This document shows positions 1-64,000 of a stretch of 64,000 bases of DNA, piece by piece. Origin of the DNA: Robertkochia marina (GTDB lineage Bacteria; Bacteroidota; Bacteroidia; Flavobacteriales; Flavobacteriaceae); assembly GCF_004799345.1 (NCBI RefSeq), contig NZ_SSMC01000001.1, forward strand, positions 248,001 to 312,000. Direction: 5' to 3'. The notes under the pieces are model-generated. The model did no database searches. It had not been told where the DNA came from and saw nothing but the letters and a program-made list of their open reading frames with translations. The first letter of the stretch is position 1. The number at the start of each line of letters is the position of its first letter. Position numbers and translations under genes: made by a program.

Positions 1-1
1 A

Positions 2-403
2 AGACTGCTGCCACAATTTGAAGCAGCCCTCAACAAGGGATATCGGTTTAAAAACCTGGAAGTTTTTTTAAAGCAGTTGGAAAACCTGATTCCGGAAGAA
101 AAGCCCTCCTTAATTCACGGCGATCTATGGGGCGGCAATTATATGGTAAGCCACAAAGGCGAACCATGCCTTATAGATCCGGCAACCTGCTTTGCGCATC
201 GGGAGATGGATCACGCCATGATGGCACTTTTCGGTGGGTTTCCTTCCAATTACATTGCTGCTTATAATGAAGTCTACCCCCTGACTGCCGGCTGGGAATC
301 AAGAATACCCCTGTGGCAGTTGTATTATATGCTGGTACATCTCAACATATTCGGATCGGGATACTATTCCAGATGTGTACAGATCATGAAGAAGTATCTC
401 TGA
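2..403 (+). CDS. Fructosamine kinase family protein, C-terminal part (5' end outside window)
   Basis: The frame is open from base 2 to a TGA at 401-403, so only the last ~133 residues are present. The motif IHGDLWGGN followed by CLIDPATCFAHREMDHAM is the catalytic and metal-binding part of the aminoglycoside-phosphotransferase fold as found in fructosamine-3-kinase/ketosamine kinase proteins: HGDLWxGN carries the catalytic Asp and IDPA corresponds to the DFG Asp. Known family members phosphorylate sugar amines on glycated proteins or small amines, removing the glycation. The TTG at 77 is internal and unlikely to be the true start, because conserved residues continue upstream of it. The substrate cannot be told from this fragment. 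Confidence 0.85.
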   Translation, partial: RLLPQFEAALNKGYRFKNLEVFLKQLENLIPEEKPSLIHGDLWGGNYMVSHKGEPCLIDPATCFAHREMDHAMMALFGGFPSNYIAAYNEVYPLTAGWESRIPLWQLYYMLVHLNIFGSGYYSRCVQIMKKYL

Positions 404-442
404 TAGGCATGCCATTTTGCGGATTGGAATTTCTTATCAACA

Positions 443-543
443 GGCTAAGGACTAAGGAGTTAAGAAGCAAAGGAGCAAAGAAGCGAAGGGGTTAAGGGGC
501 TAGGCCAAAGAAGCTAAGAGGTAAAGAAGCTAAGGAGCGAAGA
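443..543. repeat. Degenerate tandem repeat, ~8-bp unit
   Basis: About twelve imperfect copies of an 8-bp unit close to AGCTAAGR (for example AGCAAAGG, AGCAAAGA, AGCGAAGG, AGCTAAGA) lie between the kinase-like gene and murI. The stretch is strongly purine-rich. It has no credible gene; the short frame crossing it is a by-product of the repeat. Confidence 0.8.
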
Positions 544-577
544 GATTAATGAAGGTACCGGGAAAAAGACGTACGAC

Positions 578-1369
578 TTAGAAATCGAGTTCGATGATCT
601 CAAAAGGATCGTTCACATCGTTTAAAAAGGATCTGAGTAATTCCTTATCTGCATTGGTATAAAACTTCAGAGAAACCTGGTTATCATTTGCAGGAGCAAG
701 GGCATTCTGAGCTTCAAGCACCCTTTTGGTTTGGCGCGCAACGGCCTGCCCGCTGTCAATGATCTTCACATCTTCCGGCAGTATACTTTTCATTCTGTCA
801 ATCAGGTAAGGATAGTGGGTACAACCAAGCACGAGATGATCAATTCCTTTTTCGATCATCGGGTCCAGGTATTGATGAAGTAAAATGGTCATTTCTTCCG
901 AATGGATCTTCCCTGCTTCTATCAAGGGTACCAACCCATCACCAAACTGCTCTATAACACGTATACCTGCAGCAAAATTACCTGAAGTCCTGGCAAAAAG
1001 TTCACTACTCAGGGTTCCCCTGGTAGCCAGCACACCAATAACCCCTGAACTGGTATTTAAAGCCGCGGGTTTAATGGCCGGTTCTATACCGATAAACGGA
1101 AGGGAGTAGTTATCGCGAAGGTACGCTATAGCGTTGGTAGTGGCCGTATTGCAGGCTACCACAATTAGCTTGCAGTCTTTTTCAAGTAAGAGCTCGGTAT
1201 TCTTGATACAAAGCTTTAATATTTCGTGGGGTGAACGTTCTCCATAAGGAGCATTGGCACTGTCGGCCAGATAGACCATTGATTCATCGGGCAAGGTCCT
1301 CCTCAACTCTTTCCAGATGGAAGTACCTCCCACACCGGAGTCAAATATCCCTATAGGTTGCAGGTTCAT
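578..1369 (-). CDS. murI: Glutamate racemase
   Basis: Cytoplasmic cofactor-independent racemase that makes D-glutamate for peptidoglycan. The protein is 263 residues. It starts with the family signature IGIFDSGVGG, and both catalytic cysteines are present, in VVACNTATTNA and VLGCTHYP. The start at 1369 is chosen because homologs begin a few residues before GIFDSGVGG; the longer frame to 1399 would run into the upstream hairpin. It is the last gene of the minus-strand envelope cluster. A strong terminator (1381-1413) sits directly before its start codon, and I see no clear promoter of its own, so expression may depend on read-through or on a weak promoter overlapping the hairpin. Confidence 0.95.
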   Translation of the reverse strand: MNLQPIGIFDSGVGGTSIWKELRRTLPDESMVYLADSANAPYGERSPHEILKLCIKNTELLLEKDCKLIVVACNTATTNAIAYLRDNYSLPFIGIEPAIKPAALNTSSGVIGVLATRGTLSSELFARTSGNFAAGIRVIEQFGDGLVPLIEAGKIHSEEMTILLHQYLDPMIEKGIDHLVLGCTHYPYLIDRMKSILPEDVKIIDSGQAVARQTKRVLEAQNALAPANDNQVSLKFYTNADKELLRSFLNDVNDPFEIIELDF

Positions 1370-1380
1370 GATAGTTAAAA

Positions 1381-1413
1381 ATAAAAAAACTGCCCGCAAC
1401 TTTGCGGGCAGTT
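1381..1413 (-). terminator. Intrinsic terminator after ompH, before murI
   Basis: Perfect 10-bp stem AACTGCCCGC / GCGGGCAGTT (1388-1397 and 1404-1413) with a 6-nt loop. On the minus strand it is followed by a run of seven U. It ends the ompH transcript only about 12 nt before the murI start codon. Confidence 0.85.
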
Positions 1414-1439
1414 CTTAAAATATTTTGGATTTTCCTGAA

Positions 1440-1949
1440 TTAGAACCCAAGAGACGACTTTACGTCTGCGGTAATATCTGTTCCGTTTGCAAGGATGATC
1501 CCTGAACCTGCAGAGGCATCCATTACATAGTCAAAACCTTTTTCTTTACCTACTTTCTGAATGGCATCATTTACCTTTTTCAGGATAGGCTCAAGGAGCT
1601 CCATCTTTTTCTTCTCGATCTCCTGGGCAGCTACCTGCTGAGCCTGCTGAATATTAGCCTGCATTCCCTGAATTTCCTGAGCTCTTTTTGCGTTCTCCTC
1701 ATCAGTCTTAGCCGCAGCTTCGTTCTCATAAAGCTTAGCTTTATTTTGTAATTCCTGGAAAGTAGATCTTATATCAGACTCGTAGCTTTTTCCCAATTTT
1801 TGGATCTCTGCCTCAGCAGCTTTCATTTCGGGCATTTCAGCCATTAGTTGGTCAACAAAGATATGTGCCACTTTGGTCTGAGCATTTGCAAAACTCATAG
1901 ATCCTACTGCAATAACAACTGCAATTACTAACGTCTTTAAGTGTTTCAT
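1440..1949 (-). CDS. OmpH/Skp-family periplasmic chaperone
   Basis: 169 residues with a clear signal peptide ending in ANAQ at about residue 24. The mature part is a long charged coiled coil (roughly residues 50-125) with the OmpH-type C-terminus (GKEKGFDYVMDAS..G.I). Skp proteins hold unfolded outer-membrane proteins in the periplasm on their way to BamA. The gene lies directly downstream of a second ompH paralog and bamA, the usual Bacteroidota order. The gap to the upstream ompH is 40 bp, so the genes are probably cotranscribed. Confidence 0.92.
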   Translation of the reverse strand: MKHLKTLVIAVVIAVGSMSFANAQTKVAHIFVDQLMAEMPEMKAAEAEIQKLGKSYESDIRSTFQELQNKAKLYENEAAAKTDEENAKRAQEIQGMQANIQQAQQVAAQEIEKKKMELLEPILKKVNDAIQKVGKEKGFDYVMDASAGSGIILANGTDITADVKSSLGF

Positions 1950-1989
1950 GGTTTAAAAAATTTCAAAAATAGATTTAGTGTTACTTTAT

Positions 1990-2817
1990 TTATTGATTTT
2001 CTTCAGTGCCGGTTTCGGCACTTTCTTCAGAGTTTTCTTCTCCGTTCTCTTTTTTCTTTTTTTCTTCTGCTGCCTTTCTTTTTGCCTCCCGCTCTTCAAG
2101 CATTTTACGGCGTCGTTCTTCGTAGGCTTTTTTACGTTCTTCGATCTCCTTTAGCTTGGCCTCGCGTTTAGATTCAATAATGGAGTCTCTTTCAGACTTC
2201 TTATCATCATAAGCATCCTGCCTGGCCTTAAGTTCAGGGTCTATCTCCTGGAAGGCATCCAGGGCAGAGGGCTTTCCTTCGCGCTGGTCTTTTTTACGAG
2301 TGATATCGATCGTTCTAAGGATCTGTTCACTGATATCGTAGCGCTTATCGGCAAACAACATGACCACATCTGCTGAGCGATCAAAAATAAAATCGTACTT
2401 CCTGCCGGCTGCAAGTTCCTGTACTGCATTAAATACCTGATCCTGTATGGGCTGTACCAACTGGCTTCTTTGTCTTACAAGGTCTCCTTGCGGACCAAAA
2501 CGATCCTGCTGATAATCCAACACCTCAGACTCAAGAGCCTGTATTTCAACTTCCCGTTCTTCAATAAGCTCGTTGGTCAACAGAATACGCTCATTATCCA
2601 GGTCTTCCTTCATTTGAGCAATGGCCAATTGCTGTTGCTCGATCTCCTGTTTCCATTTTGCTACCTTCTTTTCAAGAAGTTCATTTGCCATCTGGTATTC
2701 GCTGACATTTTCAAGGATATAATCCATGTCAACATAACCAATGCGCACCCCTCTTTGAGCCGAAACCACCTGAAGGGTTACAGCGGTTAACAATAAAAAA
2801 AGAACTTTAGTATTCAT
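1990..2817 (-). CDS. OmpH-family chaperone with long charged C-terminal tail
   Basis: 275 residues from the ATG at 2817, which is placed directly before the signal peptide NTKVLFLLLTAVTLQVVSAQ; the 16 residues upstream of it in the open frame do not look like a signal sequence. The body matches the OmpH fold (RIGYVDMDYIL.., long coiled coil, YDFIFDRSADV). Unlike its neighbour, it carries an extra tail of ~80 residues very rich in Lys, Glu and Arg, ending in a Glu-rich segment. Such tails are common in Flavobacteriia, but their function is unknown to me. It lies between bamA and the second ompH in one transcription unit. Confidence 0.9.
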   Translation of the reverse strand: MNTKVLFLLLTAVTLQVVSAQRGVRIGYVDMDYILENVSEYQMANELLEKKVAKWKQEIEQQQLAIAQMKEDLDNERILLTNELIEEREVEIQALESEVLDYQQDRFGPQGDLVRQRSQLVQPIQDQVFNAVQELAAGRKYDFIFDRSADVVMLFADKRYDISEQILRTIDITRKKDQREGKPSALDAFQEIDPELKARQDAYDDKKSERDSIIESKREAKLKEIEERKKAYEERRRKMLEEREAKRKAAEEKKKKENGEENSEESAETGTEENQ

Positions 2818-2934
2818 GGTTCTTCCTGTTTTGGTTTCCCGGTAATCTGCGCTTAAAATAAGCATTAATTACCACATCGAAGCAGCCCAAATATATTAAC
2901 AGCGATTTACATTAAGAAAATATCGTGCCAAAAA

Positions 2935-5487
2935 TTAGAATTGCTGCCCAATGATAAAGTGTGTCTGCCATCCGCTGATCTCCGTTGCTCCCGGAACACG
3001 GTCAAATCCGTATCCGAAATCGATTCCCAGAAGTCCGAAAGCAGGCATAAAAATTCTCACACCTAAACCGGCCGAACGCTTCAATTCAAAAGGATTGTAT
3101 TCTTCATACCCATCAAAACCTGCTCCTCCTTCGGCAAAACTCAACGCATAGATCGAGGCTGAAGGCTTAAGCGTGATAGGGTAACGCAGCTCAAGAGAGA
3201 ACTTGTTGTAAATGGTAGACCCAACGTTACTTGATAACTGCTGGTTAGGATAACCTCTCAGCTGGATATTCTCCCGTCCATCAAGGGTAAAGTTACCAAG
3301 ACCATCTCCACCAAGGAAGAATCTTTCGAACGGGATCACCCCCCTGTCCTGGTTATAGGCGCCAAGGAAACCAAACTCAAATCCGGACTTCAACACCAGG
3401 TCATCAACGATATTGGTATACCAGGCTCCGGTAAATTTGACCTTATAGAACTCCAGCCATCTTAACTTTTCCTGGGAGATCTTTCCTTCATCAGGAACAA
3501 CCTCTCCTTGTGGATTCAGGGTTTGGAACTCAGGATCGTCTCCCAGGTTGGCATAGTCAACATTATTGAACAATGAATATGGAGGTGTAAATTTCAAGCT
3601 CAGGTTAAACAACGACCCTCTCATAGGGAATATAGGGTTTACCGAGGTATTATTCCTGGTAAGTGCCACTGTATATGCCAGGTTGTTCGATGTTCCGTTT
3701 CCGTCAGGGAATGGGAAGATCGACTGGAATCCGAAGTAATTCTGCAATTCATACGACTGATAACTCAGGGCGTGAGAAAGCTGAAAACTATCATCAGGCC
3801 ATCTAAGTCTTTTAGCAAGTCCCAGGGTAATACCATTGATCACAAAACGTTGATCTCTGTCAACATCCCTTGTCAAAGGATTAAACTGGAACTGTAGTGT
3901 TCTTGAAAGAGAAACCGAAAATTGTACCGGCTTTTTTCCTCCCATCCATGGTTCAGAGAACGAAAAGCTATAGGTCTGGAAGAAGCGGCTTGCCTGCAAA
4001 CGAAGGGAAAGGCGTTGACCATCTCCCATAGGTATAGGCTTATACGCTTCCTTATTGAACAGGTCCTTGATGGCAAAATTACTGAAGGAAAGTCCAAGGG
4101 TTCCGATGAAACCTCCTCCACCGTATCCACCCTGAAGCTCAATCTGGGATGAGCCCTTCTCCTGCACCCCGTACTGAAGATCTACGGTACCATTCTGAGG
4201 ATTCGGGTTCAACACCTGGATATCGATGGTCTCAGGATCAAAGAATCCCATTTGTCCGATCTCCCTGATGGTTCTTACCACCCTGTCTTTTGAATACAAC
4301 TGTCCCGGACGCGTTCTAAGCTCTCTGTAAATAACGTGATCATTGGTTTTATCGTTTCCAACTACTTCAACACGGTTCAGGTAGGCTTGTTTACCTTCGT
4401 TTACACGAATCTCGAAATCGATCGTATCATTTACGGCTGCAACCTCAACGGTATTGATGCTCGAAAACAGGTACCCGGTATTTTGATACAGGTTTTCTAT
4501 CGTATTGGCATCCGGATTCGGATCGCTGATCTGTTCGGCCAGCAGTACGCCGTTATACACATCACCTTCATCTATACCCAGAAGGTTTTGAAGGTATTCA
4601 TCGGTATAGGCTGCATTACCTACAAAATCAATCTTACCAAAATAGTATCGGTTTCCTTCTTCTACTTCAAGATCTATAGAAATACTGTTATCATCATTAT
4701 ATATAATGGAGTCGCTAAGCACCCTTGCATCTCTATACCCGCTCTCCTTATATTTATTTACGATAGACTTGAGGTCTTCCTGGTAATCTTCAGGAATGAA
4801 CTTAGACTTTTTCCAAAAACGTCCGAACACTTTTTGCTTGGTGTTCTTCATAGCCTTTCTGATTCGGCCATCGCTCAACTTCTCATTTCCTTCAATATTG
4901 ATATCGCGAATCTTTACCTTTTCACCCTTATCAACATTGATCACCATTTTAACCCCGTTAGCCTGGGTGGTATCGGGAATGGTATTGATATAGACTTTCG
5001 TATTGAGGTACCCTTCCTTTTTATATTTATTAACCAGGTAGTTTCGGGTATTGGCCAGAAATCCTTCGGTGACCTTTTCTCCTTTTTTAACATCGGCTTC
5101 TTCAAGAACCCCTTCGGCCTTACGCTCTTTCACACCCACGATCTTGGCATCGGTCAGAGTAGGAAGTTCTACGATCTCCAATTCCAGGAAGATCTTATCT
5201 CCTTCAACACCGGTCTGGTAAAAATTAATGTCACTGAAGAGTCTCAGATCCCAAAGGCGGTTAATTACTTCACTGAGCTGTTCACCGGGAATAGTGATCT
5301 CCTGCCCTACTCTCAGGCCGGTAAAGGTAATTACGGTTTGTTCATTAAAACTTTTAAGTCCGGTTACTTCCAATCCGCCAAGGGTATAGGTTTTCCCCTT
5401 ATCAAAATCGACATCCTGGGCCTGGGCTGCCTCGGTCATAGTCATAAACAGGATCACAAAAAATACACCCAAATATCGTTTAAGCAT
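2935..5487 (-). CDS. bamA: Outer-membrane protein assembly factor BamA
   Basis: 850 residues. A signal peptide (ends AQAQ, ~residue 24) is followed by POTRA repeats (roughly residues 30-440, with segments such as VKIRDINIEGNEKL and YYFGKIDFVGNAAY) and a C-terminal 16-strand Omp85 barrel ending in the beta-signal-like ..HFIIGQQF. It inserts beta-barrel proteins into the outer membrane. The start at 5487 leaves 7 bp after uppS; the longer open frame to 5523 would overlap uppS and lacks a signal peptide start. It sits between uppS and two ompH chaperones, the standard envelope-biogenesis arrangement. Confidence 0.96.
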   Translation of the reverse strand: MLKRYLGVFFVILFMTMTEAAQAQDVDFDKGKTYTLGGLEVTGLKSFNEQTVITFTGLRVGQEITIPGEQLSEVINRLWDLRLFSDINFYQTGVEGDKIFLELEIVELPTLTDAKIVGVKERKAEGVLEEADVKKGEKVTEGFLANTRNYLVNKYKKEGYLNTKVYINTIPDTTQANGVKMVINVDKGEKVKIRDINIEGNEKLSDGRIRKAMKNTKQKVFGRFWKKSKFIPEDYQEDLKSIVNKYKESGYRDARVLSDSIIYNDDNSISIDLEVEEGNRYYFGKIDFVGNAAYTDEYLQNLLGIDEGDVYNGVLLAEQISDPNPDANTIENLYQNTGYLFSSINTVEVAAVNDTIDFEIRVNEGKQAYLNRVEVVGNDKTNDHVIYRELRTRPGQLYSKDRVVRTIREIGQMGFFDPETIDIQVLNPNPQNGTVDLQYGVQEKGSSQIELQGGYGGGGFIGTLGLSFSNFAIKDLFNKEAYKPIPMGDGQRLSLRLQASRFFQTYSFSFSEPWMGGKKPVQFSVSLSRTLQFQFNPLTRDVDRDQRFVINGITLGLAKRLRWPDDSFQLSHALSYQSYELQNYFGFQSIFPFPDGNGTSNNLAYTVALTRNNTSVNPIFPMRGSLFNLSLKFTPPYSLFNNVDYANLGDDPEFQTLNPQGEVVPDEGKISQEKLRWLEFYKVKFTGAWYTNIVDDLVLKSGFEFGFLGAYNQDRGVIPFERFFLGGDGLGNFTLDGRENIQLRGYPNQQLSSNVGSTIYNKFSLELRYPITLKPSASIYALSFAEGGAGFDGYEEYNPFELKRSAGLGVRIFMPAFGLLGIDFGYGFDRVPGATEISGWQTHFIIGQQF

Positions 5488-5494
5488 GATATTC

Positions 5495-6232
5495 TTAGTT
5501 AAGTTGTTCGCTAGTCTTTCCAAATCTGCGTTCTCGGTTTTGATAATTTAAAATTGCTTCGAACAAGTGTTCTTCGGTAAAATCGGGCCATAAGGTACTG
5601 GTGAAGTACAGTTCGGCATAGGCGATCTGCCATAAAAGAAAATTACTTATCCGGCACTCTCCACTGGTACGGATAAGCAAGTCTACATCGGGCAGGTTAT
5701 GCGTATAAAGATGATTATTAATGAGCTTTTCATCAATATCATCAGTTGAAATTATATTATTTTTAACTTTATCTGCGATCTCTCTGAAGGCGGTCTTCAA
5801 CTCTTCTCTTGACCCATAGCTCAACGCCAGGGTAAGGGTCATCCCATCATTATCAGATGTTTTTTCAATGACTTCCAGAAGTTCTTTTCGGGCCTTGGCC
5901 GGAAGGGCATCAAGGGTGCCGATCGCATTGAGTTTGATCTTGTTTTCCTGAAGGGTAGAAAGTTCTTTTCTCAGAGACGAAACCAGCAGTTTCATCAATG
6001 TTTCCACTTCGATCTTCGGGCGGTTCCAGTTTTCTGTGGAGAAAGCGTAAAGCGTGAGATTTTCAATACCAAGGCGGGCACAAGCCTCTACGGTCTTACG
6101 CACGGACTTTGTGCCATTTTCATGACCAAAAACACGGAGTTTTCCTTGCTGTTTTGCCCATCTGCCATTGCCATCCATGATAATGGCAATATGTTTAGGC
6201 AGATTACCTTTTTTGATAAGCTGTTCATTCAT
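5495..6232 (-). CDS. uppS: Isoprenyl transferase (undecaprenyl diphosphate synthase)
   Basis: 245 residues. Cis-prenyltransferase that adds isopentenyl units to farnesyl diphosphate to make the C55 carrier lipid for cell-wall synthesis. The signature HIAIIMDGNGRWAKQQG contains the catalytic Asp; FSTENWNRP and the C-terminal RTSGECRISNFLLWQIAYAE are also typical. The ATG at 6232 is preferred over the GTG one codon upstream. It is tightly packed between porG (6 bp upstream) and bamA (7 bp downstream). Confidence 0.95.
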   Translation of the reverse strand: MNEQLIKKGNLPKHIAIIMDGNGRWAKQQGKLRVFGHENGTKSVRKTVEACARLGIENLTLYAFSTENWNRPKIEVETLMKLLVSSLRKELSTLQENKIKLNAIGTLDALPAKARKELLEVIEKTSDNDGMTLTLALSYGSREELKTAFREIADKVKNNIISTDDIDEKLINNHLYTHNLPDVDLLIRTSGECRISNFLLWQIAYAELYFTSTLWPDFTEEHLFEAILNYQNRERRFGKTSEQLN

Positions 6233-6238
6233 CACACG

Positions 6239-6928
6239 TCAATCAAAACATACGTAACATGGCTTTCGTATAAAGGTATAGGTTAGGGTTATACCTGTAA
6301 ATACGTACCAATCGTCACTGTATACATTTCCAAATCTCTGCGCATCACTAATCTGTGCGGTCGGGTTGCTGCCATCCAGGTTATCGGTTATGGCATACCT
6401 GGCCCCTACTTCTGCTCCCAACACCCAATGCTGGCCGATCTTACCCTTGGCGCCTACGGCCATTGGAATGGCAATGGCATTTTTATTGCCATCAGCCTGA
6501 GCCACATTTGATGCGGAATCGTAGTACAGGTTGTCATGCATAAGAACCGAGACACCTCCGTAGAGATAAGGGGTAAAAGGCTTGCTGAAATCGTGAAGAT
6601 CGAATTCTGTAAAATTAAATTCCATCCCCGCTGAAACCTCCAGCATCTTGTTACTGAAACTAAGTCCTCTTGCCTTACGCGCATTGCTGGAAGATTGAGC
6701 GTCATCGCCCACCAGCTCAGAATAGATCAAACTGACCCTGTAAGAATAACGCGAACTCAGGTTCCATTTCCCCAAACCTCCAATTGCCAACTGATTCGGA
6801 TTGATATAGGCTTCAGACCCAACATCTCCGATGTAGTTCGACCCTCCTAAAAACGCTCCAACTTCATAAGTTTGAGCATTAGCTAAGCCGATAGAACACA
6901 GCAGTATGGCAAAAAGATAGGTTCTCAT
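6239..6928 (-). CDS. porG: PorG-like outer-membrane barrel (DUF6089, type IX secretion)
   Basis: 229 residues with a signal peptide (MRTYLFAILLCSIGLANAQ) and an opening YEVGAFLGGSNYIGDVG that is typical of the DUF6089/PorG family. The rest is an eight-strand-like barrel with a long extracellular segment (DGSNPTAQISDAQRFGNVYSDDW). In known systems PorG works with PorK/PorN of the type IX secretion system. The position just upstream of uppS and bamA is the conserved one in Flavobacteriia. The start at 6928 places the signal peptide at the N-terminus. Confidence 0.85.
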   Translation of the reverse strand: MRTYLFAILLCSIGLANAQTYEVGAFLGGSNYIGDVGSEAYINPNQLAIGGLGKWNLSSRYSYRVSLIYSELVGDDAQSSSNARKARGLSFSNKMLEVSAGMEFNFTEFDLHDFSKPFTPYLYGGVSVLMHDNLYYDSASNVAQADGNKNAIAIPMAVGAKGKIGQHWVLGAEVGARYAITDNLDGSNPTAQISDAQRFGNVYSDDWYVFTGITLTYTFIRKPCYVCFD

Positions 6929-7043
6929 ATAGTTCAAGGTTTGCAAATATATACATTATGACATACCAAAGGTAATATCATATGAATGAATGTGCTTTTA
7001 AAACAAAAAATTACGGATTTTATTGTTATTACCCCGGGCGGGC

Positions 7044-7928
7044 TCAATTTCGCTTGTCCTCACCCCAAAGCAATTTTTGTCGAAGCGTATTTAAAAAACT
7101 CTCTTCCTTAAGATAGACCATCCCGATCGTAAAAGGTGCTTTTTCAATAAAGATCTCCGTTTCGTTATGCAGGGTAGCGATGCGGGAATCAAGGGATACC
7201 AAGAAATATTCTTCCCTACCGGACACCTTCAGGCGAATCTTGGTTTTATCGGGAATAACCAAGGGACGGGCATTGAGATTATGCGGTGCTATAGGCGTTA
7301 ACACAAAGGCATTGGTAGCAGGAGTTATCACAGGGCCGTTGCAACTCAGAGAGTATCCGGTAGAACCCGTTGGCGTAGCAATGATAAGTCCATCTGCCCA
7401 ATAGGCGGTCAGGTATTCATCATCAAGCCAGGTATTAACCGTGATCATGGAAGTGGTATTTTTTCGACTTACCGCCACCTCGTTCAACGCAAAATTCACT
7501 TCGGTCTGAGCCTCTACTCCCGGGTTGGTGGTCACCTGTAAAAGCGAACGTCTTCGCACCTCGTAATCGCCTTTGAGCACAGCCAGAACCGCCTGCTTCA
7601 TAGCACCTTTCTGAACGGTGGCCAAAAAACCAAGTCTCCCGGTATTCACACCCATTATTGGAATATCAAGATCACGAACCAGCAAGACAGACCTTAACAT
7701 GGTACCGTCTCCGCCGACACTGATCAAAAGCTCATAACTTTCATCAAGGTCAAAAAATGAAGAAAATACAGGGTAAGAACGCTTTAAGACCCCATGACTT
7801 TCCAGGTCCTTATAATATTTACTTTCAATAAATACCTCCGTAGGATGTTCGTGCAGCAGGTCAAGAAGATCACTCACATAAGCAGCAGCGTCTTCCTGAT
7901 AATACTGACCGTAGATTCCGATTTTCAA
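7044..7928 (-). CDS. nadK: NAD kinase
   Basis: 294 residues. Phosphorylates NAD to NADP using ATP or polyphosphate. The GGDGTML motif at residues 72-78 provides the catalytic Asp. It is followed by the NAD-binding NTGRLGFLA and the conserved TPTGSTGYSLSCNGP (around residue 180). The length is normal for the family. It is 60 bp downstream of the CBS-domain gene and 115 bp upstream of porG, in the same minus-strand run. Confidence 0.95.
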   Translation of the reverse strand: MKIGIYGQYYQEDAAAYVSDLLDLLHEHPTEVFIESKYYKDLESHGVLKRSYPVFSSFFDLDESYELLISVGGDGTMLRSVLLVRDLDIPIMGVNTGRLGFLATVQKGAMKQAVLAVLKGDYEVRRRSLLQVTTNPGVEAQTEVNFALNEVAVSRKNTTSMITVNTWLDDEYLTAYWADGLIIATPTGSTGYSLSCNGPVITPATNAFVLTPIAPHNLNARPLVIPDKTKIRLKVSGREEYFLVSLDSRIATLHNETEIFIEKAPFTIGMVYLKEESFLNTLRQKLLWGEDKRN

Positions 7929-7988
7929 TAGTGTGATTTTTATTGGGTAGGGGGGATCAGAGGAGCACCTCCTCCCTTCAGTTTGATC

Positions 7989-8645
7989 CTAAATATTCAA
8001 ATATTTATCCAGGTATTTCGACCTTTTTTTCAGCTCTTCCACATAAGCATCATCTTCATTTCCGGCAATCACATTATAACTATACCGGCGAAAGGTCTGA
8101 ATGATCTCATTAAGACCCGATGAACTGACCTTAACGGTTACCTGGGCCACATCTTCATGAATATCCGATATAAATGCCCCCAGCAGCCTGCCATTGTTAC
8201 TTTCCACGATCTGAGATATCTCACTGAAAGAATAGTCATTTTTACCTTTCTCTACGATCACCACGCCACCCTGCTCACTGAGAAACGGGGTTTCCTTGAA
8301 TAACCCTATAAGATCAAGCAGCTCATAATATCCCTGATATTCTCCAGCAGCATCCAGGACCGGCATGATATTCGAATTGCTCCTGGCAAAAGCCTCCAGA
8401 ACATCGAGCCATACCGTTCTTTTACGCACATAAAAATGATCGAGGAGATAGAGATAATCGCTGATCTTTTTTTCTCCATCAAATCCTGCTACATCTTCTT
8501 CAGAAAGCAACCCGAGAAGCCTGTCGTCTTCAACCACCGGTATATGGGTACAGGTTGACTGAGCAAACATCCCGGATGCCATCGCCACTGTATAATCAGG
8601 CAACAGAGGCATATAGTCATTCATTATGTGGGTGTGTAAATTCAT
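7989..8645 (-). CDS. CBS-domain protein
   Basis: 218 residues with two N-terminal CBS motifs (roughly residues 1-125; for example THIPVVEDDRLLGLLSEEDV and SNIMPVLDAAGEYQGYYELLDLI). A C-terminal ~75-residue part resembles an ACT-like beta-alpha module (VAQVTVKVSS..LNEIIQTFRRYSY). CBS pairs usually bind adenine nucleotides and regulate partners. This protein resembles the AcuB-type stand-alone proteins and is conserved next to nadK and pdxJ in Flavobacteriia. Its substrate or partner is unknown; coupling to NAD(P) or PLP metabolism is only suggested by position. Confidence 0.8.
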   Translation of the reverse strand: MNLHTHIMNDYMPLLPDYTVAMASGMFAQSTCTHIPVVEDDRLLGLLSEEDVAGFDGEKKISDYLYLLDHFYVRKRTVWLDVLEAFARSNSNIMPVLDAAGEYQGYYELLDLIGLFKETPFLSEQGGVVIVEKGKNDYSFSEISQIVESNNGRLLGAFISDIHEDVAQVTVKVSSSGLNEIIQTFRRYSYNVIAGNEDDAYVEELKKRSKYLDKYLNI

Positions 8646-8705
8646 CTCCGCTGTTTCTTTAGCAAATTAATCATTTTATATAATAAAAAAGCAGACAAAG
8701 CTTTG

Positions 8706-8713
8706 TATTTTTG
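8706..8713 (+). promoter_or_regulatory. Candidate -7 element for pdxJ
   Basis: TATTTTTG fits the Bacteroidota TAnnTTTG box, 28 bp before the pdxJ start. I see no good -33 box at the usual distance. Confidence 0.4.
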
Positions 8714-8741
8714 TCCCGCTTTTGCGCAATTCCATACAATT

Positions 8742-9455
8742 ATGACAAAATTAAGCGTCAATATAAACAAGATCGCCACGCTCCGAAATTCCCGCGGAGG
8801 AGACATCCCAAATGTAGTGCAGGCAGCAAAAGACATTCAGAATTTCGGTGCTGAAGGCATTACCATACACCCAAGACCTGATGAACGACACATTCGTTAC
8901 CAGGATGCCAGAGACCTGAAATCTGTAGTGCACACAGAATACAACATCGAAGGGAATCCGATCAAAAAATTCATGGACCTGGTCCTGGAGGTAGAACCTA
9001 CACAGGTAACCCTGGTTCCTGATGCAGAAGACGCCATCACCTCTAATGCAGGCTGGAACACGATCAAACACAAGGAATTTCTAAGTGAGGTGATCACCGA
9101 ATTCAAAAATCACGGTATACGCACTTCTATTTTTGTGGATCCGGATCCCGTAATGATTGAAGGAGCGGTGGCTACCGGAACCGACAGGATTGAACTCTAC
9201 ACAGAATCATATGCTGTTCACTTTGCAAAAGGCAACCTGAACGGGGTCAGACCATATGCAGAAGCAGCCCGACTGGCCACAAAACTAGGACTCGGGGTCA
9301 ATGCTGGGCACGATCTCAACCTTGAAAACCTGCGTTACTTTAAAGAACAATTACCTACCCTGCTGGAAGTGTCTATCGGACACGCTTTGATCTCAGAATC
9401 ATTATACCTGGGACTTGAGAACGTAGTTCAAATGTATTTGGAAAGACTGAAGTAA
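8742..9455 (+). CDS. pdxJ: Pyridoxine 5'-phosphate synthase
   Basis: 237 residues. Condenses 1-deoxy-xylulose 5-phosphate with 3-amino-2-oxopropyl phosphate to form pyridoxine 5'-phosphate (DXP-dependent vitamin B6 pathway). The family N-terminus KLSVNINKIATLRNSRGG is present. GITIHPRPDERHIR, VTLVPDAEDAITSNAGW and VNAGHDLNLENL are conserved active-site blocks. The ATG at 8742 is the start that matches homologs; the open frame before it contains the promoter box. An esterase gene follows after 3 bp and is probably cotranscribed. Confidence 0.96.
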   Translation: MTKLSVNINKIATLRNSRGGDIPNVVQAAKDIQNFGAEGITIHPRPDERHIRYQDARDLKSVVHTEYNIEGNPIKKFMDLVLEVEPTQVTLVPDAEDAITSNAGWNTIKHKEFLSEVITEFKNHGIRTSIFVDPDPVMIEGAVATGTDRIELYTESYAVHFAKGNLNGVRPYAEAARLATKLGLGVNAGHDLNLENLRYFKEQLPTLLEVSIGHALISESLYLGLENVVQMYLERLK

Positions 9456-9458
9456 AAA

Positions 9459-10235
9459 ATGACCGAACAACTATACAGCAAAATACTGGGAAACGACGGA
9501 GCCCCCCTCTTAATTCTCCATGGTTTTCTAGGCATGTCTGACAATTGGAAAACTCTTGGTGCTGCCTATGCAGAAAATGGGTTTGCAACACACCTGATCG
9601 ACCAGAGAAATCACGGACGCAGTTTTCACAACCCTGCTTTTGATTACCAAATCCTAAGTGAAGACCTCTTAAGATATGCCGACGATCATCGGCTTGAAAA
9701 AATAAATATCATCGGACACTCCATGGGTGGCAAAACAGCCATGACCTTTGCCACGGCTTATCCGGAAAGGGTTTCTAAACTTCTGGTAGCCGACATCTCC
9801 CCAAAGAGATACCCCCCTCATCATCAACAGATCATCAAAGGGCTGCAGGCTGTAGATCTTGACCGGGTAACATCAAGAGGAGATGCAGATCAAATGTTGT
9901 CAAAATATATAGATCATCCCGGAATACGCCAGTTTTTACTGAAGAACCTGCATCGAAAAGGAGGAGATAATTTCGGCTTTCGCTTTAATCTCGAGGTTTT
10001 AGCCAACCGCATGGAAGAGATCGGCGCAGCGCTGTCTCCTGAAAATACCTACGCAGGAGATACACTATTTTTGAAAGGCGACAAGTCCGACTACATAAAA
10101 CAAGATGACGAGCAGCTTATACGCCGTCATTTCCCCAAAGCAACGATCAAAGCCATACCCAATGCCGGGCATTGGCTTCATGCTGAAAATCCGAAAGCAT
10201 TCCTGGCGGAAAGCCTGGATTTTCTTCAAAATTAA
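9459..10235 (+). CDS. Alpha/beta-hydrolase, YbfF-type esterase
   Basis: 258 residues. The fold is complete: oxyanion-hole segment ILHGFLGMSDNW, a DQRNHGRS strand-turn, nucleophile elbow GHSMGGKTAM (Ser about residue 89), and the catalytic His in PNAGHWLHAENP near the C-terminus. These match the YbfF family of cytoplasmic esterases that act on short-chain acyl or thioester substrates in vitro. There is no signal peptide. It starts 3 bp after pdxJ. The natural substrate is unknown. Confidence 0.88.
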   Translation: MTEQLYSKILGNDGAPLLILHGFLGMSDNWKTLGAAYAENGFATHLIDQRNHGRSFHNPAFDYQILSEDLLRYADDHRLEKINIIGHSMGGKTAMTFATAYPERVSKLLVADISPKRYPPHHQQIIKGLQAVDLDRVTSRGDADQMLSKYIDHPGIRQFLLKNLHRKGGDNFGFRFNLEVLANRMEEIGAALSPENTYAGDTLFLKGDKSDYIKQDDEQLIRRHFPKATIKAIPNAGHWLHAENPKAFLAESLDFLQN

Positions 10236-10265
10236 AAACAACTAAATCTACATTTTTTTAAACCA

Positions 10266-10293
10266 AGGAAGCTTACCCGGAAGGATGCTTCCT
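10266..10293 (+). other. Hairpin just upstream of the OmpP1/FadL start
   Basis: 7-bp perfect arms AGGAAGC (10266-10272) and GCTTCCT (10287-10293), ending 8 bp before the ATG. There is no U-run, so it is not a typical terminator. It could shape the leader RNA or end the pdxJ-esterase mRNA. Confidence 0.35.
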
Positions 10294-10300
10294 ACTAATT

Positions 10301-11554
10301 ATGCAATCTATGAGAACCAGATTAATGACGATTTTAGCCTTGATGGCCCTGGGAATTACCTATGCCGGTGGATTCCGGGTGGCACTACAAGGGCAGCGAG
10401 CACTAGCGATGGGCCACACAGGAGTGGCTGTTGTAAACAATGCAGAAGTAGCCTTTTTTAACCCTGCGGGAATGAGTTTCCTGGAAGAAAAGCTTTCCGT
10501 CAGTTTTGGTGCGAGTGCTGTTTTTACCAACATCGCCTTCCAGAACGAAGAGTTCGGATACAATACCAGAGCCGAAAACCCAACCTCTACACCATTTAAC
10601 CTTTACGGAACTTATAAGATCAATGAAAAACTAAGCCTGGGTATCGCCGTGTACACCCCCTTTGGCTCACAGGTAACCTACCCTAAGAACTGGGAAGGGT
10701 CTCACCTGATTAACGACATTGCACTGCGGGCCATATTTTTTCAGCCCACCATCTCGTACAAGATCACTGATAAGATCAGTATTGGTGGTGGACCGATCTA
10801 TGCCAGTGGTAGTGTTAATTTCACCAGGAACCTCGACCGATCAACCACCGATGTAAATGGCGAGCGCCTTGCCGTAACCATTGATCAGAGCGGTATTGGC
10901 GCCTGGGGTTATACTGCCGGCATGATGTTTAAACCCACAGAAAAACTCACCATGGGTATCAACTACCGATCTGAGATCAACGTAGAGGCCCGTGGCGGAA
11001 ACGCCGATTTTCAAAATATTCCCGAAAATCTTCAGGGACAGTTTGCAGACGGTACTTTTGATGCCGACCTGCCCCTTCCGGCAGAGCTGAGCGTTGGGGC
11101 TTCCTATCGTTTTAATGACCAATGGCTGGTAGCCTTAGACTACAACCGCGTATTCTGGAATGCTTACGACGCACTTAATGTAAGCTTCTCTAATGGACTG
11201 GAATCTATTAACCCCAGGAATTACCAGGATTCTTCAGTGTATCGATTCGGATTTCAATACATAGCAAGCGAGCTGTTTACATTCAGAGGAGGGTATTACT
11301 TTGATGAATCTCCTGTTCAGGAAGGTTATTTTGCACCTGAAACTCCGAGAAACAATTCCAATAATTTTACAGCCGGTCTAAGCGTAAATATCAGCGACCG
11401 CTTTGCCATCGATGCGTCTTTCCTGTATGTTCATTTCAACGAGATCGACGCCTCTTATGATTTTTACCAGGAGAACGGCCAAACCGCTCCTTTCGGAGGT
11501 ACCTATAAAAACAATGTTTTTGTACCCGGACTGGGAATCACCTACAAACTATAA
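10301..11554 (+). CDS. OmpP1/FadL/TodX-family outer-membrane transport protein
   Basis: 417 residues with a signal peptide cleaved near AGGF. The N-terminal hatch motif AVVNNAEVAFFNPAGMSFL is characteristic of FadL-type channels for hydrophobic compounds. The rest is a 14-strand barrel ending in PGLGITYKL. Members import long-chain fatty acids or aromatic hydrocarbons; the ligand here is unknown. An in-frame ATG at 10310 is an equally good start. The next gene, an SGNH lipoprotein 24 bp downstream, is often paired with this porin in Bacteroidota, suggesting that ester hydrolysis is coupled to uptake. Confidence 0.9.
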   Translation: MQSMRTRLMTILALMALGITYAGGFRVALQGQRALAMGHTGVAVVNNAEVAFFNPAGMSFLEEKLSVSFGASAVFTNIAFQNEEFGYNTRAENPTSTPFNLYGTYKINEKLSLGIAVYTPFGSQVTYPKNWEGSHLINDIALRAIFFQPTISYKITDKISIGGGPIYASGSVNFTRNLDRSTTDVNGERLAVTIDQSGIGAWGYTAGMMFKPTEKLTMGINYRSEINVEARGGNADFQNIPENLQGQFADGTFDADLPLPAELSVGASYRFNDQWLVALDYNRVFWNAYDALNVSFSNGLESINPRNYQDSSVYRFGFQYIASELFTFRGGYYFDESPVQEGYFAPETPRNNSNNFTAGLSVNISDRFAIDASFLYVHFNEIDASYDFYQENGQTAPFGGTYKNNVFVPGLGITYKL

Positions 11555-11578
11555 CCCTAATATTTAAAACCGACACAC

Positions 11579-13123
11579 ATGAGAAAGTTACTATATATAT
11601 CAGCTGCCCTGGCTTTATTCAGCAGTTGTGAACCTGAATTTAATGAACCGGTAGACGAGGTAGGTTTTTACGACCAGGGAGAGGTCGATCTGACCAATTA
11701 TGTTGCCCTTGGAAATTCGCTGACATCAGGCTATGCTGATGGTGCGTTATACCTGGACGCGCAGCAAAGTTCTTACCCAAATATCCTGGCATCAAAATTT
11801 GCCCTGGCAGGGGGCGGTGATTTCACCCAGCCCTTGATGAATGACAATATCGGAGGGCTGTTACTCAACGGAACACCCATCGCAGCAACCCGATTGGTAT
11901 TGAATTTTGATCAAAACGGAAACCCGCTTCCGGTTAATCTTGAAGGAACTCCCACCACGGAGGTAACGAATACCCTGGAGGGCCCCTTCAACAACATGGC
12001 AGTACCCGGAGCAAAGAGTTATCATCTGGTAGCGCCGGGGTATGGAAATATTGCCGGAATCGGGACCAGTGCCAATCCGTATTTCGCAAGAATGGCCAGT
12101 TCTTCAGAAACCACTGTTTTGGCTGATGCTGCAGCTCAGAATCCTACCTTCTTTTCGATATGGATCGGTAATAACGACGTTCTTACCTACGCCATATCAG
12201 GAGGTACCGGTGTTGATCAAACCGGGAACCTGAATCCTGCTTCATATGCCAATAATGATATTACCGACCCGAATGTTTTTGCAGCCACTACCTCGCAAGT
12301 GGTAAGTGCAATGACTGCCAACGGAGCCAAAGGGGTAGTGATCAATATACCTGACGTTACCAAAATACCCTTCTTTACCACGGTTCCCAATAACGCTTTG
12401 GTTCTTAATGCCGAACAAGCACAACAACTAACCCTGTTTTTCCAGGCCGTAGCAGGTATTACTACTCAAGGCCTTATCGACCAGGGGGTTCCCGCAGCCC
12501 AGGCACAGCAGATAGCTTCTCAATACGCTATCACTTTTAACGAAGGACCCAACAGATGGCTCATTGATACCCCGGCTAGTCAAACCAATCCGCTTGGTTT
12601 CAGACAAATGACAGAAGAAGAACGAATTGTACTTACCATCGACCAAACAGCTTTGCGTACTGCCGGCTATGGTAGTGTTGCCATTAGCAACGAAGTACTG
12701 CAGGTACTGGGTAAACTTCAAGCAGGAGCCACAATTACCGAGGCAGAAGCAGGGCTTGTACTTGCAGCCATCAACGGCATTGACGACAAAGATGCTCTTG
12801 ACAACGAAGAGATCAATGCCATTAATACAGCTAGAAGTGCTTACAACACCACCCTAAGCGGACTTGCCCAGCAAAACGATCTTATTCTTTTAGATTTTGA
12901 AAGCCTTTATGAAGAGATCGTCCTCTCCGGTTACCAGTACAATGGCGGAGAGATCACCACCACCTTTGGTACAGGAGGAGCATTTTCTCTTGACGGCATA
13001 CACCTTACTCCAAGAGGTTACGCCGTGGTAGCCGATGAGATCATCAGAGCGATAAACGAAAGCTACGATGCCAATATTCCGGGAGTAGATCCCGGCAATT
13101 ACCCCACCATATTTGTGCAATAA
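11579..13123 (+). CDS. SGNH/GDSL-type lipoprotein hydrolase
   Basis: 514 residues with a lipoprotein signal (ALALFSSC). The SGNH blocks are visible: block I ALGNSLTSGYADG (nucleophile Ser; N replaces the Asp of GDS), a Gly in NNMAVPGAKS, block III IWIGNNDVL, and block V DGIHLTPRGYAVVADEI with the Asp-His pair. An insertion of ~130 residues rich in Ala, Gln and Thr lies between blocks III and V. The protein probably faces the periplasm or cell surface and cleaves ester bonds of lipids. It is cotranscribed with the FadL-type porin. Confidence 0.88.
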   Translation: MRKLLYISAALALFSSCEPEFNEPVDEVGFYDQGEVDLTNYVALGNSLTSGYADGALYLDAQQSSYPNILASKFALAGGGDFTQPLMNDNIGGLLLNGTPIAATRLVLNFDQNGNPLPVNLEGTPTTEVTNTLEGPFNNMAVPGAKSYHLVAPGYGNIAGIGTSANPYFARMASSSETTVLADAAAQNPTFFSIWIGNNDVLTYAISGGTGVDQTGNLNPASYANNDITDPNVFAATTSQVVSAMTANGAKGVVINIPDVTKIPFFTTVPNNALVLNAEQAQQLTLFFQAVAGITTQGLIDQGVPAAQAQQIASQYAITFNEGPNRWLIDTPASQTNPLGFRQMTEEERIVLTIDQTALRTAGYGSVAISNEVLQVLGKLQAGATITEAEAGLVLAAINGIDDKDALDNEEINAINTARSAYNTTLSGLAQQNDLILLDFESLYEEIVLSGYQYNGGEITTTFGTGGAFSLDGIHLTPRGYAVVADEIIRAINESYDANIPGVDPGNYPTIFVQ

Positions 13124-13187
13124 GCACTTATAAAAGCCTCAGGAGAATGTTGGAAAATTCTTTATATTTAGACAATAAAGCCATCTT

Positions 13188-13547
13188 ATGAAGTATATTT
13201 TCAACCTTCTCCTGACCGCTTTAGCGGTTTTCATCCTGGAAAACATCCTTCCCGGGGTAAGTGTAGACAGTTTTGGAACTGCCATTTGGGTGGCCTTTGC
13301 TCTGAGCCTGCTCAATCTTTTTGTAAAACCGCTTCTTATCCTTTTCACCCTGCCTGTAACCATCCTGACCCTGGGGCTGTTTCTCTTATGCATCAACGCC
13401 TTTATTATTCAAATGGCCGACGGTCTGATCGACGGATTTCACGTGAACAGTTTTTGGTGGGCGCTCTTATTCAGTTTACTTCTTTCGGTATTACAGTCCT
13501 TTCTTCAGTCACTTACTAAGGAAGAAAAAGAAAAACCCCGAAACTAG
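13188..13547 (+). CDS. Phage-holin-IV-superfamily small membrane protein
   Basis: 119 residues with four hydrophobic segments (about 3-21, 28-48, 52-75, 85-107) and a charged C-terminus. It belongs to the small YvlD-like family often named 'phage holin family protein' (superfamily IV), characterised by PGVSVDSFGTAIWVA and LNLFVKPLLILFTLPVTILTLG. Despite the name there is no phage context; these are ordinary chromosomal membrane proteins of unknown role. Confidence 0.8.
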   Translation: MKYIFNLLLTALAVFILENILPGVSVDSFGTAIWVAFALSLLNLFVKPLLILFTLPVTILTLGLFLLCINAFIIQMADGLIDGFHVNSFWWALLFSLLLSVLQSFLQSLTKEEKEKPRN

Positions 13548-13658
13548 CATTCATTCACAAAAGGTCTCTTTTTACGCACACATAGCACTATTTCAGCATT
13601 GTAGCCTCCTAACGGAATATTAAAATTTTAATAATTTGTATTTCAGCAACTTAAAAAG

Positions 13659-13689
13659 TTTGGGGAGTTGGTATTTTGTACTATTTTTG
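13659..13689 (+). promoter_or_regulatory. Promoter of tig: TTTG-N19-TATTTTTG
   Basis: TTTG at 13659-13662, exactly 19 nt, then TATTTTTG at 13682-13689. This is a perfect match to the Bacteroidota consensus TTTG-N19-TAnnTTTG and lies 41 bp before the tig start. It also shows that this genome uses the Bacteroidota type of primary sigma factor. Confidence 0.8.
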
Positions 13690-13729
13690 CAAGCCGAATT
13701 TAAGGGGTTTATAATATATTTTAGTACGA

Positions 13730-15052
13730 ATGAATATTACAAGAGAGCAAATTGATGAGCTGAACGCAATTGTAAAAGTTGCAATCACTAAAGAAGATTA
13801 CAGTGACCGAGTAGATAAGATCCTTACCGATTACCGCAAAAATGCGAACATACCCGGATTCAGAAAAGGGCATGTACCTATGGGATTGGTAAAGAAGCAA
13901 TACGGAAAAGCCGTATTGGTTGACGAAGTTAACAAGCTTCTTCAAGACTCCCTTAACAAATACCTTACGGAAGAAAAGCTGGATGTTCTTGGGAACCCGC
14001 TTCCTAAGGCTCAGGACAACCTTGATTGGGATGCTGAAGAGTTCAATTTTGAATTTGAGCTCGGATTGGCACCTGATTTTGAAGTAGACCTGAACACCAA
14101 AAAGCCGATCACCCACTACAACATCATTGCTGATGACAAAATGATCGATGATCAGGTTGACCGCATCGCAAAGCAATACGGGAAACTTATCTCTCAGGAG
14201 GAAGTAAATGACGATAGTGAGATCACCGGTACCTTCAAAAACGAAGAGAAGGAGATCGAAAACAGATACACCTTTACCCTTGACAAGATCAAAGGTAAAA
14301 CCAATGCTAAAAAATTCACCGGGGCTAAGGCAGGAGACGTTCTTGAGTTGAAATCAAAGAACCTTTTTGAAGATGATCACCAGCTTATGCAGGCACTTCA
14401 GGTGAGTCATGACGAGGTACACGACCTGGATATCGCCCTTACTTTCAGCATTGAAGAGATCAATAAGAGAGAAGCTGCCGAACTGAATCAGGAATTGTTC
14501 GATAAACTATTCGGACCTGAGGTAGTGAAGTCTGAAGAGGAAATGCGAGCCAAGATCAAGGAAGATGCTGAGAAACAATTTCAGCAGCAATCAGATCAGA
14601 AATTGCTGAATGACATCACTGAGTACCTGGTAGAAAACACCAAGTTCGACCTACCTGCAGAATTCCTTCAGAAATGGATCCAGACTACCGGCGAACAGGA
14701 ATTAAGCGATGAGCAGGCAAAAGAAGAATACGAAAAGTCTGAACAAGGTCTGCGTTATCAGTTGATCGAAGGAAAACTGATCAAGGATAACAATATCGAA
14801 ACCAAATACGAAGACCTGAAAGACTACGCTAAGGAATTCGTTAGAGCACAGATGGCTCAGTTTGGTCAGACCGATCCGGATGAAAACGTTTTGGAAGACA
14901 TTGCCGGAAGAGTTCTTACCAATCAGGACGAGGTTAGGAGATTGTCTGAACAGCTCATGAGCCAGAAGCTTACAAAACTCTATAAAGAGAAAGCAAATCT
15001 GAAGACTAAAGAGATTACTTATGATGACTTTGTTAAAGAAGTTTATGGGTAA
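13730..15052 (+). CDS. tig: Trigger factor
   Basis: 440 residues. Ribosome-bound chaperone. The N-terminal ribosome-docking signature (NIPGFRKGHVPMG, residues ~40-52) is intact. The middle PPIase-like domain (about 150-240) is poorly conserved, as in other Bacteroidota trigger factors, and the C-terminal helical arms follow. It has its own perfect promoter and a strong terminator behind it, and stands before clpP and clpX, the classic tig-clpP-clpX order. Confidence 0.95.
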   Translation: MNITREQIDELNAIVKVAITKEDYSDRVDKILTDYRKNANIPGFRKGHVPMGLVKKQYGKAVLVDEVNKLLQDSLNKYLTEEKLDVLGNPLPKAQDNLDWDAEEFNFEFELGLAPDFEVDLNTKKPITHYNIIADDKMIDDQVDRIAKQYGKLISQEEVNDDSEITGTFKNEEKEIENRYTFTLDKIKGKTNAKKFTGAKAGDVLELKSKNLFEDDHQLMQALQVSHDEVHDLDIALTFSIEEINKREAAELNQELFDKLFGPEVVKSEEEMRAKIKEDAEKQFQQQSDQKLLNDITEYLVENTKFDLPAEFLQKWIQTTGEQELSDEQAKEEYEKSEQGLRYQLIEGKLIKDNNIETKYEDLKDYAKEFVRAQMAQFGQTDPDENVLEDIAGRVLTNQDEVRRLSEQLMSQKLTKLYKEKANLKTKEITYDDFVKEVYG

Positions 15053-15078
15053 TCTGTAAAAAATAAATAAGTATATTT

Positions 15079-15112
15079 AAGGCGTTAGAGCGTAAGGTTT
15101 AACGCCTTTTTT
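15079..15112 (+). terminator. Intrinsic terminator after tig
   Basis: 8-bp perfect stem AAGGCGTT (15079-15086) / AACGCCTT (15101-15108) followed by a T-run. It separates tig from clpP, so clpPX should have its own promoter or depend on read-through. Confidence 0.8.
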
Positions 15113-15140
15113 ATACAAACCTTTAGTCAATCAAAACCCT

Positions 15141-15815
15141 ATGAACATAGAAAGAGAATTCAGAGCATTTGCAACCAAAGATCAGGGAATCAGCAGTACG
15201 TATTACGATAGTATCGTTAGTTCCATGACCCCGGTTGGGCTCACCCCGAATATTATTGAAGAGCGCCAGATGAACGCTGTTGCTATGGATGTATTTTCAA
15301 GGTTGATGATGGACCGCATTATCTTTTTAGGTACCGGCATCAATGACCAGGTGGCAAATATTGTTCAGGCCCAGTTATTGTTCCTGGAGAGCACCGATGC
15401 TTCAAAAGATATTCAGATCTATATTAACTCTCCGGGAGGAAGTGTATACGCAGGCCTCGGTATCTATGATACCATGCAATACATCAGACCGGACGTAGCT
15501 ACCATCTGTACAGGAATGGCCGCATCTATGGGGGCTGTACTTCTTTGTGCAGGAGAAAAAGGAAAACGTTCAGCACTACCCCATTCAAGGGTCATGATAC
15601 ATCAACCCCTTGGTGGCGCACAGGGTCAGGCCAGTGACATAGAGATCACAGCAAGAGAGATCCTGAAAATAAAAGATGAACTCTACCAGATCATTGCGAA
15701 ACACTCCGGACAAAGTGTAGAAAAAGTCAATGAAGACAGTGATCGCGATTACTGGATGGGAGCCAGAGAGGCCAAAGATTACGGAATGATAGATGAAGTG
15801 TTGGAGCGTGAGTAA
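15141..15815 (+). CDS. clpP: ATP-dependent Clp protease proteolytic subunit
   Basis: 224 residues. Serine protease that forms the 14-mer chamber and degrades proteins fed by ClpX or ClpA/C. The catalytic triad is complete: Ser129 in [10 protein letters not shown], His154 in [12 protein letters not shown] and Asp203 in [18 protein letters not shown]. An N-terminal extension of ~30 residues, typical for Bacteroidota, precedes the processed core. clpX follows 78 bp downstream. Confidence 0.96.
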
Positions 15816-15853
15816 CATCGCCCTGCAACACAAAATGATGTGTAAATAAAAAT

Positions 15854-15876
15854 TGATCCGTGAAACGGGTCAGTTT
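15854..15876 (+). other. Hairpin between clpP and clpX
   Basis: 8-bp stem TGATCCGT / ACGGGTCA with a 3-nt loop and one G-U pair, followed by GTTTT. The tail is too short for a sure terminator. It may be a partial terminator or a processing site that tunes the clpP:clpX ratio. Confidence 0.4.
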
Positions 15877-15893
15877 TGGAAAGCGATTTTAAG

Positions 15894-17126
15894 ATGACAA
15901 AAGAAAACCTGGAATGTTCTTTTTGCGGTCGTAAAAAACCTGAGACCAACCTGCTTATTGCGGGATTGGACGCTCATATTTGTGACCGTTGTATAGAGCA
16001 GGCTCACGGGATCGTACTTGAAGAAACCAGTCAGTCGAAGTCAAACGAACTTTCGGCAGAACTGGTACTTAAGAAACCCAGAGAGATCAAGGAGTTTCTT
16101 GATCAATTTATAATCGGTCAGGACGCGACTAAAAAAGTTATGTCTGTTGCCGTTTATAATCACTACAAAAGATTACTCCAGCCCGCCTCTAAGGAAGATA
16201 TCGAAATTCAAAAGAGTAATATTATCATGGTGGGGCAAACCGGTACCGGTAAAACCCTTATGGCAAAGACCATCGCCAAGATGCTCAATGTGCCTTTAGC
16301 CATTGTAGACGCAACCGTGCTTACCGAGGCCGGATATGTAGGTGAAGATGTGGAAAGCATCCTGACGCGCCTGTTACAGGCCGCAGATTACAACCTGGAA
16401 AAAGCAGAGCGCGGTATTGTATTTATAGACGAGATCGACAAGATCGCCCGTAAAAGCGACAACCCTTCCATTACCAGAGATGTTTCCGGCGAGGGCGTTC
16501 AACAGGCCCTGTTGAAACTCCTGGAGGGTACTACTGTAAATGTGCCGCCTAAAGGAGGTCGTAAACACCCCGATCAGAAATTCATTGAGGTCAATACTGA
16601 AAATATTCTTTTTGTTGCCGGAGGTGCATTCGACGGGATCGAAAGAAATATTTCGAAGCGTTTAAATATGCAGGCCGTTGGATACAACACTGCCAAAGAG
16701 GAAGAATTACTGGATAAAGAAAATCTGCTTCAGTACATCATCCCTAAAGACCTGAAGGATTTCGGCCTTATTCCGGAGATCATCGGACGACTTCCGGTAT
16801 TAACCCATATGGATCCGCTGGACGCGAAGACCTTGCGCTCTATCCTTACAGAACCAAAAAATGCCATCATCAAACAGTATGAGAAACTGTTTGAAATGGA
16901 CAATATCAAGTTCGAGATCAAGGATGAAGCATTGGATTTCATCGTAGAGAAAGCCATTGAATACAATCTCGGAGCACGAGGATTACGATCGCTTTGTGAA
17001 ACCATTCTTACCGATGCAATGTTTGAACTGCCGAGCGGTGACGAAAGCGAATTTTTAGTGGACAAATCCTATGCTCAGGAGAAGCTCACAAAATCTCAGA
17101 TAAGCAAGTTAAAAGCAGTTTCTTAA
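15894..17126 (+). CDS. clpX: ClpX, ATP-dependent unfoldase subunit of Clp protease
   Basis: 410 residues. AAA+ unfoldase that delivers tagged substrates to ClpP. The N-terminal zinc-binding domain has four Cys (CSFCGRKKP.. ICDRCIEQ). Walker A is [13 protein letters not shown], Walker [12 protein letters not shown], and the C-terminal sensor II is [10 protein letters not shown]. The ATG at 15894 directly precedes the zinc-finger domain; the upstream TTG in frame overlaps the hairpin region. The gene ends at a strong terminator. Confidence 0.96.
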
Positions 17127-17149
17127 TACCACTGTTTTTCAAGTTATAG

Positions 17150-17182
17150 ATCCGAACCCTTCAAAAGGGTTCGGATTTTTTT
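17150..17182 (+). terminator. Intrinsic terminator after clpX
   Basis: 12-bp perfect stem ATCCGAACCCTT / AAGGGTTCGGAT (17150-17161 and 17165-17176), 3-nt loop, followed by a run of seven T. Confidence 0.92.
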
Positions 17183-17228
17183 GTTTTAGAAACTACGGAA
17201 TGACTATTTTTAAAGAAATATTTTTCCG

Positions 17229-18530
17229 ATGTTTCAACGACTTTTACCTACAATCGCGCTACTATTCTCAACATGTACTGTCTTTGCGCAGACCCTAACC
17301 GCTATCGAGCAAGCTATTGTAAACTCGGTAACTGCCAACCATGCTGAGGCGGTAGAATTTTTAAAGCATACTGTAAACACCAATAGCGGCACCCTGAACA
17401 TCGAAGGTGTAAAAGAAGTATCTGGGCTGTACCAGGAAGAACTCGACGCCCTTGGATTCAATACAAGATGGATCGCCATGCCGGAAGAAATGAAACGTGC
17501 CGGTCACTTGTTTGCCGAACGGCAAGGCACTAAGGGAAAAAAGCTTTTACTCATAGGACATTTAGATACGGTGTTTGAAGAAGATAGTCCGTTCCAGGAA
17601 TTCACAGTACTCAACGACTCTACAGCGGCCGGGCCGGGTGCTAATGACATGAAAGGGGGAAATGCCATTATCATTTACGCCTTAAAAGCACTCTATGAGC
17701 ATGGAGCCCTTGAGAACACCCAGATCATTGTGGCGTTGACCGGAGACGAAGAAAGCACCGGAAAACCACTTTCCATCAGCAGGAAAGATCTTATTGAGGC
17801 AGCTAAAAAAAGCGACATAGCTCTGGGCTTTGAAACGTCCAGTGGGTTTGAATATGCCACGGTAGCCCGAAGAGGTTCTTCAGGATGGCAGCTAAAGGTG
17901 TCAGGTAAACGTGCTCACTCTTCAGGAATCTTCAGCGACAGAACCGGTGCCGGAGCCATCTTTGAAACCTCCAGGATCCTGAACAGTTTTTATGAAGAAT
18001 TACACGATGTAAAATACCTGACGTTTAATCCCGGAGTGATCCTCGGAGGCACCAAGATCGAATCAGATGACCCCACCAAAGGCACCGCCTTCGGAAAAAG
18101 CAATGTTGTTTCGCAAACTGCGATGGTAAGCGGCGGTCTCCGGTTTATTACCGAATCTCAGAAAGATAGTGCCAGGGCTGTTATGCAGCGTATTGTAAAC
18201 GAAAACCTCCCTCAAACCTCAGCAGAGATATCATTTACCGACAGTTACCCGGCCATGCCTCCTACTGAAGGAAATATGGCTTTATTAAAAGTTCTGGATC
18301 AGGTAAGCCGGGATCTGGATCAGGGCGAGGTTATAGCCTACGACCCGGGCAGAAGAGGTGCAGCAGACATTTCGTTTATTGCTTCTTATGTTGACGGCCT
18401 GGACGGCCTGGGCACCATGGGAAGGGGAGCGCACACCATAGAAGAAACGGTAGATCTGAATACTTTTGAAGCCCTTACCAAAAGAACGGCATTGCTTATT
18501 TATCGATTGATCAACAGTGACGTAAATTAA
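17229..18530 (+). CDS. Exported M20-family metallopeptidase
   Basis: 433 residues with a signal peptide (ends VFAQ, ~residue 20). The di-zinc site of M20 enzymes is complete: GHLDTVF (His, catalytic Asp), AGPGANDMKGG (bridging Asp), GDEESTG (general base Glu and ligand Glu) and a late GRGAHTIEE His. A dimerisation domain (about residues 210-330) interrupts the catalytic domain. It is closest to carboxypeptidase G2-type enzymes that release C-terminal glutamate, but other acylated amino acids are possible. It lies alone between the clpX terminator and a repeat-containing gap. Confidence 0.88.
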   Translation: MFQRLLPTIALLFSTCTVFAQTLTAIEQAIVNSVTANHAEAVEFLKHTVNTNSGTLNIEGVKEVSGLYQEELDALGFNTRWIAMPEEMKRAGHLFAERQGTKGKKLLLIGHLDTVFEEDSPFQEFTVLNDSTAAGPGANDMKGGNAIIIYALKALYEHGALENTQIIVALTGDEESTGKPLSISRKDLIEAAKKSDIALGFETSSGFEYATVARRGSSGWQLKVSGKRAHSSGIFSDRTGAGAIFETSRILNSFYEELHDVKYLTFNPGVILGGTKIESDDPTKGTAFGKSNVVSQTAMVSGGLRFITESQKDSARAVMQRIVNENLPQTSAEISFTDSYPAMPPTEGNMALLKVLDQVSRDLDQGEVIAYDPGRRGAADISFIASYVDGLDGLGTMGRGAHTIEETVDLNTFEALTKRTALLIYRLINSDVN

Positions 18531-18740
18531 GTATTCAAGCTAAAGCTCTCCAAAGTCTGTGACTTCGGAGTATCATGTAAACCTAAGATTATCTACCCTG
18601 TAAGTCAGGTCTATAGACCTGTCAATTCAATTTGATCCGTGGAAGGAGAGCAGAAAAGTATTTCCACGAAGTCACAGACTTCGCGGAACATTTTTAAGAA
18701 CCTATATCGTTTTTAATCCTTCAGAAGTGGCAAACATACC
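18531..18740. repeat. Intergenic inverted repeats between M20 peptidase and GH3-type gene
   Basis: A 15-bp sequence AAGTCTGTGACTTCG (18553-18567) recurs as its exact inverse at 18667-18681. Each copy is itself nearly palindromic (AAGTC-tgt-GACTT). Midway lies a perfect 16-bp palindrome, CAGGTCTATAGACCTG (18606-18621). No T-runs and no gene. The arrangement resembles a small non-coding repeat element rather than terminators. Confidence 0.7.
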
Positions 18741-20252
18741 CTAGTTCATCTTAAGAAGTTCCTCAAGATATTTTCTGGAGTTTGATAATCTAGGCACCTT
18801 ATGCTGGCCCCCGAGCTTATCGTGCTTTTTTAGCCAGTCGTAAAACAAGTTCTCCCGGGCCACATTGAGCAATGGCCTGTTAAGCGTCATATTGTTGTAG
18901 CGTTTGGCCTCATAATCAGAATTCAGCGATTGCAGGTGATCGTCCAGGAGATCCAGGAAATCACCCGTGTTTTCCGGGTGTTTACGAAATTCGATCAACC
19001 ATTCGTGGGCTCCTTTTTCTTTACCTACCATAAATACAGGGGCAACAGTATAATCTATGATCTCTGCTCCTGTTTCCTTGCAGGTACGTTTTAATGCTTC
19101 TTCAGCATTCTCTATGATCAGCTCTTCACCAAAAACATTGATATGATGCTTGGTACGGCCGGTTACTTTAATGCGGTAGGGAGCTACTGAGGTAAAGCGG
19201 ACGGTATCACCGATCAGGTAACGCCATAACCCGGCATTGGTAGTAATAACCAAGGCATAGTTCTTTCCTTTTTCAACCTCCCACAGCGGTATTATCTTTT
19301 CATCAGGGGTTCCATAGGTATCCATCGGGATAAACTCATAAAAAATACCATAATCAAGCATCAACAGAAGCTCATCTGAATCATTCCGATCCTGGATGGC
19401 GAAAAATCCTTCCGAGGCATTATAGATCTCATAATACTGAAAATTCTCCCTGGGGAGGATCTTTTCGTATTGCTCCCGGTACGGATTAAAGCTAACCCCT
19501 CCGTGAAAATAAACCTCCAGGTTTTCCCAAACCTCAAAAAGGTTTTCTTTCCCGGTTCGCTCCAATACCCGGTTCAAGAGTACGAGCATCCAAGAGGGTA
19601 CCCCGGCAAAACTGGTCACATCTTCCTGTATGGTCTCGGCAACGATAGCTTCCAGCTTCGTCTCCCACTCGGTCATTAGCGAGACCTTATTACTGGGAGT
19701 GCTGCTCATCTCAGCCCAAAAAGGCAGGTTGTCTATAATAATGGCCGAAAGATCTCCGAAGAAGGTATTACGATCCTGGTGAATTTCCTTGCTTCCTCCC
19801 AACCGAAGACTCTTCCCGTTAAAAAGCTTGGAATTCTCATTGTTGTTAAAATAGAGCGACAGCATATCTTTGCCCGCCTTAAAATGACAATCTTCTAAAG
19901 ACTCATTGCTTACAGGAATGAACTTGCTCTTCGCATTGGTCGTACCACTGCTTTTGGCAAACCACTTGATCGGAGTTGGCCAGAAAATATTAGACTCCCC
20001 TTTTCTTGCCCTTTCTATCATAGGCTCCAAATCTTCGTACCGACTTACAGGAACCCTTCTTGCAAAGTCTTCATAGCCCTTCACAGAACTGTAACCAAAG
20101 GTTTTTCCCACCTCTGTGTCATAAGACACCGAAAGCAGCTGATGCAATACTTCTGTCTGCACTTCCGCCGGGTATTTTAAGAAAAGTTCGATCTGATGAA
20201 ATCGCTTTTTTAAAAGCCAGGAGGCCACAGAATGAAATAAGGGGATTGGCAT
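18741..20252 (-). CDS. GH3 auxin-responsive-family acyl-adenylating enzyme
   Basis: 503 residues of the GH3 family (named after plant auxin-response genes; not glycoside hydrolase 3). These are ANL-superfamily acyl-adenylases that in plants join hormones to amino acids. The ATP-binding motif FAKSSGTTNAKSKFIPVS (~residue 110), YNASEGFFAIQ and LWRYLIGDTVRF are conserved. The bacterial function is unknown; an acyl-amide or acyl-transfer reaction is inferred. It has no signal peptide and is transcribed divergently from a DUF2797 gene 44 bp away. Confidence 0.85.
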   Translation of the reverse strand: MPIPLFHSVASWLLKKRFHQIELFLKYPAEVQTEVLHQLLSVSYDTEVGKTFGYSSVKGYEDFARRVPVSRYEDLEPMIERARKGESNIFWPTPIKWFAKSSGTTNAKSKFIPVSNESLEDCHFKAGKDMLSLYFNNNENSKLFNGKSLRLGGSKEIHQDRNTFFGDLSAIIIDNLPFWAEMSSTPSNKVSLMTEWETKLEAIVAETIQEDVTSFAGVPSWMLVLLNRVLERTGKENLFEVWENLEVYFHGGVSFNPYREQYEKILPRENFQYYEIYNASEGFFAIQDRNDSDELLLMLDYGIFYEFIPMDTYGTPDEKIIPLWEVEKGKNYALVITTNAGLWRYLIGDTVRFTSVAPYRIKVTGRTKHHINVFGEELIIENAEEALKRTCKETGAEIIDYTVAPVFMVGKEKGAHEWLIEFRKHPENTGDFLDLLDDHLQSLNSDYEAKRYNNMTLNRPLLNVARENLFYDWLKKHDKLGGQHKVPRLSNSRKYLEELLKMN

Positions 20253-20262
20253 TTTTTTGAAT

Positions 20263-20270
20263 TATATTTG
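20263..20270 (+). promoter_or_regulatory. Candidate -7 element for the DUF2797 gene
   Basis: TATATTTG fits TAnnTTTG and lies 26 bp before the start codon in the 44-bp divergent gap. No clear -33 box. Confidence 0.45.
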
Positions 20271-20296
20271 GATAAAAATAGCAAAAAACTTTACAC

Positions 20297-21091
20297 ATGT
20301 ACGAAGGCGTTCTCACTAAAATGGAAACCGAATTCACCAGTCCGGTCAACTATTACCTGGTCTTTGAAAATGATTTTCTGAATCTCAATCAATTACTGGA
20401 CAAAACAGTGAAGATTCGCTTCGTCAAACACCAATGTCTGAATTGCGGACTCAACAAACCCATTTACCGACAAGGTTTCTGTCAGAGCTGTTTTTTTGAA
20501 GTACCCCAGGCCGCAGAATGGATCATGAAGCCCGAGCTTTCAAAGGCGCATACCGGTGAAGAAGACCGGGACCTGGAATACGAAAAGCGGGTGCAACTAC
20601 AACCCCATATAGTATACCTGGCCAATTCCAGTAATATAAAAGTGGGGGTAACCAGGAAAACCCAGGTGCCTACCCGTTGGATCGACCAGGGGGCTCATGA
20701 GGCCATAGAGATCGTTGAGGTACCTAACCGTTACCTGGCCGGGATCACAGAAGTAGCCCTGAAAGAGCATATTGCCGATAAGACCAATTGGAGGAAGATG
20801 CTGAAAAATGATGTGGATGATGAAGACCTGGTAAAATACCGGGACGACCTCAAACAGTACATTCCCGAGGAGGCTAAAGATTATTTTATAGCCAGCAATA
20901 AGGAAACCAATATAGAATTCCCCGTCTTGCAGTACCCTCAAAAACCAAAGAGCCTCAATCTCGATAAAACTCCTGAATACGAAGGCATTTTAAAAGGTAT
21001 TAAAGGACAGTACCTGATCTTTGAAGACCAGACCGTGTTTAACGTGAGAAGTAATGAGGGGTATGTGGTTTCTATAGAAGTTATGGGGTAA
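20297..21091 (+). CDS. DUF2797 protein with zinc-ribbon cysteines
   Basis: 264 residues. A CLNCG....CQSCF four-cysteine zinc-ribbon (about residues 50-72) is followed by a segment (IVYLANSSNIKVGVTRK, then RWIDQGA) that looks like a degenerate GIY-YIG or T5orf172-like nuclease core, with a later Glu (ITEVALKEH). The family has no assigned function that I know. A nucleic-acid role is inferred from the zinc ribbon and the GIY-YIG resemblance only. Expressed divergently from the GH3-type enzyme. Confidence 0.75.
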   Translation: MYEGVLTKMETEFTSPVNYYLVFENDFLNLNQLLDKTVKIRFVKHQCLNCGLNKPIYRQGFCQSCFFEVPQAAEWIMKPELSKAHTGEEDRDLEYEKRVQLQPHIVYLANSSNIKVGVTRKTQVPTRWIDQGAHEAIEIVEVPNRYLAGITEVALKEHIADKTNWRKMLKNDVDDEDLVKYRDDLKQYIPEEAKDYFIASNKETNIEFPVLQYPQKPKSLNLDKTPEYEGILKGIKGQYLIFEDQTVFNVRSNEGYVVSIEVMG

Positions 21092-21103
21092 CGCGGTGAT
21101 AGT

Positions 21104-21152
21104 GGATTATGGATTATGGATTATGAATGATGGATTATGAATGATGGATGAA
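21104..21152. repeat. Degenerate 7-bp tandem repeat
   Basis: Seven units in a row: GGATTAT three times, then GAATGAT, GGATTAT, GAATGAT and GGATGAA. It lies between the DUF2797 gene and the small lipoprotein gene. Confidence 0.85.
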
Positions 21153-21188
21153 AAATCCATTAAAAGCATAAGTAAATCGGTTTAATCA

Positions 21189-21554
21189 TTAAAAATATTC
21201 CTTACTCTCAACGATAACAGTATCATTTTTGATATCGAAAATCAGACGACTTTCTAAAGCGCCTCCATTGGTATAATAACCATGAGGTATATTTATAACC
21301 TCACCATCAATTCGTTTAAATTGTAGCTTGTAATTACCGTCTGACTGATCATGACTCATGTCGTGAAAATCCATAAAATAATCTCCAGGCCCTAATTGCA
21401 GTTTACCGGTCGACCTTGCTGAATCTGAAGTGAAAAATTTAACTTCAGTAATTACATCATCTGAATTATTCTCAACCTGTATGCGGATACCATCCTGAAT
21501 CAACAGGCAGGAACTAAATGATAAGAGCAGGATAAGTAGGAGTATTTTTTTCAT
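21189..21554 (-). CDS. Small lipoprotein of unknown function
   Basis: 121 residues starting MKKILLLILLLSFSSC, a clear lipobox with the lipidated Cys at residue 16. The mature part is a single predicted beta-rich domain (VENNSDDVITEVKFFTSD, LGPGDYFMDFHDM). I do not recognise the family. The start at 21554 is chosen because the 7 residues upstream in the frame would spoil the signal peptide. Flanked by repeats on both sides, with no obvious operon partner. Confidence 0.65.
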   Translation of the reverse strand: MKKILLLILLLSFSSCLLIQDGIRIQVENNSDDVITEVKFFTSDSARSTGKLQLGPGDYFMDFHDMSHDQSDGNYKLQFKRIDGEVINIPHGYYTNGGALESRLIFDIKNDTVIVESKEYF

Positions 21555-21672
21555 TCGGAGAGAAGGTATGCCCACCTACGCTAAAGCTTCGGTGGATGAT
21601 ACGGTTAGGAGGTTATGGTAATAAACAATTTATAATTTACCATCTATAATTAAGATGCTGCATCGCAGAATC

Positions 21673-22119
21673 TTACCCATCGGTATTCACCTTCCACTGG
21701 TGGGATTCATCTTCAAAGATCTCTTTACCGAAAATTGGCACTTCCGATTTAATACGCTCAACGATCTCTTCGGTGGCTTTATAGATGAACTTTCGTCTTT
21801 CTGCAGAGACAAAAACCACAAAACAGATCTCTCCGACTTCCACTCTACCGGTACTGTGAAAAACATGCAAATCATGTAACGGGTACTTTTCAAAGGCCTC
21901 TTTGCGAATTTCCTTAAGTTTTTCATGAGCCATGGAAGCATAGGTACTGAACTCGATAGCGCTTACCGTTTTCCCTTCGACCTCATCGGCCCTGACCTGT
22001 CCCATAAAAACAGTATGCCCCCCGGTACCTGACTTAACCCGATATGTCCCGATCACCTCTGCTAAAAATTCAGCCGGAATAGCCCCTTCAAAAAATACAC
22101 TGTCTAATTTCTTTCCCAT
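21673..22119 (-). CDS. moaE: Molybdopterin synthase catalytic subunit
   Basis: 148 residues. MoaE with MoaD transfers two sulfurs to precursor Z (cPMP) to make molybdopterin. Conserved parts are GGHTVFMGQVR, HSTGRVEVGEICFVVFVSA, the catalytic Lys region (AERRKFIYKATEEIVERIK) and the C-terminal PIFGKEIFEDESHQW. No other molybdenum-cofactor gene is present in the window, which is unusual because moaE commonly sits with moaD, moaC or moeA; the rest must be elsewhere. Confidence 0.93.
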   Translation of the reverse strand: MGKKLDSVFFEGAIPAEFLAEVIGTYRVKSGTGGHTVFMGQVRADEVEGKTVSAIEFSTYASMAHEKLKEIRKEAFEKYPLHDLHVFHSTGRVEVGEICFVVFVSAERRKFIYKATEEIVERIKSEVPIFGKEIFEDESHQWKVNTDG

Positions 22120-22426
22120 TTAAAGCGATTTTATACTATGCAAAATAAGGAATATGGAGGGGAGTTACAAGGTTGCGCAGTTATACCGTTATGCGGTTAT
22201 GCAGATAGGTAGGCGGGTAGACGGAGGACCGAACGTTTAGAAAAGGTCCTGTGGACCTTTTTAGTGAAGGGGCCGGAAGGCGGGAAGGTCGAAGCCATGA
22301 CGAATCAACATGCCTGTCCTCCAGATAGGTCGTCGTGTAGACGAAACAAAAAAATTTATAATTCATCATTTATAATCTATAATTGATCACGCGAAGCGGG
22401 AGCATCGTATTTCTTATATTTACAAC
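22120..22426. repeat. Intergenic repeat element with hairpin
   Basis: 307 bp without a gene. It contains two similar direct copies around AGATAGGT (22203 and 22323, 120 bp apart, both followed by a GTAGACG core). Between them lies a hairpin with 9-bp arms AAAAGGTCC / GGACCTTTT (22241-22249 and 22253-22261, loop TGT). The hairpin and its flanks resemble a second element at 63067-63088, so this looks like a dispersed repeat family. Confidence 0.6.
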
Positions 22427-22897
22427 ATGGATACCACAACACTATTTACTGCTATACGTGAGAATCACCTGAACAAGGTAAAGACCATCCTCACCGAAAA
22501 CCCGGAAATGATCAACGCTACAGACCAACGAGGATCGAGTCCGTTGTTGCTTTCCACCTATTTCGGGTTAATGGAAATGACCCGTTTGTTACTGGAATTC
22601 AAACCGGAGATCGATGCCAAGGACCCTTCGGGCAATACGGCATTGATGGGGGTGGCATTTAAGGGTTTCACCAATATTGCTCAAATGCTTCTGGAGGCCG
22701 GGGCCGATCCGAACATTACCAACGGCAACAAATCAACGGCCTTAATTTTCGCCGCCACCTTTGGCAAGGCCGATATCGTTAAATTACTCCTCGAGTACGG
22801 GGCAGACAAGACCGTTACCGACAGTGCCGGCCAGACCGCCCTTGACCATGCCAAAGAGCAGAATCACGCATCAGTGATCCCTTTACTTCAGGGGTGA
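22427..22897 (+). CDS. Ankyrin-repeat protein
   Basis: 156 residues made almost entirely of ankyrin repeats: RGSSPLLLSTYFGLMEMTRLL, SGNTALMGVAFKG.., NKSTALIFAATFGKADIVKLL, AGQTALDHAKEQNH. No signal peptide, so probably a cytoplasmic protein-binding module; the partner is unknown. Its last 15 bp overlap, tail to tail, the 3' end of the GlcNAc kinase gene on the other strand. Confidence 0.88.
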   Translation: MDTTTLFTAIRENHLNKVKTILTENPEMINATDQRGSSPLLLSTYFGLMEMTRLLLEFKPEIDAKDPSGNTALMGVAFKGFTNIAQMLLEAGADPNITNGNKSTALIFAATFGKADIVKLLLEYGADKTVTDSAGQTALDHAKEQNHASVIPLLQG

Positions 22898-23764
22898 ATC
22901 TCCTGAAAATGGTTCATGATGATCCCGGTGGTATTCCAGAAGGCCGTCTATAGGCCTGCGAATGAATTTTCCGGGAATCATTCCCTTTTCCTCCAACATC
23001 GCCGAGATCAACTTTCGGGCGTGGTAGGCTACTGATCCCACGAAATGCACCGGAACTTCCCGGCACTCCTCCGTATAAAAGCCCAGATGGGTTTCAATAA
23101 AAGATGTAAAAGCCGACCTCAACAGGCCTTGCATGAACGGATGCTCCTGATGCCCCAGGGCGAAGGGAGCAAAGGAAGCGAGGTAGGCATTGGGATATGT
23201 TTTCTTGTAAAGATGTTTTTTGACCTTCGCGGGCTTTAACTTGAATTCGGCCCTGAACAGACCTTCGAGGTCTGCCGGCATCTGCTTAAAGTAAAACGCC
23301 CTGAGCAATAACTTACCCAGGTGATTTCCGCTGGCATCATCCATCAGTGTATACCCCAGAGACGGCATACGAACTTCGATATCGGTTCCATTAAAATAAC
23401 AACAGTTAGATCCTGTACCAAGAATGGCTACCACCGCAGGTTCTGCAGTACAACTGTACACGGCGCCGGCCAGATCTTCTCTTACCCTGACAGGCATGGC
23501 ATTCTCAAAAAAGGCCGCCAGCCCTTTTTCCAACAAAGCCGCATACTTTGGAGTCCCACAACCGGCCCCGTAAAAATACACTCCGGTGACCATGCGACGG
23601 AAATCGGCAAGGTCCTGAGATTCGTATAGCCGCTCCTCGATCTCTTTGCGTTTCAGCATACTCGGATTCAACCCTTTGGTTCGCACCTTAAACCGGGTTG
23701 AACCATTGGCATCAAAAAGTATCCAATCGCATTTTGTAGAGCCACCGTCGGCAATAACTATCAT
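22883..23764 (-). CDS. BadF/BadG-type N-acetylglucosamine kinase
   Basis: 293 residues of the ASKHA fold. Phosphate-1 loop IVIADGGSTKCDWILFD at the N-terminus, phosphate-2 region VAILGTGSNCCYFNG (~residue 112), and a C-terminal VHFVGSVAYHA adenosine-type loop. Proteins of this kind phosphorylate GlcNAc (or glucosamine) with ATP. It lies 9 bp after the NagB-PIG-L gene, which strongly supports formation of GlcNAc-6-phosphate. Together they are the intracellular end of the amino-sugar locus. Confidence 0.85.
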   Translation of the reverse strand: MIVIADGGSTKCDWILFDANGSTRFKVRTKGLNPSMLKRKEIEERLYESQDLADFRRMVTGVYFYGAGCGTPKYAALLEKGLAAFFENAMPVRVREDLAGAVYSCTAEPAVVAILGTGSNCCYFNGTDIEVRMPSLGYTLMDDASGNHLGKLLLRAFYFKQMPADLEGLFRAEFKLKPAKVKKHLYKKTYPNAYLASFAPFALGHQEHPFMQGLLRSAFTSFIETHLGFYTEECREVPVHFVGSVAYHARKLISAMLEEKGMIPGKFIRRPIDGLLEYHRDHHEPFSGDSPLK

Positions 23765-23773
23765 AGTATTCGA

Positions 23774-25708
23774 TTAAAAATAGTATCTCTTAAACGCCTC
23801 TATAGCGGCATAATCGGCCAGTCCGAGTTTATGGTATTTGGCAGCGGTTTCCTTGTTGCGTTCTTCGGCACGTACCCAGAATTCCCTGGAATCGTCGCCC
23901 TGGAACATCACCCCGTCTTTTTGAGACTGGTGAAAGAAGATCGCATTTCGTTTTTTTAACACCTGGTCCGGACTCATAGGCACCGCCATTTCGATCTCGT
24001 GCATATCCCACTCGTGCCATGCCCCCCGGTACAGCCATACCCAGCAATCTTTCATAAACTCTTTTTCCTTAAGCACATCAACAGCCCCGAACAAGGCGTC
24101 AAGACACACCTTATGAGTGCCATGCGGATCTGCCAGATCACCTGCAGCGTAGATCTGATGAGGCTTAACCGCCTCAATAATGCTGCACATAATATTTATA
24201 TCTTCCCGGCCAAGAGGATTCTTCTTGATAGCTCCGGTTTCGTAGAACGGAAGTTTAAGGAAGTGAACCTGCTCATCAGGCAACCCGAGGTACCTGGTGG
24301 CACCAAGTGATTCCTTTTGACGGATCAAACCTTTCAAGGCTCTAACCTCCGGAGCATCAATACCCCTTTCATTGTTAGCCCTGATACTTTCCAGGATCTG
24401 CTTGTAAATGGTTTCCTTCGGACTCAATTGCCCGGCTACCTCGGCAAACTTGATGGCCTCGTGATTAGATACAGCTATATTCCCGGAAGTCTGGTAGGCC
24501 ACATGCACCTCATGCCCCTGCTCTATAAGACGATCAAAGGTGCCCCCCATGGAAATAACGTCGTCATCGGGATGCGGACTAAAGATGATCACCCTCTTCT
24601 TCGCAGGCTCTGAACGCTCAGGCCTATTGGAATCGTCGGCATGGGGCTTCCCTCCGGGCCACCCCGTAATAGTATGTTGTAACACATTGAACATTTTAAT
24701 GTTCAGGTTGTATGAAGAACCTTCTTTGGTAAGCAGGCCTTCCATCCCGTTATCATTATAATCCTTATCGGTGAGCCTGAGAATAGACTTCTGGGCTTTA
24801 TCGCATAACCACACCACTGCTTTTCTCGTGAGCTCAGTTGTCCATTCGCAAGGCCCCACTAACCATGGAGTCTTAATTCGCGTTAACTCTGAAGCAGCAC
24901 CTTTATCGAGAATAAAAGTAGTATTATCGTGTTCCTGTAAATAGGTGGAAGGCACCTGGGAGGTTATCTCCCCTTCAACGGCTTTTTGCACGATCTCTGC
25001 CTTATTCTGCCCCCAGGCCAGAAGTACCACGCGACGGGCATCAAGCACCGTGCGTATACCCATGGTTATGGCCTTTTTGGGCACGTTTTCAATACCCAGG
25101 AAGGCAGGAGCCGCATCAGAACGTGTCAGGTGATCGAGGGTTATCAATCTCGTACGTGAATTAAAATGAGACCCCGGCTCGTTGAATCCGATATGCCCTG
25201 TTCTTCCAATTCCCAATAACTGAAAATCCAAACCGCCATATGATTTGATCTTCTTCTCATAAGACACACAAAACTCCAGCACCTCTTCCGGTTCCAGGTC
25301 ACCCTTGGGGATATTGATATTCTCTTCAGGAATATCAATATGCTTAAAAAGGTATTCCTGCATGAAATAATGGTAACTCTGTACATTTTGGTTTGACATC
25401 GGATAGTATTCATCAAGATTGAAGGTAACCACATTTTTGAAGCTCAGGCCTTCTTCCCGATGCAATCGCACCAACTCCTCATACACCCGTATCGGGGAAG
25501 ATCCGGTGGCCAAACCAAGAACACATGGTCGCCCTTCCTGCTCCCTCTCGCGTATGAGTTGAGCTATTTCGGCAGCCACCACTGAAGAGGCATAATGGGC
25601 ATCATCATAGACCACATTATGAATTTTCTCGAAACGGGTATTCTCATAGATCCCCGCCTCCTGGTAACTGATATCTGTTAAATTTCTTAATTGCTCTTCA
25701 GCTATCAT
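23774..25708 (-). CDS. nagB: Glucosamine-6-phosphate deaminase fused to PIG-L deacetylase domain
   Basis: 644 residues with two domains. Residues ~20-275 are NagB: GLATGSSPIRVYEELVR, the catalytic VTFNLDEYYPM Asp and GRTGHIGFNEPG His; it converts GlcN-6-P to fructose-6-P and ammonia. Residues ~370-560 are a PIG-L/LmbE zinc deacetylase domain with HPDDDVISMGG and a later DPHGTHK His, so the metal ligands look intact. A ~90-residue linker joins them. Since no nagA is seen in the window, the PIG-L part could remove the acetyl group from GlcNAc-6-P; this is inference. The gene has a LytTR-like tandem site 212-241 bp upstream. Confidence 0.9.
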   Translation of the reverse strand: MIAEEQLRNLTDISYQEAGIYENTRFEKIHNVVYDDAHYASSVVAAEIAQLIREREQEGRPCVLGLATGSSPIRVYEELVRLHREEGLSFKNVVTFNLDEYYPMSNQNVQSYHYFMQEYLFKHIDIPEENINIPKGDLEPEEVLEFCVSYEKKIKSYGGLDFQLLGIGRTGHIGFNEPGSHFNSRTRLITLDHLTRSDAAPAFLGIENVPKKAITMGIRTVLDARRVVLLAWGQNKAEIVQKAVEGEITSQVPSTYLQEHDNTTFILDKGAASELTRIKTPWLVGPCEWTTELTRKAVVWLCDKAQKSILRLTDKDYNDNGMEGLLTKEGSSYNLNIKMFNVLQHTITGWPGGKPHADDSNRPERSEPAKKRVIIFSPHPDDDVISMGGTFDRLIEQGHEVHVAYQTSGNIAVSNHEAIKFAEVAGQLSPKETIYKQILESIRANNERGIDAPEVRALKGLIRQKESLGATRYLGLPDEQVHFLKLPFYETGAIKKNPLGREDINIMCSIIEAVKPHQIYAAGDLADPHGTHKVCLDALFGAVDVLKEKEFMKDCWVWLYRGAWHEWDMHEIEMAVPMSPDQVLKKRNAIFFHQSQKDGVMFQGDDSREFWVRAEERNKETAAKYHKLGLADYAAIEAFKRYYF

Positions 25709-25919
25709 GGCTTTATAATTTAATGTTTTTGTTATCTAACAGCCGCCTTAAAGATCCATCGCCAGAATAGATTCCTGCAACTATTAGAACTAAAATACAA
25801 AATATTATGGCATTATACTGCATAATTTACAGCGTAAAACTGCAAATAATTGCGATTGTATGAGTGCCGCTATCCATTAACAAGTTCGGAAAACCGATGA
25901 TCTTACAGGTATTTATTCG

Positions 25920-25949
25920 ACTAACAACGGCTGCCTGACCCCCAACAAC
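25920..25949 (-). promoter_or_regulatory. LytTR-like tandem binding site upstream of nagB
   Basis: Read on the minus strand: distal half-site GTTGTTGGG, 12-bp spacer, proximal half-site GTTGTTAGT. Period 21 bp. Both halves fit the GTTN[AG][TG] core known for LytTR regulators. The same arrangement is found upstream of susC and of the CBM9-like gene. It lies 212 bp upstream of the nagB start. Confidence 0.6.
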
Positions 25950-25998
25950 ACAGGGCTAAAACTTGTATGAAACGACAAACCCTATCCTATGAACCAAC

Positions 25999-26030
25999 AA
26001 AAAAAGGAGGGGAATCTTCCCCTCCTTTTT
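25999..26030 (-). terminator. Intrinsic terminator after susD
   Basis: GC-rich stem AAAAAGGAGGGGAA / TTCCCCTCCTTTTT (26001-26014 and 26017-26030); on the minus strand it ends in a U-run. It closes the susC-susD transcript and separates it from nagB. Confidence 0.88.
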
Positions 26031-26074
26031 GGAGCTCAACAAGCTAATAGTAACTAATAAAAAACAATTATTTT

Positions 26075-27766
26075 CTAGTTTGCCCACCAAAGTTTGGTGG
26101 CCTGGGTATCGGGTCCTTGTGCAGACACAGCTGTCTGGTAGTTACTACCATTACTGGTCTGTACATTCGTTCCGTATCGCATGCGTTGCGGATAAGCGCC
26201 ATTGAGAGTACCCGGCTCAAACAATACAAGGTCTGAAACACCCTGGGCCAGTTCGGCAGGATATCCTGTATCTCTCACTACGGCCCAGGCTTCAAATCCA
26301 TCCGTATAGTTCGCGATCCATCTCTGAACGGCTATTTTTTCCAGTTTCTCCTCCACCGTTCCCGCGGTAATATCGGCCAGGGGTGCAGAGGCGATATAGG
26401 TTTGGGCGTCGCCTTCTCCAATTCCCCATACCTTCATAGCTTCCACTATACCTTTTTCCATCATCAGCTGGGCATCATCAGAGCCCAGTCCTTTCACCGC
26501 TGCCTCTGCCCTTAGGAAATAAGCCTCTGCAGATGTCATTACAATTTCAGGATACATATTTCCTGACATCTTTGGCTGAATCACCATATCAGAAGGGGTA
26601 CTGAACAAGTTGTAATTGGCATAAGGTGCAGTTTGACCATTCAGTCTTGAAGGCTGCCCGATATACTGTCCCGAGGCAAGACTTATGGTAACCTCATCGG
26701 TACCCACGCCGGTAGCCGAATAATCTGCCCCGGCATCGTCGAGCAGGCTGATGATATAGTTCACTCTTGCCTCAAAATTGGTTGCAGCCTCTCCTTCGGC
26801 TGGGCGGGTAAAGGTTACATCACCTCCGGCTGCAGGCTTGGCGTAAACAGCCAGCCGCGGATCATTATTATCTCTCAGGTAATCTATAAGTACCTTCCCA
26901 ATGGTCCATTTTGACCCTAAACCACCGAAGTTGTGCCAGATGTCGCCATAGGCAGCACTTGACCATTGTGTGATCTCGGTATCTTTTGGCATGAGTACAC
27001 TACCACTGGCGTCATCTAAAAGAGGTGCTGCCAGCGCTTGATTAATGGCGTTTGCAGAAAAGTCATCTCCTGCAGCCCCATTGGCCCGAAGGGCCATTCT
27101 CAACTTCAGGGTGTTGGCAAGTCTTTTCCATTTTTGAAGATCACCCTGGCAGTACACATCATTTTCTGCCACATCATCAATCCCCACCCCGGTTCGTTCT
27201 GTATCACCAATAATCTGCATGGCCAGATCAAGGTCGGCTATTGCCCCTTTATAGATCTCTGCCTGAGAATCAAACTTCGGGGTAACGATTCCGTCTACCC
27301 CCGCCTCACTAAAAGGGATCATCCCGAAGGTATCGGTGTACATTTGGTAAAAGAGAGATTTGGTAACCAAACCAATGGCATACATATATTCATTCTCGAA
27401 CTGCCCACCTTCGTTGGTGAGTTTCAGAAAATTATCGATCCCTCCGAAAGCTCCTTCCAGCCATCCCCATGATGCATCGGTATATCCGGCATTGTAGGCA
27501 TAGCTCAGTCCGTCGCTCCACCAGGAGCCGTGATGTCCAAAGGTGAAATGTCCGGCATAGCGATCGGCATGGATCAGATGTGCTCTCCAGTAAGGAAAAC
27601 GGTCGGGACCAAACAATTTAAAAAGGGGTTCGGTAAGGAAATACTTTGCACTCACCTCTTCCGGAAGAAAACCATTAGGATCCTGGTTAATCTCATTAAA
27701 GTCGGAAGTACAAGAGGAAAGTAACAACCCAGTGATCATTCCTGCTGTATATAATATTCTTTTCAT
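26075..27766 (-). CDS. susD: SusD/RagB-family glycan-binding lipoprotein
   Basis: 563 residues with a lipoprotein signal (GLLLSSC) and the N-terminal FNEINQDPNGF typical of SusD-like proteins. The helical TPR-like core continues to a C-terminal part with AEAYFLRAEAAVKG. This is the surface lid that binds glycan and docks on its SusC partner, encoded 6 bp upstream. It belongs to the SusD-like 2 group by its DPN motif and length. From the neighbours the ligand is probably an amino-sugar glycan or glycopeptide. Confidence 0.9.
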   Translation of the reverse strand: MKRILYTAGMITGLLLSSCTSDFNEINQDPNGFLPEEVSAKYFLTEPLFKLFGPDRFPYWRAHLIHADRYAGHFTFGHHGSWWSDGLSYAYNAGYTDASWGWLEGAFGGIDNFLKLTNEGGQFENEYMYAIGLVTKSLFYQMYTDTFGMIPFSEAGVDGIVTPKFDSQAEIYKGAIADLDLAMQIIGDTERTGVGIDDVAENDVYCQGDLQKWKRLANTLKLRMALRANGAAGDDFSANAINQALAAPLLDDASGSVLMPKDTEITQWSSAAYGDIWHNFGGLGSKWTIGKVLIDYLRDNNDPRLAVYAKPAAGGDVTFTRPAEGEAATNFEARVNYIISLLDDAGADYSATGVGTDEVTISLASGQYIGQPSRLNGQTAPYANYNLFSTPSDMVIQPKMSGNMYPEIVMTSAEAYFLRAEAAVKGLGSDDAQLMMEKGIVEAMKVWGIGEGDAQTYIASAPLADITAGTVEEKLEKIAVQRWIANYTDGFEAWAVVRDTGYPAELAQGVSDLVLFEPGTLNGAYPQRMRYGTNVQTSNGSNYQTAVSAQGPDTQATKLWWAN

Positions 27767-27772
27767 AATGGC

Positions 27773-30700
27773 TTAAAATTTAAGATTAACATTCATACCT
27801 ACACTTCTGGTAGTGGGCAGGTTGTTATACAATACCCCCTGGGCAAAGTTGCTGGTAGAAAAGCTGGATTCCGGATCAAAATTATCCATCTCCTTGTATA
27901 TAAAGAAGAGGTTTCTTCCTGTAAGGCTAACCGAGGCACCACTTAGGAAGGTGCGCTCTAGCATCTTGGCCGGGAAATTATAGGTCAGGGCTACTTCGCG
28001 CAGCCTCACATTGGTCTGAGAATACACGTAATTGGAAGCGATCCCGCTAACGCTGCCCCAGTATTGTTGTGCTGTAATCGAGGTAGCATTGGGAGTCAGG
28101 TTTCCGGCTCCATCATCTACAAACCCGTCCAGCACCACTCCATCTTCACGATACTGCAGGGTTCTTTCTGAAACTCCCGAAGCGTCAAGAGCGGCATCTG
28201 TACCCGAGAACACCTCTCCTCCGATTCGGTAATCGACAAGGAAACGGAATCCGAAATTCCTGTAATCAAAAGAATTGGTGATACCTCCTATCATATCCGG
28301 CTGGTAATTTCCGAGCTTTACCAACTCATCTGAGCCCTGTGGCCTCCCGGCATTATCTAAAATAAGGGCTCCGGCATTAGGCCCGTCTTGAACTCGCTTA
28401 TAATCTGTACCCCAGATCTCTCCGAAACCTCCCCCTACGGTGGCTTGTACCTTAACGGTACCGGCGTTGTTTCCGGTAAAGGAGAAATTATCCAGGTCTT
28501 CGATAAGCTCTGTCAGCTTGTTTTCATTCTTTGCGATATTGGCTGAGATCTCCCAGCTGAAATCTTCTGTTCGAACGGGAGTTCCTCCCATCAGGAGTTC
28601 AAATCCTTTATTGGTAAGCTCCCCTACATTCTCACGGAAGAAACTATATCCTGTAGACTGCGGAACCGGCACATCAAAGATCAGGTCACGCGATCGAATA
28701 TCGTAGTAAGAAGCATCCAGGAAGAGTCTGTTTTCGAACATCCTGAACTCTACCCCAAATTCGATGGAGGTCACTTCTTCCGGACGCAGGTTTTCATTAG
28801 CTCTTACATCCGGTCTTGAAATCTGTGTAAGCCCGAGATACCCGTTGGCGGCAAGGTTAAAGGTTTCTGTAAGCTGATAAACCCCGGTATCGTTACCTAC
28901 CTGTGCCCAACTCGCTCTTAACTTAAGAAAGTCGATGGCTGTACCCTGGAAATCAAAGGCTGTTGAAGGAATAAAACTAAAACTCGCTGATGGATAGAAA
29001 TAGGAGCGGTTATCTTCTGATAAGGTGGAAGACCAGTCATTTCTACCGGTAAGGTCAAGATACAGGAAGTTATCCCAGGCAAAAGAAGCAGCTCCATAGA
29101 GGGAGTTTACCTTCTTTTCCTGCAGGGGTACATAGGATTGCATAGGGTCCTGCAGGTTCGATACCGTGATTCGGGTAGGTATCTTAAACCCTCGTCCGTT
29201 GATCCCGATACCCTTATAGGTTCTGTACGAGTGGTTACCTCCGAAACTGGCATTAAGATTCAGTTTCTCTGTGATATTTTTATTGGCCGTGATCAGGAAA
29301 TCAGCGTTGGTCTCTCCCACGGTATTTTCGTTAATGAAGAGCGCTCCTTCCTGGTTGAAGTGATGTCCGAACTGGTTGGCCGTAAATATATCCTGCTTCA
29401 CCATATCGGTACCGATCCTGGCAAAAGCCGAAAGCCAATCGGTGAACTGATAATCAATTTTAGCAAACCCCGTGATCCTCTTCCTGGTATCCTGGTTGAT
29501 ATCATTCTCCAGGATCCAGTAAGGGTTTCCAGAAGTTCCCCAGGAGATCACATTGTACGGTGCAGCCGGGTTTACCGGATTCTCAAGATCCTGGAAACGC
29601 TTTACATCATTGAGCACTACATTTCTCGGCATGGTATACACATAGGCAAGCACTCCTTCGGTACCCTGAGTAGCCCTGTTCTGCGCATCCTGCTCAAAAT
29701 AGGTCACTTTAGAATCAAGGGTGAACTTCTCAGATAACTTGGTAAATCCACGCAAATTAAAGTTGTGTCTTACCACCTCAGAGTTAGGGAGAATGGAATT
29801 GGCATCAGTGTGGGTATAAGAGAACAGCACATTAGAGTCCTGATTTCCTCCGGTAAGAGTAACCGCATTTATGAAGGTTGTTCCCGTTCTGAAAAAGTCC
29901 TCCACATTATCAGGTTGTGCCTCATACGGCCTGTCCTCTCCTGTGTAATAAAACTGGGAAGAACCATCAAAGGCAGGCCCCCATGAACTATTACTCTTTA
30001 CGGCATTTACCTGTTCTTCGAAGGTACCTCCTGCTGGGATCTGCGGGAAATTCCCCTGGCTACCCCGACCGTACTGGTTTTGAAACTCGGGTAAAAGCAG
30101 TGGTGTATCAACCGTGGCTGAAGAATTAATCGTAACCCCGATCCCTCGTCCGGCGGTTCCTTTTTTGGTGGTGATAAGAATAACCCCGTTACTCGCCCTC
30201 GAACCGTAAAGTGCAGCGGCGTTCGGCCCTTTAAGAATGGTCATGGTTTCAATATCTTCGGGGTTGATATCAGAAATACCGGTACCGTAATCGGCCCTGC
30301 TAAATTCTGAAGTATTGGCGCCTGCAGCAGATCCGAATCCGGAGTTATCGATCGGAATACCATCTACCACATACAAGGGTTGGTTATTTCCTGTGATCGA
30401 GTTGTTACCCCTGATCACCACCCTGGCTCCCCCGGCAGGACCGGAAGTAGATTGGGTGACCACTACCCCGGCAACCTTACCGGATAATGAATTCACCACG
30501 TTGGGTTCTTTAGCGGTGGTCAGGTCCTCGTTCTGCAATTCAGAAACTGCATATCCCAGGGCCTTTTTTTCGCGTGATACCCCAAGAGCAGTTACTACCA
30601 CCTCATCTAATTGCTGGGTATCTTCCTGTAAACTTACATTAATAACCGACTGCCCTTCCACAGGTATTTCCCGGGTAGTAAAGCCCACATATGAAAATAC

Positions 30701-30916
30701 CAGGACGGCATCCCGGCCGGCTTCAATGGTATAATTACCATTAAAATCAGTAGACGTCCCGGAGGCGGATCCCTTTAGGGAAACAGTCACACCGGGTAAT
30801 GGCACACCATCTCCCTCACTGACCACCGTTCCGGTAATCGCCTGAGATTGTGCTGCGGCCCATTGCGAAAGACAGAGGACTGCACAAAACATTAAGCTTT
30901 GAAAAGTTCGTGACAT
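27773..30916 (-). CDS. susC: SusC/RagA-family TonB-dependent transporter
   Basis: 1047 residues. Signal peptide ending AAAQ, then a CarboxypepD-like N-terminal domain (ITGTVVSEGDGVPLPGVTV, about residues 25-100), a TonB-box-like DEVVVTALG, the plug domain (~115-240, with the SusC hallmark ILKGPNAAALYGSRASNGVI) and a 22-strand barrel. It imports oligosaccharides across the outer membrane with energy from TonB. It forms a pair with the SusD gene 6 bp downstream. The 199-bp gap upstream holds a LytTR-like tandem site about 95 bp from its start. Confidence 0.94.
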   Translation of the reverse strand: MSRTFQSLMFCAVLCLSQWAAAQSQAITGTVVSEGDGVPLPGVTVSLKGSASGTSTDFNGNYTIEAGRDAVLVFSYVGFTTREIPVEGQSVINVSLQEDTQQLDEVVVTALGVSREKKALGYAVSELQNEDLTTAKEPNVVNSLSGKVAGVVVTQSTSGPAGGARVVIRGNNSITGNNQPLYVVDGIPIDNSGFGSAAGANTSEFSRADYGTGISDINPEDIETMTILKGPNAAALYGSRASNGVILITTKKGTAGRGIGVTINSSATVDTPLLLPEFQNQYGRGSQGNFPQIPAGGTFEEQVNAVKSNSSWGPAFDGSSQFYYTGEDRPYEAQPDNVEDFFRTGTTFINAVTLTGGNQDSNVLFSYTHTDANSILPNSEVVRHNFNLRGFTKLSEKFTLDSKVTYFEQDAQNRATQGTEGVLAYVYTMPRNVVLNDVKRFQDLENPVNPAAPYNVISWGTSGNPYWILENDINQDTRKRITGFAKIDYQFTDWLSAFARIGTDMVKQDIFTANQFGHHFNQEGALFINENTVGETNADFLITANKNITEKLNLNASFGGNHSYRTYKGIGINGRGFKIPTRITVSNLQDPMQSYVPLQEKKVNSLYGAASFAWDNFLYLDLTGRNDWSSTLSEDNRSYFYPSASFSFIPSTAFDFQGTAIDFLKLRASWAQVGNDTGVYQLTETFNLAANGYLGLTQISRPDVRANENLRPEEVTSIEFGVEFRMFENRLFLDASYYDIRSRDLIFDVPVPQSTGYSFFRENVGELTNKGFELLMGGTPVRTEDFSWEISANIAKNENKLTELIEDLDNFSFTGNNAGTVKVQATVGGGFGEIWGTDYKRVQDGPNAGALILDNAGRPQGSDELVKLGNYQPDMIGGITNSFDYRNFGFRFLVDYRIGGEVFSGTDAALDASGVSERTLQYREDGVVLDGFVDDGAGNLTPNATSITAQQYWGSVSGIASNYVYSQTNVRLREVALTYNFPAKMLERTFLSGASVSLTGRNLFFIYKEMDNFDPESSFSTSNFAQGVLYNNLPTTRSVGMNVNLKF

Positions 30917-30985
30917 AGAATTGATTTAAATTTAAAGTTCTGATTACTCGTTAGCTGGTTGTTATGGAACCTAAATGTGATTATA

Positions 30986-30993
30986 CATAGATA
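30986..30993 (-). promoter_or_regulatory. Candidate -7 element for susC
   Basis: TATCTATG on the minus strand, one mismatch to TAnnTTTG, 19 nt downstream of TTGG. The proximal LytTR-like half-site overlaps this -33 position, as expected for an activator contacting RNA polymerase. Weak as a promoter on its own. Confidence 0.35.
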
Positions 30994-31011
30994 AAATTGA
31001 AAGTTTTTTCG

Positions 31012-31041
31012 ACCAACAACTTACCGTAAGTTCTGAACAAC
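31012..31041 (-). promoter_or_regulatory. LytTR-like tandem binding site upstream of susC
   Basis: Minus strand: distal GTTGTTCAG, 12-bp spacer, proximal GTTGTTGGT; period 21 bp. Both halves fit the GTTN[AG][TG] core. An AAGTTGTT 8-mer is repeated exactly in the two halves. Confidence 0.65.
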
Positions 31042-31115
31042 TTGAAGTTTACTCCATAAAAAATTCATAGTGTGCTCATCTTAAGACAAATCGTTAAAAG
31101 AAACTCCCCGGTGGT

Positions 31116-33527
31116 TTAATCTTTGAAACCTTTGGAAACTTCCTCAATAACGACAGGCCTGCTGCTTCTCCCGAAGCGATTCACGGTTATGGCCCTGACC
31201 TTTCCTTTTACCGGAACCGGACCTGAATAGGTTGCTGCCATGTCGGTTTTATCTGCTTCAAGGTATCTTATATCCATCCCGGGAAATGCGGTATTCAAAT
31301 ACAGGGAGTCGTTTTTAATAAAGCCTCCTGGCGGAGGAATCCGGTAGGCAATCTCATCCTCATCCAAACGCGGGAGCTCCCATTGTACAAGGCGATTGGC
31401 AAACCTGTTCCAGGCTACATCTTTTTCTGCTCTTGGATTACCTTTCCAGGCGCGTTCTCCCAGAGCGAAAAGTTTCGGGTATATCGCATATTGCAATGCT
31501 GCCTTGTCGTGTATCAATTCAGACCAAAGCTGCCCCTGGATACCTTCCACCTTATGAAATGAGGGGAGGAATTCGAAATTGAAGACTCTTCTCGTATCTA
31601 CAAATCCTCCCCAGTAAAAACCGCGGTCTTCAGGATGGGAAGAATAAGCCATATCAAAATACAGATGGGTTACATGACTCAAAATTACCGGGTAACCCGC
31701 CTCTGCCAGTTCTTCCCCCAATCTGCTTCCTTCTGTAGATGCATTATGCCAATGATACAGCAGGGGTGGGTTTAGAGTGGCCAGAGCTGTATTGATCTTC
31801 TTAACTCCTTCTTCATGAAGTAGTCCGATCTCTTCCCAACCCGCCATTCGAATATTTTTACGCTCCAGGATCTTGCTCACGTTATTAATGAAATACAACT
31901 TAGCCAGGTTTACCACATCCTCTTGACCGGGGAATAAATTCAAACAGGCTGCACTCTGCTCCCATACGCCCACAGGAACTTCATCTCCTCCGATATGAAG
32001 GGTCTTTAAGGGAGTCCCTGATTCCCGATGCATTGCTTCCAGCTCGGACACCACTTTTTCGACAAAGGTGTAAAGGGAGGGCATACAAACATTGACCACG
32101 TTATCGTCATAATTTTGAACGGATAAATATGAAGAGTTATCCTCGGGGTCATGGAGGAGAAATTCCCGGGCTTTTTCTTCCTCCCCTAAAGAAAGCAGGG
32201 TTTTCTCTCTGGCCTTCATAGCCACAATGGCCGCCCTGGCATGTCCGGGAAGATCGATCTCAGGAATGACCTCAATATGCCGTTCGGCGGCGTATTTTAA
32301 TATTCTGATGTAGGCTTCTCTCGAATAATAACCACTTCCCGAAGTGGTTGTTGCCGATCCGTACTGGTGGTGAAGTCCGTTAATCTCATCCCGGGTATGT
32401 TGGCGAACCGCTCCCACCCGTGTAAGTTCCTCCAGGCCGGGAATCTCTATACGCCACCCTTCGTCATCGGTCAGGTGAAAATGAAAGGTGTTCAATTTTA
32501 GCCTCCCCATCTGATCCAGCAGTTCCAGAACAGCCTCCTCTTCAGAAAAGTTCCTTGCCACATCAAGATGCATCCCCCGGTAATTATGAGCAGGAAAATC
32601 ATGAATAAGGGCGCCTTGTAATTCCAGATAGCCGTCTTTTTTAAGGATTAGGGATTTCAGGGAGGTAATCCCATAAAAAACGGCAGCCCTGCTTCCACCG
32701 GATATTTTGCCACCGCTTTTCCCGATGTCCAGGTGGTATTCTTCCTCTCCCAACGAAGGATCCAGAAAAAGTCCGATCCCATCTGTCTTTTGACCTTCTT
32801 CTGTAATCTCATTTACTTTTAGCCGGAAAGAATTTTGAAAGAATTCCTTGAGGTGATCAATTTCATTCTTAAGGGCAAATGCACCCCAGATCTTTACTTC
32901 GTCATTCAGAACCATGGACTCTTTTCTGAGCTTCCATGATACAGGCTCCGGGGTAATTGGACTCAACTCATCTTTTTGTAATACTTCTAAGGAAGCATAG
33001 GTACGATACCGCTCTTCGGGAGTATCCGGAATAACCTGAGTACGACCCTTAAATAATGTAACATCCTTACCTATAGGAATGGGATGATACTCCGGGTAGA
33101 TCACCCTTTCATCATTCCCGTCAATCACCAGGTAAATTCCGGCAGGAGCATCGCTGTTCTTAATGATGGTTCCATTGGCAATAAGAGGAATATCAAGGGT
33201 ATCCCCAACCTCAAGCCTCAGACTTTTATCTATGGGAGTTATGCTGTAGAGATCTCCGGCCCAGTGCCTCATCTCATACCCGTACTCCTCAGAAGCGAGG
33301 GTATCGACCAGCCTTCCGGGAGAATGGTTAAAGAACAATTCCCAGGAGGAGCTCAGGGGTTGTGGAGTCCTGTTTACAAGCCTGAATACCGACAACCATT
33401 TATCTTCATCATCCATACGATTTTCGCGAAGTTCCCATTCAACCAGGAGGGCGTTTTCTTCAGATCGGGCAGAGCGTTCCCGGCAGCCCATACTGAGCAG
33501 CACAAATAATAGCAGTAAATATTTCAT
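31116..33527 (-). CDS. GH20 beta-N-acetylhexosaminidase lipoprotein
   Basis: 803 residues with a lipobox (LLSMGC). From the N-terminus: a beta-sandwich carbohydrate-binding domain (about 25-190), the GH20 domain-2 (about 190-315), the GH20 TIM barrel (from YRGMHLDVARNF, ~317) with the catalytic Asp-Glu pair in LHIGGDEVP, and a C-terminal chitobiase-like beta domain. Removes terminal GlcNAc or GalNAc from glycans by substrate-assisted catalysis. The lipid anchor places it at the outer membrane or periplasm. It is the last gene of the unit that also encodes glycosylasparaginase. Confidence 0.94.
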   Translation of the reverse strand: MKYLLLLFVLLSMGCRERSARSEENALLVEWELRENRMDDEDKWLSVFRLVNRTPQPLSSSWELFFNHSPGRLVDTLASEEYGYEMRHWAGDLYSITPIDKSLRLEVGDTLDIPLIANGTIIKNSDAPAGIYLVIDGNDERVIYPEYHPIPIGKDVTLFKGRTQVIPDTPEERYRTYASLEVLQKDELSPITPEPVSWKLRKESMVLNDEVKIWGAFALKNEIDHLKEFFQNSFRLKVNEITEEGQKTDGIGLFLDPSLGEEEYHLDIGKSGGKISGGSRAAVFYGITSLKSLILKKDGYLELQGALIHDFPAHNYRGMHLDVARNFSEEEAVLELLDQMGRLKLNTFHFHLTDDEGWRIEIPGLEELTRVGAVRQHTRDEINGLHHQYGSATTTSGSGYYSREAYIRILKYAAERHIEVIPEIDLPGHARAAIVAMKAREKTLLSLGEEEKAREFLLHDPEDNSSYLSVQNYDDNVVNVCMPSLYTFVEKVVSELEAMHRESGTPLKTLHIGGDEVPVGVWEQSAACLNLFPGQEDVVNLAKLYFINNVSKILERKNIRMAGWEEIGLLHEEGVKKINTALATLNPPLLYHWHNASTEGSRLGEELAEAGYPVILSHVTHLYFDMAYSSHPEDRGFYWGGFVDTRRVFNFEFLPSFHKVEGIQGQLWSELIHDKAALQYAIYPKLFALGERAWKGNPRAEKDVAWNRFANRLVQWELPRLDEDEIAYRIPPPGGFIKNDSLYLNTAFPGMDIRYLEADKTDMAATYSGPVPVKGKVRAITVNRFGRSSRPVVIEEVSKGFKD

Positions 33528-33546
33528 TAAAGTGAGTTGGTTAAGG

Positions 33547-34560
33547 TCATTTTATCTTATAGGAAGCATCGATGAGCGAATTGGAGATCTCAGAAGATCT
33601 GACGGCATAGTTAAACCCGGAACGCAGACAAAAAGAGCCGTAGGTTCCATCCTTACTCATGGCAATAAATCCTACCTGCAGGTATTCCATTTCAGGAGAG
33701 CCTTTATAGATATGAGCGATCCTGTTGGTGATGGTTTTACACGCCTCTTCAGGGCTTGCTCCCGAACGCATCAATTCTACCACCATAGCGCTTCCGGCAG
33801 TTTTAATGATGGCCTCTCCCAGGCCCGTGGCTGCAGCAGCACCGACTTCGTTGTCGAGAAAAAGTCCGGATCCTATCAGGGGAGAATCGCCGATCCTGCC
33901 GTGCATTTTCCATGCCGCCCCACTAGTGGTACAGGCACCGGCAAGGTTGCCTTCCTTATCGAGGGCGAGCATGCTAATGGTATCGTGGTTTTCAATATTG
34001 ATCACCGGCTTATAGTTCGATGTTTTCCGCCATTTATTATAGGCTTCAAGAGCTTTCTCAGTGAGTAATTCTTCTTTATGGAAGCCTTCCTGCAGGGCAA
34101 ACTGCAAGGCCCCCTCTCCTGCAAGCATTACATGAGGAGTTTTCTCCATCACCTTCCTGGCCACAGATATCGGGTGCTTTATATGTTGCAGAAAAGCCAC
34201 AGACCCGGCGTTGCTGTTGTGATCCATAATACAGGCATCCAGGGTAACCACCCCATCCCGGTCAGGCCATCCTCCATACCCAACACTACTCACTTCAGGA
34301 TCTGCCTCGGCAGTTCTCACGCCTGCCTCCACCGCATCAAGAGCCTTCCCTCCTTCCCCCAATATGTTCCAGGCTGCTTCATTGGCCGGCAAACCATGAT
34401 TCCAAGTAGAGATCACTACAGGAGATGTTGGTTGAGACTCCTGAAGACTCCCGGCAGCAGGATTCCCTGCACTTTCTGTCAAGGAATTGCCACGAGACTG
34501 TAAAGCACTAAGGCCGATAGCCCCCAGTGCAGCATTTTGAATAAAATTCCTTCTTTTCAT
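33547..34560 (-). CDS. Glycosylasparaginase (N4-(beta-N-acetylglucosaminyl)-L-asparaginase), Tat-exported
   Basis: 337 residues. The Ntn-hydrolase nucleophile is Thr194 in NHDTISML, where the precursor should cleave itself into alpha and beta chains. The substrate-binding segments GRIGDSPLIGSG and ATGLGEAI are conserved. The enzyme cuts the bond between Asn and the innermost GlcNAc of N-glycans, giving aspartate and GlcNAc. The N-terminus MKRRNFIQNAALGAIGLSAL has the twin-arginine pattern, so it should reach the periplasm folded. The well-studied bacterial homolog comes from Elizabethkingia meningoseptica. It starts 2 bp after the GHL-type gene and ends 19 bp before GH20. Confidence 0.92.
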   Translation of the reverse strand: MKRRNFIQNAALGAIGLSALQSRGNSLTESAGNPAAGSLQESQPTSPVVISTWNHGLPANEAAWNILGEGGKALDAVEAGVRTAEADPEVSSVGYGGWPDRDGVVTLDACIMDHNSNAGSVAFLQHIKHPISVARKVMEKTPHVMLAGEGALQFALQEGFHKEELLTEKALEAYNKWRKTSNYKPVINIENHDTISMLALDKEGNLAGACTTSGAAWKMHGRIGDSPLIGSGLFLDNEVGAAAATGLGEAIIKTAGSAMVVELMRSGASPEEACKTITNRIAHIYKGSPEMEYLQVGFIAMSKDGTYGSFCLRSGFNYAVRSSEISNSLIDASYKIK

Positions 34561-34562
34561 GG

Positions 34563-35684
34563 TTAGTGGTTTCGAGACTTTACTTGTTCATTTTTATCAT
34601 AGGCCTTCAGTACTTCCAGGTGCCCGGGTTTCAAGGCACCGGCATCGAACAAGGCAACACCTTTTGCACCGTTATCCCGTGCTTCCGTGATGGCCTGTCT
34701 CAATTCATCCGGGGTGAGTTCGGGAAGAAACACTCCTGTATGCAACTCGGTATTATTCCCCCTCAAATCTTCAACACCCTGGCCGGTGGCATAGCCTATC
34801 CAATCGATCTCTTCATTGTAGAAGTTGTGATACACCATGGGCAATACCATATCGATCTTCCATTTATCCCATCGCTGACGCACCATAAGATCTGCCATTT
34901 CAGGGTATGGAAATACAGCGGCCGTTAATTTCTTACCATGAGCATGAACGCGATCGTAGGCTTCATCTACCACCTTCTTGATCCGGTTCAGGCGAAATTG
35001 CTTCCACTCCATATCTATAGCAGGGTTGTTTAATGCCCTGACATCTTTGTGATGTTCTTCCTTAAACATTTCTATACAGGTATCGCAATAGCAAAAATCA
35101 AATTCGGGAAGCTCTTCTTCCTGCTCAAGATCATATTTCGGCAAGAGTCCAACCGGAAGAAAAATATCTGAATACCTTATATAATCCAGGTGAACGCTGG
35201 TAATACCCTGCACCCTGGCAAGATTTTCGGCAAGACGTAATACATGTTCGCGGGCCTCTTTCCTTGACGGACATAACCACTGATAGTAATCTACATAGGG
35301 ACGGGTATCAAAACAGGAATTACCCTCGCGACTCACTGCATACCATTCCGGGTGCTGCAGGGCAATTGAATCTCCTGGACGATTCATGGCCATAAACCAT
35401 GCGTGTACTTCCAGGCCTTCCTTTATAGCCAGGGGAGTGAGCCTGGACAGCAGGGTCGTATCCGTATTCGTATTTATGAGTACAGCGTCGATACCGGACT
35501 TACTGAATTTCCTGAATTCTGAAACATATGCAGAATCAGGTTTTTCCGGAGACGCCCCCATCCAGGCCCAAAACTTAAAAGACTCTCCGGAGTCTTCCAT
35601 GGAGTTAACAGCTATTTTTTTATTCTCGGAACAAGCCCAGAGGCACCATAGAGAAATGGTAAGTAGTAATGCTTTTTTTATCAT
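34563..35684 (-). CDS. Putative glycoside hydrolase lipoprotein (GHL10/DUF187-like TIM barrel)
   Basis: 373 residues with a lipoprotein signal (LWCLWAC). The mature part looks like a TIM barrel of the glycosyl-hydrolase-like families: KSGIDAVLINTNTD, EVHAWFMAMNRPGD, ITSVHLDYIRYSDIF, KLTAAVFPYPE, IDMVLPMVYHNFYNEE. The HLDYIRY strand with its Asp is the family hallmark. A cysteine cluster (FCYCDTCIEMF) sits after it. No experimentally defined activity can be assigned by eye. In this operon it could cut the chitobiose core of N-glycans or another GlcNAc linkage (inference). It overlaps the CBM9-like gene by 4 bp (ATGA). Confidence 0.7.
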   Translation of the reverse strand: MIKKALLLTISLWCLWACSENKKIAVNSMEDSGESFKFWAWMGASPEKPDSAYVSEFRKFSKSGIDAVLINTNTDTTLLSRLTPLAIKEGLEVHAWFMAMNRPGDSIALQHPEWYAVSREGNSCFDTRPYVDYYQWLCPSRKEAREHVLRLAENLARVQGITSVHLDYIRYSDIFLPVGLLPKYDLEQEEELPEFDFCYCDTCIEMFKEEHHKDVRALNNPAIDMEWKQFRLNRIKKVVDEAYDRVHAHGKKLTAAVFPYPEMADLMVRQRWDKWKIDMVLPMVYHNFYNEEIDWIGYATGQGVEDLRGNNTELHTGVFLPELTPDELRQAITEARDNGAKGVALFDAGALKPGHLEVLKAYDKNEQVKSRNH

Positions 35685-36829
35685 TGATCTGTAGGTGTAT
35701 TGATAGTGAATTTACCGTCGCGGCCGATCATGAGCAAATTTCCACTAATGGGACTTTTGCAACTGATGTACCAACCGGCATCATTATAGTGTAATACTAC
35801 GGGCAGGTTTGCCTCCCTGAAGGTGATCGCTCCAACTTCATTTAAATCAAGATCTCCGGAGATGCCGTCCTTTCCATCCTTGTCAAGCAGATCCCTGTAA
35901 ACAGCGTACAATTCCCATTTCAGGCGCTCTTCTCCCGGAATGGAGTATACCGTTGTTTCGTTCTCCGGATTAAAATATACATAGCCCCAGCGCTCAGGCT
36001 CGTGCATATTGATCACTTGCTGGGGAGACCATACCCAGTTGTACTCAGGAAGATACTTTCCCTGCTCATCTTTCTTTCTGGAATACCTTCCATCAGAAAG
36101 CTGAAAATCCCAATTAACCCTCGAGAAATTCATTCTCCAAAACCGACCTTCGGGAGGTACCGGTCCGTGGGCAGCCTCCTCAAGCACATCCCAGGGAAGC
36201 GCCATTTCAACACTCCAACCGGTATCTTTATCACCGGAATCATTCAGGGTGCCATCGATCGCCACAGCGCTTTGAATACCCTTTATATCCCAGTTGTCAA
36301 TAACACTCCCTCCATTGCGGTAGGGTTTAACCAAAAGCAGGTCCCAAAGGGTGTTCAGTGCATTCACCTCCAACTCATAATACTCATGGGTATCTCCATC
36401 GGGATCAATAAATACTTCGAAATCATTGTTGTAAAAGATCACGGTATCACGAAGTTTCAGAGTGCCCCAAACGTGGGGTTCCTCCATTTGCGCATAGATA
36501 TACAGGTAGCGGTTATCCCAGAGCATTTTCACCCTGGTTTGATAGGGGGGAACCTCATATCCTTCAATATCTATAAATGGTTCTGAAAACGAAGCCATTT
36601 TCCAGGCAACCTCTTCTGCCACCCCGTCAATGTTAAGAGCCTCTGCGGTATACTCCGCCACGTAAGAACGCGGTTCCATGAGCACTCCATCCTGCGCAAA
36701 CCCCAGGTTCTGTATGGAATGAAACAAAAAGAGCATAAGCAAATTCAGGAAGATATTTGCTCTCAAGTTTCCCGACGACCTTAAAATATTAGCAAATTCG
36801 CAATGCCGGCACTCAAATTTTTGAGGCAT
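35681..36829 (-). CDS. Exported carbohydrate-binding family 9-like protein
   Basis: About 382 residues. A hydrophobic signal (NIFLNLLMLFLFHSIQNLGFAQ) is followed by a CBM9-type beta-sandwich: LNIDGVAEEVAWKMAS, VKMLWDNRYLYIYAQMEEP, NNDFEVFIDPDGDTHEYYELEVNALN, and TGWSVEMALPWDVL. Such domains bind reducing or terminal sugars; no catalytic domain is present. The start is uncertain: the open frame begins at 36877, but that leaves only 18 bp to the LytTR-like site, so the ATG at 36829 or a later TTG near 36763 is more likely. First gene of the glycosylasparaginase/GH20 unit. Confidence 0.75.
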   Translation of the reverse strand: MPQKFECRHCEFANILRSSGNLRANIFLNLLMLFLFHSIQNLGFAQDGVLMEPRSYVAEYTAEALNIDGVAEEVAWKMASFSEPFIDIEGYEVPPYQTRVKMLWDNRYLYIYAQMEEPHVWGTLKLRDTVIFYNNDFEVFIDPDGDTHEYYELEVNALNTLWDLLLVKPYRNGGSVIDNWDIKGIQSAVAIDGTLNDSGDKDTGWSVEMALPWDVLEEAAHGPVPPEGRFWRMNFSRVNWDFQLSDGRYSRKKDEQGKYLPEYNWVWSPQQVINMHEPERWGYVYFNPENETTVYSIPGEERLKWELYAVYRDLLDKDGKDGISGDLDLNEVGAITFREANLPVVLHYNDAGWYISCKSPISGNLLMIGRDGKFTINTPTDQ

Positions 36830-36895
36830 GTTCAAAATATTTGTCTGTTTGTTATAAATATTCATATTTTTAAACACAACGCAACCAAAATTTAG

Positions 36896-36925
36896 ACCAA
36901 CAACTACTCTGAAAAGCTAAACACC
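36896..36925 (-). promoter_or_regulatory. LytTR-like tandem binding site between the CBM9-like gene and lytS
   Basis: Minus strand: distal GGTGTTTAG, 12-bp spacer, proximal GTTGTTGGT; period 21 bp. Both halves fit GTTN[AG][TG]. The site lies in the divergent gap, 39 bp from the lytS start, so it could serve both directions. The 11-mer GACCAACAACT is shared exactly with the susC site. Confidence 0.55.
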
Positions 36926-36963
36926 AATATTGCTGCAGAGCTGACACATCCCCCAAAGTCTGC

Positions 36964-38037
36964 ATGAAAATCTCTAAACCCAAACTGCTAAACAACCAAT
37001 ACTTCAGACACAGCTCGCCGGTCTGGCACCACATTCTTTTCTGGGTGGCCTATTTTCTGTTCAATACCATAAGGTGGGGCTTTTATTATGACGACCTCCT
37101 TTTTTCGCTCAAGGGGAACCTGGTAGAATTTCCCATCCATGTCATCATTTGTTACCTGACCCTGTATTACCTCATTCCTGTACTTATCCCAAAGAAAAAA
37201 TACTGGAGCTTCTTTATCATTTTACTGGGCGTGATCTGGGGGATGATGTATCTGAAATTTCAAATTACTTATCATTTTATCAGCAATAACGTTTGGCCCG
37301 AGGGCCCGGAATACACAGACAGCCTCACTCCAAACTACATGATCACCATGATCTTAGGCGAGGTGTATGTGGTATCGTTCGTAACGGCGATAAAAATCAC
37401 TATAGAATGGTTAAGGGAAAATCAGAGAGCTACCAGCCTGGAAAAGGAACAGCTCGAAACGGAATTGCGCTTTCTGAGAGCACAGATCTCTCCCCACTTC
37501 TTTTTTAATACCCTGAACAACATCTACGCCCTTACCATAAGCAAATCAGATAAAGCCCCTGAGATCATCCTCCGGCTCTCGAACCTGATGCGTTATCTTC
37601 TCTACCAGACCAAAGGGAGGAAACACTGTTTGAGAAAAGAGATCGAATGTATTCAAAACTACCTGGAGTTGGAAAAGATCAGGTATGATGAACAGGTTTC
37701 GGTTAACCTGGAGATAGAAGGCAACCCGGACGACAAAAAAGTTCCTCCAATGCTCATGATCTCCTTTATAGAGAATTGCTTCAAGCATGGGGCATCAAAA
37801 AATCTTGAAAAAACCTTCATTAATATTCTCTTCAGGGTTAAGGACGATGAAATTCATTTCAAGGCTACGAACACGTTGGCCGGAGATGCAAACAGCACAC
37901 CACCGCCAATAGGGGGAGGCATCGGTTTGAGCAACGTTAAAAAAAGACTGGAACTTGGATACCCGAAAGGGTCGTATGAATTAAAGAATTATATAGAAAA
38001 TCAGGAATATATTGTAACCTTAAAAATACCGGCCTAA
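36964..38037 (+). CDS. LytS-type sensor histidine kinase
   Basis: 357 residues. Four hydrophobic segments lie in the first ~150 residues (about 22-36, 55-75, 82-98, 128-146), with no large sensor domain. The cytoplasmic part is a His_kinase (PF06580-like) module: phospho-acceptor His178 in AQISPHFFFNTLNN, N-box IENCFKHG and G-box GGGIGLSNVKKRLEL. The stop codon shares one base with the start of the response regulator gene, so they are translationally coupled. Divergent from the glycan-degradation unit; the signal may be a sugar or a periplasmic partner (inference). Confidence 0.92.
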   Translation: MKISKPKLLNNQYFRHSSPVWHHILFWVAYFLFNTIRWGFYYDDLLFSLKGNLVEFPIHVIICYLTLYYLIPVLIPKKKYWSFFIILLGVIWGMMYLKFQITYHFISNNVWPEGPEYTDSLTPNYMITMILGEVYVVSFVTAIKITIEWLRENQRATSLEKEQLETELRFLRAQISPHFFFNTLNNIYALTISKSDKAPEIILRLSNLMRYLLYQTKGRKHCLRKEIECIQNYLELEKIRYDEQVSVNLEIEGNPDDKKVPPMLMISFIENCFKHGASKNLEKTFINILFRVKDDEIHFKATNTLAGDANSTPPPIGGGIGLSNVKKRLELGYPKGSYELKNYIENQEYIVTLKIPA

Positions 38038-38768
38038 TGCATTTAACCTGTGTAATTATTGATGATGAACCCCTGGCGATCAATGTGATCCGTCAATACA
38101 TTTCTGAAATGGACTCCCTGGAGGTGAGCGCCACATTTAACAGCGCCATAAAGGCCGCTGACTATCTCAGGGATCACGAGGTTGACCTGGTATTTCTGGA
38201 CATTAATATGCCCATGTTAGACGGGCTTAGCTTTTTAAAGAACTTTGATTTTAGTCCTAAGGTGATCCTGATCACGGCCTATGACCAATATGCCCTGGAG
38301 GGCTACGAACTCGAGGTAGTAGATTACCTTCTCAAACCGGTAGCCTTCCCCCGATTTGTAAAGGCTGTTGAAAAAGCCAGAACCCGGATCGGGAATGAAC
38401 TGCCGCTCGCCAGCCAGCAAAGCAGCGCTAACCGGCCTTTCAAGTTCATAAAGATCGACAAGAAAAAACTACAGAAAATATACCTGGATGAGATCATTGT
38501 GGTTGAAAGTCTTAAAGACTATATCCGGATCATTACCGAAAAAGGCCGCTATATAGTACATCAGACCCTAAGTAATTTCACAGATGAGCTCCCTTCTGAC
38601 CAGTTTATTCGCATTCACCGGTCGGTAACTGTTTCCCTGGATAAGATCGATGTGGTAGAGGGAAACAGCCTTGAAATTTGTGGCAAACGGTACACCATTG
38701 GCAGAAGCTACCTCACAGAAGCCAAAAATATCATTTTTCAAACGGAAAACTCTGAAGAGGGTGCCTGA
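38037..38768 (+). CDS. LytTR-family response regulator
   Basis: 243 residues. Receiver domain (1-120) with the acidic pair DD in IIDDEP, phospho-acceptor Asp55 in FLDINMP and Lys100 in LLKPV. The LytTR DNA-binding domain covers about 135-240 (FIKIDKKKLQKIYLDEIIVVES..., FIRIHRSVTVSLDKID). Overlaps lytS by 1 bp. LytTR proteins bind two GTT-centred repeats in tandem; three such sites occur upstream of the neighbouring amino-sugar operons, making this their likely regulator. Confidence 0.93.
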   Translation: MHLTCVIIDDEPLAINVIRQYISEMDSLEVSATFNSAIKAADYLRDHEVDLVFLDINMPMLDGLSFLKNFDFSPKVILITAYDQYALEGYELEVVDYLLKPVAFPRFVKAVEKARTRIGNELPLASQQSSANRPFKFIKIDKKKLQKIYLDEIIVVESLKDYIRIITEKGRYIVHQTLSNFTDELPSDQFIRIHRSVTVSLDKIDVVEGNSLEICGKRYTIGRSYLTEAKNIIFQTENSEEGA

Positions 38769-38793
38769 TCTGCAATAATCGACCTGGAAAAGA

Positions 38794-38815
38794 CAGGGGG
38801 TGCATTCACCCCCTG
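38794..38815. terminator. Hairpin between convergent lytT-like and AsmA-like genes
   Basis: 9-bp perfect stem CAGGGGGTG / CACCCCCTG with a 4-nt loop, between two converging genes. There is no T-run on either side, so it is probably a factor-assisted or bidirectional end. Confidence 0.5.
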
Positions 38816-38828
38816 AATCCCAGAAATA

Positions 38829-41456
38829 TTACTGCTTGGTTTTTGTCGTATCCTTCTTCTTTTTAAACAGGTTATTCAGGATATCATTCGCTGCGTTTTT
38901 AACCGCATCATTTTTCCCATCCTCTTTGGCAGTACTGTCTTTTTTAGTCCCCAGTGCCTGGTTCACCAGGTTGCTTAACTCGCCCTTTCCTTTCTCTACA
39001 AGCTGCTCCTTTTGTTCTTTGGTAAGTTGGGCCACAAAATTAGCCGTAGCCTTGTCGAGGTTGGTGGTAAATGTAGGCTGCTTGATGGCCCCTCCGATCA
39101 GGATATCTACAGGCACGGTGCGTTTATCAAGATCCTTGATATTGAGAGAGGACGCCAACTTGGTCACATCACTCCCCAGATAGGATGCAGGCACCTGAAG
39201 GGTGAGGGTATAGTCCATCCTCCCGTCAAATTGATGGGTGCCGCTTAGGGCAGCATCCATCCCATTAAAAGACATCTTCACAGGCTTAAGAGCCACTTTG
39301 CCATCGTTAAAATCCAATTTACCCGCAAGCTCCTTTCCACTGAGCTTGGTCAGGTCTACCAGCGAAAAGGTATTATTCAGCGATTGAACATATCCTATCT
39401 GATCTTTCTTAACCTCCTCAACAGATAATCCACCCTGCATACTCCCGTTCAGGGAATTTAAAACCGGGGTCAGGTCTGAACTGAGAAGTCCCGAGAGACT
39501 GATGTTCCCATTCAATTCACCCTCCAAAGCTCTGGCCAGCGGCATCAAAGCCTTCAACAGGTCCATATGAGCAAAGGAGGAAGCAATATCAAATTCAGAA
39601 GCCTGGAGGTTCATTTGATAATCGGGAGCCGCTGTTGCTCCACCCAGTTTTCCATTCAATTTTACACGCCCTCCAAACACAGCAGAGCTGAGCTCTTCTA
39701 TCTCAAGGGTCTGATCTGCCAGGTGCATTCTTGCCCTGGCATTACTCAGCTCAATATCATCATAAACCACCTCGTTGGCCGTTCCGGCTATGATCAGGTC
39801 GAGGTTGGCCGGCAACAAAGGTTCAGTATCTTTTTGCGACTTGCCTTCGGCGGAAATCCCTCCGTCACCCTCCTCAATTCCTTCGTCTTCTGATGCCATC
39901 AAATCTGCCACCTCCAAATGGGAAGAATTCATGGTAAGTTGTCCCTTGATGACACCTTCATCAGAAAGCGCATGCAAATAGTCATCAATTCTACCCGACA
40001 GCTTAAGATCTGATTTCCCGGTGCGAAGGCTGGAAGAAGTGAGCATCATGGATTTACTGTTAAGCTTCATTTGAGCATTTTCCACCAGCACCTCCTTCGG
40101 AAGGTATTCGGTTGTGAATTTCATATTACGCACCTCAAGGCTTCCCTGATTATTGATCTTGTCGTAAGCTTCCTCCTCTACAGACTTCATATCAAATCTT
40201 GAACGCATATCAACCTTCAATACCCCCTGTAATTTCTCCAGGGTACCTGCCGGCATGAGTCTTGAAAAGTTCTCAAGGTTCAGCACTCCTACGGCATTCA
40301 TATCCACCCTTGGATTACCTCCCAATTCTTCAGCCATCATATGCATATCCAGCCTATCTCCTGCGAGCTTAAAGTGAAGGGTATCCATTTGCATATAGGT
40401 GTCTTTGGGGTTGGCCGTGGTATTTGCCAGTTTACTTCTCAGAGTGATCTCTTCCATGGCAAGGGGCATGTCTGCATACTTAAAGTAAGCATCAGACGCC
40501 TTCATATCAATATCGAAATAAGGAATACGATCGTCGGTAAGCATCCCTTTCACCTCACCTGCAAGGGCAAATTCTCCCCTTGCATCAATACCTTCAAGAT
40601 CTCCTGAATATTTCTCAGGTATTAAAGACAGGAATTGCGTGAAATCTGTGGAAGGTGTACTAAACCTGAGGTCCATATCTATCCCTTCATCGGGCATGGC
40701 AATACCTCCTTCAAAAACCAACGGCAGCCGGTTAATATGCGCCGTGTTGTCTTTGAAGGTAAACTCCATATTGTCGAGGTCCATTTCTATATCCGCCTTC
40801 CAGTCTACCGGGTTCCTGTTGAGATAGGCGGTCTCTTCAGATACGAATGTAAATAAGGCACTGGTTTCGGTACTGAGCACTGAGTTGGCAGAAGAAAGAT
40901 CTCCTGAACCTTTATGATAAACACTATCAAGTTTTACATAATAGTTCTCCTTAAGGTCCTTATAGACCAGGTTCACATTATTGAGCTCGTAACGCTCAAG
41001 ACTCAAAACAGGAGATGAGGATTCCTCTTCAACACGATCGCTTCCGGCTTCATCCTCTTTTGCAATATCATAATTTACCCGACCTTCTTCATCAGAAACC
41101 AGGTACACTCCCGCCTCTTCAACTTCAAAATGAGACACCGTAAAAGCATCTACCCCGCCGGAAAAGATCGTTTTCCAGGGAAGATCTACAAATAGTCGTT
41201 TTGCCGTTAAAAGCGTATCTCCTTCAAATGGGGCTTTATTCACGATACTGAGATCATCAACCTCCAGGGACAAGGACGGAAAGTTACGCAGCAAAAGAAG
41301 ATCTGCATCACTAAAGTTCACCGTAGCATTGACCCTGTTATTGATCTGACGCCGCACCGAATCGGCCAGCTTATCCTTAAACAGGAAGGGCACCGCTATT
41401 ACCAGCAGCAGCAGTGCCAAACTGGCAATTGCCATTATTTTGAATATCTTTTTCAT
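38829..41456 (-). CDS. AsmA-family protein
   Basis: 875 residues. One N-terminal membrane anchor (residues ~5-25) is followed by the AsmA start motif (INNRVNATVNFSDADLLLLRNFPSLSLEVDDLSI). A very long beta-rich body with repeated KLNGKLGG- and LSGRIDDYL-type elements follows, and an AsmA_2-like C-terminal part (ALEGELNGNISLSGLLSSDL), ending in a Lys-rich tail. AsmA-like proteins are bridge-like or groove-forming envelope proteins linked to lipid transport and outer-membrane assembly. It stands 12 bp upstream of the end of the YhhQ gene and may be in one transcript with sppA. Confidence 0.88.
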   Translation of the reverse strand: MKKIFKIMAIASLALLLLVIAVPFLFKDKLADSVRRQINNRVNATVNFSDADLLLLRNFPSLSLEVDDLSIVNKAPFEGDTLLTAKRLFVDLPWKTIFSGGVDAFTVSHFEVEEAGVYLVSDEEGRVNYDIAKEDEAGSDRVEEESSSPVLSLERYELNNVNLVYKDLKENYYVKLDSVYHKGSGDLSSANSVLSTETSALFTFVSEETAYLNRNPVDWKADIEMDLDNMEFTFKDNTAHINRLPLVFEGGIAMPDEGIDMDLRFSTPSTDFTQFLSLIPEKYSGDLEGIDARGEFALAGEVKGMLTDDRIPYFDIDMKASDAYFKYADMPLAMEEITLRSKLANTTANPKDTYMQMDTLHFKLAGDRLDMHMMAEELGGNPRVDMNAVGVLNLENFSRLMPAGTLEKLQGVLKVDMRSRFDMKSVEEEAYDKINNQGSLEVRNMKFTTEYLPKEVLVENAQMKLNSKSMMLTSSSLRTGKSDLKLSGRIDDYLHALSDEGVIKGQLTMNSSHLEVADLMASEDEGIEEGDGGISAEGKSQKDTEPLLPANLDLIIAGTANEVVYDDIELSNARARMHLADQTLEIEELSSAVFGGRVKLNGKLGGATAAPDYQMNLQASEFDIASSFAHMDLLKALMPLARALEGELNGNISLSGLLSSDLTPVLNSLNGSMQGGLSVEEVKKDQIGYVQSLNNTFSLVDLTKLSGKELAGKLDFNDGKVALKPVKMSFNGMDAALSGTHQFDGRMDYTLTLQVPASYLGSDVTKLASSLNIKDLDKRTVPVDILIGGAIKQPTFTTNLDKATANFVAQLTKEQKEQLVEKGKGELSNLVNQALGTKKDSTAKEDGKNDAVKNAANDILNNLFKKKKDTTKTKQ

Positions 41457-41468
41457 AAGGGGCTATGT

Positions 41469-42221
41469 TTAATAATTCTCAATTTTTGTATTCACCGGTT
41501 CAATGAGCTGGAATCCGAGATCGACCTCCTCATTAAACCCAAGACCGAACCACCTCCTCAAAAGGTAAACAAAAAGATACAAAAGAGGGGTATCCAGGGC
41601 TGCGATTATCACCTTAAAGATAAATCCGCTAACCACCAGTCCGTAAAAACTATTCCACGGAAGCACTCCAAACACACACAGTAAAAATATAACGGTAAAG
41701 GTGTCTACGAATTGCGAACTGAAGGTTGAGAAATTATTTCGAAGCCAGAGATACTTTCCCTTGGTGAGTCGTTTCCAGAAGTGATAAATACCTATATCAA
41801 TATATTGCGCAAACAGGTAGGCCAGCATGGAAGCCAGAACCGCCACGGGCGAAAGTGCAAAGACAGTGCTAAACAATTCATCGCCCACAGGAGACCAGGA
41901 ATTGGCCGGAGCCACATCGGCAATAAAAATAATAAGCATGGAGAACAAGGAAGCAAAGATACCGGCAGTAACCACCTGGTTTGCCTTTTTTTGACCGTAG
42001 ATCTCTGAGATCAGGTCTGTAATAAGAAAGGTTAGAGGGTAAGGAAGAATACCCACCGACAATTCAAACAAAGGGGCTCCGAATAGTTGAGCATCTTCTG
42101 CAAAGGGGTACCAAAAAAAGAATTTTTGGAAGATCAAATTAGAAACTACAAGAGAGGTAATGAACAGGGCTCCCAGGTAGAGATAGACCTTAAACGCAAG
42201 GCGTTTCTTTCTAATATCCAT
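41469..42221 (-). CDS. Queuosine precursor transporter (YhhQ/VUT family)
   Basis: 250 residues with six hydrophobic segments. The motifs PLTFLITDLISEIYGQKKANQVV and FSSQFVDTFTVIFL are the signature of the VUT/YhhQ family, which imports queuosine precursors such as preQ0 or preQ1. Located between sppA (5 bp upstream) and the AsmA-like gene (12 bp downstream), likely cotranscribed with both. Confidence 0.9.
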   Translation of the reverse strand: MDIRKKRLAFKVYLYLGALFITSLVVSNLIFQKFFFWYPFAEDAQLFGAPLFELSVGILPYPLTFLITDLISEIYGQKKANQVVTAGIFASLFSMLIIFIADVAPANSWSPVGDELFSTVFALSPVAVLASMLAYLFAQYIDIGIYHFWKRLTKGKYLWLRNNFSTFSSQFVDTFTVIFLLCVFGVLPWNSFYGLVVSGFIFKVIIAALDTPLLYLFVYLLRRWFGLGFNEEVDLGFQLIEPVNTKIENY

Positions 42222-42226
42222 AAAGG

Positions 42227-43987
42227 CTATTGTATTTTCAATTCATAAGGCATTCTGGCCTGCACTCCCTTCATGGAAGCCAGATGTTTAATACGCATCA
42301 TCAGATCATACACCTCAGCGCCCAGTTCCTGTTTCAATACCTCTTCGCGGGTATTAAAGAATCCGATACCTATATCATTCAGGGCATCAAGAAAATTAGA
42401 CTCATACACCGGATAATCTACCGTAGTGTAAGAAGAAACACCGGCTTGGTCTGCGGCATAAGCAACAGCATCCTGCAAAGACCCCAACTCATCAACGAGA
42501 CCTTTTTCCAGGGCCTGAGTACCGGTCCACACCCTCCCCTGGGCCACCTCGTCAACCTCTCCAACAGACATATCACGCGCCTCTGCAACGATCTCTAAAA
42601 AGTGCTCATAATCTCTTTCTATAGACTCTTTAGAATAGGTTCTGAATGCCTCTGAAGGTTCTTCGAACAAACTGTACCCCGTTGAATAACGATTGGTGGT
42701 TACCTGTTCTGCGTTAATACCCCATTTTTCGGCGAGATCCCTTACATTGGGAATGGTCACAAAGACCCCGATAGACCCTGTAATAGTGGTTGGCTCAGCA
42801 AATATTCGATCTCCGCCTGCTGCAATATAATAGCCTCCGGAGGCTGCATAATTACCCATGGAAATGATCACCGGCTTTTGTTCTGAGGTGATGGCTACTT
42901 CTCGCCAGATCAGATCGGAGGTCAGGGCCAATCCGCCCGGAGAATTTATTCTTAGCACGATGGCTTTTACCCGGTCGTCATCCCGTGCGTCCTTCAACGA
43001 CTTATACATAATGCCCTGGGCTATCATGTCTTGCGACCCTTCTCCGTATCCTATATCCCCCTGGGCATACACCACCGCAATACGATTGCTGTCCCTTGAA
43101 CGCTTACGGGCGGCGTATTCTGCATAATCTTCCATCCCAATGGTCTCTATATCATCAGAAGGATCGGCACCAAGTGCTTCCTTCAAAATACCCCTGTACT
43201 CATCAACGTAAAGAAGTCTGTCTGCAAATCCGTTTTGAACCGCCATTTCGGGCGTCCTTGCGGCCAACTCATCAGCATAGGTTTCAAGGGTTTCTACAGG
43301 AATATCCCTGCTTACCGAAATATCTTTCAGATACTCACCCCATAACCCGTGAAGCAGCTCACTGATCTGCTGCCTGTTCTCTTCACTCATAGTATTGCCT
43401 AAAAAAGGCTCAACGGCACTTTTGTATTTTCCGTGACGTATCACCTCCATACGGAGTCCGCTTTTGTCCTGAAAATCTCCAAAGAACAAAACTTCGGAAG
43501 ACAAGCCCCGAAAATCAAATATCCCCTGCGGATTCAGGTATACTGAATCGGCCACGGATGCCAGCCAGTAATCCTTTTGAGAATACAATTCGGCATAGGC
43601 ATAGACAAACTTTCCTGACTCCTTAAAACGATCAAGGGCCTTTCGGATGGCCTGGGTGGTAGCGCTTCCCGACTGGATCATTGGATTCACAATACTGATA
43701 CCCTTGATCTTGCTATCTTCTGCGGCGTGATCTATTGCTCGTATGATATGATTGAGCCCCATGTATTCTTCAAATTCATAATCGAGATCGTTTATACGAA
43801 ACTGACCTCCATAATCAGGAATAGGACGTTGAAGTGATATTTGCAATATAGAGTTATCCTTGACTCTTACCACGGGCTCTGATCCGGCAGCTGCACCAAC
43901 CATGATCAAAAGGAAGAACATAAAAAGGATACCGATAGCGAGTATCGTTCCGAGAATAGAAGCAAGGAGGTTTCTAAGGAAATTCAT
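42227..43987 (-). CDS. sppA: Signal peptide peptidase SppA (67K type)
   Basis: 586 residues from the ATG at 43987, directly before the N-terminal membrane anchor (LASILGTILAIGILFMFFLL). Tandem S49 domains: the first (about 80-260) provides the catalytic Lys region (YSQKDYWLASVADSVYLNP), the second (about 310-500) the nucleophile Ser in MGNYAASGGYYIAAGGD. Degrades signal peptides left in the inner membrane. Length and two-domain layout match the E. coli-type enzyme. Confidence 0.94.
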   Translation of the reverse strand: MNFLRNLLASILGTILAIGILFMFFLLIMVGAAAGSEPVVRVKDNSILQISLQRPIPDYGGQFRINDLDYEFEEYMGLNHIIRAIDHAAEDSKIKGISIVNPMIQSGSATTQAIRKALDRFKESGKFVYAYAELYSQKDYWLASVADSVYLNPQGIFDFRGLSSEVLFFGDFQDKSGLRMEVIRHGKYKSAVEPFLGNTMSEENRQQISELLHGLWGEYLKDISVSRDIPVETLETYADELAARTPEMAVQNGFADRLLYVDEYRGILKEALGADPSDDIETIGMEDYAEYAARKRSRDSNRIAVVYAQGDIGYGEGSQDMIAQGIMYKSLKDARDDDRVKAIVLRINSPGGLALTSDLIWREVAITSEQKPVIISMGNYAASGGYYIAAGGDRIFAEPTTITGSIGVFVTIPNVRDLAEKWGINAEQVTTNRYSTGYSLFEEPSEAFRTYSKESIERDYEHFLEIVAEARDMSVGEVDEVAQGRVWTGTQALEKGLVDELGSLQDAVAYAADQAGVSSYTTVDYPVYESNFLDALNDIGIGFFNTREEVLKQELGAEVYDLMMRIKHLASMKGVQARMPYELKIQ

Positions 43988-44121
43988 AGCAATCAATTAA
44001 TTAAGGAGTCCACACCAAATTACAGACCGTAAAATAAGCCGGCACTCCCCCGTTTTTTTTTATTAACAAGCTTAACAAAGATAAACTTTTGTAGATTTCT
44101 TTTAGTTACTTTGCCCCGAAG

Positions 44122-45258
44122 ATGAAGCAGTTCAAGAGGGCACATATATCGTTAGGCAGCAACACCGGGGACCGGCTGGAAAATCTGAAGAAAGCAGTAA
44201 GTCTTATCAAGCAGCGAGCCGGAAAAGTTTTAAAGGTTTCTCCGGTCTATGAAACCCCGGCATGGGGTTTTGAAGGAGATGATTTTTTAAATGCCTGCCT
44301 TACCCTCGACACCGAACTGCACCCGCAGGAACTCCTGGAAGTACTCCTCTCTGCTGAGACAGCACTGGGAAGGATTCGCACAACGGAAGCCGGGTACCAG
44401 CCAAGAAGTATTGATCTTGATATTCTGTTTTACGATGGTGCCATCATAGATGAACCGGAATTAAAGATCCCTCATCCTCACATTAAAGACAGGAAATTTA
44501 TCCTGCAGCCTCTTGCAGATATTGCTCCCGAATTAGAGCACCCGGTCTTTAAAAAGGATATCATCTCTCTATTAGACGAATGTGCTGACACCAGCACCCT
44601 CACCAAGACCACAAAAAGTCTTACTTGCACACTAAACGATTTCAGTGGCTTTAACTATATAGCTATTGAAGGAAATATCGGGGCAGGCAAAACCACCCTG
44701 GCCAATATGCTGTCTACTGATTTTAATGGCAAACTCCTGCTGGAACAGTTCGCAGACAATCCATTTTTACCGCGGTTTTACGAAGACAAAGACCGTTATG
44801 CCTTCCCACTGGAAATGTCTTTCCTGGCCGAACGGTATCAGCAATTCCTGAATGACAGTAATCAAAAAGACCTGTTTAAAACATTCATGGTGAGCGATTA
44901 CGACATCTATAAATCTTTGATATTTGCAAGGGTGACCTTACAGGATGAGGAGTTCAAGCTCTACAGACGCTTGTTCAGCCTCATGTATAAAGATGTGACC
45001 AAACCCGACATCTATATTTACCTCTACCAAAGCACGGAACGCCTGCTGGAAAACATCAAAAAAAGAGGTCGGAGCTATGAACAACAGATCGACCCTGAAT
45101 ACCTCAGGAACATCAACAAGGCTTACCTGGATTTTATCAAAACCCAGCCGCAATTAAATGCTTTAATTATTGACATTACCGACCTGGACTTTGTTAAAAA
45201 CACCCAGGATTACCAATATATAATCGATGAAATACACGGTTTTAGGGATAAAAGGTAA
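44122..45258 (+). CDS. folK: Bifunctional HPPK (FolK) - deoxynucleoside kinase
   Basis: 378 residues. Residues 1-~155 are 6-hydroxymethyl-7,8-dihydropterin pyrophosphokinase (SLGSNTGDRLENL, SPVYETPAWGF, RSIDLDILFYDG, IPHPHIKDRKF), a folate-pathway enzyme. Residues ~175-378 are a deoxynucleoside kinase (Walker A EGNIGAGKTTLAN, then LLEQFADNPFLPRFYED and a DRY..PLEMSFLAERYQQ motif). Both active sites look complete. This fusion is known in Bacteroidota and may link folate and dNTP supply. A promoter-like TTACTTTG lies just before the ATG. Confidence 0.92.
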   Translation: MKQFKRAHISLGSNTGDRLENLKKAVSLIKQRAGKVLKVSPVYETPAWGFEGDDFLNACLTLDTELHPQELLEVLLSAETALGRIRTTEAGYQPRSIDLDILFYDGAIIDEPELKIPHPHIKDRKFILQPLADIAPELEHPVFKKDIISLLDECADTSTLTKTTKSLTCTLNDFSGFNYIAIEGNIGAGKTTLANMLSTDFNGKLLLEQFADNPFLPRFYEDKDRYAFPLEMSFLAERYQQFLNDSNQKDLFKTFMVSDYDIYKSLIFARVTLQDEEFKLYRRLFSLMYKDVTKPDIYIYLYQSTERLLENIKKRGRSYEQQIDPEYLRNINKAYLDFIKTQPQLNALIIDITDLDFVKNTQDYQYIIDEIHGFRDKR

Positions 45259-45369
45259 GGTTGCCGTTTTTTTTGACATTTTTTTTGGTTTTACGGCAAA
45301 GGTTGCATTATTTAGGCGCAACATTAACGACCTGGAAAACTAGCTAACTTTACTTATAATTAAACCTTG
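45259..45369 (+). other. 111-bp non-coding stretch after folK, possibly a long 3' UTR or small RNA
   Basis: No gene here. A small hairpin (GTTGC / GCAAC at 45302-45306 and 45318-45322) and an A/T-rich region lead into the strong terminator at 45370. A short independent transcript is possible, but no convincing promoter is seen. Confidence 0.25.
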
Positions 45370-45393
45370 AAGCCCGATCTTTCGGGCTTTTTT
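45370..45393 (+). terminator. Intrinsic terminator after folK
   Basis: 8-bp perfect stem AAGCCCGA / TCGGGCTT, loop TCTT, followed by a T-run. Confidence 0.9.
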
Positions 45394-45406
45394 CTTTTCA
45401 GACCCC

Positions 45407-45943
45407 CTACTTCAAGGCTTCAATTTTTGAAAAGAGATCCCAAAGCACTATTCCGGCACTTACAGAGATATTCAATGAATGTTTGGTGCCATATTGAGGA
45501 ATTTCGACCACCATATCGCAGGCACTTACCACCTCCTGCTGCACCCCTTTTACCTCATTCCCAAAAACAAGGGCATAGGTTTCATCGGCTTTGGGCGAAA
45601 ACTCGTTGAGCATATGGGCGCCCTCTGCCTGCTCCACGGCAATGGTAACCACCCCGGCAGCTTTAAGTTCTTCCACCACCTTTTTACAATCTTTTTCATA
45701 GGCCCAATCTACACTTTCGGTAGCCCCCAAAGCTGTTTTATGAATATCCTTGTGAGGCGGGCGGGCGGTGATACCGCACAAGATGATCTTTTCGATACGA
45801 AAGGCATCTGCACTGCGAAAAACAGAACCGATATTATTCAGGCTTCTAATATTATCGAGCACCACAATTACGGGCGTTTTCCCTGCCTTTTTAAAGGCTT
45901 CTACGTCAAGCCTGTCAAGCTCGCTGTTCTTTAACTTACGCAT
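45407..45943 (-). CDS. TrmH/SpoU-family RNA 2'-O-methyltransferase
   Basis: 178 residues, SPOUT fold with a trefoil knot. Motif 1 is LDNIRSLNNIGSVFRSADAF, motif 2 LVFGNEVKGV and motif 3 IPQYGTKHSLNISVSAGIVLWDL, which bind S-adenosylmethionine. The start at 45943 (MRKLKNSELDRL) matches homologs; 21 more residues upstream in frame look non-coding. It lacks the N-terminal substrate-binding domain of longer RlmB-type enzymes and is closest to tRNA methyltransferases. The target nucleotide is not certain. Confidence 0.9.
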   Translation of the reverse strand: MRKLKNSELDRLDVEAFKKAGKTPVIVVLDNIRSLNNIGSVFRSADAFRIEKIILCGITARPPHKDIHKTALGATESVDWAYEKDCKKVVEELKAAGVVTIAVEQAEGAHMLNEFSPKADETYALVFGNEVKGVQQEVVSACDMVVEIPQYGTKHSLNISVSAGIVLWDLFSKIEALK

Positions 45944-46088
45944 GGTCTTTCTTTGATACTGCAAAAATAGGCTTCTTCTTCGGGAAGAAAAAACAACACC
46001 TTGCAACGGGGCTCATCCCCAAAAAAATAATCAACATCAGGTGTTTATAAAGAATGGAACCCACCCCTGAAACCAGGTGAAAAAACCG

Positions 46089-46096
46089 TAAATTTG
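46089..46096 (+). promoter_or_regulatory. Candidate -7 element for mutS
   Basis: TAAATTTG is an exact TAnnTTTG match. It covers the most upstream possible start (TTG at 46094), so that TTG cannot be the translation start; this supports the TTG at 46121. Confidence 0.5.
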
Positions 46097-46120
46097 AGGT
46101 TCACCAAAAAAGAAAAAGTT

Positions 46121-48730
46121 TTGGCAAAATCGGGAAAGAAAGCGACACCGTTAATGAAGCAGTACAACAGTATTAAAGCGAAATACCCTGATGCTTTATT
46201 ACTGTTCAGAGTAGGCGATTTTTATGAAACCTTCGGAGAGGATGCTGTAAGGGCAGCTAAAATTCTGGGCATTGTACTAACCCAGCGAAACAACGGCGGT
46301 GACCGCACTGAACTGGCCGGTTTTCCGCATCATTCCCTGCACACCTACCTTCCCAAACTGGTAAAAGCCGGAGAGCGGGTGGCTATCTGCGACCAGCTGG
46401 AAGACCCGAAACAAACCAAGACCATTGTAAAGAGAGGAGTCACTGAATTGGTTACTCCCGGGGTGGCCCTGAATGATGATATTCTCCGTTCAAAATCAAA
46501 TAACTTTCTCTGTGCCATACACTATGACAGGAAAGATATGGGTATTGCCTTCCTGGACGTATCCACAGGTGAGTTTCTCACGGCACAGGGCGATGAAGAG
46601 CATATTGATAAACTACTGCAAAACTTCAACCCCAGTGAGGTCCTGATCTCTAAAAAGCATAAGAAAGAGTTTTTAGAGACCTACCAGCGGGAATACCACA
46701 GTTTTTTCATGGAAGACTGGGTTTTTCAGGAAGATTACGCCCACGAAACCCTGAACAAGCATTTTCATACCAGTTCTCTTAAAGGCTTCGGGGTTGATCA
46801 CCTGTACAGTGGCATTATTGCAGCGGGAGCTGCCTTGCACTACCTCAGTGAAACCCAGCACAACCAGCTGAAGCACATCAATACCATCAACCGAATTGCC
46901 CAGGAGTCTTATGTCTGGATGGATCGCTTTACCATCAGAAACCTGGAGCTATACCAAACCAACGAACAGCAAGGGGTTACCCTGCTCGATGTGGTCGACA
47001 AGACCATCTCCCCCATGGGAGGTCGCCTGATGAAACGATGGATGGCCTTACCGCTCAAAAACAGTGAGGATATAAAAAAGCGACAGGAGGTCGTAGGGTA
47101 CCTGAAATCAGAAGAGATTACCCTTGAGAAGATCACCCACTACATCAAACAGCTGAGCGATGTCGAACGGCTAATCTCGAAAGTAGCTACCGGCAAGATC
47201 AATCCACGGGAGGTGATTCAACTTAAAAATTCGCTTGAAGCCATCATCCCGTTGAAGCAAATAGCCGAAAACAGCAAAAATCCGGCACTGAAAACTATAG
47301 GAGAACGCATTAACGAATGTGAAGCGCTCCGTCAACGCATAAAGGAGATTCTCAATGAAGAAGCCCCGGTAAATCCTTCCAAGGGTCAGGTCATTGCCGA
47401 AGGCTATTCGAAAGAACTCGATGAACTCCGCAGTATCGCTTTTTCCGGCAAAGACTATCTCGACGCCATGCTGGACCGTGAAATGAAGGCCACTGGCATT
47501 CCTTCTCTCAAAATCTCCAGTAATAACGTATTCGGCTATTATATAGAAGTTCGAAACACCCATAAAGACAAGGTGCCGGAAGGCTGGATCAGGAAGCAGA
47601 CCCTGGTAAGTGCAGAACGTTATATTACAGAAGAACTCAAGGAATACGAAGCCAAGATTCTTGGAGCCGAAGAGAAGATCGCCGCATTAGAACAACAATT
47701 GTTTACACAGCTGGTGGTCTGGATGCATGAATATATCAACGTTGTAAAGCAGAACGCCCACCTGGTAGCCCAGATGGACTGTCTGGCAGGTTTTGCAATC
47801 CTGGCGAGGGAGAACAACTATTCAAAACCGGAGATCAATGAGAGCTGCAACCTTCATATTAAAGACGGGCGACACCCCGTGATCGAAAAGCAACTACCCC
47901 CGGGTGAACCTTATATTGCCAATGACGTAGTGCTTAACCGCGACGATCAGCAGATCATCATGATCACCGGGCCTAATATGAGTGGTAAGTCGGCTATTCT
48001 CAGACAAACAGCTCTTATTGTTTTATTGGCGCAGATGGGAAGCTTTGTTCCCGCAGCCGAGGCAGAGATCGGCATCGTAGACAAGATCTTTACGAGGGTC
48101 GGAGCCAGCGACAACATCTCTATGGGTGAGTCGACCTTTATGGTGGAAATGAATGAAACCGCTTCCATCCTTAATAACATCAGTGATCGCAGCCTGGTCC
48201 TTCTCGATGAGATCGGAAGAGGTACCAGCACCTATGACGGGATCTCTATTGCATGGGCCATTGCCGAATATTTACACGAACATCCGGCCAAGGCAAAAAC
48301 CCTGTTCGCCACCCACTACCACGAGCTCAACGAGATGAGCGAAACCTTTGAACGCATTAAGAACTTCAATGTTTCGGTAAAGGAACTGAAAGACAACGTG
48401 CTCTTCCTGAGAAAACTTGTTGCCGGCGGCAGTGAGCACAGCTTCGGGATCCATGTGGCACGTATGGCCGGAATGCCCAACCAGGTGATCAACAGAGCCA
48501 ACAAGATCCTGGCCAAACTGGAGAAATCGCACAGCAGCGAAGAGCTCACCAGTAAATTACAGGATGCCAGAGACGAAATGCAGTTGAGCTTTTTCAACCT
48601 GGATGACCCCCTTCTTGAAGAGATCAAAAACGAGATCCTTCATACCGATATTGACACCCTGACCCCGGTAGAGGCTTTGATGAAGCTCAATGAGATCAAA
48701 AGGATGCTGGTGAAGAAGAAGCAGGCGTAG
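46121..48730 (+). CDS. mutS: DNA mismatch repair protein MutS
   Basis: 869 residues from a TTG start ([16 protein letters not shown]). No ATG is available until Met in PLMKQ, and the more upstream TTG lies inside a -7 promoter box. Domain I has the mismatch-contact FYETFGEDA. Clamp and lever domains follow, then the ATPase with Walker [10 protein letters not shown] (about residue 616) and Walker [17 protein letters not shown]. Recognises mismatches and starts repair with MutL. It is complete; no inactivating change was seen. Confidence 0.95.
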
Positions 48731-49020
48731 GGAGGTGACAAGTGACAAGTAACAGGTGACAGGTGACAGGTAATATGTTGTTTGAGGGAGGAGCCTGCCT
48801 ATCGGCAGGCACGTTTGAGGGACGAGTTTCAGGGACGAGTTTCAGGAACGAGCATCATGAACGAGCTTCCCTGTCAGCAGACAAGTTCGAGCTAGGAGTT
48901 TGAGAAAAGAGTTTGAGTAAAGTCTTTAAAGGATGTTTTTGCAATCTAAAATTCCGGTGTAGCGGTTAACTCTATCTCGGCGCCCGTGTTGCTCTGCAAC
49001 AGGAAAAATTATTTTTAAAA
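48731..49020. repeat. Repeat-rich gap after mutS
   Basis: No gene. Contents: five 7-bp units (TGACAAG, TGACAAG, TAACAGG, TGACAGG, TGACAGG) at 48736-48770; a hairpin GCCTGCC-tatc-GGCAGGC at 48793-48810; and four 13-bp units of the type TTTCAGGGACGAG at 48814-48865. No T-run follows the hairpin, so the end of the mutS transcript is not obvious. Confidence 0.8.
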
Positions 49021-49024
49021 AATC

Positions 49025-49054
49025 TTTGCAATAAGGAGAATTGTATTAAATTTG
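49025..49054 (+). promoter_or_regulatory. Promoter of the tRNA operon: TTTG-N18-TAAATTTG
   Basis: TTTG at 49025-49028 and TAAATTTG at 49047-49054, spacing 18. A near-perfect Bacteroidota promoter ~50 bp before tRNA-Gly. Confidence 0.75.
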
Positions 49055-49106
49055 CGTCCGCATTACCCCACTAAACACAGGTATTGCAACGTTCAGTAAG
49101 TAATAT

Positions 49107-49179
49107 GCGAAAATAGCTCAGTTGGTAGAGCGCAACCTTGCCAAGGTTGAGGTCGCGGGTTCGAATCCCGTTTTTCGCT
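49107..49179 (+). tRNA. tRNA-Gly (anticodon GCC)
   Basis: 73 nt with a complete cloverleaf: acceptor GCGAAAA / TTTTCGC, D-arm AGCTCAGTTGGTAGAGC, anticodon arm AACCTTGCCAAGGTT with GCC at 49140-49142, and T-arm CGGGTTCGAATCCCG. Discriminator U; the CCA end is not encoded, as is common in this phylum. Confidence 0.97.
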
Positions 49180-49257
49180 CAAAGGCCCACAGAGGCATGT
49201 TCTTATAAAATACGGGGTTGCATCGACCACGTATTTTTTTTACCGATGCGAAAGCAG

Positions 49258-49342
49258 CTCGAGTGGTGGAATTGGTAGACACGTTGGACTTAAAATCCAA
49301 TGAACAGCAATGTTCGTGCGGGTTCAAGTCCCGCCTCGAGTA
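49258..49342 (+). tRNA. tRNA-Leu (anticodon TAA)
   Basis: 85 nt class II tRNA. Acceptor GCTCGAG / CTCGAGT (one G-U pair at the end), anticodon stem TTGGA / TCCAA with TAA at 49292-49294, a long variable arm (around GAACAGCAATGTTC) and T-arm GCGGGTTCAAGTCCCGC. CCA not encoded. Reads UUA. Cotranscribed with tRNA-Gly. Confidence 0.97.
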
Positions 49343-49351
49343 CAGATGCAT

Positions 49352-49382
49352 AAAAAGCCAGGACAATTGTCCTGGCTTTTTT
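49352..49382 (+). terminator. Intrinsic terminator of the tRNA operon
   Basis: 15-bp perfect inverted repeat around GCCAGGACAATTGTCCTGGC, followed by T's. Ten bases after tRNA-Leu. Confidence 0.93.
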
Positions 49383-49387
49383 GTTTC

Positions 49388-49440
49388 CAGGAGCTCCCGA
49401 AAGCCTGACTGGCGTCAGACAGGCTTGCTTTCAGGGAGCG
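49388..49440. repeat. Imperfect GC-rich inverted repeat
   Basis: GCTCCCGAAAGC near 49392 pairs imperfectly with GCTTTCAGGGAGC near 49428, with an inner stem CTGAC / GTCAG. No gene; one of several such hairpins in this genome's spacers. Confidence 0.5.
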
Positions 49441-49512
49441 GATGGGAACAAAAAAGGACGGCCCGAAGGGGCGTGGCTTTTTATGTTCAAATTTATCGTA
49501 TTGGTCTGGCCC

Positions 49513-49767
49513 TTAAAAATACGCCCTTACCTTCTCCTCCATCAAAGCACCCAGACGAATCAACTTGAGCTGTAACTGCAAACACTCCACTTTAGCAGTA
49601 TACATACAGTCTTGCTGCAGGACACCGGTAAACCGATCAATGCCTTTATCTACAGAAGATAACATTTCTTTGATCTCGAGCTCGTCTTCAAAACCAAACT
49701 CAAATTCGTGGGCCAGTTGACGCATGCGGGAATAGGAAGTAATAATGCTCACAAGTTCTGAATACAT
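49513..49767 (-). CDS. Small helical protein of unknown function
   Basis: 84 residues, predicted almost wholly alpha-helical with heptad-like Leu/Met pattern (MYSELVSIITSYSRMRQLAHEF, then VECLQLQLKLIRLGALMEEKV). No signal peptide or known motif. The low Gly/Pro content and regular charge pattern support a real protein, but no homology is visible to me. Upstream lies an 8-bp tandem repeat array. Confidence 0.5.
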   Translation of the reverse strand: MYSELVSIITSYSRMRQLAHEFEFGFEDELEIKEMLSSVDKGIDRFTGVLQQDCMYTAKVECLQLQLKLIRLGALMEEKVRAYF

Positions 49768-50175
49768 AGGTAGCAGGTGTTAGGTTGGTTAGGGTTTTAC
49801 AATATAGGTTTTTTTGGGTTACGAGGGTACGAGGGTACGAGGGTACGAGGGTACGAGGGTAAAGTAAAATTTTCTTCCATTCAATACCTAAGCTTTAAAC
49901 AAGAAATTCCTCCATCCTATTATGGAGAGACTTTTTAAAGCCAAGCAGGGATCTCAACGGCGAGATGATATGGGTAACCTGCCTGCCAAAACTCATTCCA
50001 ACTTGAACCCCAAACAAGCCGGCCAATTGTCAACACCACATTTTCTAACTACTCTCCACAAACTGCTCACTGCAAACCGAGAACTGATAACGGAGAACTG
50101 GGAACTAAGCTTTGAGAACTGCCAAGAAATATTCGTAACTTAAATCGATTTTAATCTCTAACTAATACGCTACAA
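49768..50175. other. 408-bp gap with an exact 8-bp tandem repeat
   Basis: Five perfect copies of ACGAGGGT lie at 49821-49860. Further on (about 50050-50125) there is a degenerate series built on GAACTG/AACTG. A frame of 73 codons crosses the second series, but its residues merely mirror the repeat, so I do not call a gene. The S9 peptidase promoter must lie in the last part; no good box is seen. Confidence 0.7.
49821..49860. repeat. Perfect tandem repeat (ACGAGGGT)x5
   Basis: Five identical 8-bp units with no mismatch. Copy number could vary by slippage; located upstream of both the small helical protein gene and the S9 peptidase gene. Confidence 0.9.
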
Positions 50176-52233
50176 ATGAGAGTACTTCATTATTTTATTT
50201 GTTTGTCTCTGATTACATTCTTATCAACCCATGCCCAGGTAAAATCCAACCTGGAACCCATCGATATCTTTGATATGGAATACGTGTCTGATCCGCAGAT
50301 ATCACCCGACGGGTCCAGGATCATTTATGTTCGCAACTTTAAAGACATCATGACCGACCGCAACCTGTCGAACCTGTGGATGGTAAATTTTGACGGCACC
50401 AACAACCGGCCTTTAACCACCGGGAACCAGAATGACACCTCCCCCCGATGGTCGCATGATGGAAAAAAGATCGTTTTCCGATCGGATAAGGATGACGATA
50501 AGACCAAATTGTACCTCATGTGGTTAGACACCAAAGAAACCTTTGCCCTGACCAATACCCCAACAGCTCCTGGAACAGCCACCTGGTCTCCCGACGACCG
50601 CATGCTGGCCTTTACCATGTTTGTTCCTGAGAAAAAAGAATCCCTCATTAAAATGCCGGCCAAACCTGAAGGAGCCGAGTGGAATGCACCCCCCATCTAT
50701 ATAGACGATATGAGATACAGGTCTGACGGCCGCGGCTATATCAAGCCGGGAAACACCCAGATCTTTACCCTGCCCGTTGAAGGAGGCACCCCCCGCCAAC
50801 TTACATTCAACCCTTTTAACCATAGTAGCCCGGTATGGGCTGCAGACGGAGCCTCCCTGTTTTTCAGTGCTAATGGACACAAGGAAGAGGATCTGGAACC
50901 CGATGACACAGACATCTATAAGGTCTCCCTGGCCAATGGCGCTTTACAGAAGCTCACTAACCGCTATGGCCCGGACAGCAATCCTATAATGTCAAAGGAT
51001 GGTCAGAAAATTGCCTACCTGGGTTACGATGACGAATTACTGGGGTATCAACCCTCCAAACTCTACATCATGAACGCAGACGGCAGTAATCCGAAGGAGC
51101 TTCCCACAGGTATTAACAGAAGTATTGAAGATATCGCCTGGAAGGGCGATAAGGAGATCTATGTTCAATACACCGACAGAGGAGAAACCAAATTGGCCTT
51201 GGTTAACCTAAACGGAAAAACCACCCAACTGACTGGAGAAATGGGCGGACTCTCCCTGGGAAGACCCTACAATGCAGCCGGGTTCAGCGTTTCCAAGAAC
51301 GGGCGCTATGCCTATACCTATGGCACCCCGAAAAATCCTGCCGACCTTGGTGCCGGCGATGGTAAAAAGCAAGCAAGACTTACCTACCTGAACGATGACC
51401 TGTTCACCTTTAAGAAAAAGGGAAATGTAGAAGAGATCTGGTGGAAATCAAGTCATGATCAAACTGACATTCAGGGATGGGTGGTGACTCCCCCGGATTT
51501 TGACCCTAACAAAAAATACCCGATGATCCTCGAAATTCACGGAGGCCCCTTTGCCAGTTACGGTTCTGTATTCTCTGCAGAGGTACAGGCCTATGCCGCT
51601 GCAGGCTATGTGGTGCTTTACAGCAATCCGCGAGGAAGCTCCGGCTACGGCAAAGAATTCGGGAACCTGATTCACCATAACTACCCTAATAACGACTATG
51701 ACGACCTGATGTCGGGGATAGATGCTGTGATCGAAAAAGGATTTATTGATACTGACAACCTCTTTGTTACCGGGGGCAGCGGCGGGGGTGTACTTACCGC
51801 GTGGATCGTTGGGAAAACCGATCGATTCAAGGCCGCCGTGGTGGCTAAACCCGTTATTAACTGGACCAGCTTTGTACTCCATGCCGATAATCCCGCTTTC
51901 TTTTACAAATACTGGTTCGGTAAAAAACCCTGGGAAGATCCGGAGAATTATTTTAAGCGATCGCCCCTGAGCTATGTAGGTAATATTACCACCCCAACCA
52001 TGTTATTAACCGGAGAACAGGATTTCAGAACCCCGATTTCAGAATCAGAGCAGCTCTATGCAGCCCTGAAGATCGAAGGGGTGGAAACCGCCATGGTCAG
52101 AATCCCGAATGCCTCCCACGGCATTGCCAGCAAGCCCAGTAACCTGGTGGCTAAGATCACCGCTGTACTGGCATGGTTCAACAAGTACAAGGATCAGAGT
52201 ACGGACGAAATGACCTCTTCGGTTAAAAACTAA
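50176..52233 (+). CDS. Exported S9 (prolyl oligopeptidase-family) peptidase
   Basis: 685 residues with a signal peptide ending STHAQ. Residues ~30-400 form a TolB/PD40-type beta-propeller (repeated SPRWSHDGKKIVF, TATWSPDDRMLAF, SPVWAADGASLFF). The C-terminal alpha/beta-hydrolase domain has Ser535 in TGGSGGGVLTAW, Asp616 in GEQDFRTP and His648 in NASHGIAS. Likely an acylaminoacyl- or dipeptidyl-peptidase in the periplasm. A proline-iminopeptidase-like lipoprotein follows 25 bp downstream, so the two may finish peptide breakdown together. Confidence 0.92.
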   Translation: MRVLHYFICLSLITFLSTHAQVKSNLEPIDIFDMEYVSDPQISPDGSRIIYVRNFKDIMTDRNLSNLWMVNFDGTNNRPLTTGNQNDTSPRWSHDGKKIVFRSDKDDDKTKLYLMWLDTKETFALTNTPTAPGTATWSPDDRMLAFTMFVPEKKESLIKMPAKPEGAEWNAPPIYIDDMRYRSDGRGYIKPGNTQIFTLPVEGGTPRQLTFNPFNHSSPVWAADGASLFFSANGHKEEDLEPDDTDIYKVSLANGALQKLTNRYGPDSNPIMSKDGQKIAYLGYDDELLGYQPSKLYIMNADGSNPKELPTGINRSIEDIAWKGDKEIYVQYTDRGETKLALVNLNGKTTQLTGEMGGLSLGRPYNAAGFSVSKNGRYAYTYGTPKNPADLGAGDGKKQARLTYLNDDLFTFKKKGNVEEIWWKSSHDQTDIQGWVVTPPDFDPNKKYPMILEIHGGPFASYGSVFSAEVQAYAAAGYVVLYSNPRGSSGYGKEFGNLIHHNYPNNDYDDLMSGIDAVIEKGFIDTDNLFVTGGSGGGVLTAWIVGKTDRFKAAVVAKPVINWTSFVLHADNPAFFYKYWFGKKPWEDPENYFKRSPLSYVGNITTPTMLLTGEQDFRTPISESEQLYAALKIEGVETAMVRIPNASHGIASKPSNLVAKITAVLAWFNKYKDQSTDEMTSSVKN

Positions 52234-52258
52234 AAGTCAGCAACCAACTTCTCATAAA

Positions 52259-53302
52259 ATGAAAAACGTATTCATATTAATGGTTTGGATAATAGCCTTT
52301 ACAAGCTGCAACACCCAACAAAAACCACCTCAGCAAGAAACTGAAGCCATAACCACTACAGATTACCTCGATTATTCGGGGCGTGACGACATTCTTAGCG
52401 GGGGGGTGAAAATGATCCCGATCACTACCACTAAGGGAGATTTCCGGGTATGGACCAAAAGGATCGGCAACAATCCCGATATGAAAGTATTACTATTACA
52501 CGGCGGACCCGGCGGGACACACGATTTCTTTGAGATCTTCGACTCTTATTTTCCCAATGCTCAAATAGAATACTATTACTACGACCAACTGGAATCCGGT
52601 AGAAGTGACCACCCCGATGATCCTGACCTGTGGACTATAGAGCATTTTGTGGAAGAAGTAGAACAGGTAAGGCAGGCACTGGGACTTGACAGCTCCAACT
52701 TTTTTCTCTATGGCCAATCCTGGGGTGGCATCCTGGCCATGGAATATGCCTTCAAATATCAGCATCATCTAAAAGGGCTCATTATCTCAAATATGGTATC
52801 TTCTATTCCCGAGTACAACAAATACGCCAACGAGGTATTGGCCAAACAGCTGCCGGAAGATGTGTTGGCAGAGATCAGGGATATGGAGGCAAAGGGGGAT
52901 TTTTCCAATCCCAGATATGAAGAATTGCTCTACGAACATTATTATACGGAGCATGTGCTTAGAATGCCGCTGGAAGAATGGCCGGAACCGATTATCCGGG
53001 GGTTTGAAAATTTAAATTATGATATCTACCTGGCCATGCAGGGGCCAAGCGAATTCGGGATTGTTGGTGATGCTTCCTTAAAAGACTGGGATCGCAGCCG
53101 GGACCTGGGCCAGATCCAAGTGCCTACCCTGGTCATAGGAGCCGAATACGACACCATGGATCCTAAACATATGGAATGGATGGCAGGGGAGTTTCCGGCC
53201 GGACGCTATTTGTATTGTCCGAAGGGTAGTCATTGCGCCATGTACGATGATTCGGAAACCTATTTTACAGGGCTGATCGATTTTATAAAGAGTATAAAAT
53301 AA
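52259..53302 (+). CDS. Proline iminopeptidase-family lipoprotein (S33)
   Basis: 347 residues. Lipobox IIAFTSC. Alpha/beta-hydrolase with oxyanion motif LLLHGGPGGTHDF, Ser154 in YGQSWGGILAMEYA, Asp in IGAEYDTMDP and His in CPKGSHCAMYDD. HGGPG and GQSWGG are typical of proline iminopeptidases and tricorn-interacting factor F1, which remove N-terminal residues, often proline. The lipid anchor puts it outside the cytoplasm. Confidence 0.9.
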   Translation: MKNVFILMVWIIAFTSCNTQQKPPQQETEAITTTDYLDYSGRDDILSGGVKMIPITTTKGDFRVWTKRIGNNPDMKVLLLHGGPGGTHDFFEIFDSYFPNAQIEYYYYDQLESGRSDHPDDPDLWTIEHFVEEVEQVRQALGLDSSNFFLYGQSWGGILAMEYAFKYQHHLKGLIISNMVSSIPEYNKYANEVLAKQLPEDVLAEIRDMEAKGDFSNPRYEELLYEHYYTEHVLRMPLEEWPEPIIRGFENLNYDIYLAMQGPSEFGIVGDASLKDWDRSRDLGQIQVPTLVIGAEYDTMDPKHMEWMAGEFPAGRYLYCPKGSHCAMYDDSETYFTGLIDFIKSIK

Positions 53303-53336
53303 GAATGCCCTTTCAAAAATTTATTCATCTCAAAAA

Positions 53337-54104
53337 ATGAAGATCACCCATATAAGAAATGCCACCATGGTTATTGAGTATGACCACCATGTGATCCTGG
53401 TAGACCCCATGCTGTCTGACAAAGGAGAAACGGGACCACCCTTTACCCTGTTTCGCTTTAAGCCAAGGCGTAATCCCGTTGTTGGCCTTCCTGAAAACGC
53501 CATGGCATTGATCAATAAAACCACCCTCTGCCTGATCACCCACCTGCATCCTGATCACCTTGATAAAAAAGGGGAAACATTTCTTAAGGAGAAAAATATC
53601 CCTGTGATCTGCAGTGTAAACGATGAAAAGGTGCTTCGTAAAAGAGGGCTTAACGTTTTTCAGGCAATCAATTATTGGTCGCCCGTTGACTTTCCCGGAG
53701 GAAGCATTGAAGGAATCCCCGCCCTGCACGGCTATGGGTACGTAGCCAAACTAATGCGAAATGTTATGGGCTTTTACCTGAAAACAACCTCCGGAAAATC
53801 CATCTACCTCAGCTCCGATACGATTTATACGGAGGATGTTCACAAGGTGCTTACCGAATACCAACCTGATATCAGTGTGGTGGCTGCAGGTTCTGCTCAA
53901 ATGGATCTTTTACAGCCTTTGCTGATGACCATGGAAGACATCCTGAAATTCATTGAAAATGCCCCGGGCAAGGTTATTGCCAACCACCTGGAGGCCGTGA
54001 ATCATTGTCCGACCACCAGGGAAGAACTCGCTAAGGAGGTTGCTGACAGAGGCCATGACGACAGGGCTCACATACCCATCGATGGCGAGGTTGTTGCCAT
54101 TTAA
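53337..54104 (+). CDS. Metallo-beta-lactamase-fold hydrolase (UlaG-like)
   Basis: 255 residues without signal peptide. The metal motif is LITHLHPDHLD (HxHxDH), with a later SSDTIY Asp and a NHLEAVNHC His. The N-terminus KITHIRNATMVIEYDHHVILVDPML resembles the RomA/UlaG branch of the fold (MBL_fold_2), often acting on lactones or phosphodiesters. The substrate is unknown. Located after the exported peptidases with a 34-bp gap. Confidence 0.85.
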   Translation: MKITHIRNATMVIEYDHHVILVDPMLSDKGETGPPFTLFRFKPRRNPVVGLPENAMALINKTTLCLITHLHPDHLDKKGETFLKEKNIPVICSVNDEKVLRKRGLNVFQAINYWSPVDFPGGSIEGIPALHGYGYVAKLMRNVMGFYLKTTSGKSIYLSSDTIYTEDVHKVLTEYQPDISVVAAGSAQMDLLQPLLMTMEDILKFIENAPGKVIANHLEAVNHCPTTREELAKEVADRGHDDRAHIPIDGEVVAI

Positions 54105-54228
54105 AACATTTAGGATCTATACGTATATTCCCTTTTAGGTAGCCTGATACTTATAATACTCTTATATTAGAAATGTAAAGAATCGTACTGAGCTTCAGTG
54201 TATCCTCAATCAAAATTCAATACATAAC

Positions 54229-54927
54229 ATGAAAACTATTTATCTGTTCGTCCTGGCATGCTTTTTCCTTTCCGGACTCTCAGCCCAGGAGCTCAACTAT
54301 GAACTAAAGGCAGAGCTCGATTCGATCATGACCATTGATCAGGGCACCCGACAGTTAATGGACCCAAACACTGACCCGGAAACCAGAGCTAAAATTCTCA
54401 ATAAGTTAGGCTACACCCAAAGCGAATATGATGCCGATCCCTGGGGAATTACCCTAAAACACGATTCACTCAATCAAAAAAGAGTATACGAGATTCTGGA
54501 TCATTATGGCTACCCCGGAAAAACTTTGGTAGGCACCCCAACCCATATGGCAGCCTGGCTGGTCATTCAGCATTCAGATGCTATAGCTAAATATCTCCCG
54601 ATAATAAAGGAAGCAGGAAAAGAGGGGGAAATTGCCGCTACTGACGTGGCTATGATGGAAGACCGCTACCTAATGCACCAGGGGAAAGAACAAATATATG
54701 GTACCCAGGCCTGGGGAGCTCCTTTAAAGAACAGACCCGATCGAAAAGAAGAAATGGTCTTCATCATCTGGCCCATAAAAGACCCTCATCTTGTGAATGA
54801 ACGCAGAAAGGAAGTCGGGTTTACCACAACGGTAGAAGAGTATGCTCAAGCCATGAATATTGAATATGAGAACTACAGTCTGGAGGAGGCTAAACATATG
54901 CTGAAACGAACCCCCGGAGAACACTGA
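54229..54927 (+). CDS. DUF6624-like exported protein
   Basis: 232 residues with a signal peptide (FFLSGLSAQ). The conserved centre (GTPTHMAAWLVIQHSD, YLPIIKEA, MMEDRYLMHQGKEQIYGTQ) matches my recollection of DUF6624. It contains several conserved His and Asp residues, but no known catalytic motif. Function unknown. Followed 7 bp later by a thioesterase gene. Confidence 0.7.
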   Translation: MKTIYLFVLACFFLSGLSAQELNYELKAELDSIMTIDQGTRQLMDPNTDPETRAKILNKLGYTQSEYDADPWGITLKHDSLNQKRVYEILDHYGYPGKTLVGTPTHMAAWLVIQHSDAIAKYLPIIKEAGKEGEIAATDVAMMEDRYLMHQGKEQIYGTQAWGAPLKNRPDRKEEMVFIIWPIKDPHLVNERRKEVGFTTTVEEYAQAMNIEYENYSLEEAKHMLKRTPGEH

Positions 54928-54934
54928 ACACCTT

Positions 54935-55357
54935 ATGAACCACCTATTACTTAAAGATTTCCCCCTAATCGCCACCGACAAGATCAGGTATTCCGATACC
55001 GACCGGCAGGGTCATGTGAATAATGCCGTATTTGCCACCTTCCTGGAAACGGCAAGGGTAGAGTTTCTCCTCACCGGAGATCACAACATCCTGGAAAACG
55101 ATGCGAGTTTTGTGATCGCCGGATTGCATCTGAATTTTATTGCCGAGATCACCTGGCCTGGCAGTGTATCAATAGGTACGGGTATTCTAAAGATCGGAAA
55201 CAGCTCCATCACCCTCTACCAACAGATATATCAGGAGGAAATCTGTGTGGCTACCGCAGAAACGGTTATTGTACAGGTAAAGAACGGCCAGGGCCTTCCT
55301 CTTAGCTCTCAGGCAAAAAACACACTGAATCAATGGATGTTACCGAAAACAGATTAA
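54935..55357 (+). CDS. Hotdog-fold acyl-CoA thioesterase (YbgC/FadM-like)
   Basis: 140 residues. RYSDTDRQGHVNNAVFATFLETARVEFL is the 4-hydroxybenzoyl-CoA thioesterase-like active-site helix with the catalytic Asp. Hydrolyses acyl-CoA or acyl-ACP. Its 3' end overlaps the next gene by 25 bp, which suggests coupled translation. Confidence 0.88.
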   Translation: MNHLLLKDFPLIATDKIRYSDTDRQGHVNNAVFATFLETARVEFLLTGDHNILENDASFVIAGLHLNFIAEITWPGSVSIGTGILKIGNSSITLYQQIYQEEICVATAETVIVQVKNGQGLPLSSQAKNTLNQWMLPKTD

Positions 55358-55983
55358 GCAACAGGGTTTTAAGTCTTATTGCAGGATGGAGTTATATCCT
55401 CATTTTCCTTGCTGCCATCTATGCGAATTTCTTTATGCTGGAATCACTCAAAGCCTATCCACTGCAAACCCTTGAGCATCACCAGGTACTTGTGCGTTCC
55501 GGTATCATTGCCTTCCTGCTCACGGCTGTACTGGATGTGGTGGTGGCCTGGACCCTGAACGAGCTTTTCAGGTCTCATTCGCTCACCCCTCTGAGTACGT
55601 GGTTAAGAATTATACACGCGGTCTTAATGGGTGGCGGGGTATTTGCCCTGGTCATGGTTTTTTATGTAAATACCGAGACTGAAATTCTTTACCAAGTAGA
55701 GATGTTCAATGCCATCTGGCTTATAGGATTATTCTTTTTCGGCTTTCACCTCATCCTGTTAGGTATCATTATGAAATCGCCACGCCTTATCGCCGGACTC
55801 TTGATCGTGGCCGGCATCATGTATATCGCAGACACCAATGCCCATTTTTTAATGGAAGACTACGATCAATACGCCGATACCTTCCTGATGCTGGTTGCTG
55901 TTCCGAGTGTCCTTGGTGAAATGTCGCTGGCTGTATGGCTTCTTGTGAAAGGGGGCCGACAAATACAACCCCCCAATGCATAA
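55333..55983 (+). CDS. DUF4386-family membrane protein
   Basis: 216 residues with about six or seven hydrophobic segments (around 15-32, 50-70, 83-107, 118-140, 142-160, 170-200). The pattern ALDVVVAWTLNELFRS, then SPRLIAGLLIVAGIMYIADT, fits DUF4386, a family without assigned function. Overlaps the thioesterase gene by 25 bp. Confidence 0.75.
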   Translation: MDVTENRLSNRVLSLIAGWSYILIFLAAIYANFFMLESLKAYPLQTLEHHQVLVRSGIIAFLLTAVLDVVVAWTLNELFRSHSLTPLSTWLRIIHAVLMGGGVFALVMVFYVNTETEILYQVEMFNAIWLIGLFFFGFHLILLGIIMKSPRLIAGLLIVAGIMYIADTNAHFLMEDYDQYADTFLMLVAVPSVLGEMSLAVWLLVKGGRQIQPPNA

Positions 55984-56086
55984 CCGACAAACAGCTCTTG
56001 ATCAAATAAACCGATCGCCTGCAATTAGAAAAACCCGTATACTACTCCTGCCGGTGGTGAGAAAACTTTATTCCAATGGAAGCACC

Positions 56087-58492
56087 TTAAAGTTCCACCT
56101 CAACAACAGCTCGCAGATCCCGGGAAGAAGCACCTACTGCTATTTCGTAAATACCGCTCTCCAATACCCATTCATCCTTGTCTTCATCCCAGTACCTCAA
56201 CTCCGAAACAGGAATTTGTAATACCACTTCCTGCTCTTCTCCGGGCTCAAGACTCGCCGTTTTAATAAATGCCTTTAATTCCCTAACCGGCCTGTCAACA
56301 GCTGCCTCAGGTTTGGCAACGTAAAGCTGTACGACCTCTTTACCGGCAACATCTCCGGTATTCTTTATGGTTAGTGAAGCCGTAATCGTATCTTCAGAAG
56401 AAGTTAACTCCATAGCATTATACTCAAAATCTGTATAACTAAGGCCATAACCGAAAGGGTATGACACTTTTAAACCGGCCTTATCAAAATGACGATACCC
56501 CACATAAATACCCTCCTCATAGTTCGTATAATCAATATTGCGAACCCATTCTGCCTCGGGGGCAGGACCGTCCTGAAAGATCAGATCGGTTAATTTCATA
56601 TGCCCTCCTTCCAGGGGAAAGTTCTTATGAGCTTCATGATCACTAACGCTGACAGGAAAGGTCATTGGCAGCTTCCCGCTGGGGTTGATACGGCCGCTTA
56701 GAATATCTGCAACCGAATTACCACCTTCCTGCCCACCCTGCCACGCCAGCAGGATGCCATCGGGTATGCTTTTCCAGGAAGCCGTTTCAATAACACCACC
56801 AACATTCAATACGACTACCACCTGCTTACCCGCACTATGAAAAACCCTACAGGCCTGCTCTATCATCTCCTGTTCCTTGGTGGTGAGAAGGAAATCATCG
56901 GCTTCTACTCGATCGCCACCTTCCCCGGCATTTCTACCTATAGTAATGATAGCCATATCAGCGCTTTGTGCGATGGCTTCCAGCTGTTGGGTGGTGTAAC
57001 TTACCTGGGGTGGATTATAGGGTTCGAACATAGCCTTAAACCCTTCCGGTTTTATAAATTTTTCCGGATAGGCCTTTTTGTGTGATTCAAAAAGGTTCTT
57101 TGCTGCTTCATTCACCTCAAACCCTGCTCTGATCAGTCCTTCTTCCAAAGAAACGGTATAGGCTTCATTCACATCCCCGGAGCCTGTACCTCCTGCGATA
57201 AATTCGTAGGAAGTGACTCCCAATAAAGCTATATTCTTAGCATTCGTTATCGGCAATACCCCCTGATTCTTCAACAAAACCATCCCCTCAGAAGCCGACT
57301 GACGGGTAATACGGGCGTGTTCCTCAAGATCAGGGGCATTCCCGAACTGATAGTTTTGCATTTTTCGGGAATTGAGGATCAGCTTTAAAATCCTTCTGAC
57401 CGAATCGTCGATATTTTGGCTATCCAGGCTTCCGTCTTCATAGGCTTCGGTCAAGGCATCCCATTGCTTTTTAGTCCCCGGTTCCAGGAGGTCATTTCCG
57501 GCAATGATCATGGCAGGGGCATGCTCCCCGCCAAACCAATCAGACATCACCAAACCTTCAAATCCCCAGTCTTCCCGGAGTACCCCGGTCAGTAATTCCC
57601 TGTTCTCTGCCACATAAGTACCATTCACCTTGTTATAGGAAGACATCAAAGTCCAGGGTTGGGCCTCTTTAACAATGATCTCAAAACCTTTTAAATAGAT
57701 CTCCCTCAACGCTCGTTCAGATACCCTTGCATCATTATACTTTCGATTGGTCTCCTGGTTATTGACTACAAAGTGTTTCACAGAGGTACCAACCCCATTC
57801 GATTCTATCCCATTAACAATGGCAGCCCCTATAAACCCGGTGAGTACCGGATCTTCTGAAAAGTATTCAAAATTCCGGCCACAGAACGGGTGGCGGTGAA
57901 TGTTGGCCCCCGGCGCCAGGATCACATCAATACCATAGTCAAGGGCTTCCCGACCCATGGCCGAACCAACCTGTGATACTAAGGAGGTATTCCAGGTTGA
58001 TGCCAGTAAGGTAGCAATAGGAAATGCCGTACAATAGTAGGTGCGATCCTCTCCGTCACGAACAGGTTCTATTCGAAGTCCGGCCGGCCCATCAGACAAA
58101 TAAATGGTGGGCAGCCCGAGCCTTGGAGTTGGCACAATGGTACCCACAGCACCGGGAATACCTTCTTTTTCAAGACCCACAGCCGAACGAAGACCGGAAC
58201 CTTTTAAAAGATGAATCTTCTCTTCCATCGTCATCTGCCTCATCACATCTTCGACACGTTCAGACATAGGGGCTCTTGTATCTTCATAGACATCAAGCTT
58301 TCCATTCGAATTCCTGTCTAAAAATGTGTATCCCTCTACTGTCAGTTCTTCAAATTCTCTCTTTTCGGTATATGCCTTCTCAAAATTCAGAAGGGAAGAG
58401 CTTAGGTAGATCCATCCGGAAACACCTGCAATGACCAGGATTACGAGTATCGACCCTAAGACCCATAAGGTGATCTTTAATGCTTTTTTCAT
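56087..58492 (-). CDS. GH3 beta-glucosidase-like glycosidase, membrane-anchored
   Basis: 801 residues. An N-terminal hydrophobic segment (about 8-30) serves as signal or anchor. The GH3 N-domain barrel carries the nucleophile Asp318 in GLVMSDWFGG and substrate motif SVKHFVVNNQETNR. Next come the GH3 C-domain (about 420-650, GGDRVEADDF) and a C-terminal fibronectin-III-like domain (VAGKEVVQLYVAKPEA). Activity may be beta-glucosidase, beta-xylosidase or arabinosidase. The gene is divergent from a NrtR/AraR-type regulator with a palindromic operator 21-46 bp upstream of its start codon. Confidence 0.9.
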   Translation of the reverse strand: MKKALKITLWVLGSILVILVIAGVSGWIYLSSSLLNFEKAYTEKREFEELTVEGYTFLDRNSNGKLDVYEDTRAPMSERVEDVMRQMTMEEKIHLLKGSGLRSAVGLEKEGIPGAVGTIVPTPRLGLPTIYLSDGPAGLRIEPVRDGEDRTYYCTAFPIATLLASTWNTSLVSQVGSAMGREALDYGIDVILAPGANIHRHPFCGRNFEYFSEDPVLTGFIGAAIVNGIESNGVGTSVKHFVVNNQETNRKYNDARVSERALREIYLKGFEIIVKEAQPWTLMSSYNKVNGTYVAENRELLTGVLREDWGFEGLVMSDWFGGEHAPAMIIAGNDLLEPGTKKQWDALTEAYEDGSLDSQNIDDSVRRILKLILNSRKMQNYQFGNAPDLEEHARITRQSASEGMVLLKNQGVLPITNAKNIALLGVTSYEFIAGGTGSGDVNEAYTVSLEEGLIRAGFEVNEAAKNLFESHKKAYPEKFIKPEGFKAMFEPYNPPQVSYTTQQLEAIAQSADMAIITIGRNAGEGGDRVEADDFLLTTKEQEMIEQACRVFHSAGKQVVVVLNVGGVIETASWKSIPDGILLAWQGGQEGGNSVADILSGRINPSGKLPMTFPVSVSDHEAHKNFPLEGGHMKLTDLIFQDGPAPEAEWVRNIDYTNYEEGIYVGYRHFDKAGLKVSYPFGYGLSYTDFEYNAMELTSSEDTITASLTIKNTGDVAGKEVVQLYVAKPEAAVDRPVRELKAFIKTASLEPGEEQEVVLQIPVSELRYWDEDKDEWVLESGIYEIAVGASSRDLRAVVEVEL

Positions 58493-58512
58493 ATGGCTTA
58501 ATTGTGGCTTTA

Positions 58513-58538
58513 CGACACAAATATAATATTTTGTGTCG
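58513..58538. promoter_or_regulatory. Palindromic operator between GH3 glycosidase and NrtR-type regulator
   Basis: Perfect 9-bp arms CGACACAAA (58513-58521) and TTTGTGTCG (58530-58538) with an 8-bp A/T centre. It lies in the 76-bp divergent gap, next to the regulator's -7 box. The size and position are those expected for the binding site of the Nudix-type repressor encoded beside it, controlling both genes. Confidence 0.75.
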
Positions 58539-58556
58539 ATACGCCACGAAATGCCT

Positions 58557-58564
58557 TATCTTTG
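58557..58564 (+). promoter_or_regulatory. -7 element of the NrtR-type regulator gene
   Basis: TATCTTTG, an exact TAnnTTTG, only 4 bp before the ATG at 58569. Transcription would begin at or very near the start codon, so the mRNA may be leaderless. Confidence 0.6.
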
Positions 58565-58568
58565 TTTT

Positions 58569-59291
58569 ATGGATATCAGGAGTTTTTTTGAATACGGTCA
58601 TGAGGAATACCTGCCGCACCTATCGTCTGATGTAGTGGTCATAGGGTACGCAGAGGAGAAATTAAAATGCCTGTTACTTCGTATAGGTGCCCGGTGGTTA
58701 TTACCGGGCGGCTTTATAAAACTTGACGAGTCTGTAGAGGAGGCAGCTTCAAGAATCCTTACCGAGCGTACGGGATTAAATGACCCTCATCTTAAATTTC
58801 TTTCTGTATTTGGAAAAAGCGAACGAAATTTTGCTGAAGAATGGAAGGAGCATTTGGAAAAATTTGGGGTATCCTGGAAGCAAGACCTTTGGATCAATAA
58901 ACGATTTGTTTCGCTGGCTTATTATTCACTTGTTAATATTCCTGACACCCATCCCGTTACCGGCCCGTTAGATGAAGCCTTCGGATGGTTTGATCTGGAC
59001 GAACTCCCTCCTATGTGGATGGACCATAGGGATATAGCACTTATGGCAAGACACAAACTTCGCAGCGACATCAGAAAAGATTTGGTTACCCATCATTTAT
59101 TACCCCGGCATTTCACCATGCCTCAACTTCACCAGCTGCACCAGGTCATTTTAAACAAAGACCTTGACCGCAGCCGATTTCAAAAACAAATGCTGGCTAC
59201 AGGGTTTTTCGAAAGGCTGCCTAAGCTGCAAAAGGAAACGCGGGGGCGTAATCCTTATCAATACAGAATTAAAGAAAATAAGGATCATTAA
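58569..59291 (+). CDS. NrtR/AraR-like Nudix-domain transcriptional regulator
   Basis: 240 residues. N-terminal Nudix fold (about 20-145); its box reads GFIKLDESVEEAASRILTER, so the catalytic REUXEE core is changed to RILTER and hydrolysis is unlikely, as in sensor-type NrtR proteins. The C-terminal winged helix (about 170-235, FTMPQLHQLHQVILNKDLDR, then GRNPYQYR) binds DNA. In Bacteroides, a relative (AraR) senses arabinose. Here the neighbouring GH3 glycosidase points to a sugar ligand. The start at 58569 follows the palindrome and -7 box. Confidence 0.88.
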   Translation: MDIRSFFEYGHEEYLPHLSSDVVVIGYAEEKLKCLLLRIGARWLLPGGFIKLDESVEEAASRILTERTGLNDPHLKFLSVFGKSERNFAEEWKEHLEKFGVSWKQDLWINKRFVSLAYYSLVNIPDTHPVTGPLDEAFGWFDLDELPPMWMDHRDIALMARHKLRSDIRKDLVTHHLLPRHFTMPQLHQLHQVILNKDLDRSRFQKQMLATGFFERLPKLQKETRGRNPYQYRIKENKDH

Positions 59292-59438
59292 TACCCCTCT
59301 GTTCGATCTTGATTCATCAAAAAGACATGCTTTCACAGACGGTAAAATATACCTAACTTTAAATCTTCTAAAAACCTTCTTTTCTAAAGACCGCCTTCCG
59401 ATCTTATTGCAATTAACCTTCTTTCTTAAGAGGATAAG

Positions 59439-59810
59439 ATGAAACATAAGATCACACTACACCTGGAAGACGGAGAACTCAAAGCCCTGGAAGACCTGTT
59501 ACAACAATCGCCTTCAAGCGAATTAAAAACTGTTTTAGAGCGGGTGCTTGCACAGCAGGATCAAAAAAAGCTGGTTCAAAAAAGGGTCACGGAGGTCATT
59601 GCCGAGATCAGCGGATTTGAACCGGAGCAGATCAATCGGGCTACCCACCTGAAGAATGACCTGGGCATGACCAAATACCACCGCAGAGCTCTGAAAGCTG
59701 CCTTTCAGAAGATCGCAGAAAAAAGCGGCAGTTCCGAAGAGATCACGGTGGCCGCATGCGAAAACCTGGCTACGGTTGATGATTGCATCAAACTAATACT
59801 CGAGTCATGA
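59439..59810 (+). CDS. Acyl-carrier-like small protein lacking the phosphopantetheine serine
   Basis: 123 residues, no signal peptide. An N-terminal ~45-residue helical part precedes a segment that follows the acyl-carrier-protein pattern: RVTEVIAEISGFEPEQIN, then HLKNDLGMTKYHRRAL and ATVDDCIKLI. The DLGxDS motif is DLGMTK, so Lys79 takes the place of the serine that carries 4'-phosphopantetheine; the protein cannot be a normal carrier. Its stop overlaps the start of an outer-membrane barrel gene (ATGA). Function unknown. Confidence 0.6.
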   Translation: MKHKITLHLEDGELKALEDLLQQSPSSELKTVLERVLAQQDQKKLVQKRVTEVIAEISGFEPEQINRATHLKNDLGMTKYHRRALKAAFQKIAEKSGSSEEITVAACENLATVDDCIKLILES

Positions 59811-60700
59811 GGTTCTTACTTTTCATTGTCATTTTTATAGGCTGTTACACCCTTCAGGTACAGGCACAAAACACCACCCCATGGTATAAAAAGATCTCGC
59901 TTCGTCAGTCTTTTGACTCCAAAACCGACAAGGCCAAGCCGGCCAATATTACCTACACCAACCCGGATGATGGCGATGAATCCTGGCTGGTCAATATTGC
60001 CCTGGGCTATGACCTTACTCCGGACTCTGAAGAGATCATCATTATCAATCCATATATAGAATACCACCGAAATTCGCTGGTGGATAAAGAACAGTACAAT
60101 TGGGAGACCGGGGTTTTTGCCGAGTGGCAAACCCAGGACATCTTTACAAGGAAATGGTCGCCGGTACTCATCGGTGCCGTACGATACAATGATGACCGCA
60201 TAGGTGGGGTACAGTCATTGATGTCGAACCTCTACTTCACCCCTTTATTCAGAGGCAAAGGAATGAAGGCTGAATATTTCTGGTTACCCAATACGGCAGT
60301 TAAATTGGGTAAAGCCTTTCGGTTCATCTACACCCCTTACCTGGGTGTGGAGACGGAAAACCGAATACAAACCGATAATTCGGATGCCTCCGGAAGTATT
60401 TACCGGGGGTATTTCAGCATCAGTTCATCAATCGTATTTTTCCCTGACCATGAGGTCTTAAAAGATCGTCTGGAGATCGATCTGGATTGGCAATATCGCT
60501 ATATTTTGGGTGAGAATGTAACCACTATCACCCAGAATGATTACCGCTACTTCAATATCTCCCTTAACTACATACTTTACCGGGCCAGCGATGGCAAAAG
60601 GATCGTCAAACTGGGGATCGACTATACCACTGGTGAGAATCCCGCAAAGAATTTCCAGGATCAGACCTTTTATGCCCTCAGTTTAAAGGTGAGGCTTTAA
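59807..60700 (+). CDS. Outer-membrane beta-barrel protein of unknown function
   Basis: 297 residues. Signal peptide MRFLLFIVIFIGCYTLQVQAQ, then alternating hydrophobic strands typical of a barrel (DESWLVNIALGYDL, EIIIINPYIEYHR, FIYTPYLGVETEN, RLEIDLDWQYRYIL) and a terminal FYALSLKVRL with the C-terminal hydrophobic pattern of outer-membrane proteins. The start at 59807 gives the signal peptide and a 4-bp overlap with the upstream gene. I do not recognise the family. Confidence 0.7.
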   Translation: MRFLLFIVIFIGCYTLQVQAQNTTPWYKKISLRQSFDSKTDKAKPANITYTNPDDGDESWLVNIALGYDLTPDSEEIIIINPYIEYHRNSLVDKEQYNWETGVFAEWQTQDIFTRKWSPVLIGAVRYNDDRIGGVQSLMSNLYFTPLFRGKGMKAEYFWLPNTAVKLGKAFRFIYTPYLGVETENRIQTDNSDASGSIYRGYFSISSSIVFFPDHEVLKDRLEIDLDWQYRYILGENVTTITQNDYRYFNISLNYILYRASDGKRIVKLGIDYTTGENPAKNFQDQTFYALSLKVRL

Positions 60701-60752
60701 GGAAACAGGCTGGTTTGAAGGAGTACCTGAAAAAGAAAATACCGAACATCTT

Positions 60753-61970
60753 TCAGACAGGCTGCATCCTGACCCGGATGATCACAGCAGAAATTAGGGT
60801 CAAGAAGGCGATCACTCCTATAGAAGGCAACACCCCCCAGACATCTGCGATGATACCGGTTAAAATGGCTCCTGCGGCGTAGCCGGAGTCACGCCACAAC
60901 CGAAACACCCCAATACTTTTTGCCCGTTGTTCCGGATGGGTGTATTGGGCGATCCCGGCCAGGAAGGTGGGGTATACCAGGGCCGTGCCCGCTCCGAGAA
61001 CGATACAAAGCAGAATGAACTGCAGGTAGGTTTCCGCCCACAGCATCAGGAAAAGTGCCACAGCCTGGAAAAACATCCCCAGGAATAACAACTTTTTTTT
61101 CGAAAAATGGTCGGCCATTTTACCCGTGATCAATTGGCCCACTCCCCAAACTGCAGGATAGGTGGCCACGATCACCCCGATCTGATCTAAAGAAAAGTTT
61201 CTTGAAGTCAACAATATAGGCAGGAGCCCCCATACCATCCCGTCATTTAAATTATTGACAAACCCGGCCTGGGTGATAGACCCCAGGTTGACATCGGTCC
61301 AGGTGGTTTCCTTAAAAACAGATCGCAGTTTTCTAACGCTGCTGGTTTTGGTTTCTGCTGCCACATGATGAATGGTGTCTTTTACAAGAAACCAGGAGCC
61401 CATCAATCCGAGAATGGTAAATAAAATACCGAGGTAAAATGGATACGGGCGCAACCCATATTCAGCAGCAATATACCCGGTGAGAAATGCCACCCCTCCC
61501 ACTGCGAGATAACCCGCCGATTCATTGAGTCCCATGGCCAACCCCCGGTCCTTCTCGCCCACCAGGTCGATCTTCATAACCACGGTACTTGACCAGGCAA
61601 GTCCCTGGTTAATTCCGAGCAGGATGTTTGCAAAAACCACCCAACTCCAATTGGGGGCATACATGAGAATAAACGGAATCGGAAGCGCGAACAACCACCC
61701 TATGATCAACAGGTTTTTCCGTCCAACCCTATTGGCCCAGGCACCGGCATAATAATTCGCAGCGGCCTTGGTAAGGCCGAAAACGACAATAAAAGACAGG
61801 ATGGCCGTTTTTACCACCATCCCGAATTCCTGTTCGGCGATCTCAGGCAGGATCGTCCGTTCGAGACCGACCATACCTCCTACGAAGGCATTGATCAGGA
61901 CCAGCAGGAAGAATTGTTTCCAGTTCTCTTTTAACCCAAGTATGGGTTGACTTTTGAGATTATTAGACAT
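60753..61970 (-). CDS. Major facilitator superfamily transporter
   Basis: 405 residues, 12 predicted membrane helices. The loop 2-3 signature GAWANRVGRKNLLIIG and a second-half equivalent (GKMADHFSKKKLLFLG) are clear. Substrate unknown. A DUF6428 gene, whose relatives I recall near arsenic-resistance genes, lies upstream on the same strand, but no arsR, arsC or arsB is present, so an ars role is only a guess. Confidence 0.85.
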   Translation of the reverse strand: MSNNLKSQPILGLKENWKQFFLLVLINAFVGGMVGLERTILPEIAEQEFGMVVKTAILSFIVVFGLTKAAANYYAGAWANRVGRKNLLIIGWLFALPIPFILMYAPNWSWVVFANILLGINQGLAWSSTVVMKIDLVGEKDRGLAMGLNESAGYLAVGGVAFLTGYIAAEYGLRPYPFYLGILFTILGLMGSWFLVKDTIHHVAAETKTSSVRKLRSVFKETTWTDVNLGSITQAGFVNNLNDGMVWGLLPILLTSRNFSLDQIGVIVATYPAVWGVGQLITGKMADHFSKKKLLFLGMFFQAVALFLMLWAETYLQFILLCIVLGAGTALVYPTFLAGIAQYTHPEQRAKSIGVFRLWRDSGYAAGAILTGIIADVWGVLPSIGVIAFLTLISAVIIRVRMQPV

Positions 61971-62251
61971 ATTCGGAAATTATGGAAATATCAGAAAGTT
62001 TTGTTCTAATAGCTACTCCTTAAAAGTCCTCATGTATGGAAGCCTCCATCCGCTTCGTTAAAACGAAGCACCTTCCCCCAAAGGGGGAAGGATCAAACTT
62101 TTTAATGGCTTCCAGGGTTGATTGAAACTTGTTATTCCCCGCCCTTTGGGAGGGCCTGCCTGCCATCCGACAGGTAGGCAGGGATACCACGCCTTGGCGT
62201 GGAGGGGAGGGCTTCTTTAAAAGAAAGCTTTCTCAGTTCTTAAGTGTCCGA
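61971..62251. repeat. Spacer with four hairpins
   Basis: No gene. Inverted repeats: GCTTCGTT-aa-AACGAAGC (62052-62069), CCTTCCCCC-aaa-GGGGGAAGG (62071-62091), a CCTGCCT / AGGCAGG pair around 62155-62183, and the perfect 16-bp palindrome CCACGCCTTGGCGTGG (62187-62202). Similar GC-rich elements occur in other spacers of this window. Confidence 0.7.
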
Positions 62252-62722
62252 TTAACAACACCCCGACCCCGGCTCACAAGCGTTTGCCTGTGCCTGAAGT
62301 TCTGACAATCTCACTCTTGGTTTTTCCGCAGGAATACCGCAGGCCTCCTTAGCCAGACAATCAGTTTGTTTAGAGGTCAACACAAAATGTTCTCCATTAA
62401 ATTCGAGCCCGTATTTTTCTATGGTAACTCCCTGGTATTCCACCTCAACCTCGTGGTCATCTAAAAGCAGGTACTTTTCCGAAAGGGTAATAATATCTTT
62501 CAACTTGGAGGCCTGCAGGCGATGATCGTAATCGGTGGCCGTAAAAAGCTGGAAATTGATCACTGTTTGTTTTCTAAGGGTACCTCCGCAATCAACAAAA
62601 CGACGGGTTACCTCCCCGATCTCGGTTACATGAAAATGCGAGGGCACCTTACTGCCATCAGGCAATTCAAAATACAAGGCATCTATATGTGCTAAAGCTG
62701 CTTTAACTTCTGATAATTTCAT
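62252..62722 (-). CDS. DUF6428-like protein with C-terminal cysteine pair
   Basis: 156 residues from the ATG at 62722 (MKLSEVKAALAHID). Conserved parts: ELPDGSKVPSHFHVTEIGEV, RFVDCGGTLRKQTVINFQL. The tail ends EPGSGCC, a vicinal-type cysteine pair, with further Cys in TDCLAKEACG. This matches DUF6428 as I know it, a family often seen with ArsR-type regulators. A thiol or metal(loid)-linked role is possible; the function is not established. Confidence 0.72.
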   Translation of the reverse strand: MKLSEVKAALAHIDALYFELPDGSKVPSHFHVTEIGEVTRRFVDCGGTLRKQTVINFQLFTATDYDHRLQASKLKDIITLSEKYLLLDDHEVEVEYQGVTIEKYGLEFNGEHFVLTSKQTDCLAKEACGIPAEKPRVRLSELQAQANACEPGSGCC

Positions 62723-62782
62723 ACTAAAAATATATTGTGATTGATTCATTGCAATATTACGATAAATAGATGAATGGGACAA

Positions 62783-63380
62783 TAGTTTTCAAAAAGAGTG
62801 AAAAGATGAACTATTTGGGAGACCTGTCTATCGTGGGATGCCAGGCAGGTCGCCACACCCTACTTTTGCCAGCGCCCAGGCTGGCTCCCCTGCCTGCCTT
62901 TCGGTAATGGCAGGCAAGTTCACTAAAATGATTCAACGAACCATTTTTTCACGCTCGGTTATCGCGAGGTTTTTGAAATCCGGCTTTCTTGTGGAGGATG
63001 ATGACGAATTGAAAAATATAACAACAACTGGCTCCTTCCCCTGGTCAGGGAGGGCTGAGCGTGAAGAAAATGTCCTGAGGACATTTTTAGCGATAGAGCC
63101 AGCTGGCGGGAGTGAAGCGCCGCTGTAAGTAAGAGGGGAAGGGGTTGTTTGCCAGATGGCTTTTCCTGACCACCCACCCCGTCAGCGATTTTATCGCTGC
63201 CACCCCGCCCTGACTAGGGCTGGGAGCCACATTTTATATATCCATCTTATTATAATTATGAAATAAGTCATCGATAAGACGGGCCATCTATATCTTAATA
63301 CCAGGACATCAGCTGCTCTCCATAAAAAAACCTCCACTGAATAATGGAGGTTTTTTCATCATACTTAAAATGTTATCTGA
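62783..63380. repeat. 598-bp spacer of hairpin repeats
   Basis: No convincing gene. Contents: a CCTGCCTGCC-type hairpin around 62891-62915; AAAATGTCC-tga-GGACATTTT (63067-63087), similar in sequence and flanks to 22241-22261; CAGCGAT-ttt-ATCGCTG (63183-63199); and the greA terminator (63325-63356). A 96-codon frame at 62838 runs through the hairpins and has no protein-like features. Confidence 0.65.
63325..63356 (-). terminator. Intrinsic terminator after greA
   Basis: 12-bp stem AAAAAACCTCCA / TGGAGGTTTTTT (63325-63336 and 63345-63356); on the minus strand a U-run follows. Works in both directions by symmetry. Confidence 0.88.
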
Positions 63381-63854
63381 TCATCGGCTGATCTCAAGGA
63401 TCTCAAAGTTCAAGGTTCCGTTTGGTACCTTGATCTCGGCCACATCACCTACCGATTTACCCAGCAGTCCTTTCCCGATAGGAGAATTCACTGAAATCTT
63501 ACCGGTTTTCAGGTTGGCTTCACTTTCTGCAACCAGGGTATAGGTCATTTCCATGCCATTGGCCTGGTTTTTAATTTTAACTTTAGACAGTACCAGTACT
63601 TTAGAAGTATCTAACTGAGACTCATCGATCACCCTGGCATTAGACAGGGTTTCTTCCAGCTTGGCTATACGCATCTCCAATAGTCCCTGGGCTTCTTTTG
63701 CTGCATCGTATTCTGCATTTTCAGAAAGATCTCCTTTATCTCTTGCCTCGGCAATTGCCTGAGAAGCTTTAGGGCGTTCAATGCTCTTGAGATGATCCAG
63801 TTCTGCTCTTAATTTCTTTATGCCTTCTTCAGTATAATAAGATACGTTACTCAT
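63381..63854 (-). CDS. greA: Transcription elongation factor GreA
   Basis: 157 residues. N-terminal coiled coil with the catalytic acidic tip (EARDKGDLSENAEYDAAKEAQG, ~residues 36-57) and a C-terminal FKBP-like domain (SVNSPIGKGLLGKSVGDVAEIKVPNG). Rescues backtracked RNA polymerase by stimulating cleavage of the transcript. It has its own terminator and a candidate promoter upstream. Confidence 0.96.
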   Translation of the reverse strand: MSNVSYYTEEGIKKLRAELDHLKSIERPKASQAIAEARDKGDLSENAEYDAAKEAQGLLEMRIAKLEETLSNARVIDESQLDTSKVLVLSKVKIKNQANGMEMTYTLVAESEANLKTGKISVNSPIGKGLLGKSVGDVAEIKVPNGTLNFEILEISR

Positions 63855-63907
63855 AGCTTCATGGTTTATAAATACAAAAAATCCCCTTTTCTCTAAGAGG
63901 ATTTACA

Positions 63908-63915
63908 CAAATATA
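63908..63915 (-). promoter_or_regulatory. Candidate -7 element for greA
   Basis: TATATTTG on the minus strand, an exact TAnnTTTG, 53 bp upstream of the greA start. A small imperfect hairpin (AAATCC..GGATTT) lies in the leader. No good -33 box. Confidence 0.4.
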
Positions 63916-63935
63916 CAAAAATTTTACCCATCGTA

Positions 63936-63943
63936 TATTTTTG
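63936..63943 (+). promoter_or_regulatory. Candidate -7 element for the last gene
   Basis: TATTTTTG, an exact TAnnTTTG, 23 bp before the ATG at 63967. Confidence 0.45.
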
Positions 63944-63966
63944 TAACTTGGCGCAAATAATCGCCC

Positions 63967-64000
63967 ATGTCACGACTCCTCATCATTGCAATATTCTTCA
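63967..64000 (+). CDS. Start of an unidentified gene (3' end outside window)
   Basis: Eleven codons, MSRLLIIAIFF, a hydrophobic start that suggests a signal peptide or membrane segment. A -7 promoter box lies just upstream. Too short to identify. Confidence 0.45.
   Translation, partial: MSRLLIIAIFF

Follow-up and report, generated by a model that had tools for sequence, protein, structure and literature searches.

Which regulator governs the three neighbouring minus-strand operons of this Robertkochia marina locus, and does the two-component pair encoded beside them act on a site that all three promoters share? A first-pass annotation of this 64,000-nucleotide stretch of DNA (the whole of which we call the window) had proposed that a LytTR pair controls these operons via paired sites, and the genome scan and cross-genus conservation described below support this, binding being predicted from the sequence. 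We consider it likely, with considerable confidence, that a LytS/LytTR two-component system similar to CusS/CusR governs a regulon of three promoters that serves the breakdown of N-glycan (GlcNAc-Asn) and of GlcNAc.

Paired repeats, operons and the adjacent two-component system

The features of the locus are collected in Table 1. Re-reading the coordinates confirmed that three minus-strand promoters carry pairs of 9-bp half-sites whose starts lie 21 bp apart, that all six half-sites fit GTTN[AG][TG] and that the proximal halves read GTTGTT[AG]GT at all three sites, as originally described. Read along the minus strand, the sites are GTTGTTGGG-12-GTTGTTAGT (25949-25920), GTTGTTCAG-12-GTTGTTGGT (31041-31012) and GGTGTTTAG-12-GTTGTTGGT (36925-36896), with the proximal half extending to GTTGTTRGTCKAA at each of them, and the third site precedes the start codon of lytS by 38 bp. 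The element at 25880..25887 matches the -7 consensus poorly; the TTT of the -7-like element stands at an equal distance from the site in the Maribacter-like and chitin-type groups of relatives, the latter group being named for its synteny with the locus of F. johnsoniae. Because the likely -7 element at 36855-36862 lies downstream of 36877, the GTG start of the CBM9 gene at that position was probably called too early.

Table 1. Genes, paired half-sites and promoter elements of the locus, in window coordinates
Feature	Positions	Strand	Evidence
BadF/BadG-type sugar kinase, GlcNAc/MurNAc kinase-like	22883..23764	-	PDB matches incl. 8ow9, 8oqk; Pfam BcrAD_BadFG below cut-off
NagB fused to PIG-L deacetylase domain	23774..25708	-	PF01182 + PF02585; NF002557
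Weak -7-like element GAACTTGT, poor match	25880..25887	-	Site distance as in relatives
Tandem half-sites (9-12-9), nagB-kinase promoter	25920..25949	-	Genome pattern, cross-genus matrix, partial conservation in R. sediminum
susD-like	26075..27766	-	PF12771 2.6e-60
susC-like TonB-dependent receptor	27773..30916	-	TIGR04056 9.5e-206
-7-like element CACATTTA; R. sediminum TACATTTA	30972..30979	-	Site distance, R. sediminum comparison
Tandem half-sites, susCD promoter	31012..31041	-	Genome pattern, cross-genus matrix, R. sediminum comparison
GH20 beta-N-acetylhexosaminidase	31116..33527	-	PF00728 1.1e-87
Glycosylasparaginase (GlcNAc-Asn hydrolase)	33547..34560	-	PF01112; PDB 3ljq 1.7e-119
Glycosyl hydrolase-like (DUF4015/GHL10)	34563..35684	-	Pfam
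CBM9 protein, GTG start	35681..36877	-	PF06452 2.3e-09
-7-like element AATATTTA, 1-bp shift vs other genera	36855..36862	-	Site distance, R. sediminum comparison
Tandem half-sites, CBM9-GHL-AGA-GH20 promoter, in gap divergent to lytS	36896..36925	-	Genome pattern, matrix, R. sediminum comparison
lytS, membrane histidine kinase	36964..38037	+	PF06580, Pfam 6.3e-26
lytR, receiver + LytTR DNA-binding domain	38037..38768	+	PF00072 3.5e-20, PF04397 1e-16

The three operons stood, although their description as amino-sugar operons needed revision. The enzyme previously given as an asparaginase is a glycosylasparaginase, and therefore the regulon is best read as serving N-glycan (GlcNAc-Asn) and GlcNAc catabolism rather than as a set of generic amino-sugar operons. 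No chitinase was detected among the ten locus proteins scanned by Pfam.

LytS combines a membrane region, an H-box and ATPase motifs, as is required of a PF06580 kinase. By eye, these motifs comprise a PHFFFN H-box, an N-box-like FIENCFKHG and a G-box-like GIGL, and Pfam gave no match to a separate ATPase domain in the protein. Its N-terminal membrane region carries conserved RWGxYxxDY and WPE motifs, and the protein has three hydrophobic segments over threshold. In LytR the receiver and C-terminal LytTR domains both score above the Pfam cut-off, and FIRIHRS fits FhRhHRS, the signature of the LytTR domain (PMC4227749). The statement that the window encodes a single LytTR regulator was upheld; the genome total is seven.

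Rarity of the paired motif in the window and genome

The earlier concern that such pairs might recur at random outside the locus was not borne out. The pattern GKTGTTNRG-N12-GTTGTTRGT has three perfect matches in the 3.58-Mb Robertkochia genome, all of them the window sites, and the next-best matches carry two mismatches; relaxed to three mismatches or fewer, the counts stand at control level (47+31 vs. 47+30 for the reversed pattern). Adding the CKAA extension leaves the same three mismatch-free matches and one further match with three mismatches in the whole genome, against 4+2 for the control. As a single word with up to two mismatches, the extended 13-mer is unremarkable in the window (seven matches vs. 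4.2 expected, with at least seven in 11 of 100 shuffles); free of mismatches, it occurs there only at the three sites.

A matrix built from 16 distinct sites of genera other than Robertkochia, with the spacer masked, ranked the window sites 1, 2 and 3 (28.5, 24.7, 18.3; next 11.8), the sites for the matrix and for the listing of relatives having been picked with a half-site score from the first-pass motif at period 21. At the other periods from 14 to 30 the third-best score in the window was nowhere above 14.6. Among 200 simulated windows (first-order Markov), scores of at least 18.3, that of the weakest of the three sites, arose at a rate of 0.065 per window, and no third-best score was higher than 16.3. 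The same matrix with its spacer kept placed the sites at ranks 1, 3 and 4. A Flavobacterium-group matrix ranked them 1, 3 and 5 when masked, and when unmasked had none of the three among the best eight listed; given these poor unmasked ranks, the spacer sequence looks genus-specific.

Recurrence of the sites in relatives

The motif with its 21-bp period had been expected at orthologous lytS-lytR loci and was found there in other genera. In other genera, CTAA follows the highest-scoring upstream pair (12-16 of 16) at all 23 Maribacter-like lytS-lytR loci; these bases played no part in choosing the pair. In 61 of the 63 loci of the chitin type, TAA stands one base further out. On the divergent strand of the chitin-type loci, strict half-sites show only the 21-bp spacing, in 46/63, and none of the 63 has a strict pair on the lytS strand, these loci (59 named Flavobacterium; 55 distinct promoter segments) being close relatives and not independent. 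Strict half-sites at the 23 Maribacter-like loci lie 21 bp apart in nine, and 8 bp and 52 bp apart in one each. In a comparison of the two Robertkochia species, the half-sites plus CKAA are identical at 18/22, 21/22 and 22/22 positions, while the rest of each gap agrees at 131/283, 91/169 and 84/139. The nagB site of R. sediminum is partly conserved; it falls under the scan threshold and was detected only with two mismatches.

Across 299 genomes of the family, the strict site pattern, which was itself partly derived from genomes afterwards counted in this set, occurs in 25/45 with a regulator orthologue vs. 9/254 without (p = 4.8e-17), leaving 20 of the 45 with the orthologue and no strict pattern. 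Sites in other genomes stand before nagB-kinase, susC and GH92-SSF-GH130-CBM9 operons, and one before a nagB orthologue of another genus lies 219 bp upstream, compared with 212 bp in R. marina. Of the 18 pattern matches found in 12 genomes belonging to the chitin-type group, 17 fall within the locus, and the control gave none.

The limits of the pattern were also visible. The regulators of L148-L149 (45-46% identity) have no site before their own genes, and the family-pattern matches considered for L150 and L151 were attributed to chance, the former being intragenic and the latter having none at threshold. At 12 more distant loci (Cytophagales, Flammeovirga, Fulvivirga, Lentimicrobium) a strict 21-bp pair was present in one and a looser pair in two, and the strict motif is unsupported as a feature of this set (1/12). 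In Flammeovirga, weak repeats keep the 21-bp register. Separately, one genome (G304:C32) has one more site, in front of an operon that encodes a 267-aa protein, a TonB-dependent receptor and DUF4249 and in which no glycan link was seen.

Proposed regulation, rival readings and known systems

We propose that LytS, a membrane kinase, most likely responds to a saccharide that contains GlcNAc and would phosphorylate the LytTR response regulator, a dimer of which would bind the two direct repeats of 9 bp across their 12-bp spacer. From repeats whose centres we estimate at about -50 and -71, with a -7 element of the Bacteroidota type downstream of them, LytR would then activate nagB-kinase, susCD and CBM9-GHL-glycosylasparaginase-GH20. 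The 12-bp spacer, present at the three promoters and also in relatives, falls within the range reported for LytTR repeats: operons of LytTR regulatory systems usually have 12 bp (PMC6193735), and 10-13 bp is described as canonical (PMC11347149).

The repeats could instead be the operator of another regulator, such as an AraC-type hybrid two-component system or another LytTR protein, with lytS-lytR a passive neighbour. AraC-type hybrid systems are also known to use direct repeats, six further LytTR proteins are encoded in the genome, and in four genomes (L144-L147) a GH92-type operon is preceded by a site but does not have this regulator as a neighbour. We nonetheless regard this reading as improbable, as the site is found again in other genera in the gap next to lytS, tends to accompany the regulator orthologue in the set of 299 genomes and has the 9-12-9 geometry of LytTR operators, whereas no strong 21-bp pair (best 14 of 16) occurs in the 3.2-3.3 kb that surround each of the six remaining LytTR genes. 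A somewhat smaller probability attaches to LytR binding the sites as a repressor, or mainly to autoregulate lytS-lytR. The closeness of the third site to lytS would suit this, as would the LytTR protein CoxC, which represses from repeats overlapping -35 (PMC11347149); against it, the sites are oriented to the -7-like elements of catabolic genes at a near-constant distance, relatives have strict pairs on the divergent strand alone, and loss of CusS-CusR removes ChiA, which fits an activator (PMC5127042). That the sites arose by chance, or belong to the structure of the promoter alone and serve no regulator, we hold to be very unlikely indeed. GTT-rich words are common, paired matches with up to three mismatches equal the control, and the extended half alone is not rare at two mismatches, but three exact pairs with zero elsewhere in the genome, their recovery by the other-genera matrix and the conservation of the site across genera while the remaining gap sequence diverged all speak against it; by the conservation results this reading is strongly disfavoured.

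The operators of AgrA, HdrR/BrsR, RcoM and CoxC likewise consist of direct repeats, two or three in number and 8-9 bp long, which mostly have about 12 bp between them and are located at the promoter or a short way upstream of it (PMC6193735, PMC11347149, PMC4227749), but those systems serve quorum sensing, bacteriocins or CO rather than glycan catabolism, and the Robertkochia site differs in its repeat, GTTGTTRGT, and its Bacteroidota -7 element. The HTCS, SusR and ECF regulators of Bacteroides are also PUL regulators (PMC3878776), although they have an AraC-type or other DNA-binding domain, and "LytTR" does not occur in that paper. Literature searches, from which subscription journals were mostly absent, yielded no description of this operator or of LytTR control of an N-glycan PUL, including in the accessible portions of PMC10197871, PMC11278836 and PMC7440613.

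A glycan locus run by LytS/LytTR had been called unusual. It is less so: two-component control of a GlcNAc-polymer PUL is not new, the precedent being CusS-CusR of F. johnsoniae (Fjoh_4563-4564), on which the syntenic chitin locus depends; once the pair is deleted, the bacterium neither grows on chitin nor makes ChiA, as reported in the accessible part of PMC5127042, where "LytTR" does not occur and no operator is given. The likeness lies in a sensor-regulator pair, beside susC in F. johnsoniae, together with nagB and GH20 in the locus. Further likeness comes from relatives of F. johnsoniae: at the syntenic place, related species have genes for PF06580-like and LytTR-type proteins, arranged as susC-lytS-lytR-MFS (L104), and related chitin-type loci carry the same 9-12-9 repeats then TAA. 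The substrate there is chitin, however, whereas the Robertkochia glycosylasparaginase, GHL and CBM9 point to N-glycan, and regulators of F. johnsoniae-related species are ~41% identical to LytR. By analogy, the Robertkochia pair appears to work like CusSR but is not classed as a chitin system, because the divergent neighbour of lytS is CBM9 (vs. susC in the chitin-type system) and the scanned proteins include no chitinase.

More tentatively, and with slightly less than even confidence, we suggest that a Bacteroidota LytS/LytTR family (CusSR-like) may add another class to the PUL regulators SusR, HTCS and ECF, defined by a conserved operator (9-12-9 direct repeats then TAA, at a fixed distance to -7), a small sensor in the membrane in which RWGxYxxDY and WPE are conserved, and a shared GlcNAc-containing cue, perhaps chitobiose-like. 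If so, chitin and N-glycan loci would answer the same signal. The predicted operator is concrete and testable for a type of PUL regulator whose sole genetic precedent found was CusSR, and could allow regulon prediction in many Bacteroidota. Chitin and N-glycan use would be tied to one sensor family, with the conserved LytS membrane region as a candidate ligand site.

Paired half-sites in the Robertkochia marina genome

The first-pass annotation had placed three pairs of half-sites, 21 bp apart, before three amino-sugar operons, and on re-reading the window sequence both their positions and their description were borne out. A scan of the whole 3.58 Mb genome (11 contigs) gave three matches to the paired pattern without mismatches, all at this locus; with up to three mismatches pattern and reversed control were equal genome-wide (47+31 vs. 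47+30 matches). CKAA is present 3' of each proximal half at the three window sites, and the pattern extended by CKAA returned the same sites across the genome and one other place with 3 mismatches (control, 4+2).

A matrix from 16 distinct sites of other genera, none from Robertkochia, ranked the window sites 1-3 with the spacer masked (28.5, 24.7 and 18.3; next, 11.8) and 1, 3 and 4 with the spacer kept. Simulating 200 first-order Markov windows yielded 0.065 positions per window with a score of at least 18.3 and a top single score of 21.7, and periods other than 21 gave no comparable trio in the window (single scores of 20.6 and 20.0 at period 15). The Flavobacterium-group matrix did worse than the other-genera matrix, with the window sites ranking 1, 3 and 5 when masked and none of them among the top 8 matches listed when unmasked. 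The Bacteroidota -7 consensus is TAnnTTTG, and -7-like elements are present at the susC and CBM9 promoters, nagB having only a weak one.

Features of the locus in the window
Feature	Positions	Strand	Description
kinase	22883-23764	-	GlcNAc/MurNAc-kinase-like
nagB	23774-25708	-	NagB-PIG-L (LmbE-type) deacetylase domain fusion
nagB promoter -7-like element	25880-25887	-	only GAACTTGT
susC promoter -7-like element	30972-30979	-	CACATTTA; R. sediminum TACATTTA
"asparaginase"	33547-34560	-	glycosylasparaginase-like
CBM9 frame	35681-36877	-	GTG start
CBM9 promoter -7-like element	36855-36862	-	AATATTTA, 1-bp shift
lytS	36964-38037	+	PF06580
lytR	38037-38768	+	receiver + LytTR protein

Operator architecture in related loci

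Regulator orthologues (E 2.6e-76 or better, identity at least 51%) occur in 45 of 299 family genomes, its own included, and the nearest named relative is that of Robertkochia sediminum (76% identity). We compared 23 orthologue-class loci from other genera (4 named, from Arenibacter and Maribacter, and 19 from the upper part of the regulator-search list), 63 chitin-type loci (59 named Flavobacterium; the rest [Flexibacter], a Polaribacter MAG and two other Flavobacteriaceae) and 12 distant loci. Using the strict half-site GNYGTTNRK in the 430-bp divergent region and distances up to 60 bp, the motif proved conserved: pairs 21 bp apart were found in 46/63 chitin-type loci, at no other distance, and in 9/23 orthologue-class loci, where 8 bp and 52 bp each occurred once. 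The lytS strand of the 63 chitin-type loci held no strict pairs, and one of the 12 distant loci had a strict 21-bp pair. Allowing one departure per half raised these counts to 59/63, 15/23 and 2/12, respectively, with 21 bp exceeding other distances in the chitin-type and orthologue-class sets and not in the 12 distant loci. CTAA directly follows the proximal half in 23/23 orthologue-class loci and TAA stands one base further on in 61/63 chitin-type loci, bases that played no part in site choice. The TTT of the -7-like element is equidistant in both groups (positions 66-68 from the distal-half start; 55 distinct chitin-type and 22 orthologue-class segments). Upstream of lytS, five Flammeovirga loci (L045, L046, L049-L051) carry several weak repeats in 21-bp register, which may represent this operator in an extended array.

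Gene content and regulon

The "asparaginase" resembles glycosylasparaginases of known structure (E about 1e-119); GH20 being present as well, this suggests that the substrate includes the GlcNAc-Asn end of N-glycans and is not limited to free amino sugars. The PIG-L domain of the NagB fusion, a fusion also seen in an 81%-identical protein of the related locus L138, might perform the NagA step. The CBM9 frame has its GTG start 5' of the probable promoter element, and the true start is probably further inside the frame; in another relative (L142) the tandem site likewise falls within the predicted start of CBM9.

The gene content of orthologue-class loci is mostly N-glycan, the fetched stretch including CBM9 in 22/23 and GHL in 16/23. 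Divergent from lytS in tested loci are a GH92 alpha-mannosidase (L118), an SSF symporter (L127) or susC (L121), and the operon of L119 runs through SSF and GH130 as far as CBM9. In chitin-type loci susC adjoins lytS divergently in 60/63, and the fetched stretch contains nagB in 37/63 and nagB with GH20 in 35/63.

A combined matrix, trained partly on the same loci, gave 23 matches in the 23 orthologue-class loci, 2 inside genes and 21 intergenic, 20 of the latter 40-278 bp upstream of a correctly oriented gene and one at 903 bp. At the threshold used L041, L132 and L133 had no match, and the sole match in L134 was inside a gene. Genome G021 has sites before nagB-kinase (at 219 bp vs. 212 bp in the window), before two susC genes and before a gene of about GH92 length, the G250 counterpart of which is GH92. 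Twelve chitin-type-group genomes gave 18 matches, 17 at coordinates within fetched loci, and 0 control matches.

The strict site pattern occurs in 25/45 genomes with a regulator orthologue vs. 9/254 without (Fisher p 4.8e-17), and in 23 of those 25, by reading the match lists, a site and the regulator gene are at most 2.5 kb apart. The control pattern matched in 9 genomes, none with an orthologue, equalling the count of orthologue-free genomes with the real pattern. Four of the latter (G006, G209, G219 and G240) have sites that look real because they stand before a GH92-sized gene with CBM9 downstream; at L144, one of these loci, the operon was confirmed as GH92-SSF-GH130. In the genomes of L144-L147, GH92-type operons bear the tandem site and no close regulator orthologue was found (best 44-46% identity, elsewhere).

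Likeness to CusS-CusR and the sensor

LytS/LytTR control of the three operons, as originally proposed, is in our judgement the best explanation and very probable, the set being best read as an N-glycan and GlcNAc regulon. The sequences establish how the sites are built and that they are conserved; on this reading the phosphorylated regulator would bind the paired sites and activate transcription in response to a ligand. The system is a LytTR two-component system whose closest relative is CusSR. In the chitin-type locus L104 an MFS transporter lies 3' of lytR. The chitin locus of F. johnsoniae (Fjoh_4562-4565) has this arrangement too, and deleting its cusS-cusR abolished growth on chitin and ChiA (PMC5127042). 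A description of the operator or its N-glycan targets was not found in the portions of the literature that our search returned. The LytS membrane part has RWGxYxxDY and WPE in common between N-glycan-type and chitin-type loci (16 sequences, including L057 and L104), and this conservation suggests that the two types may sense a related ligand.
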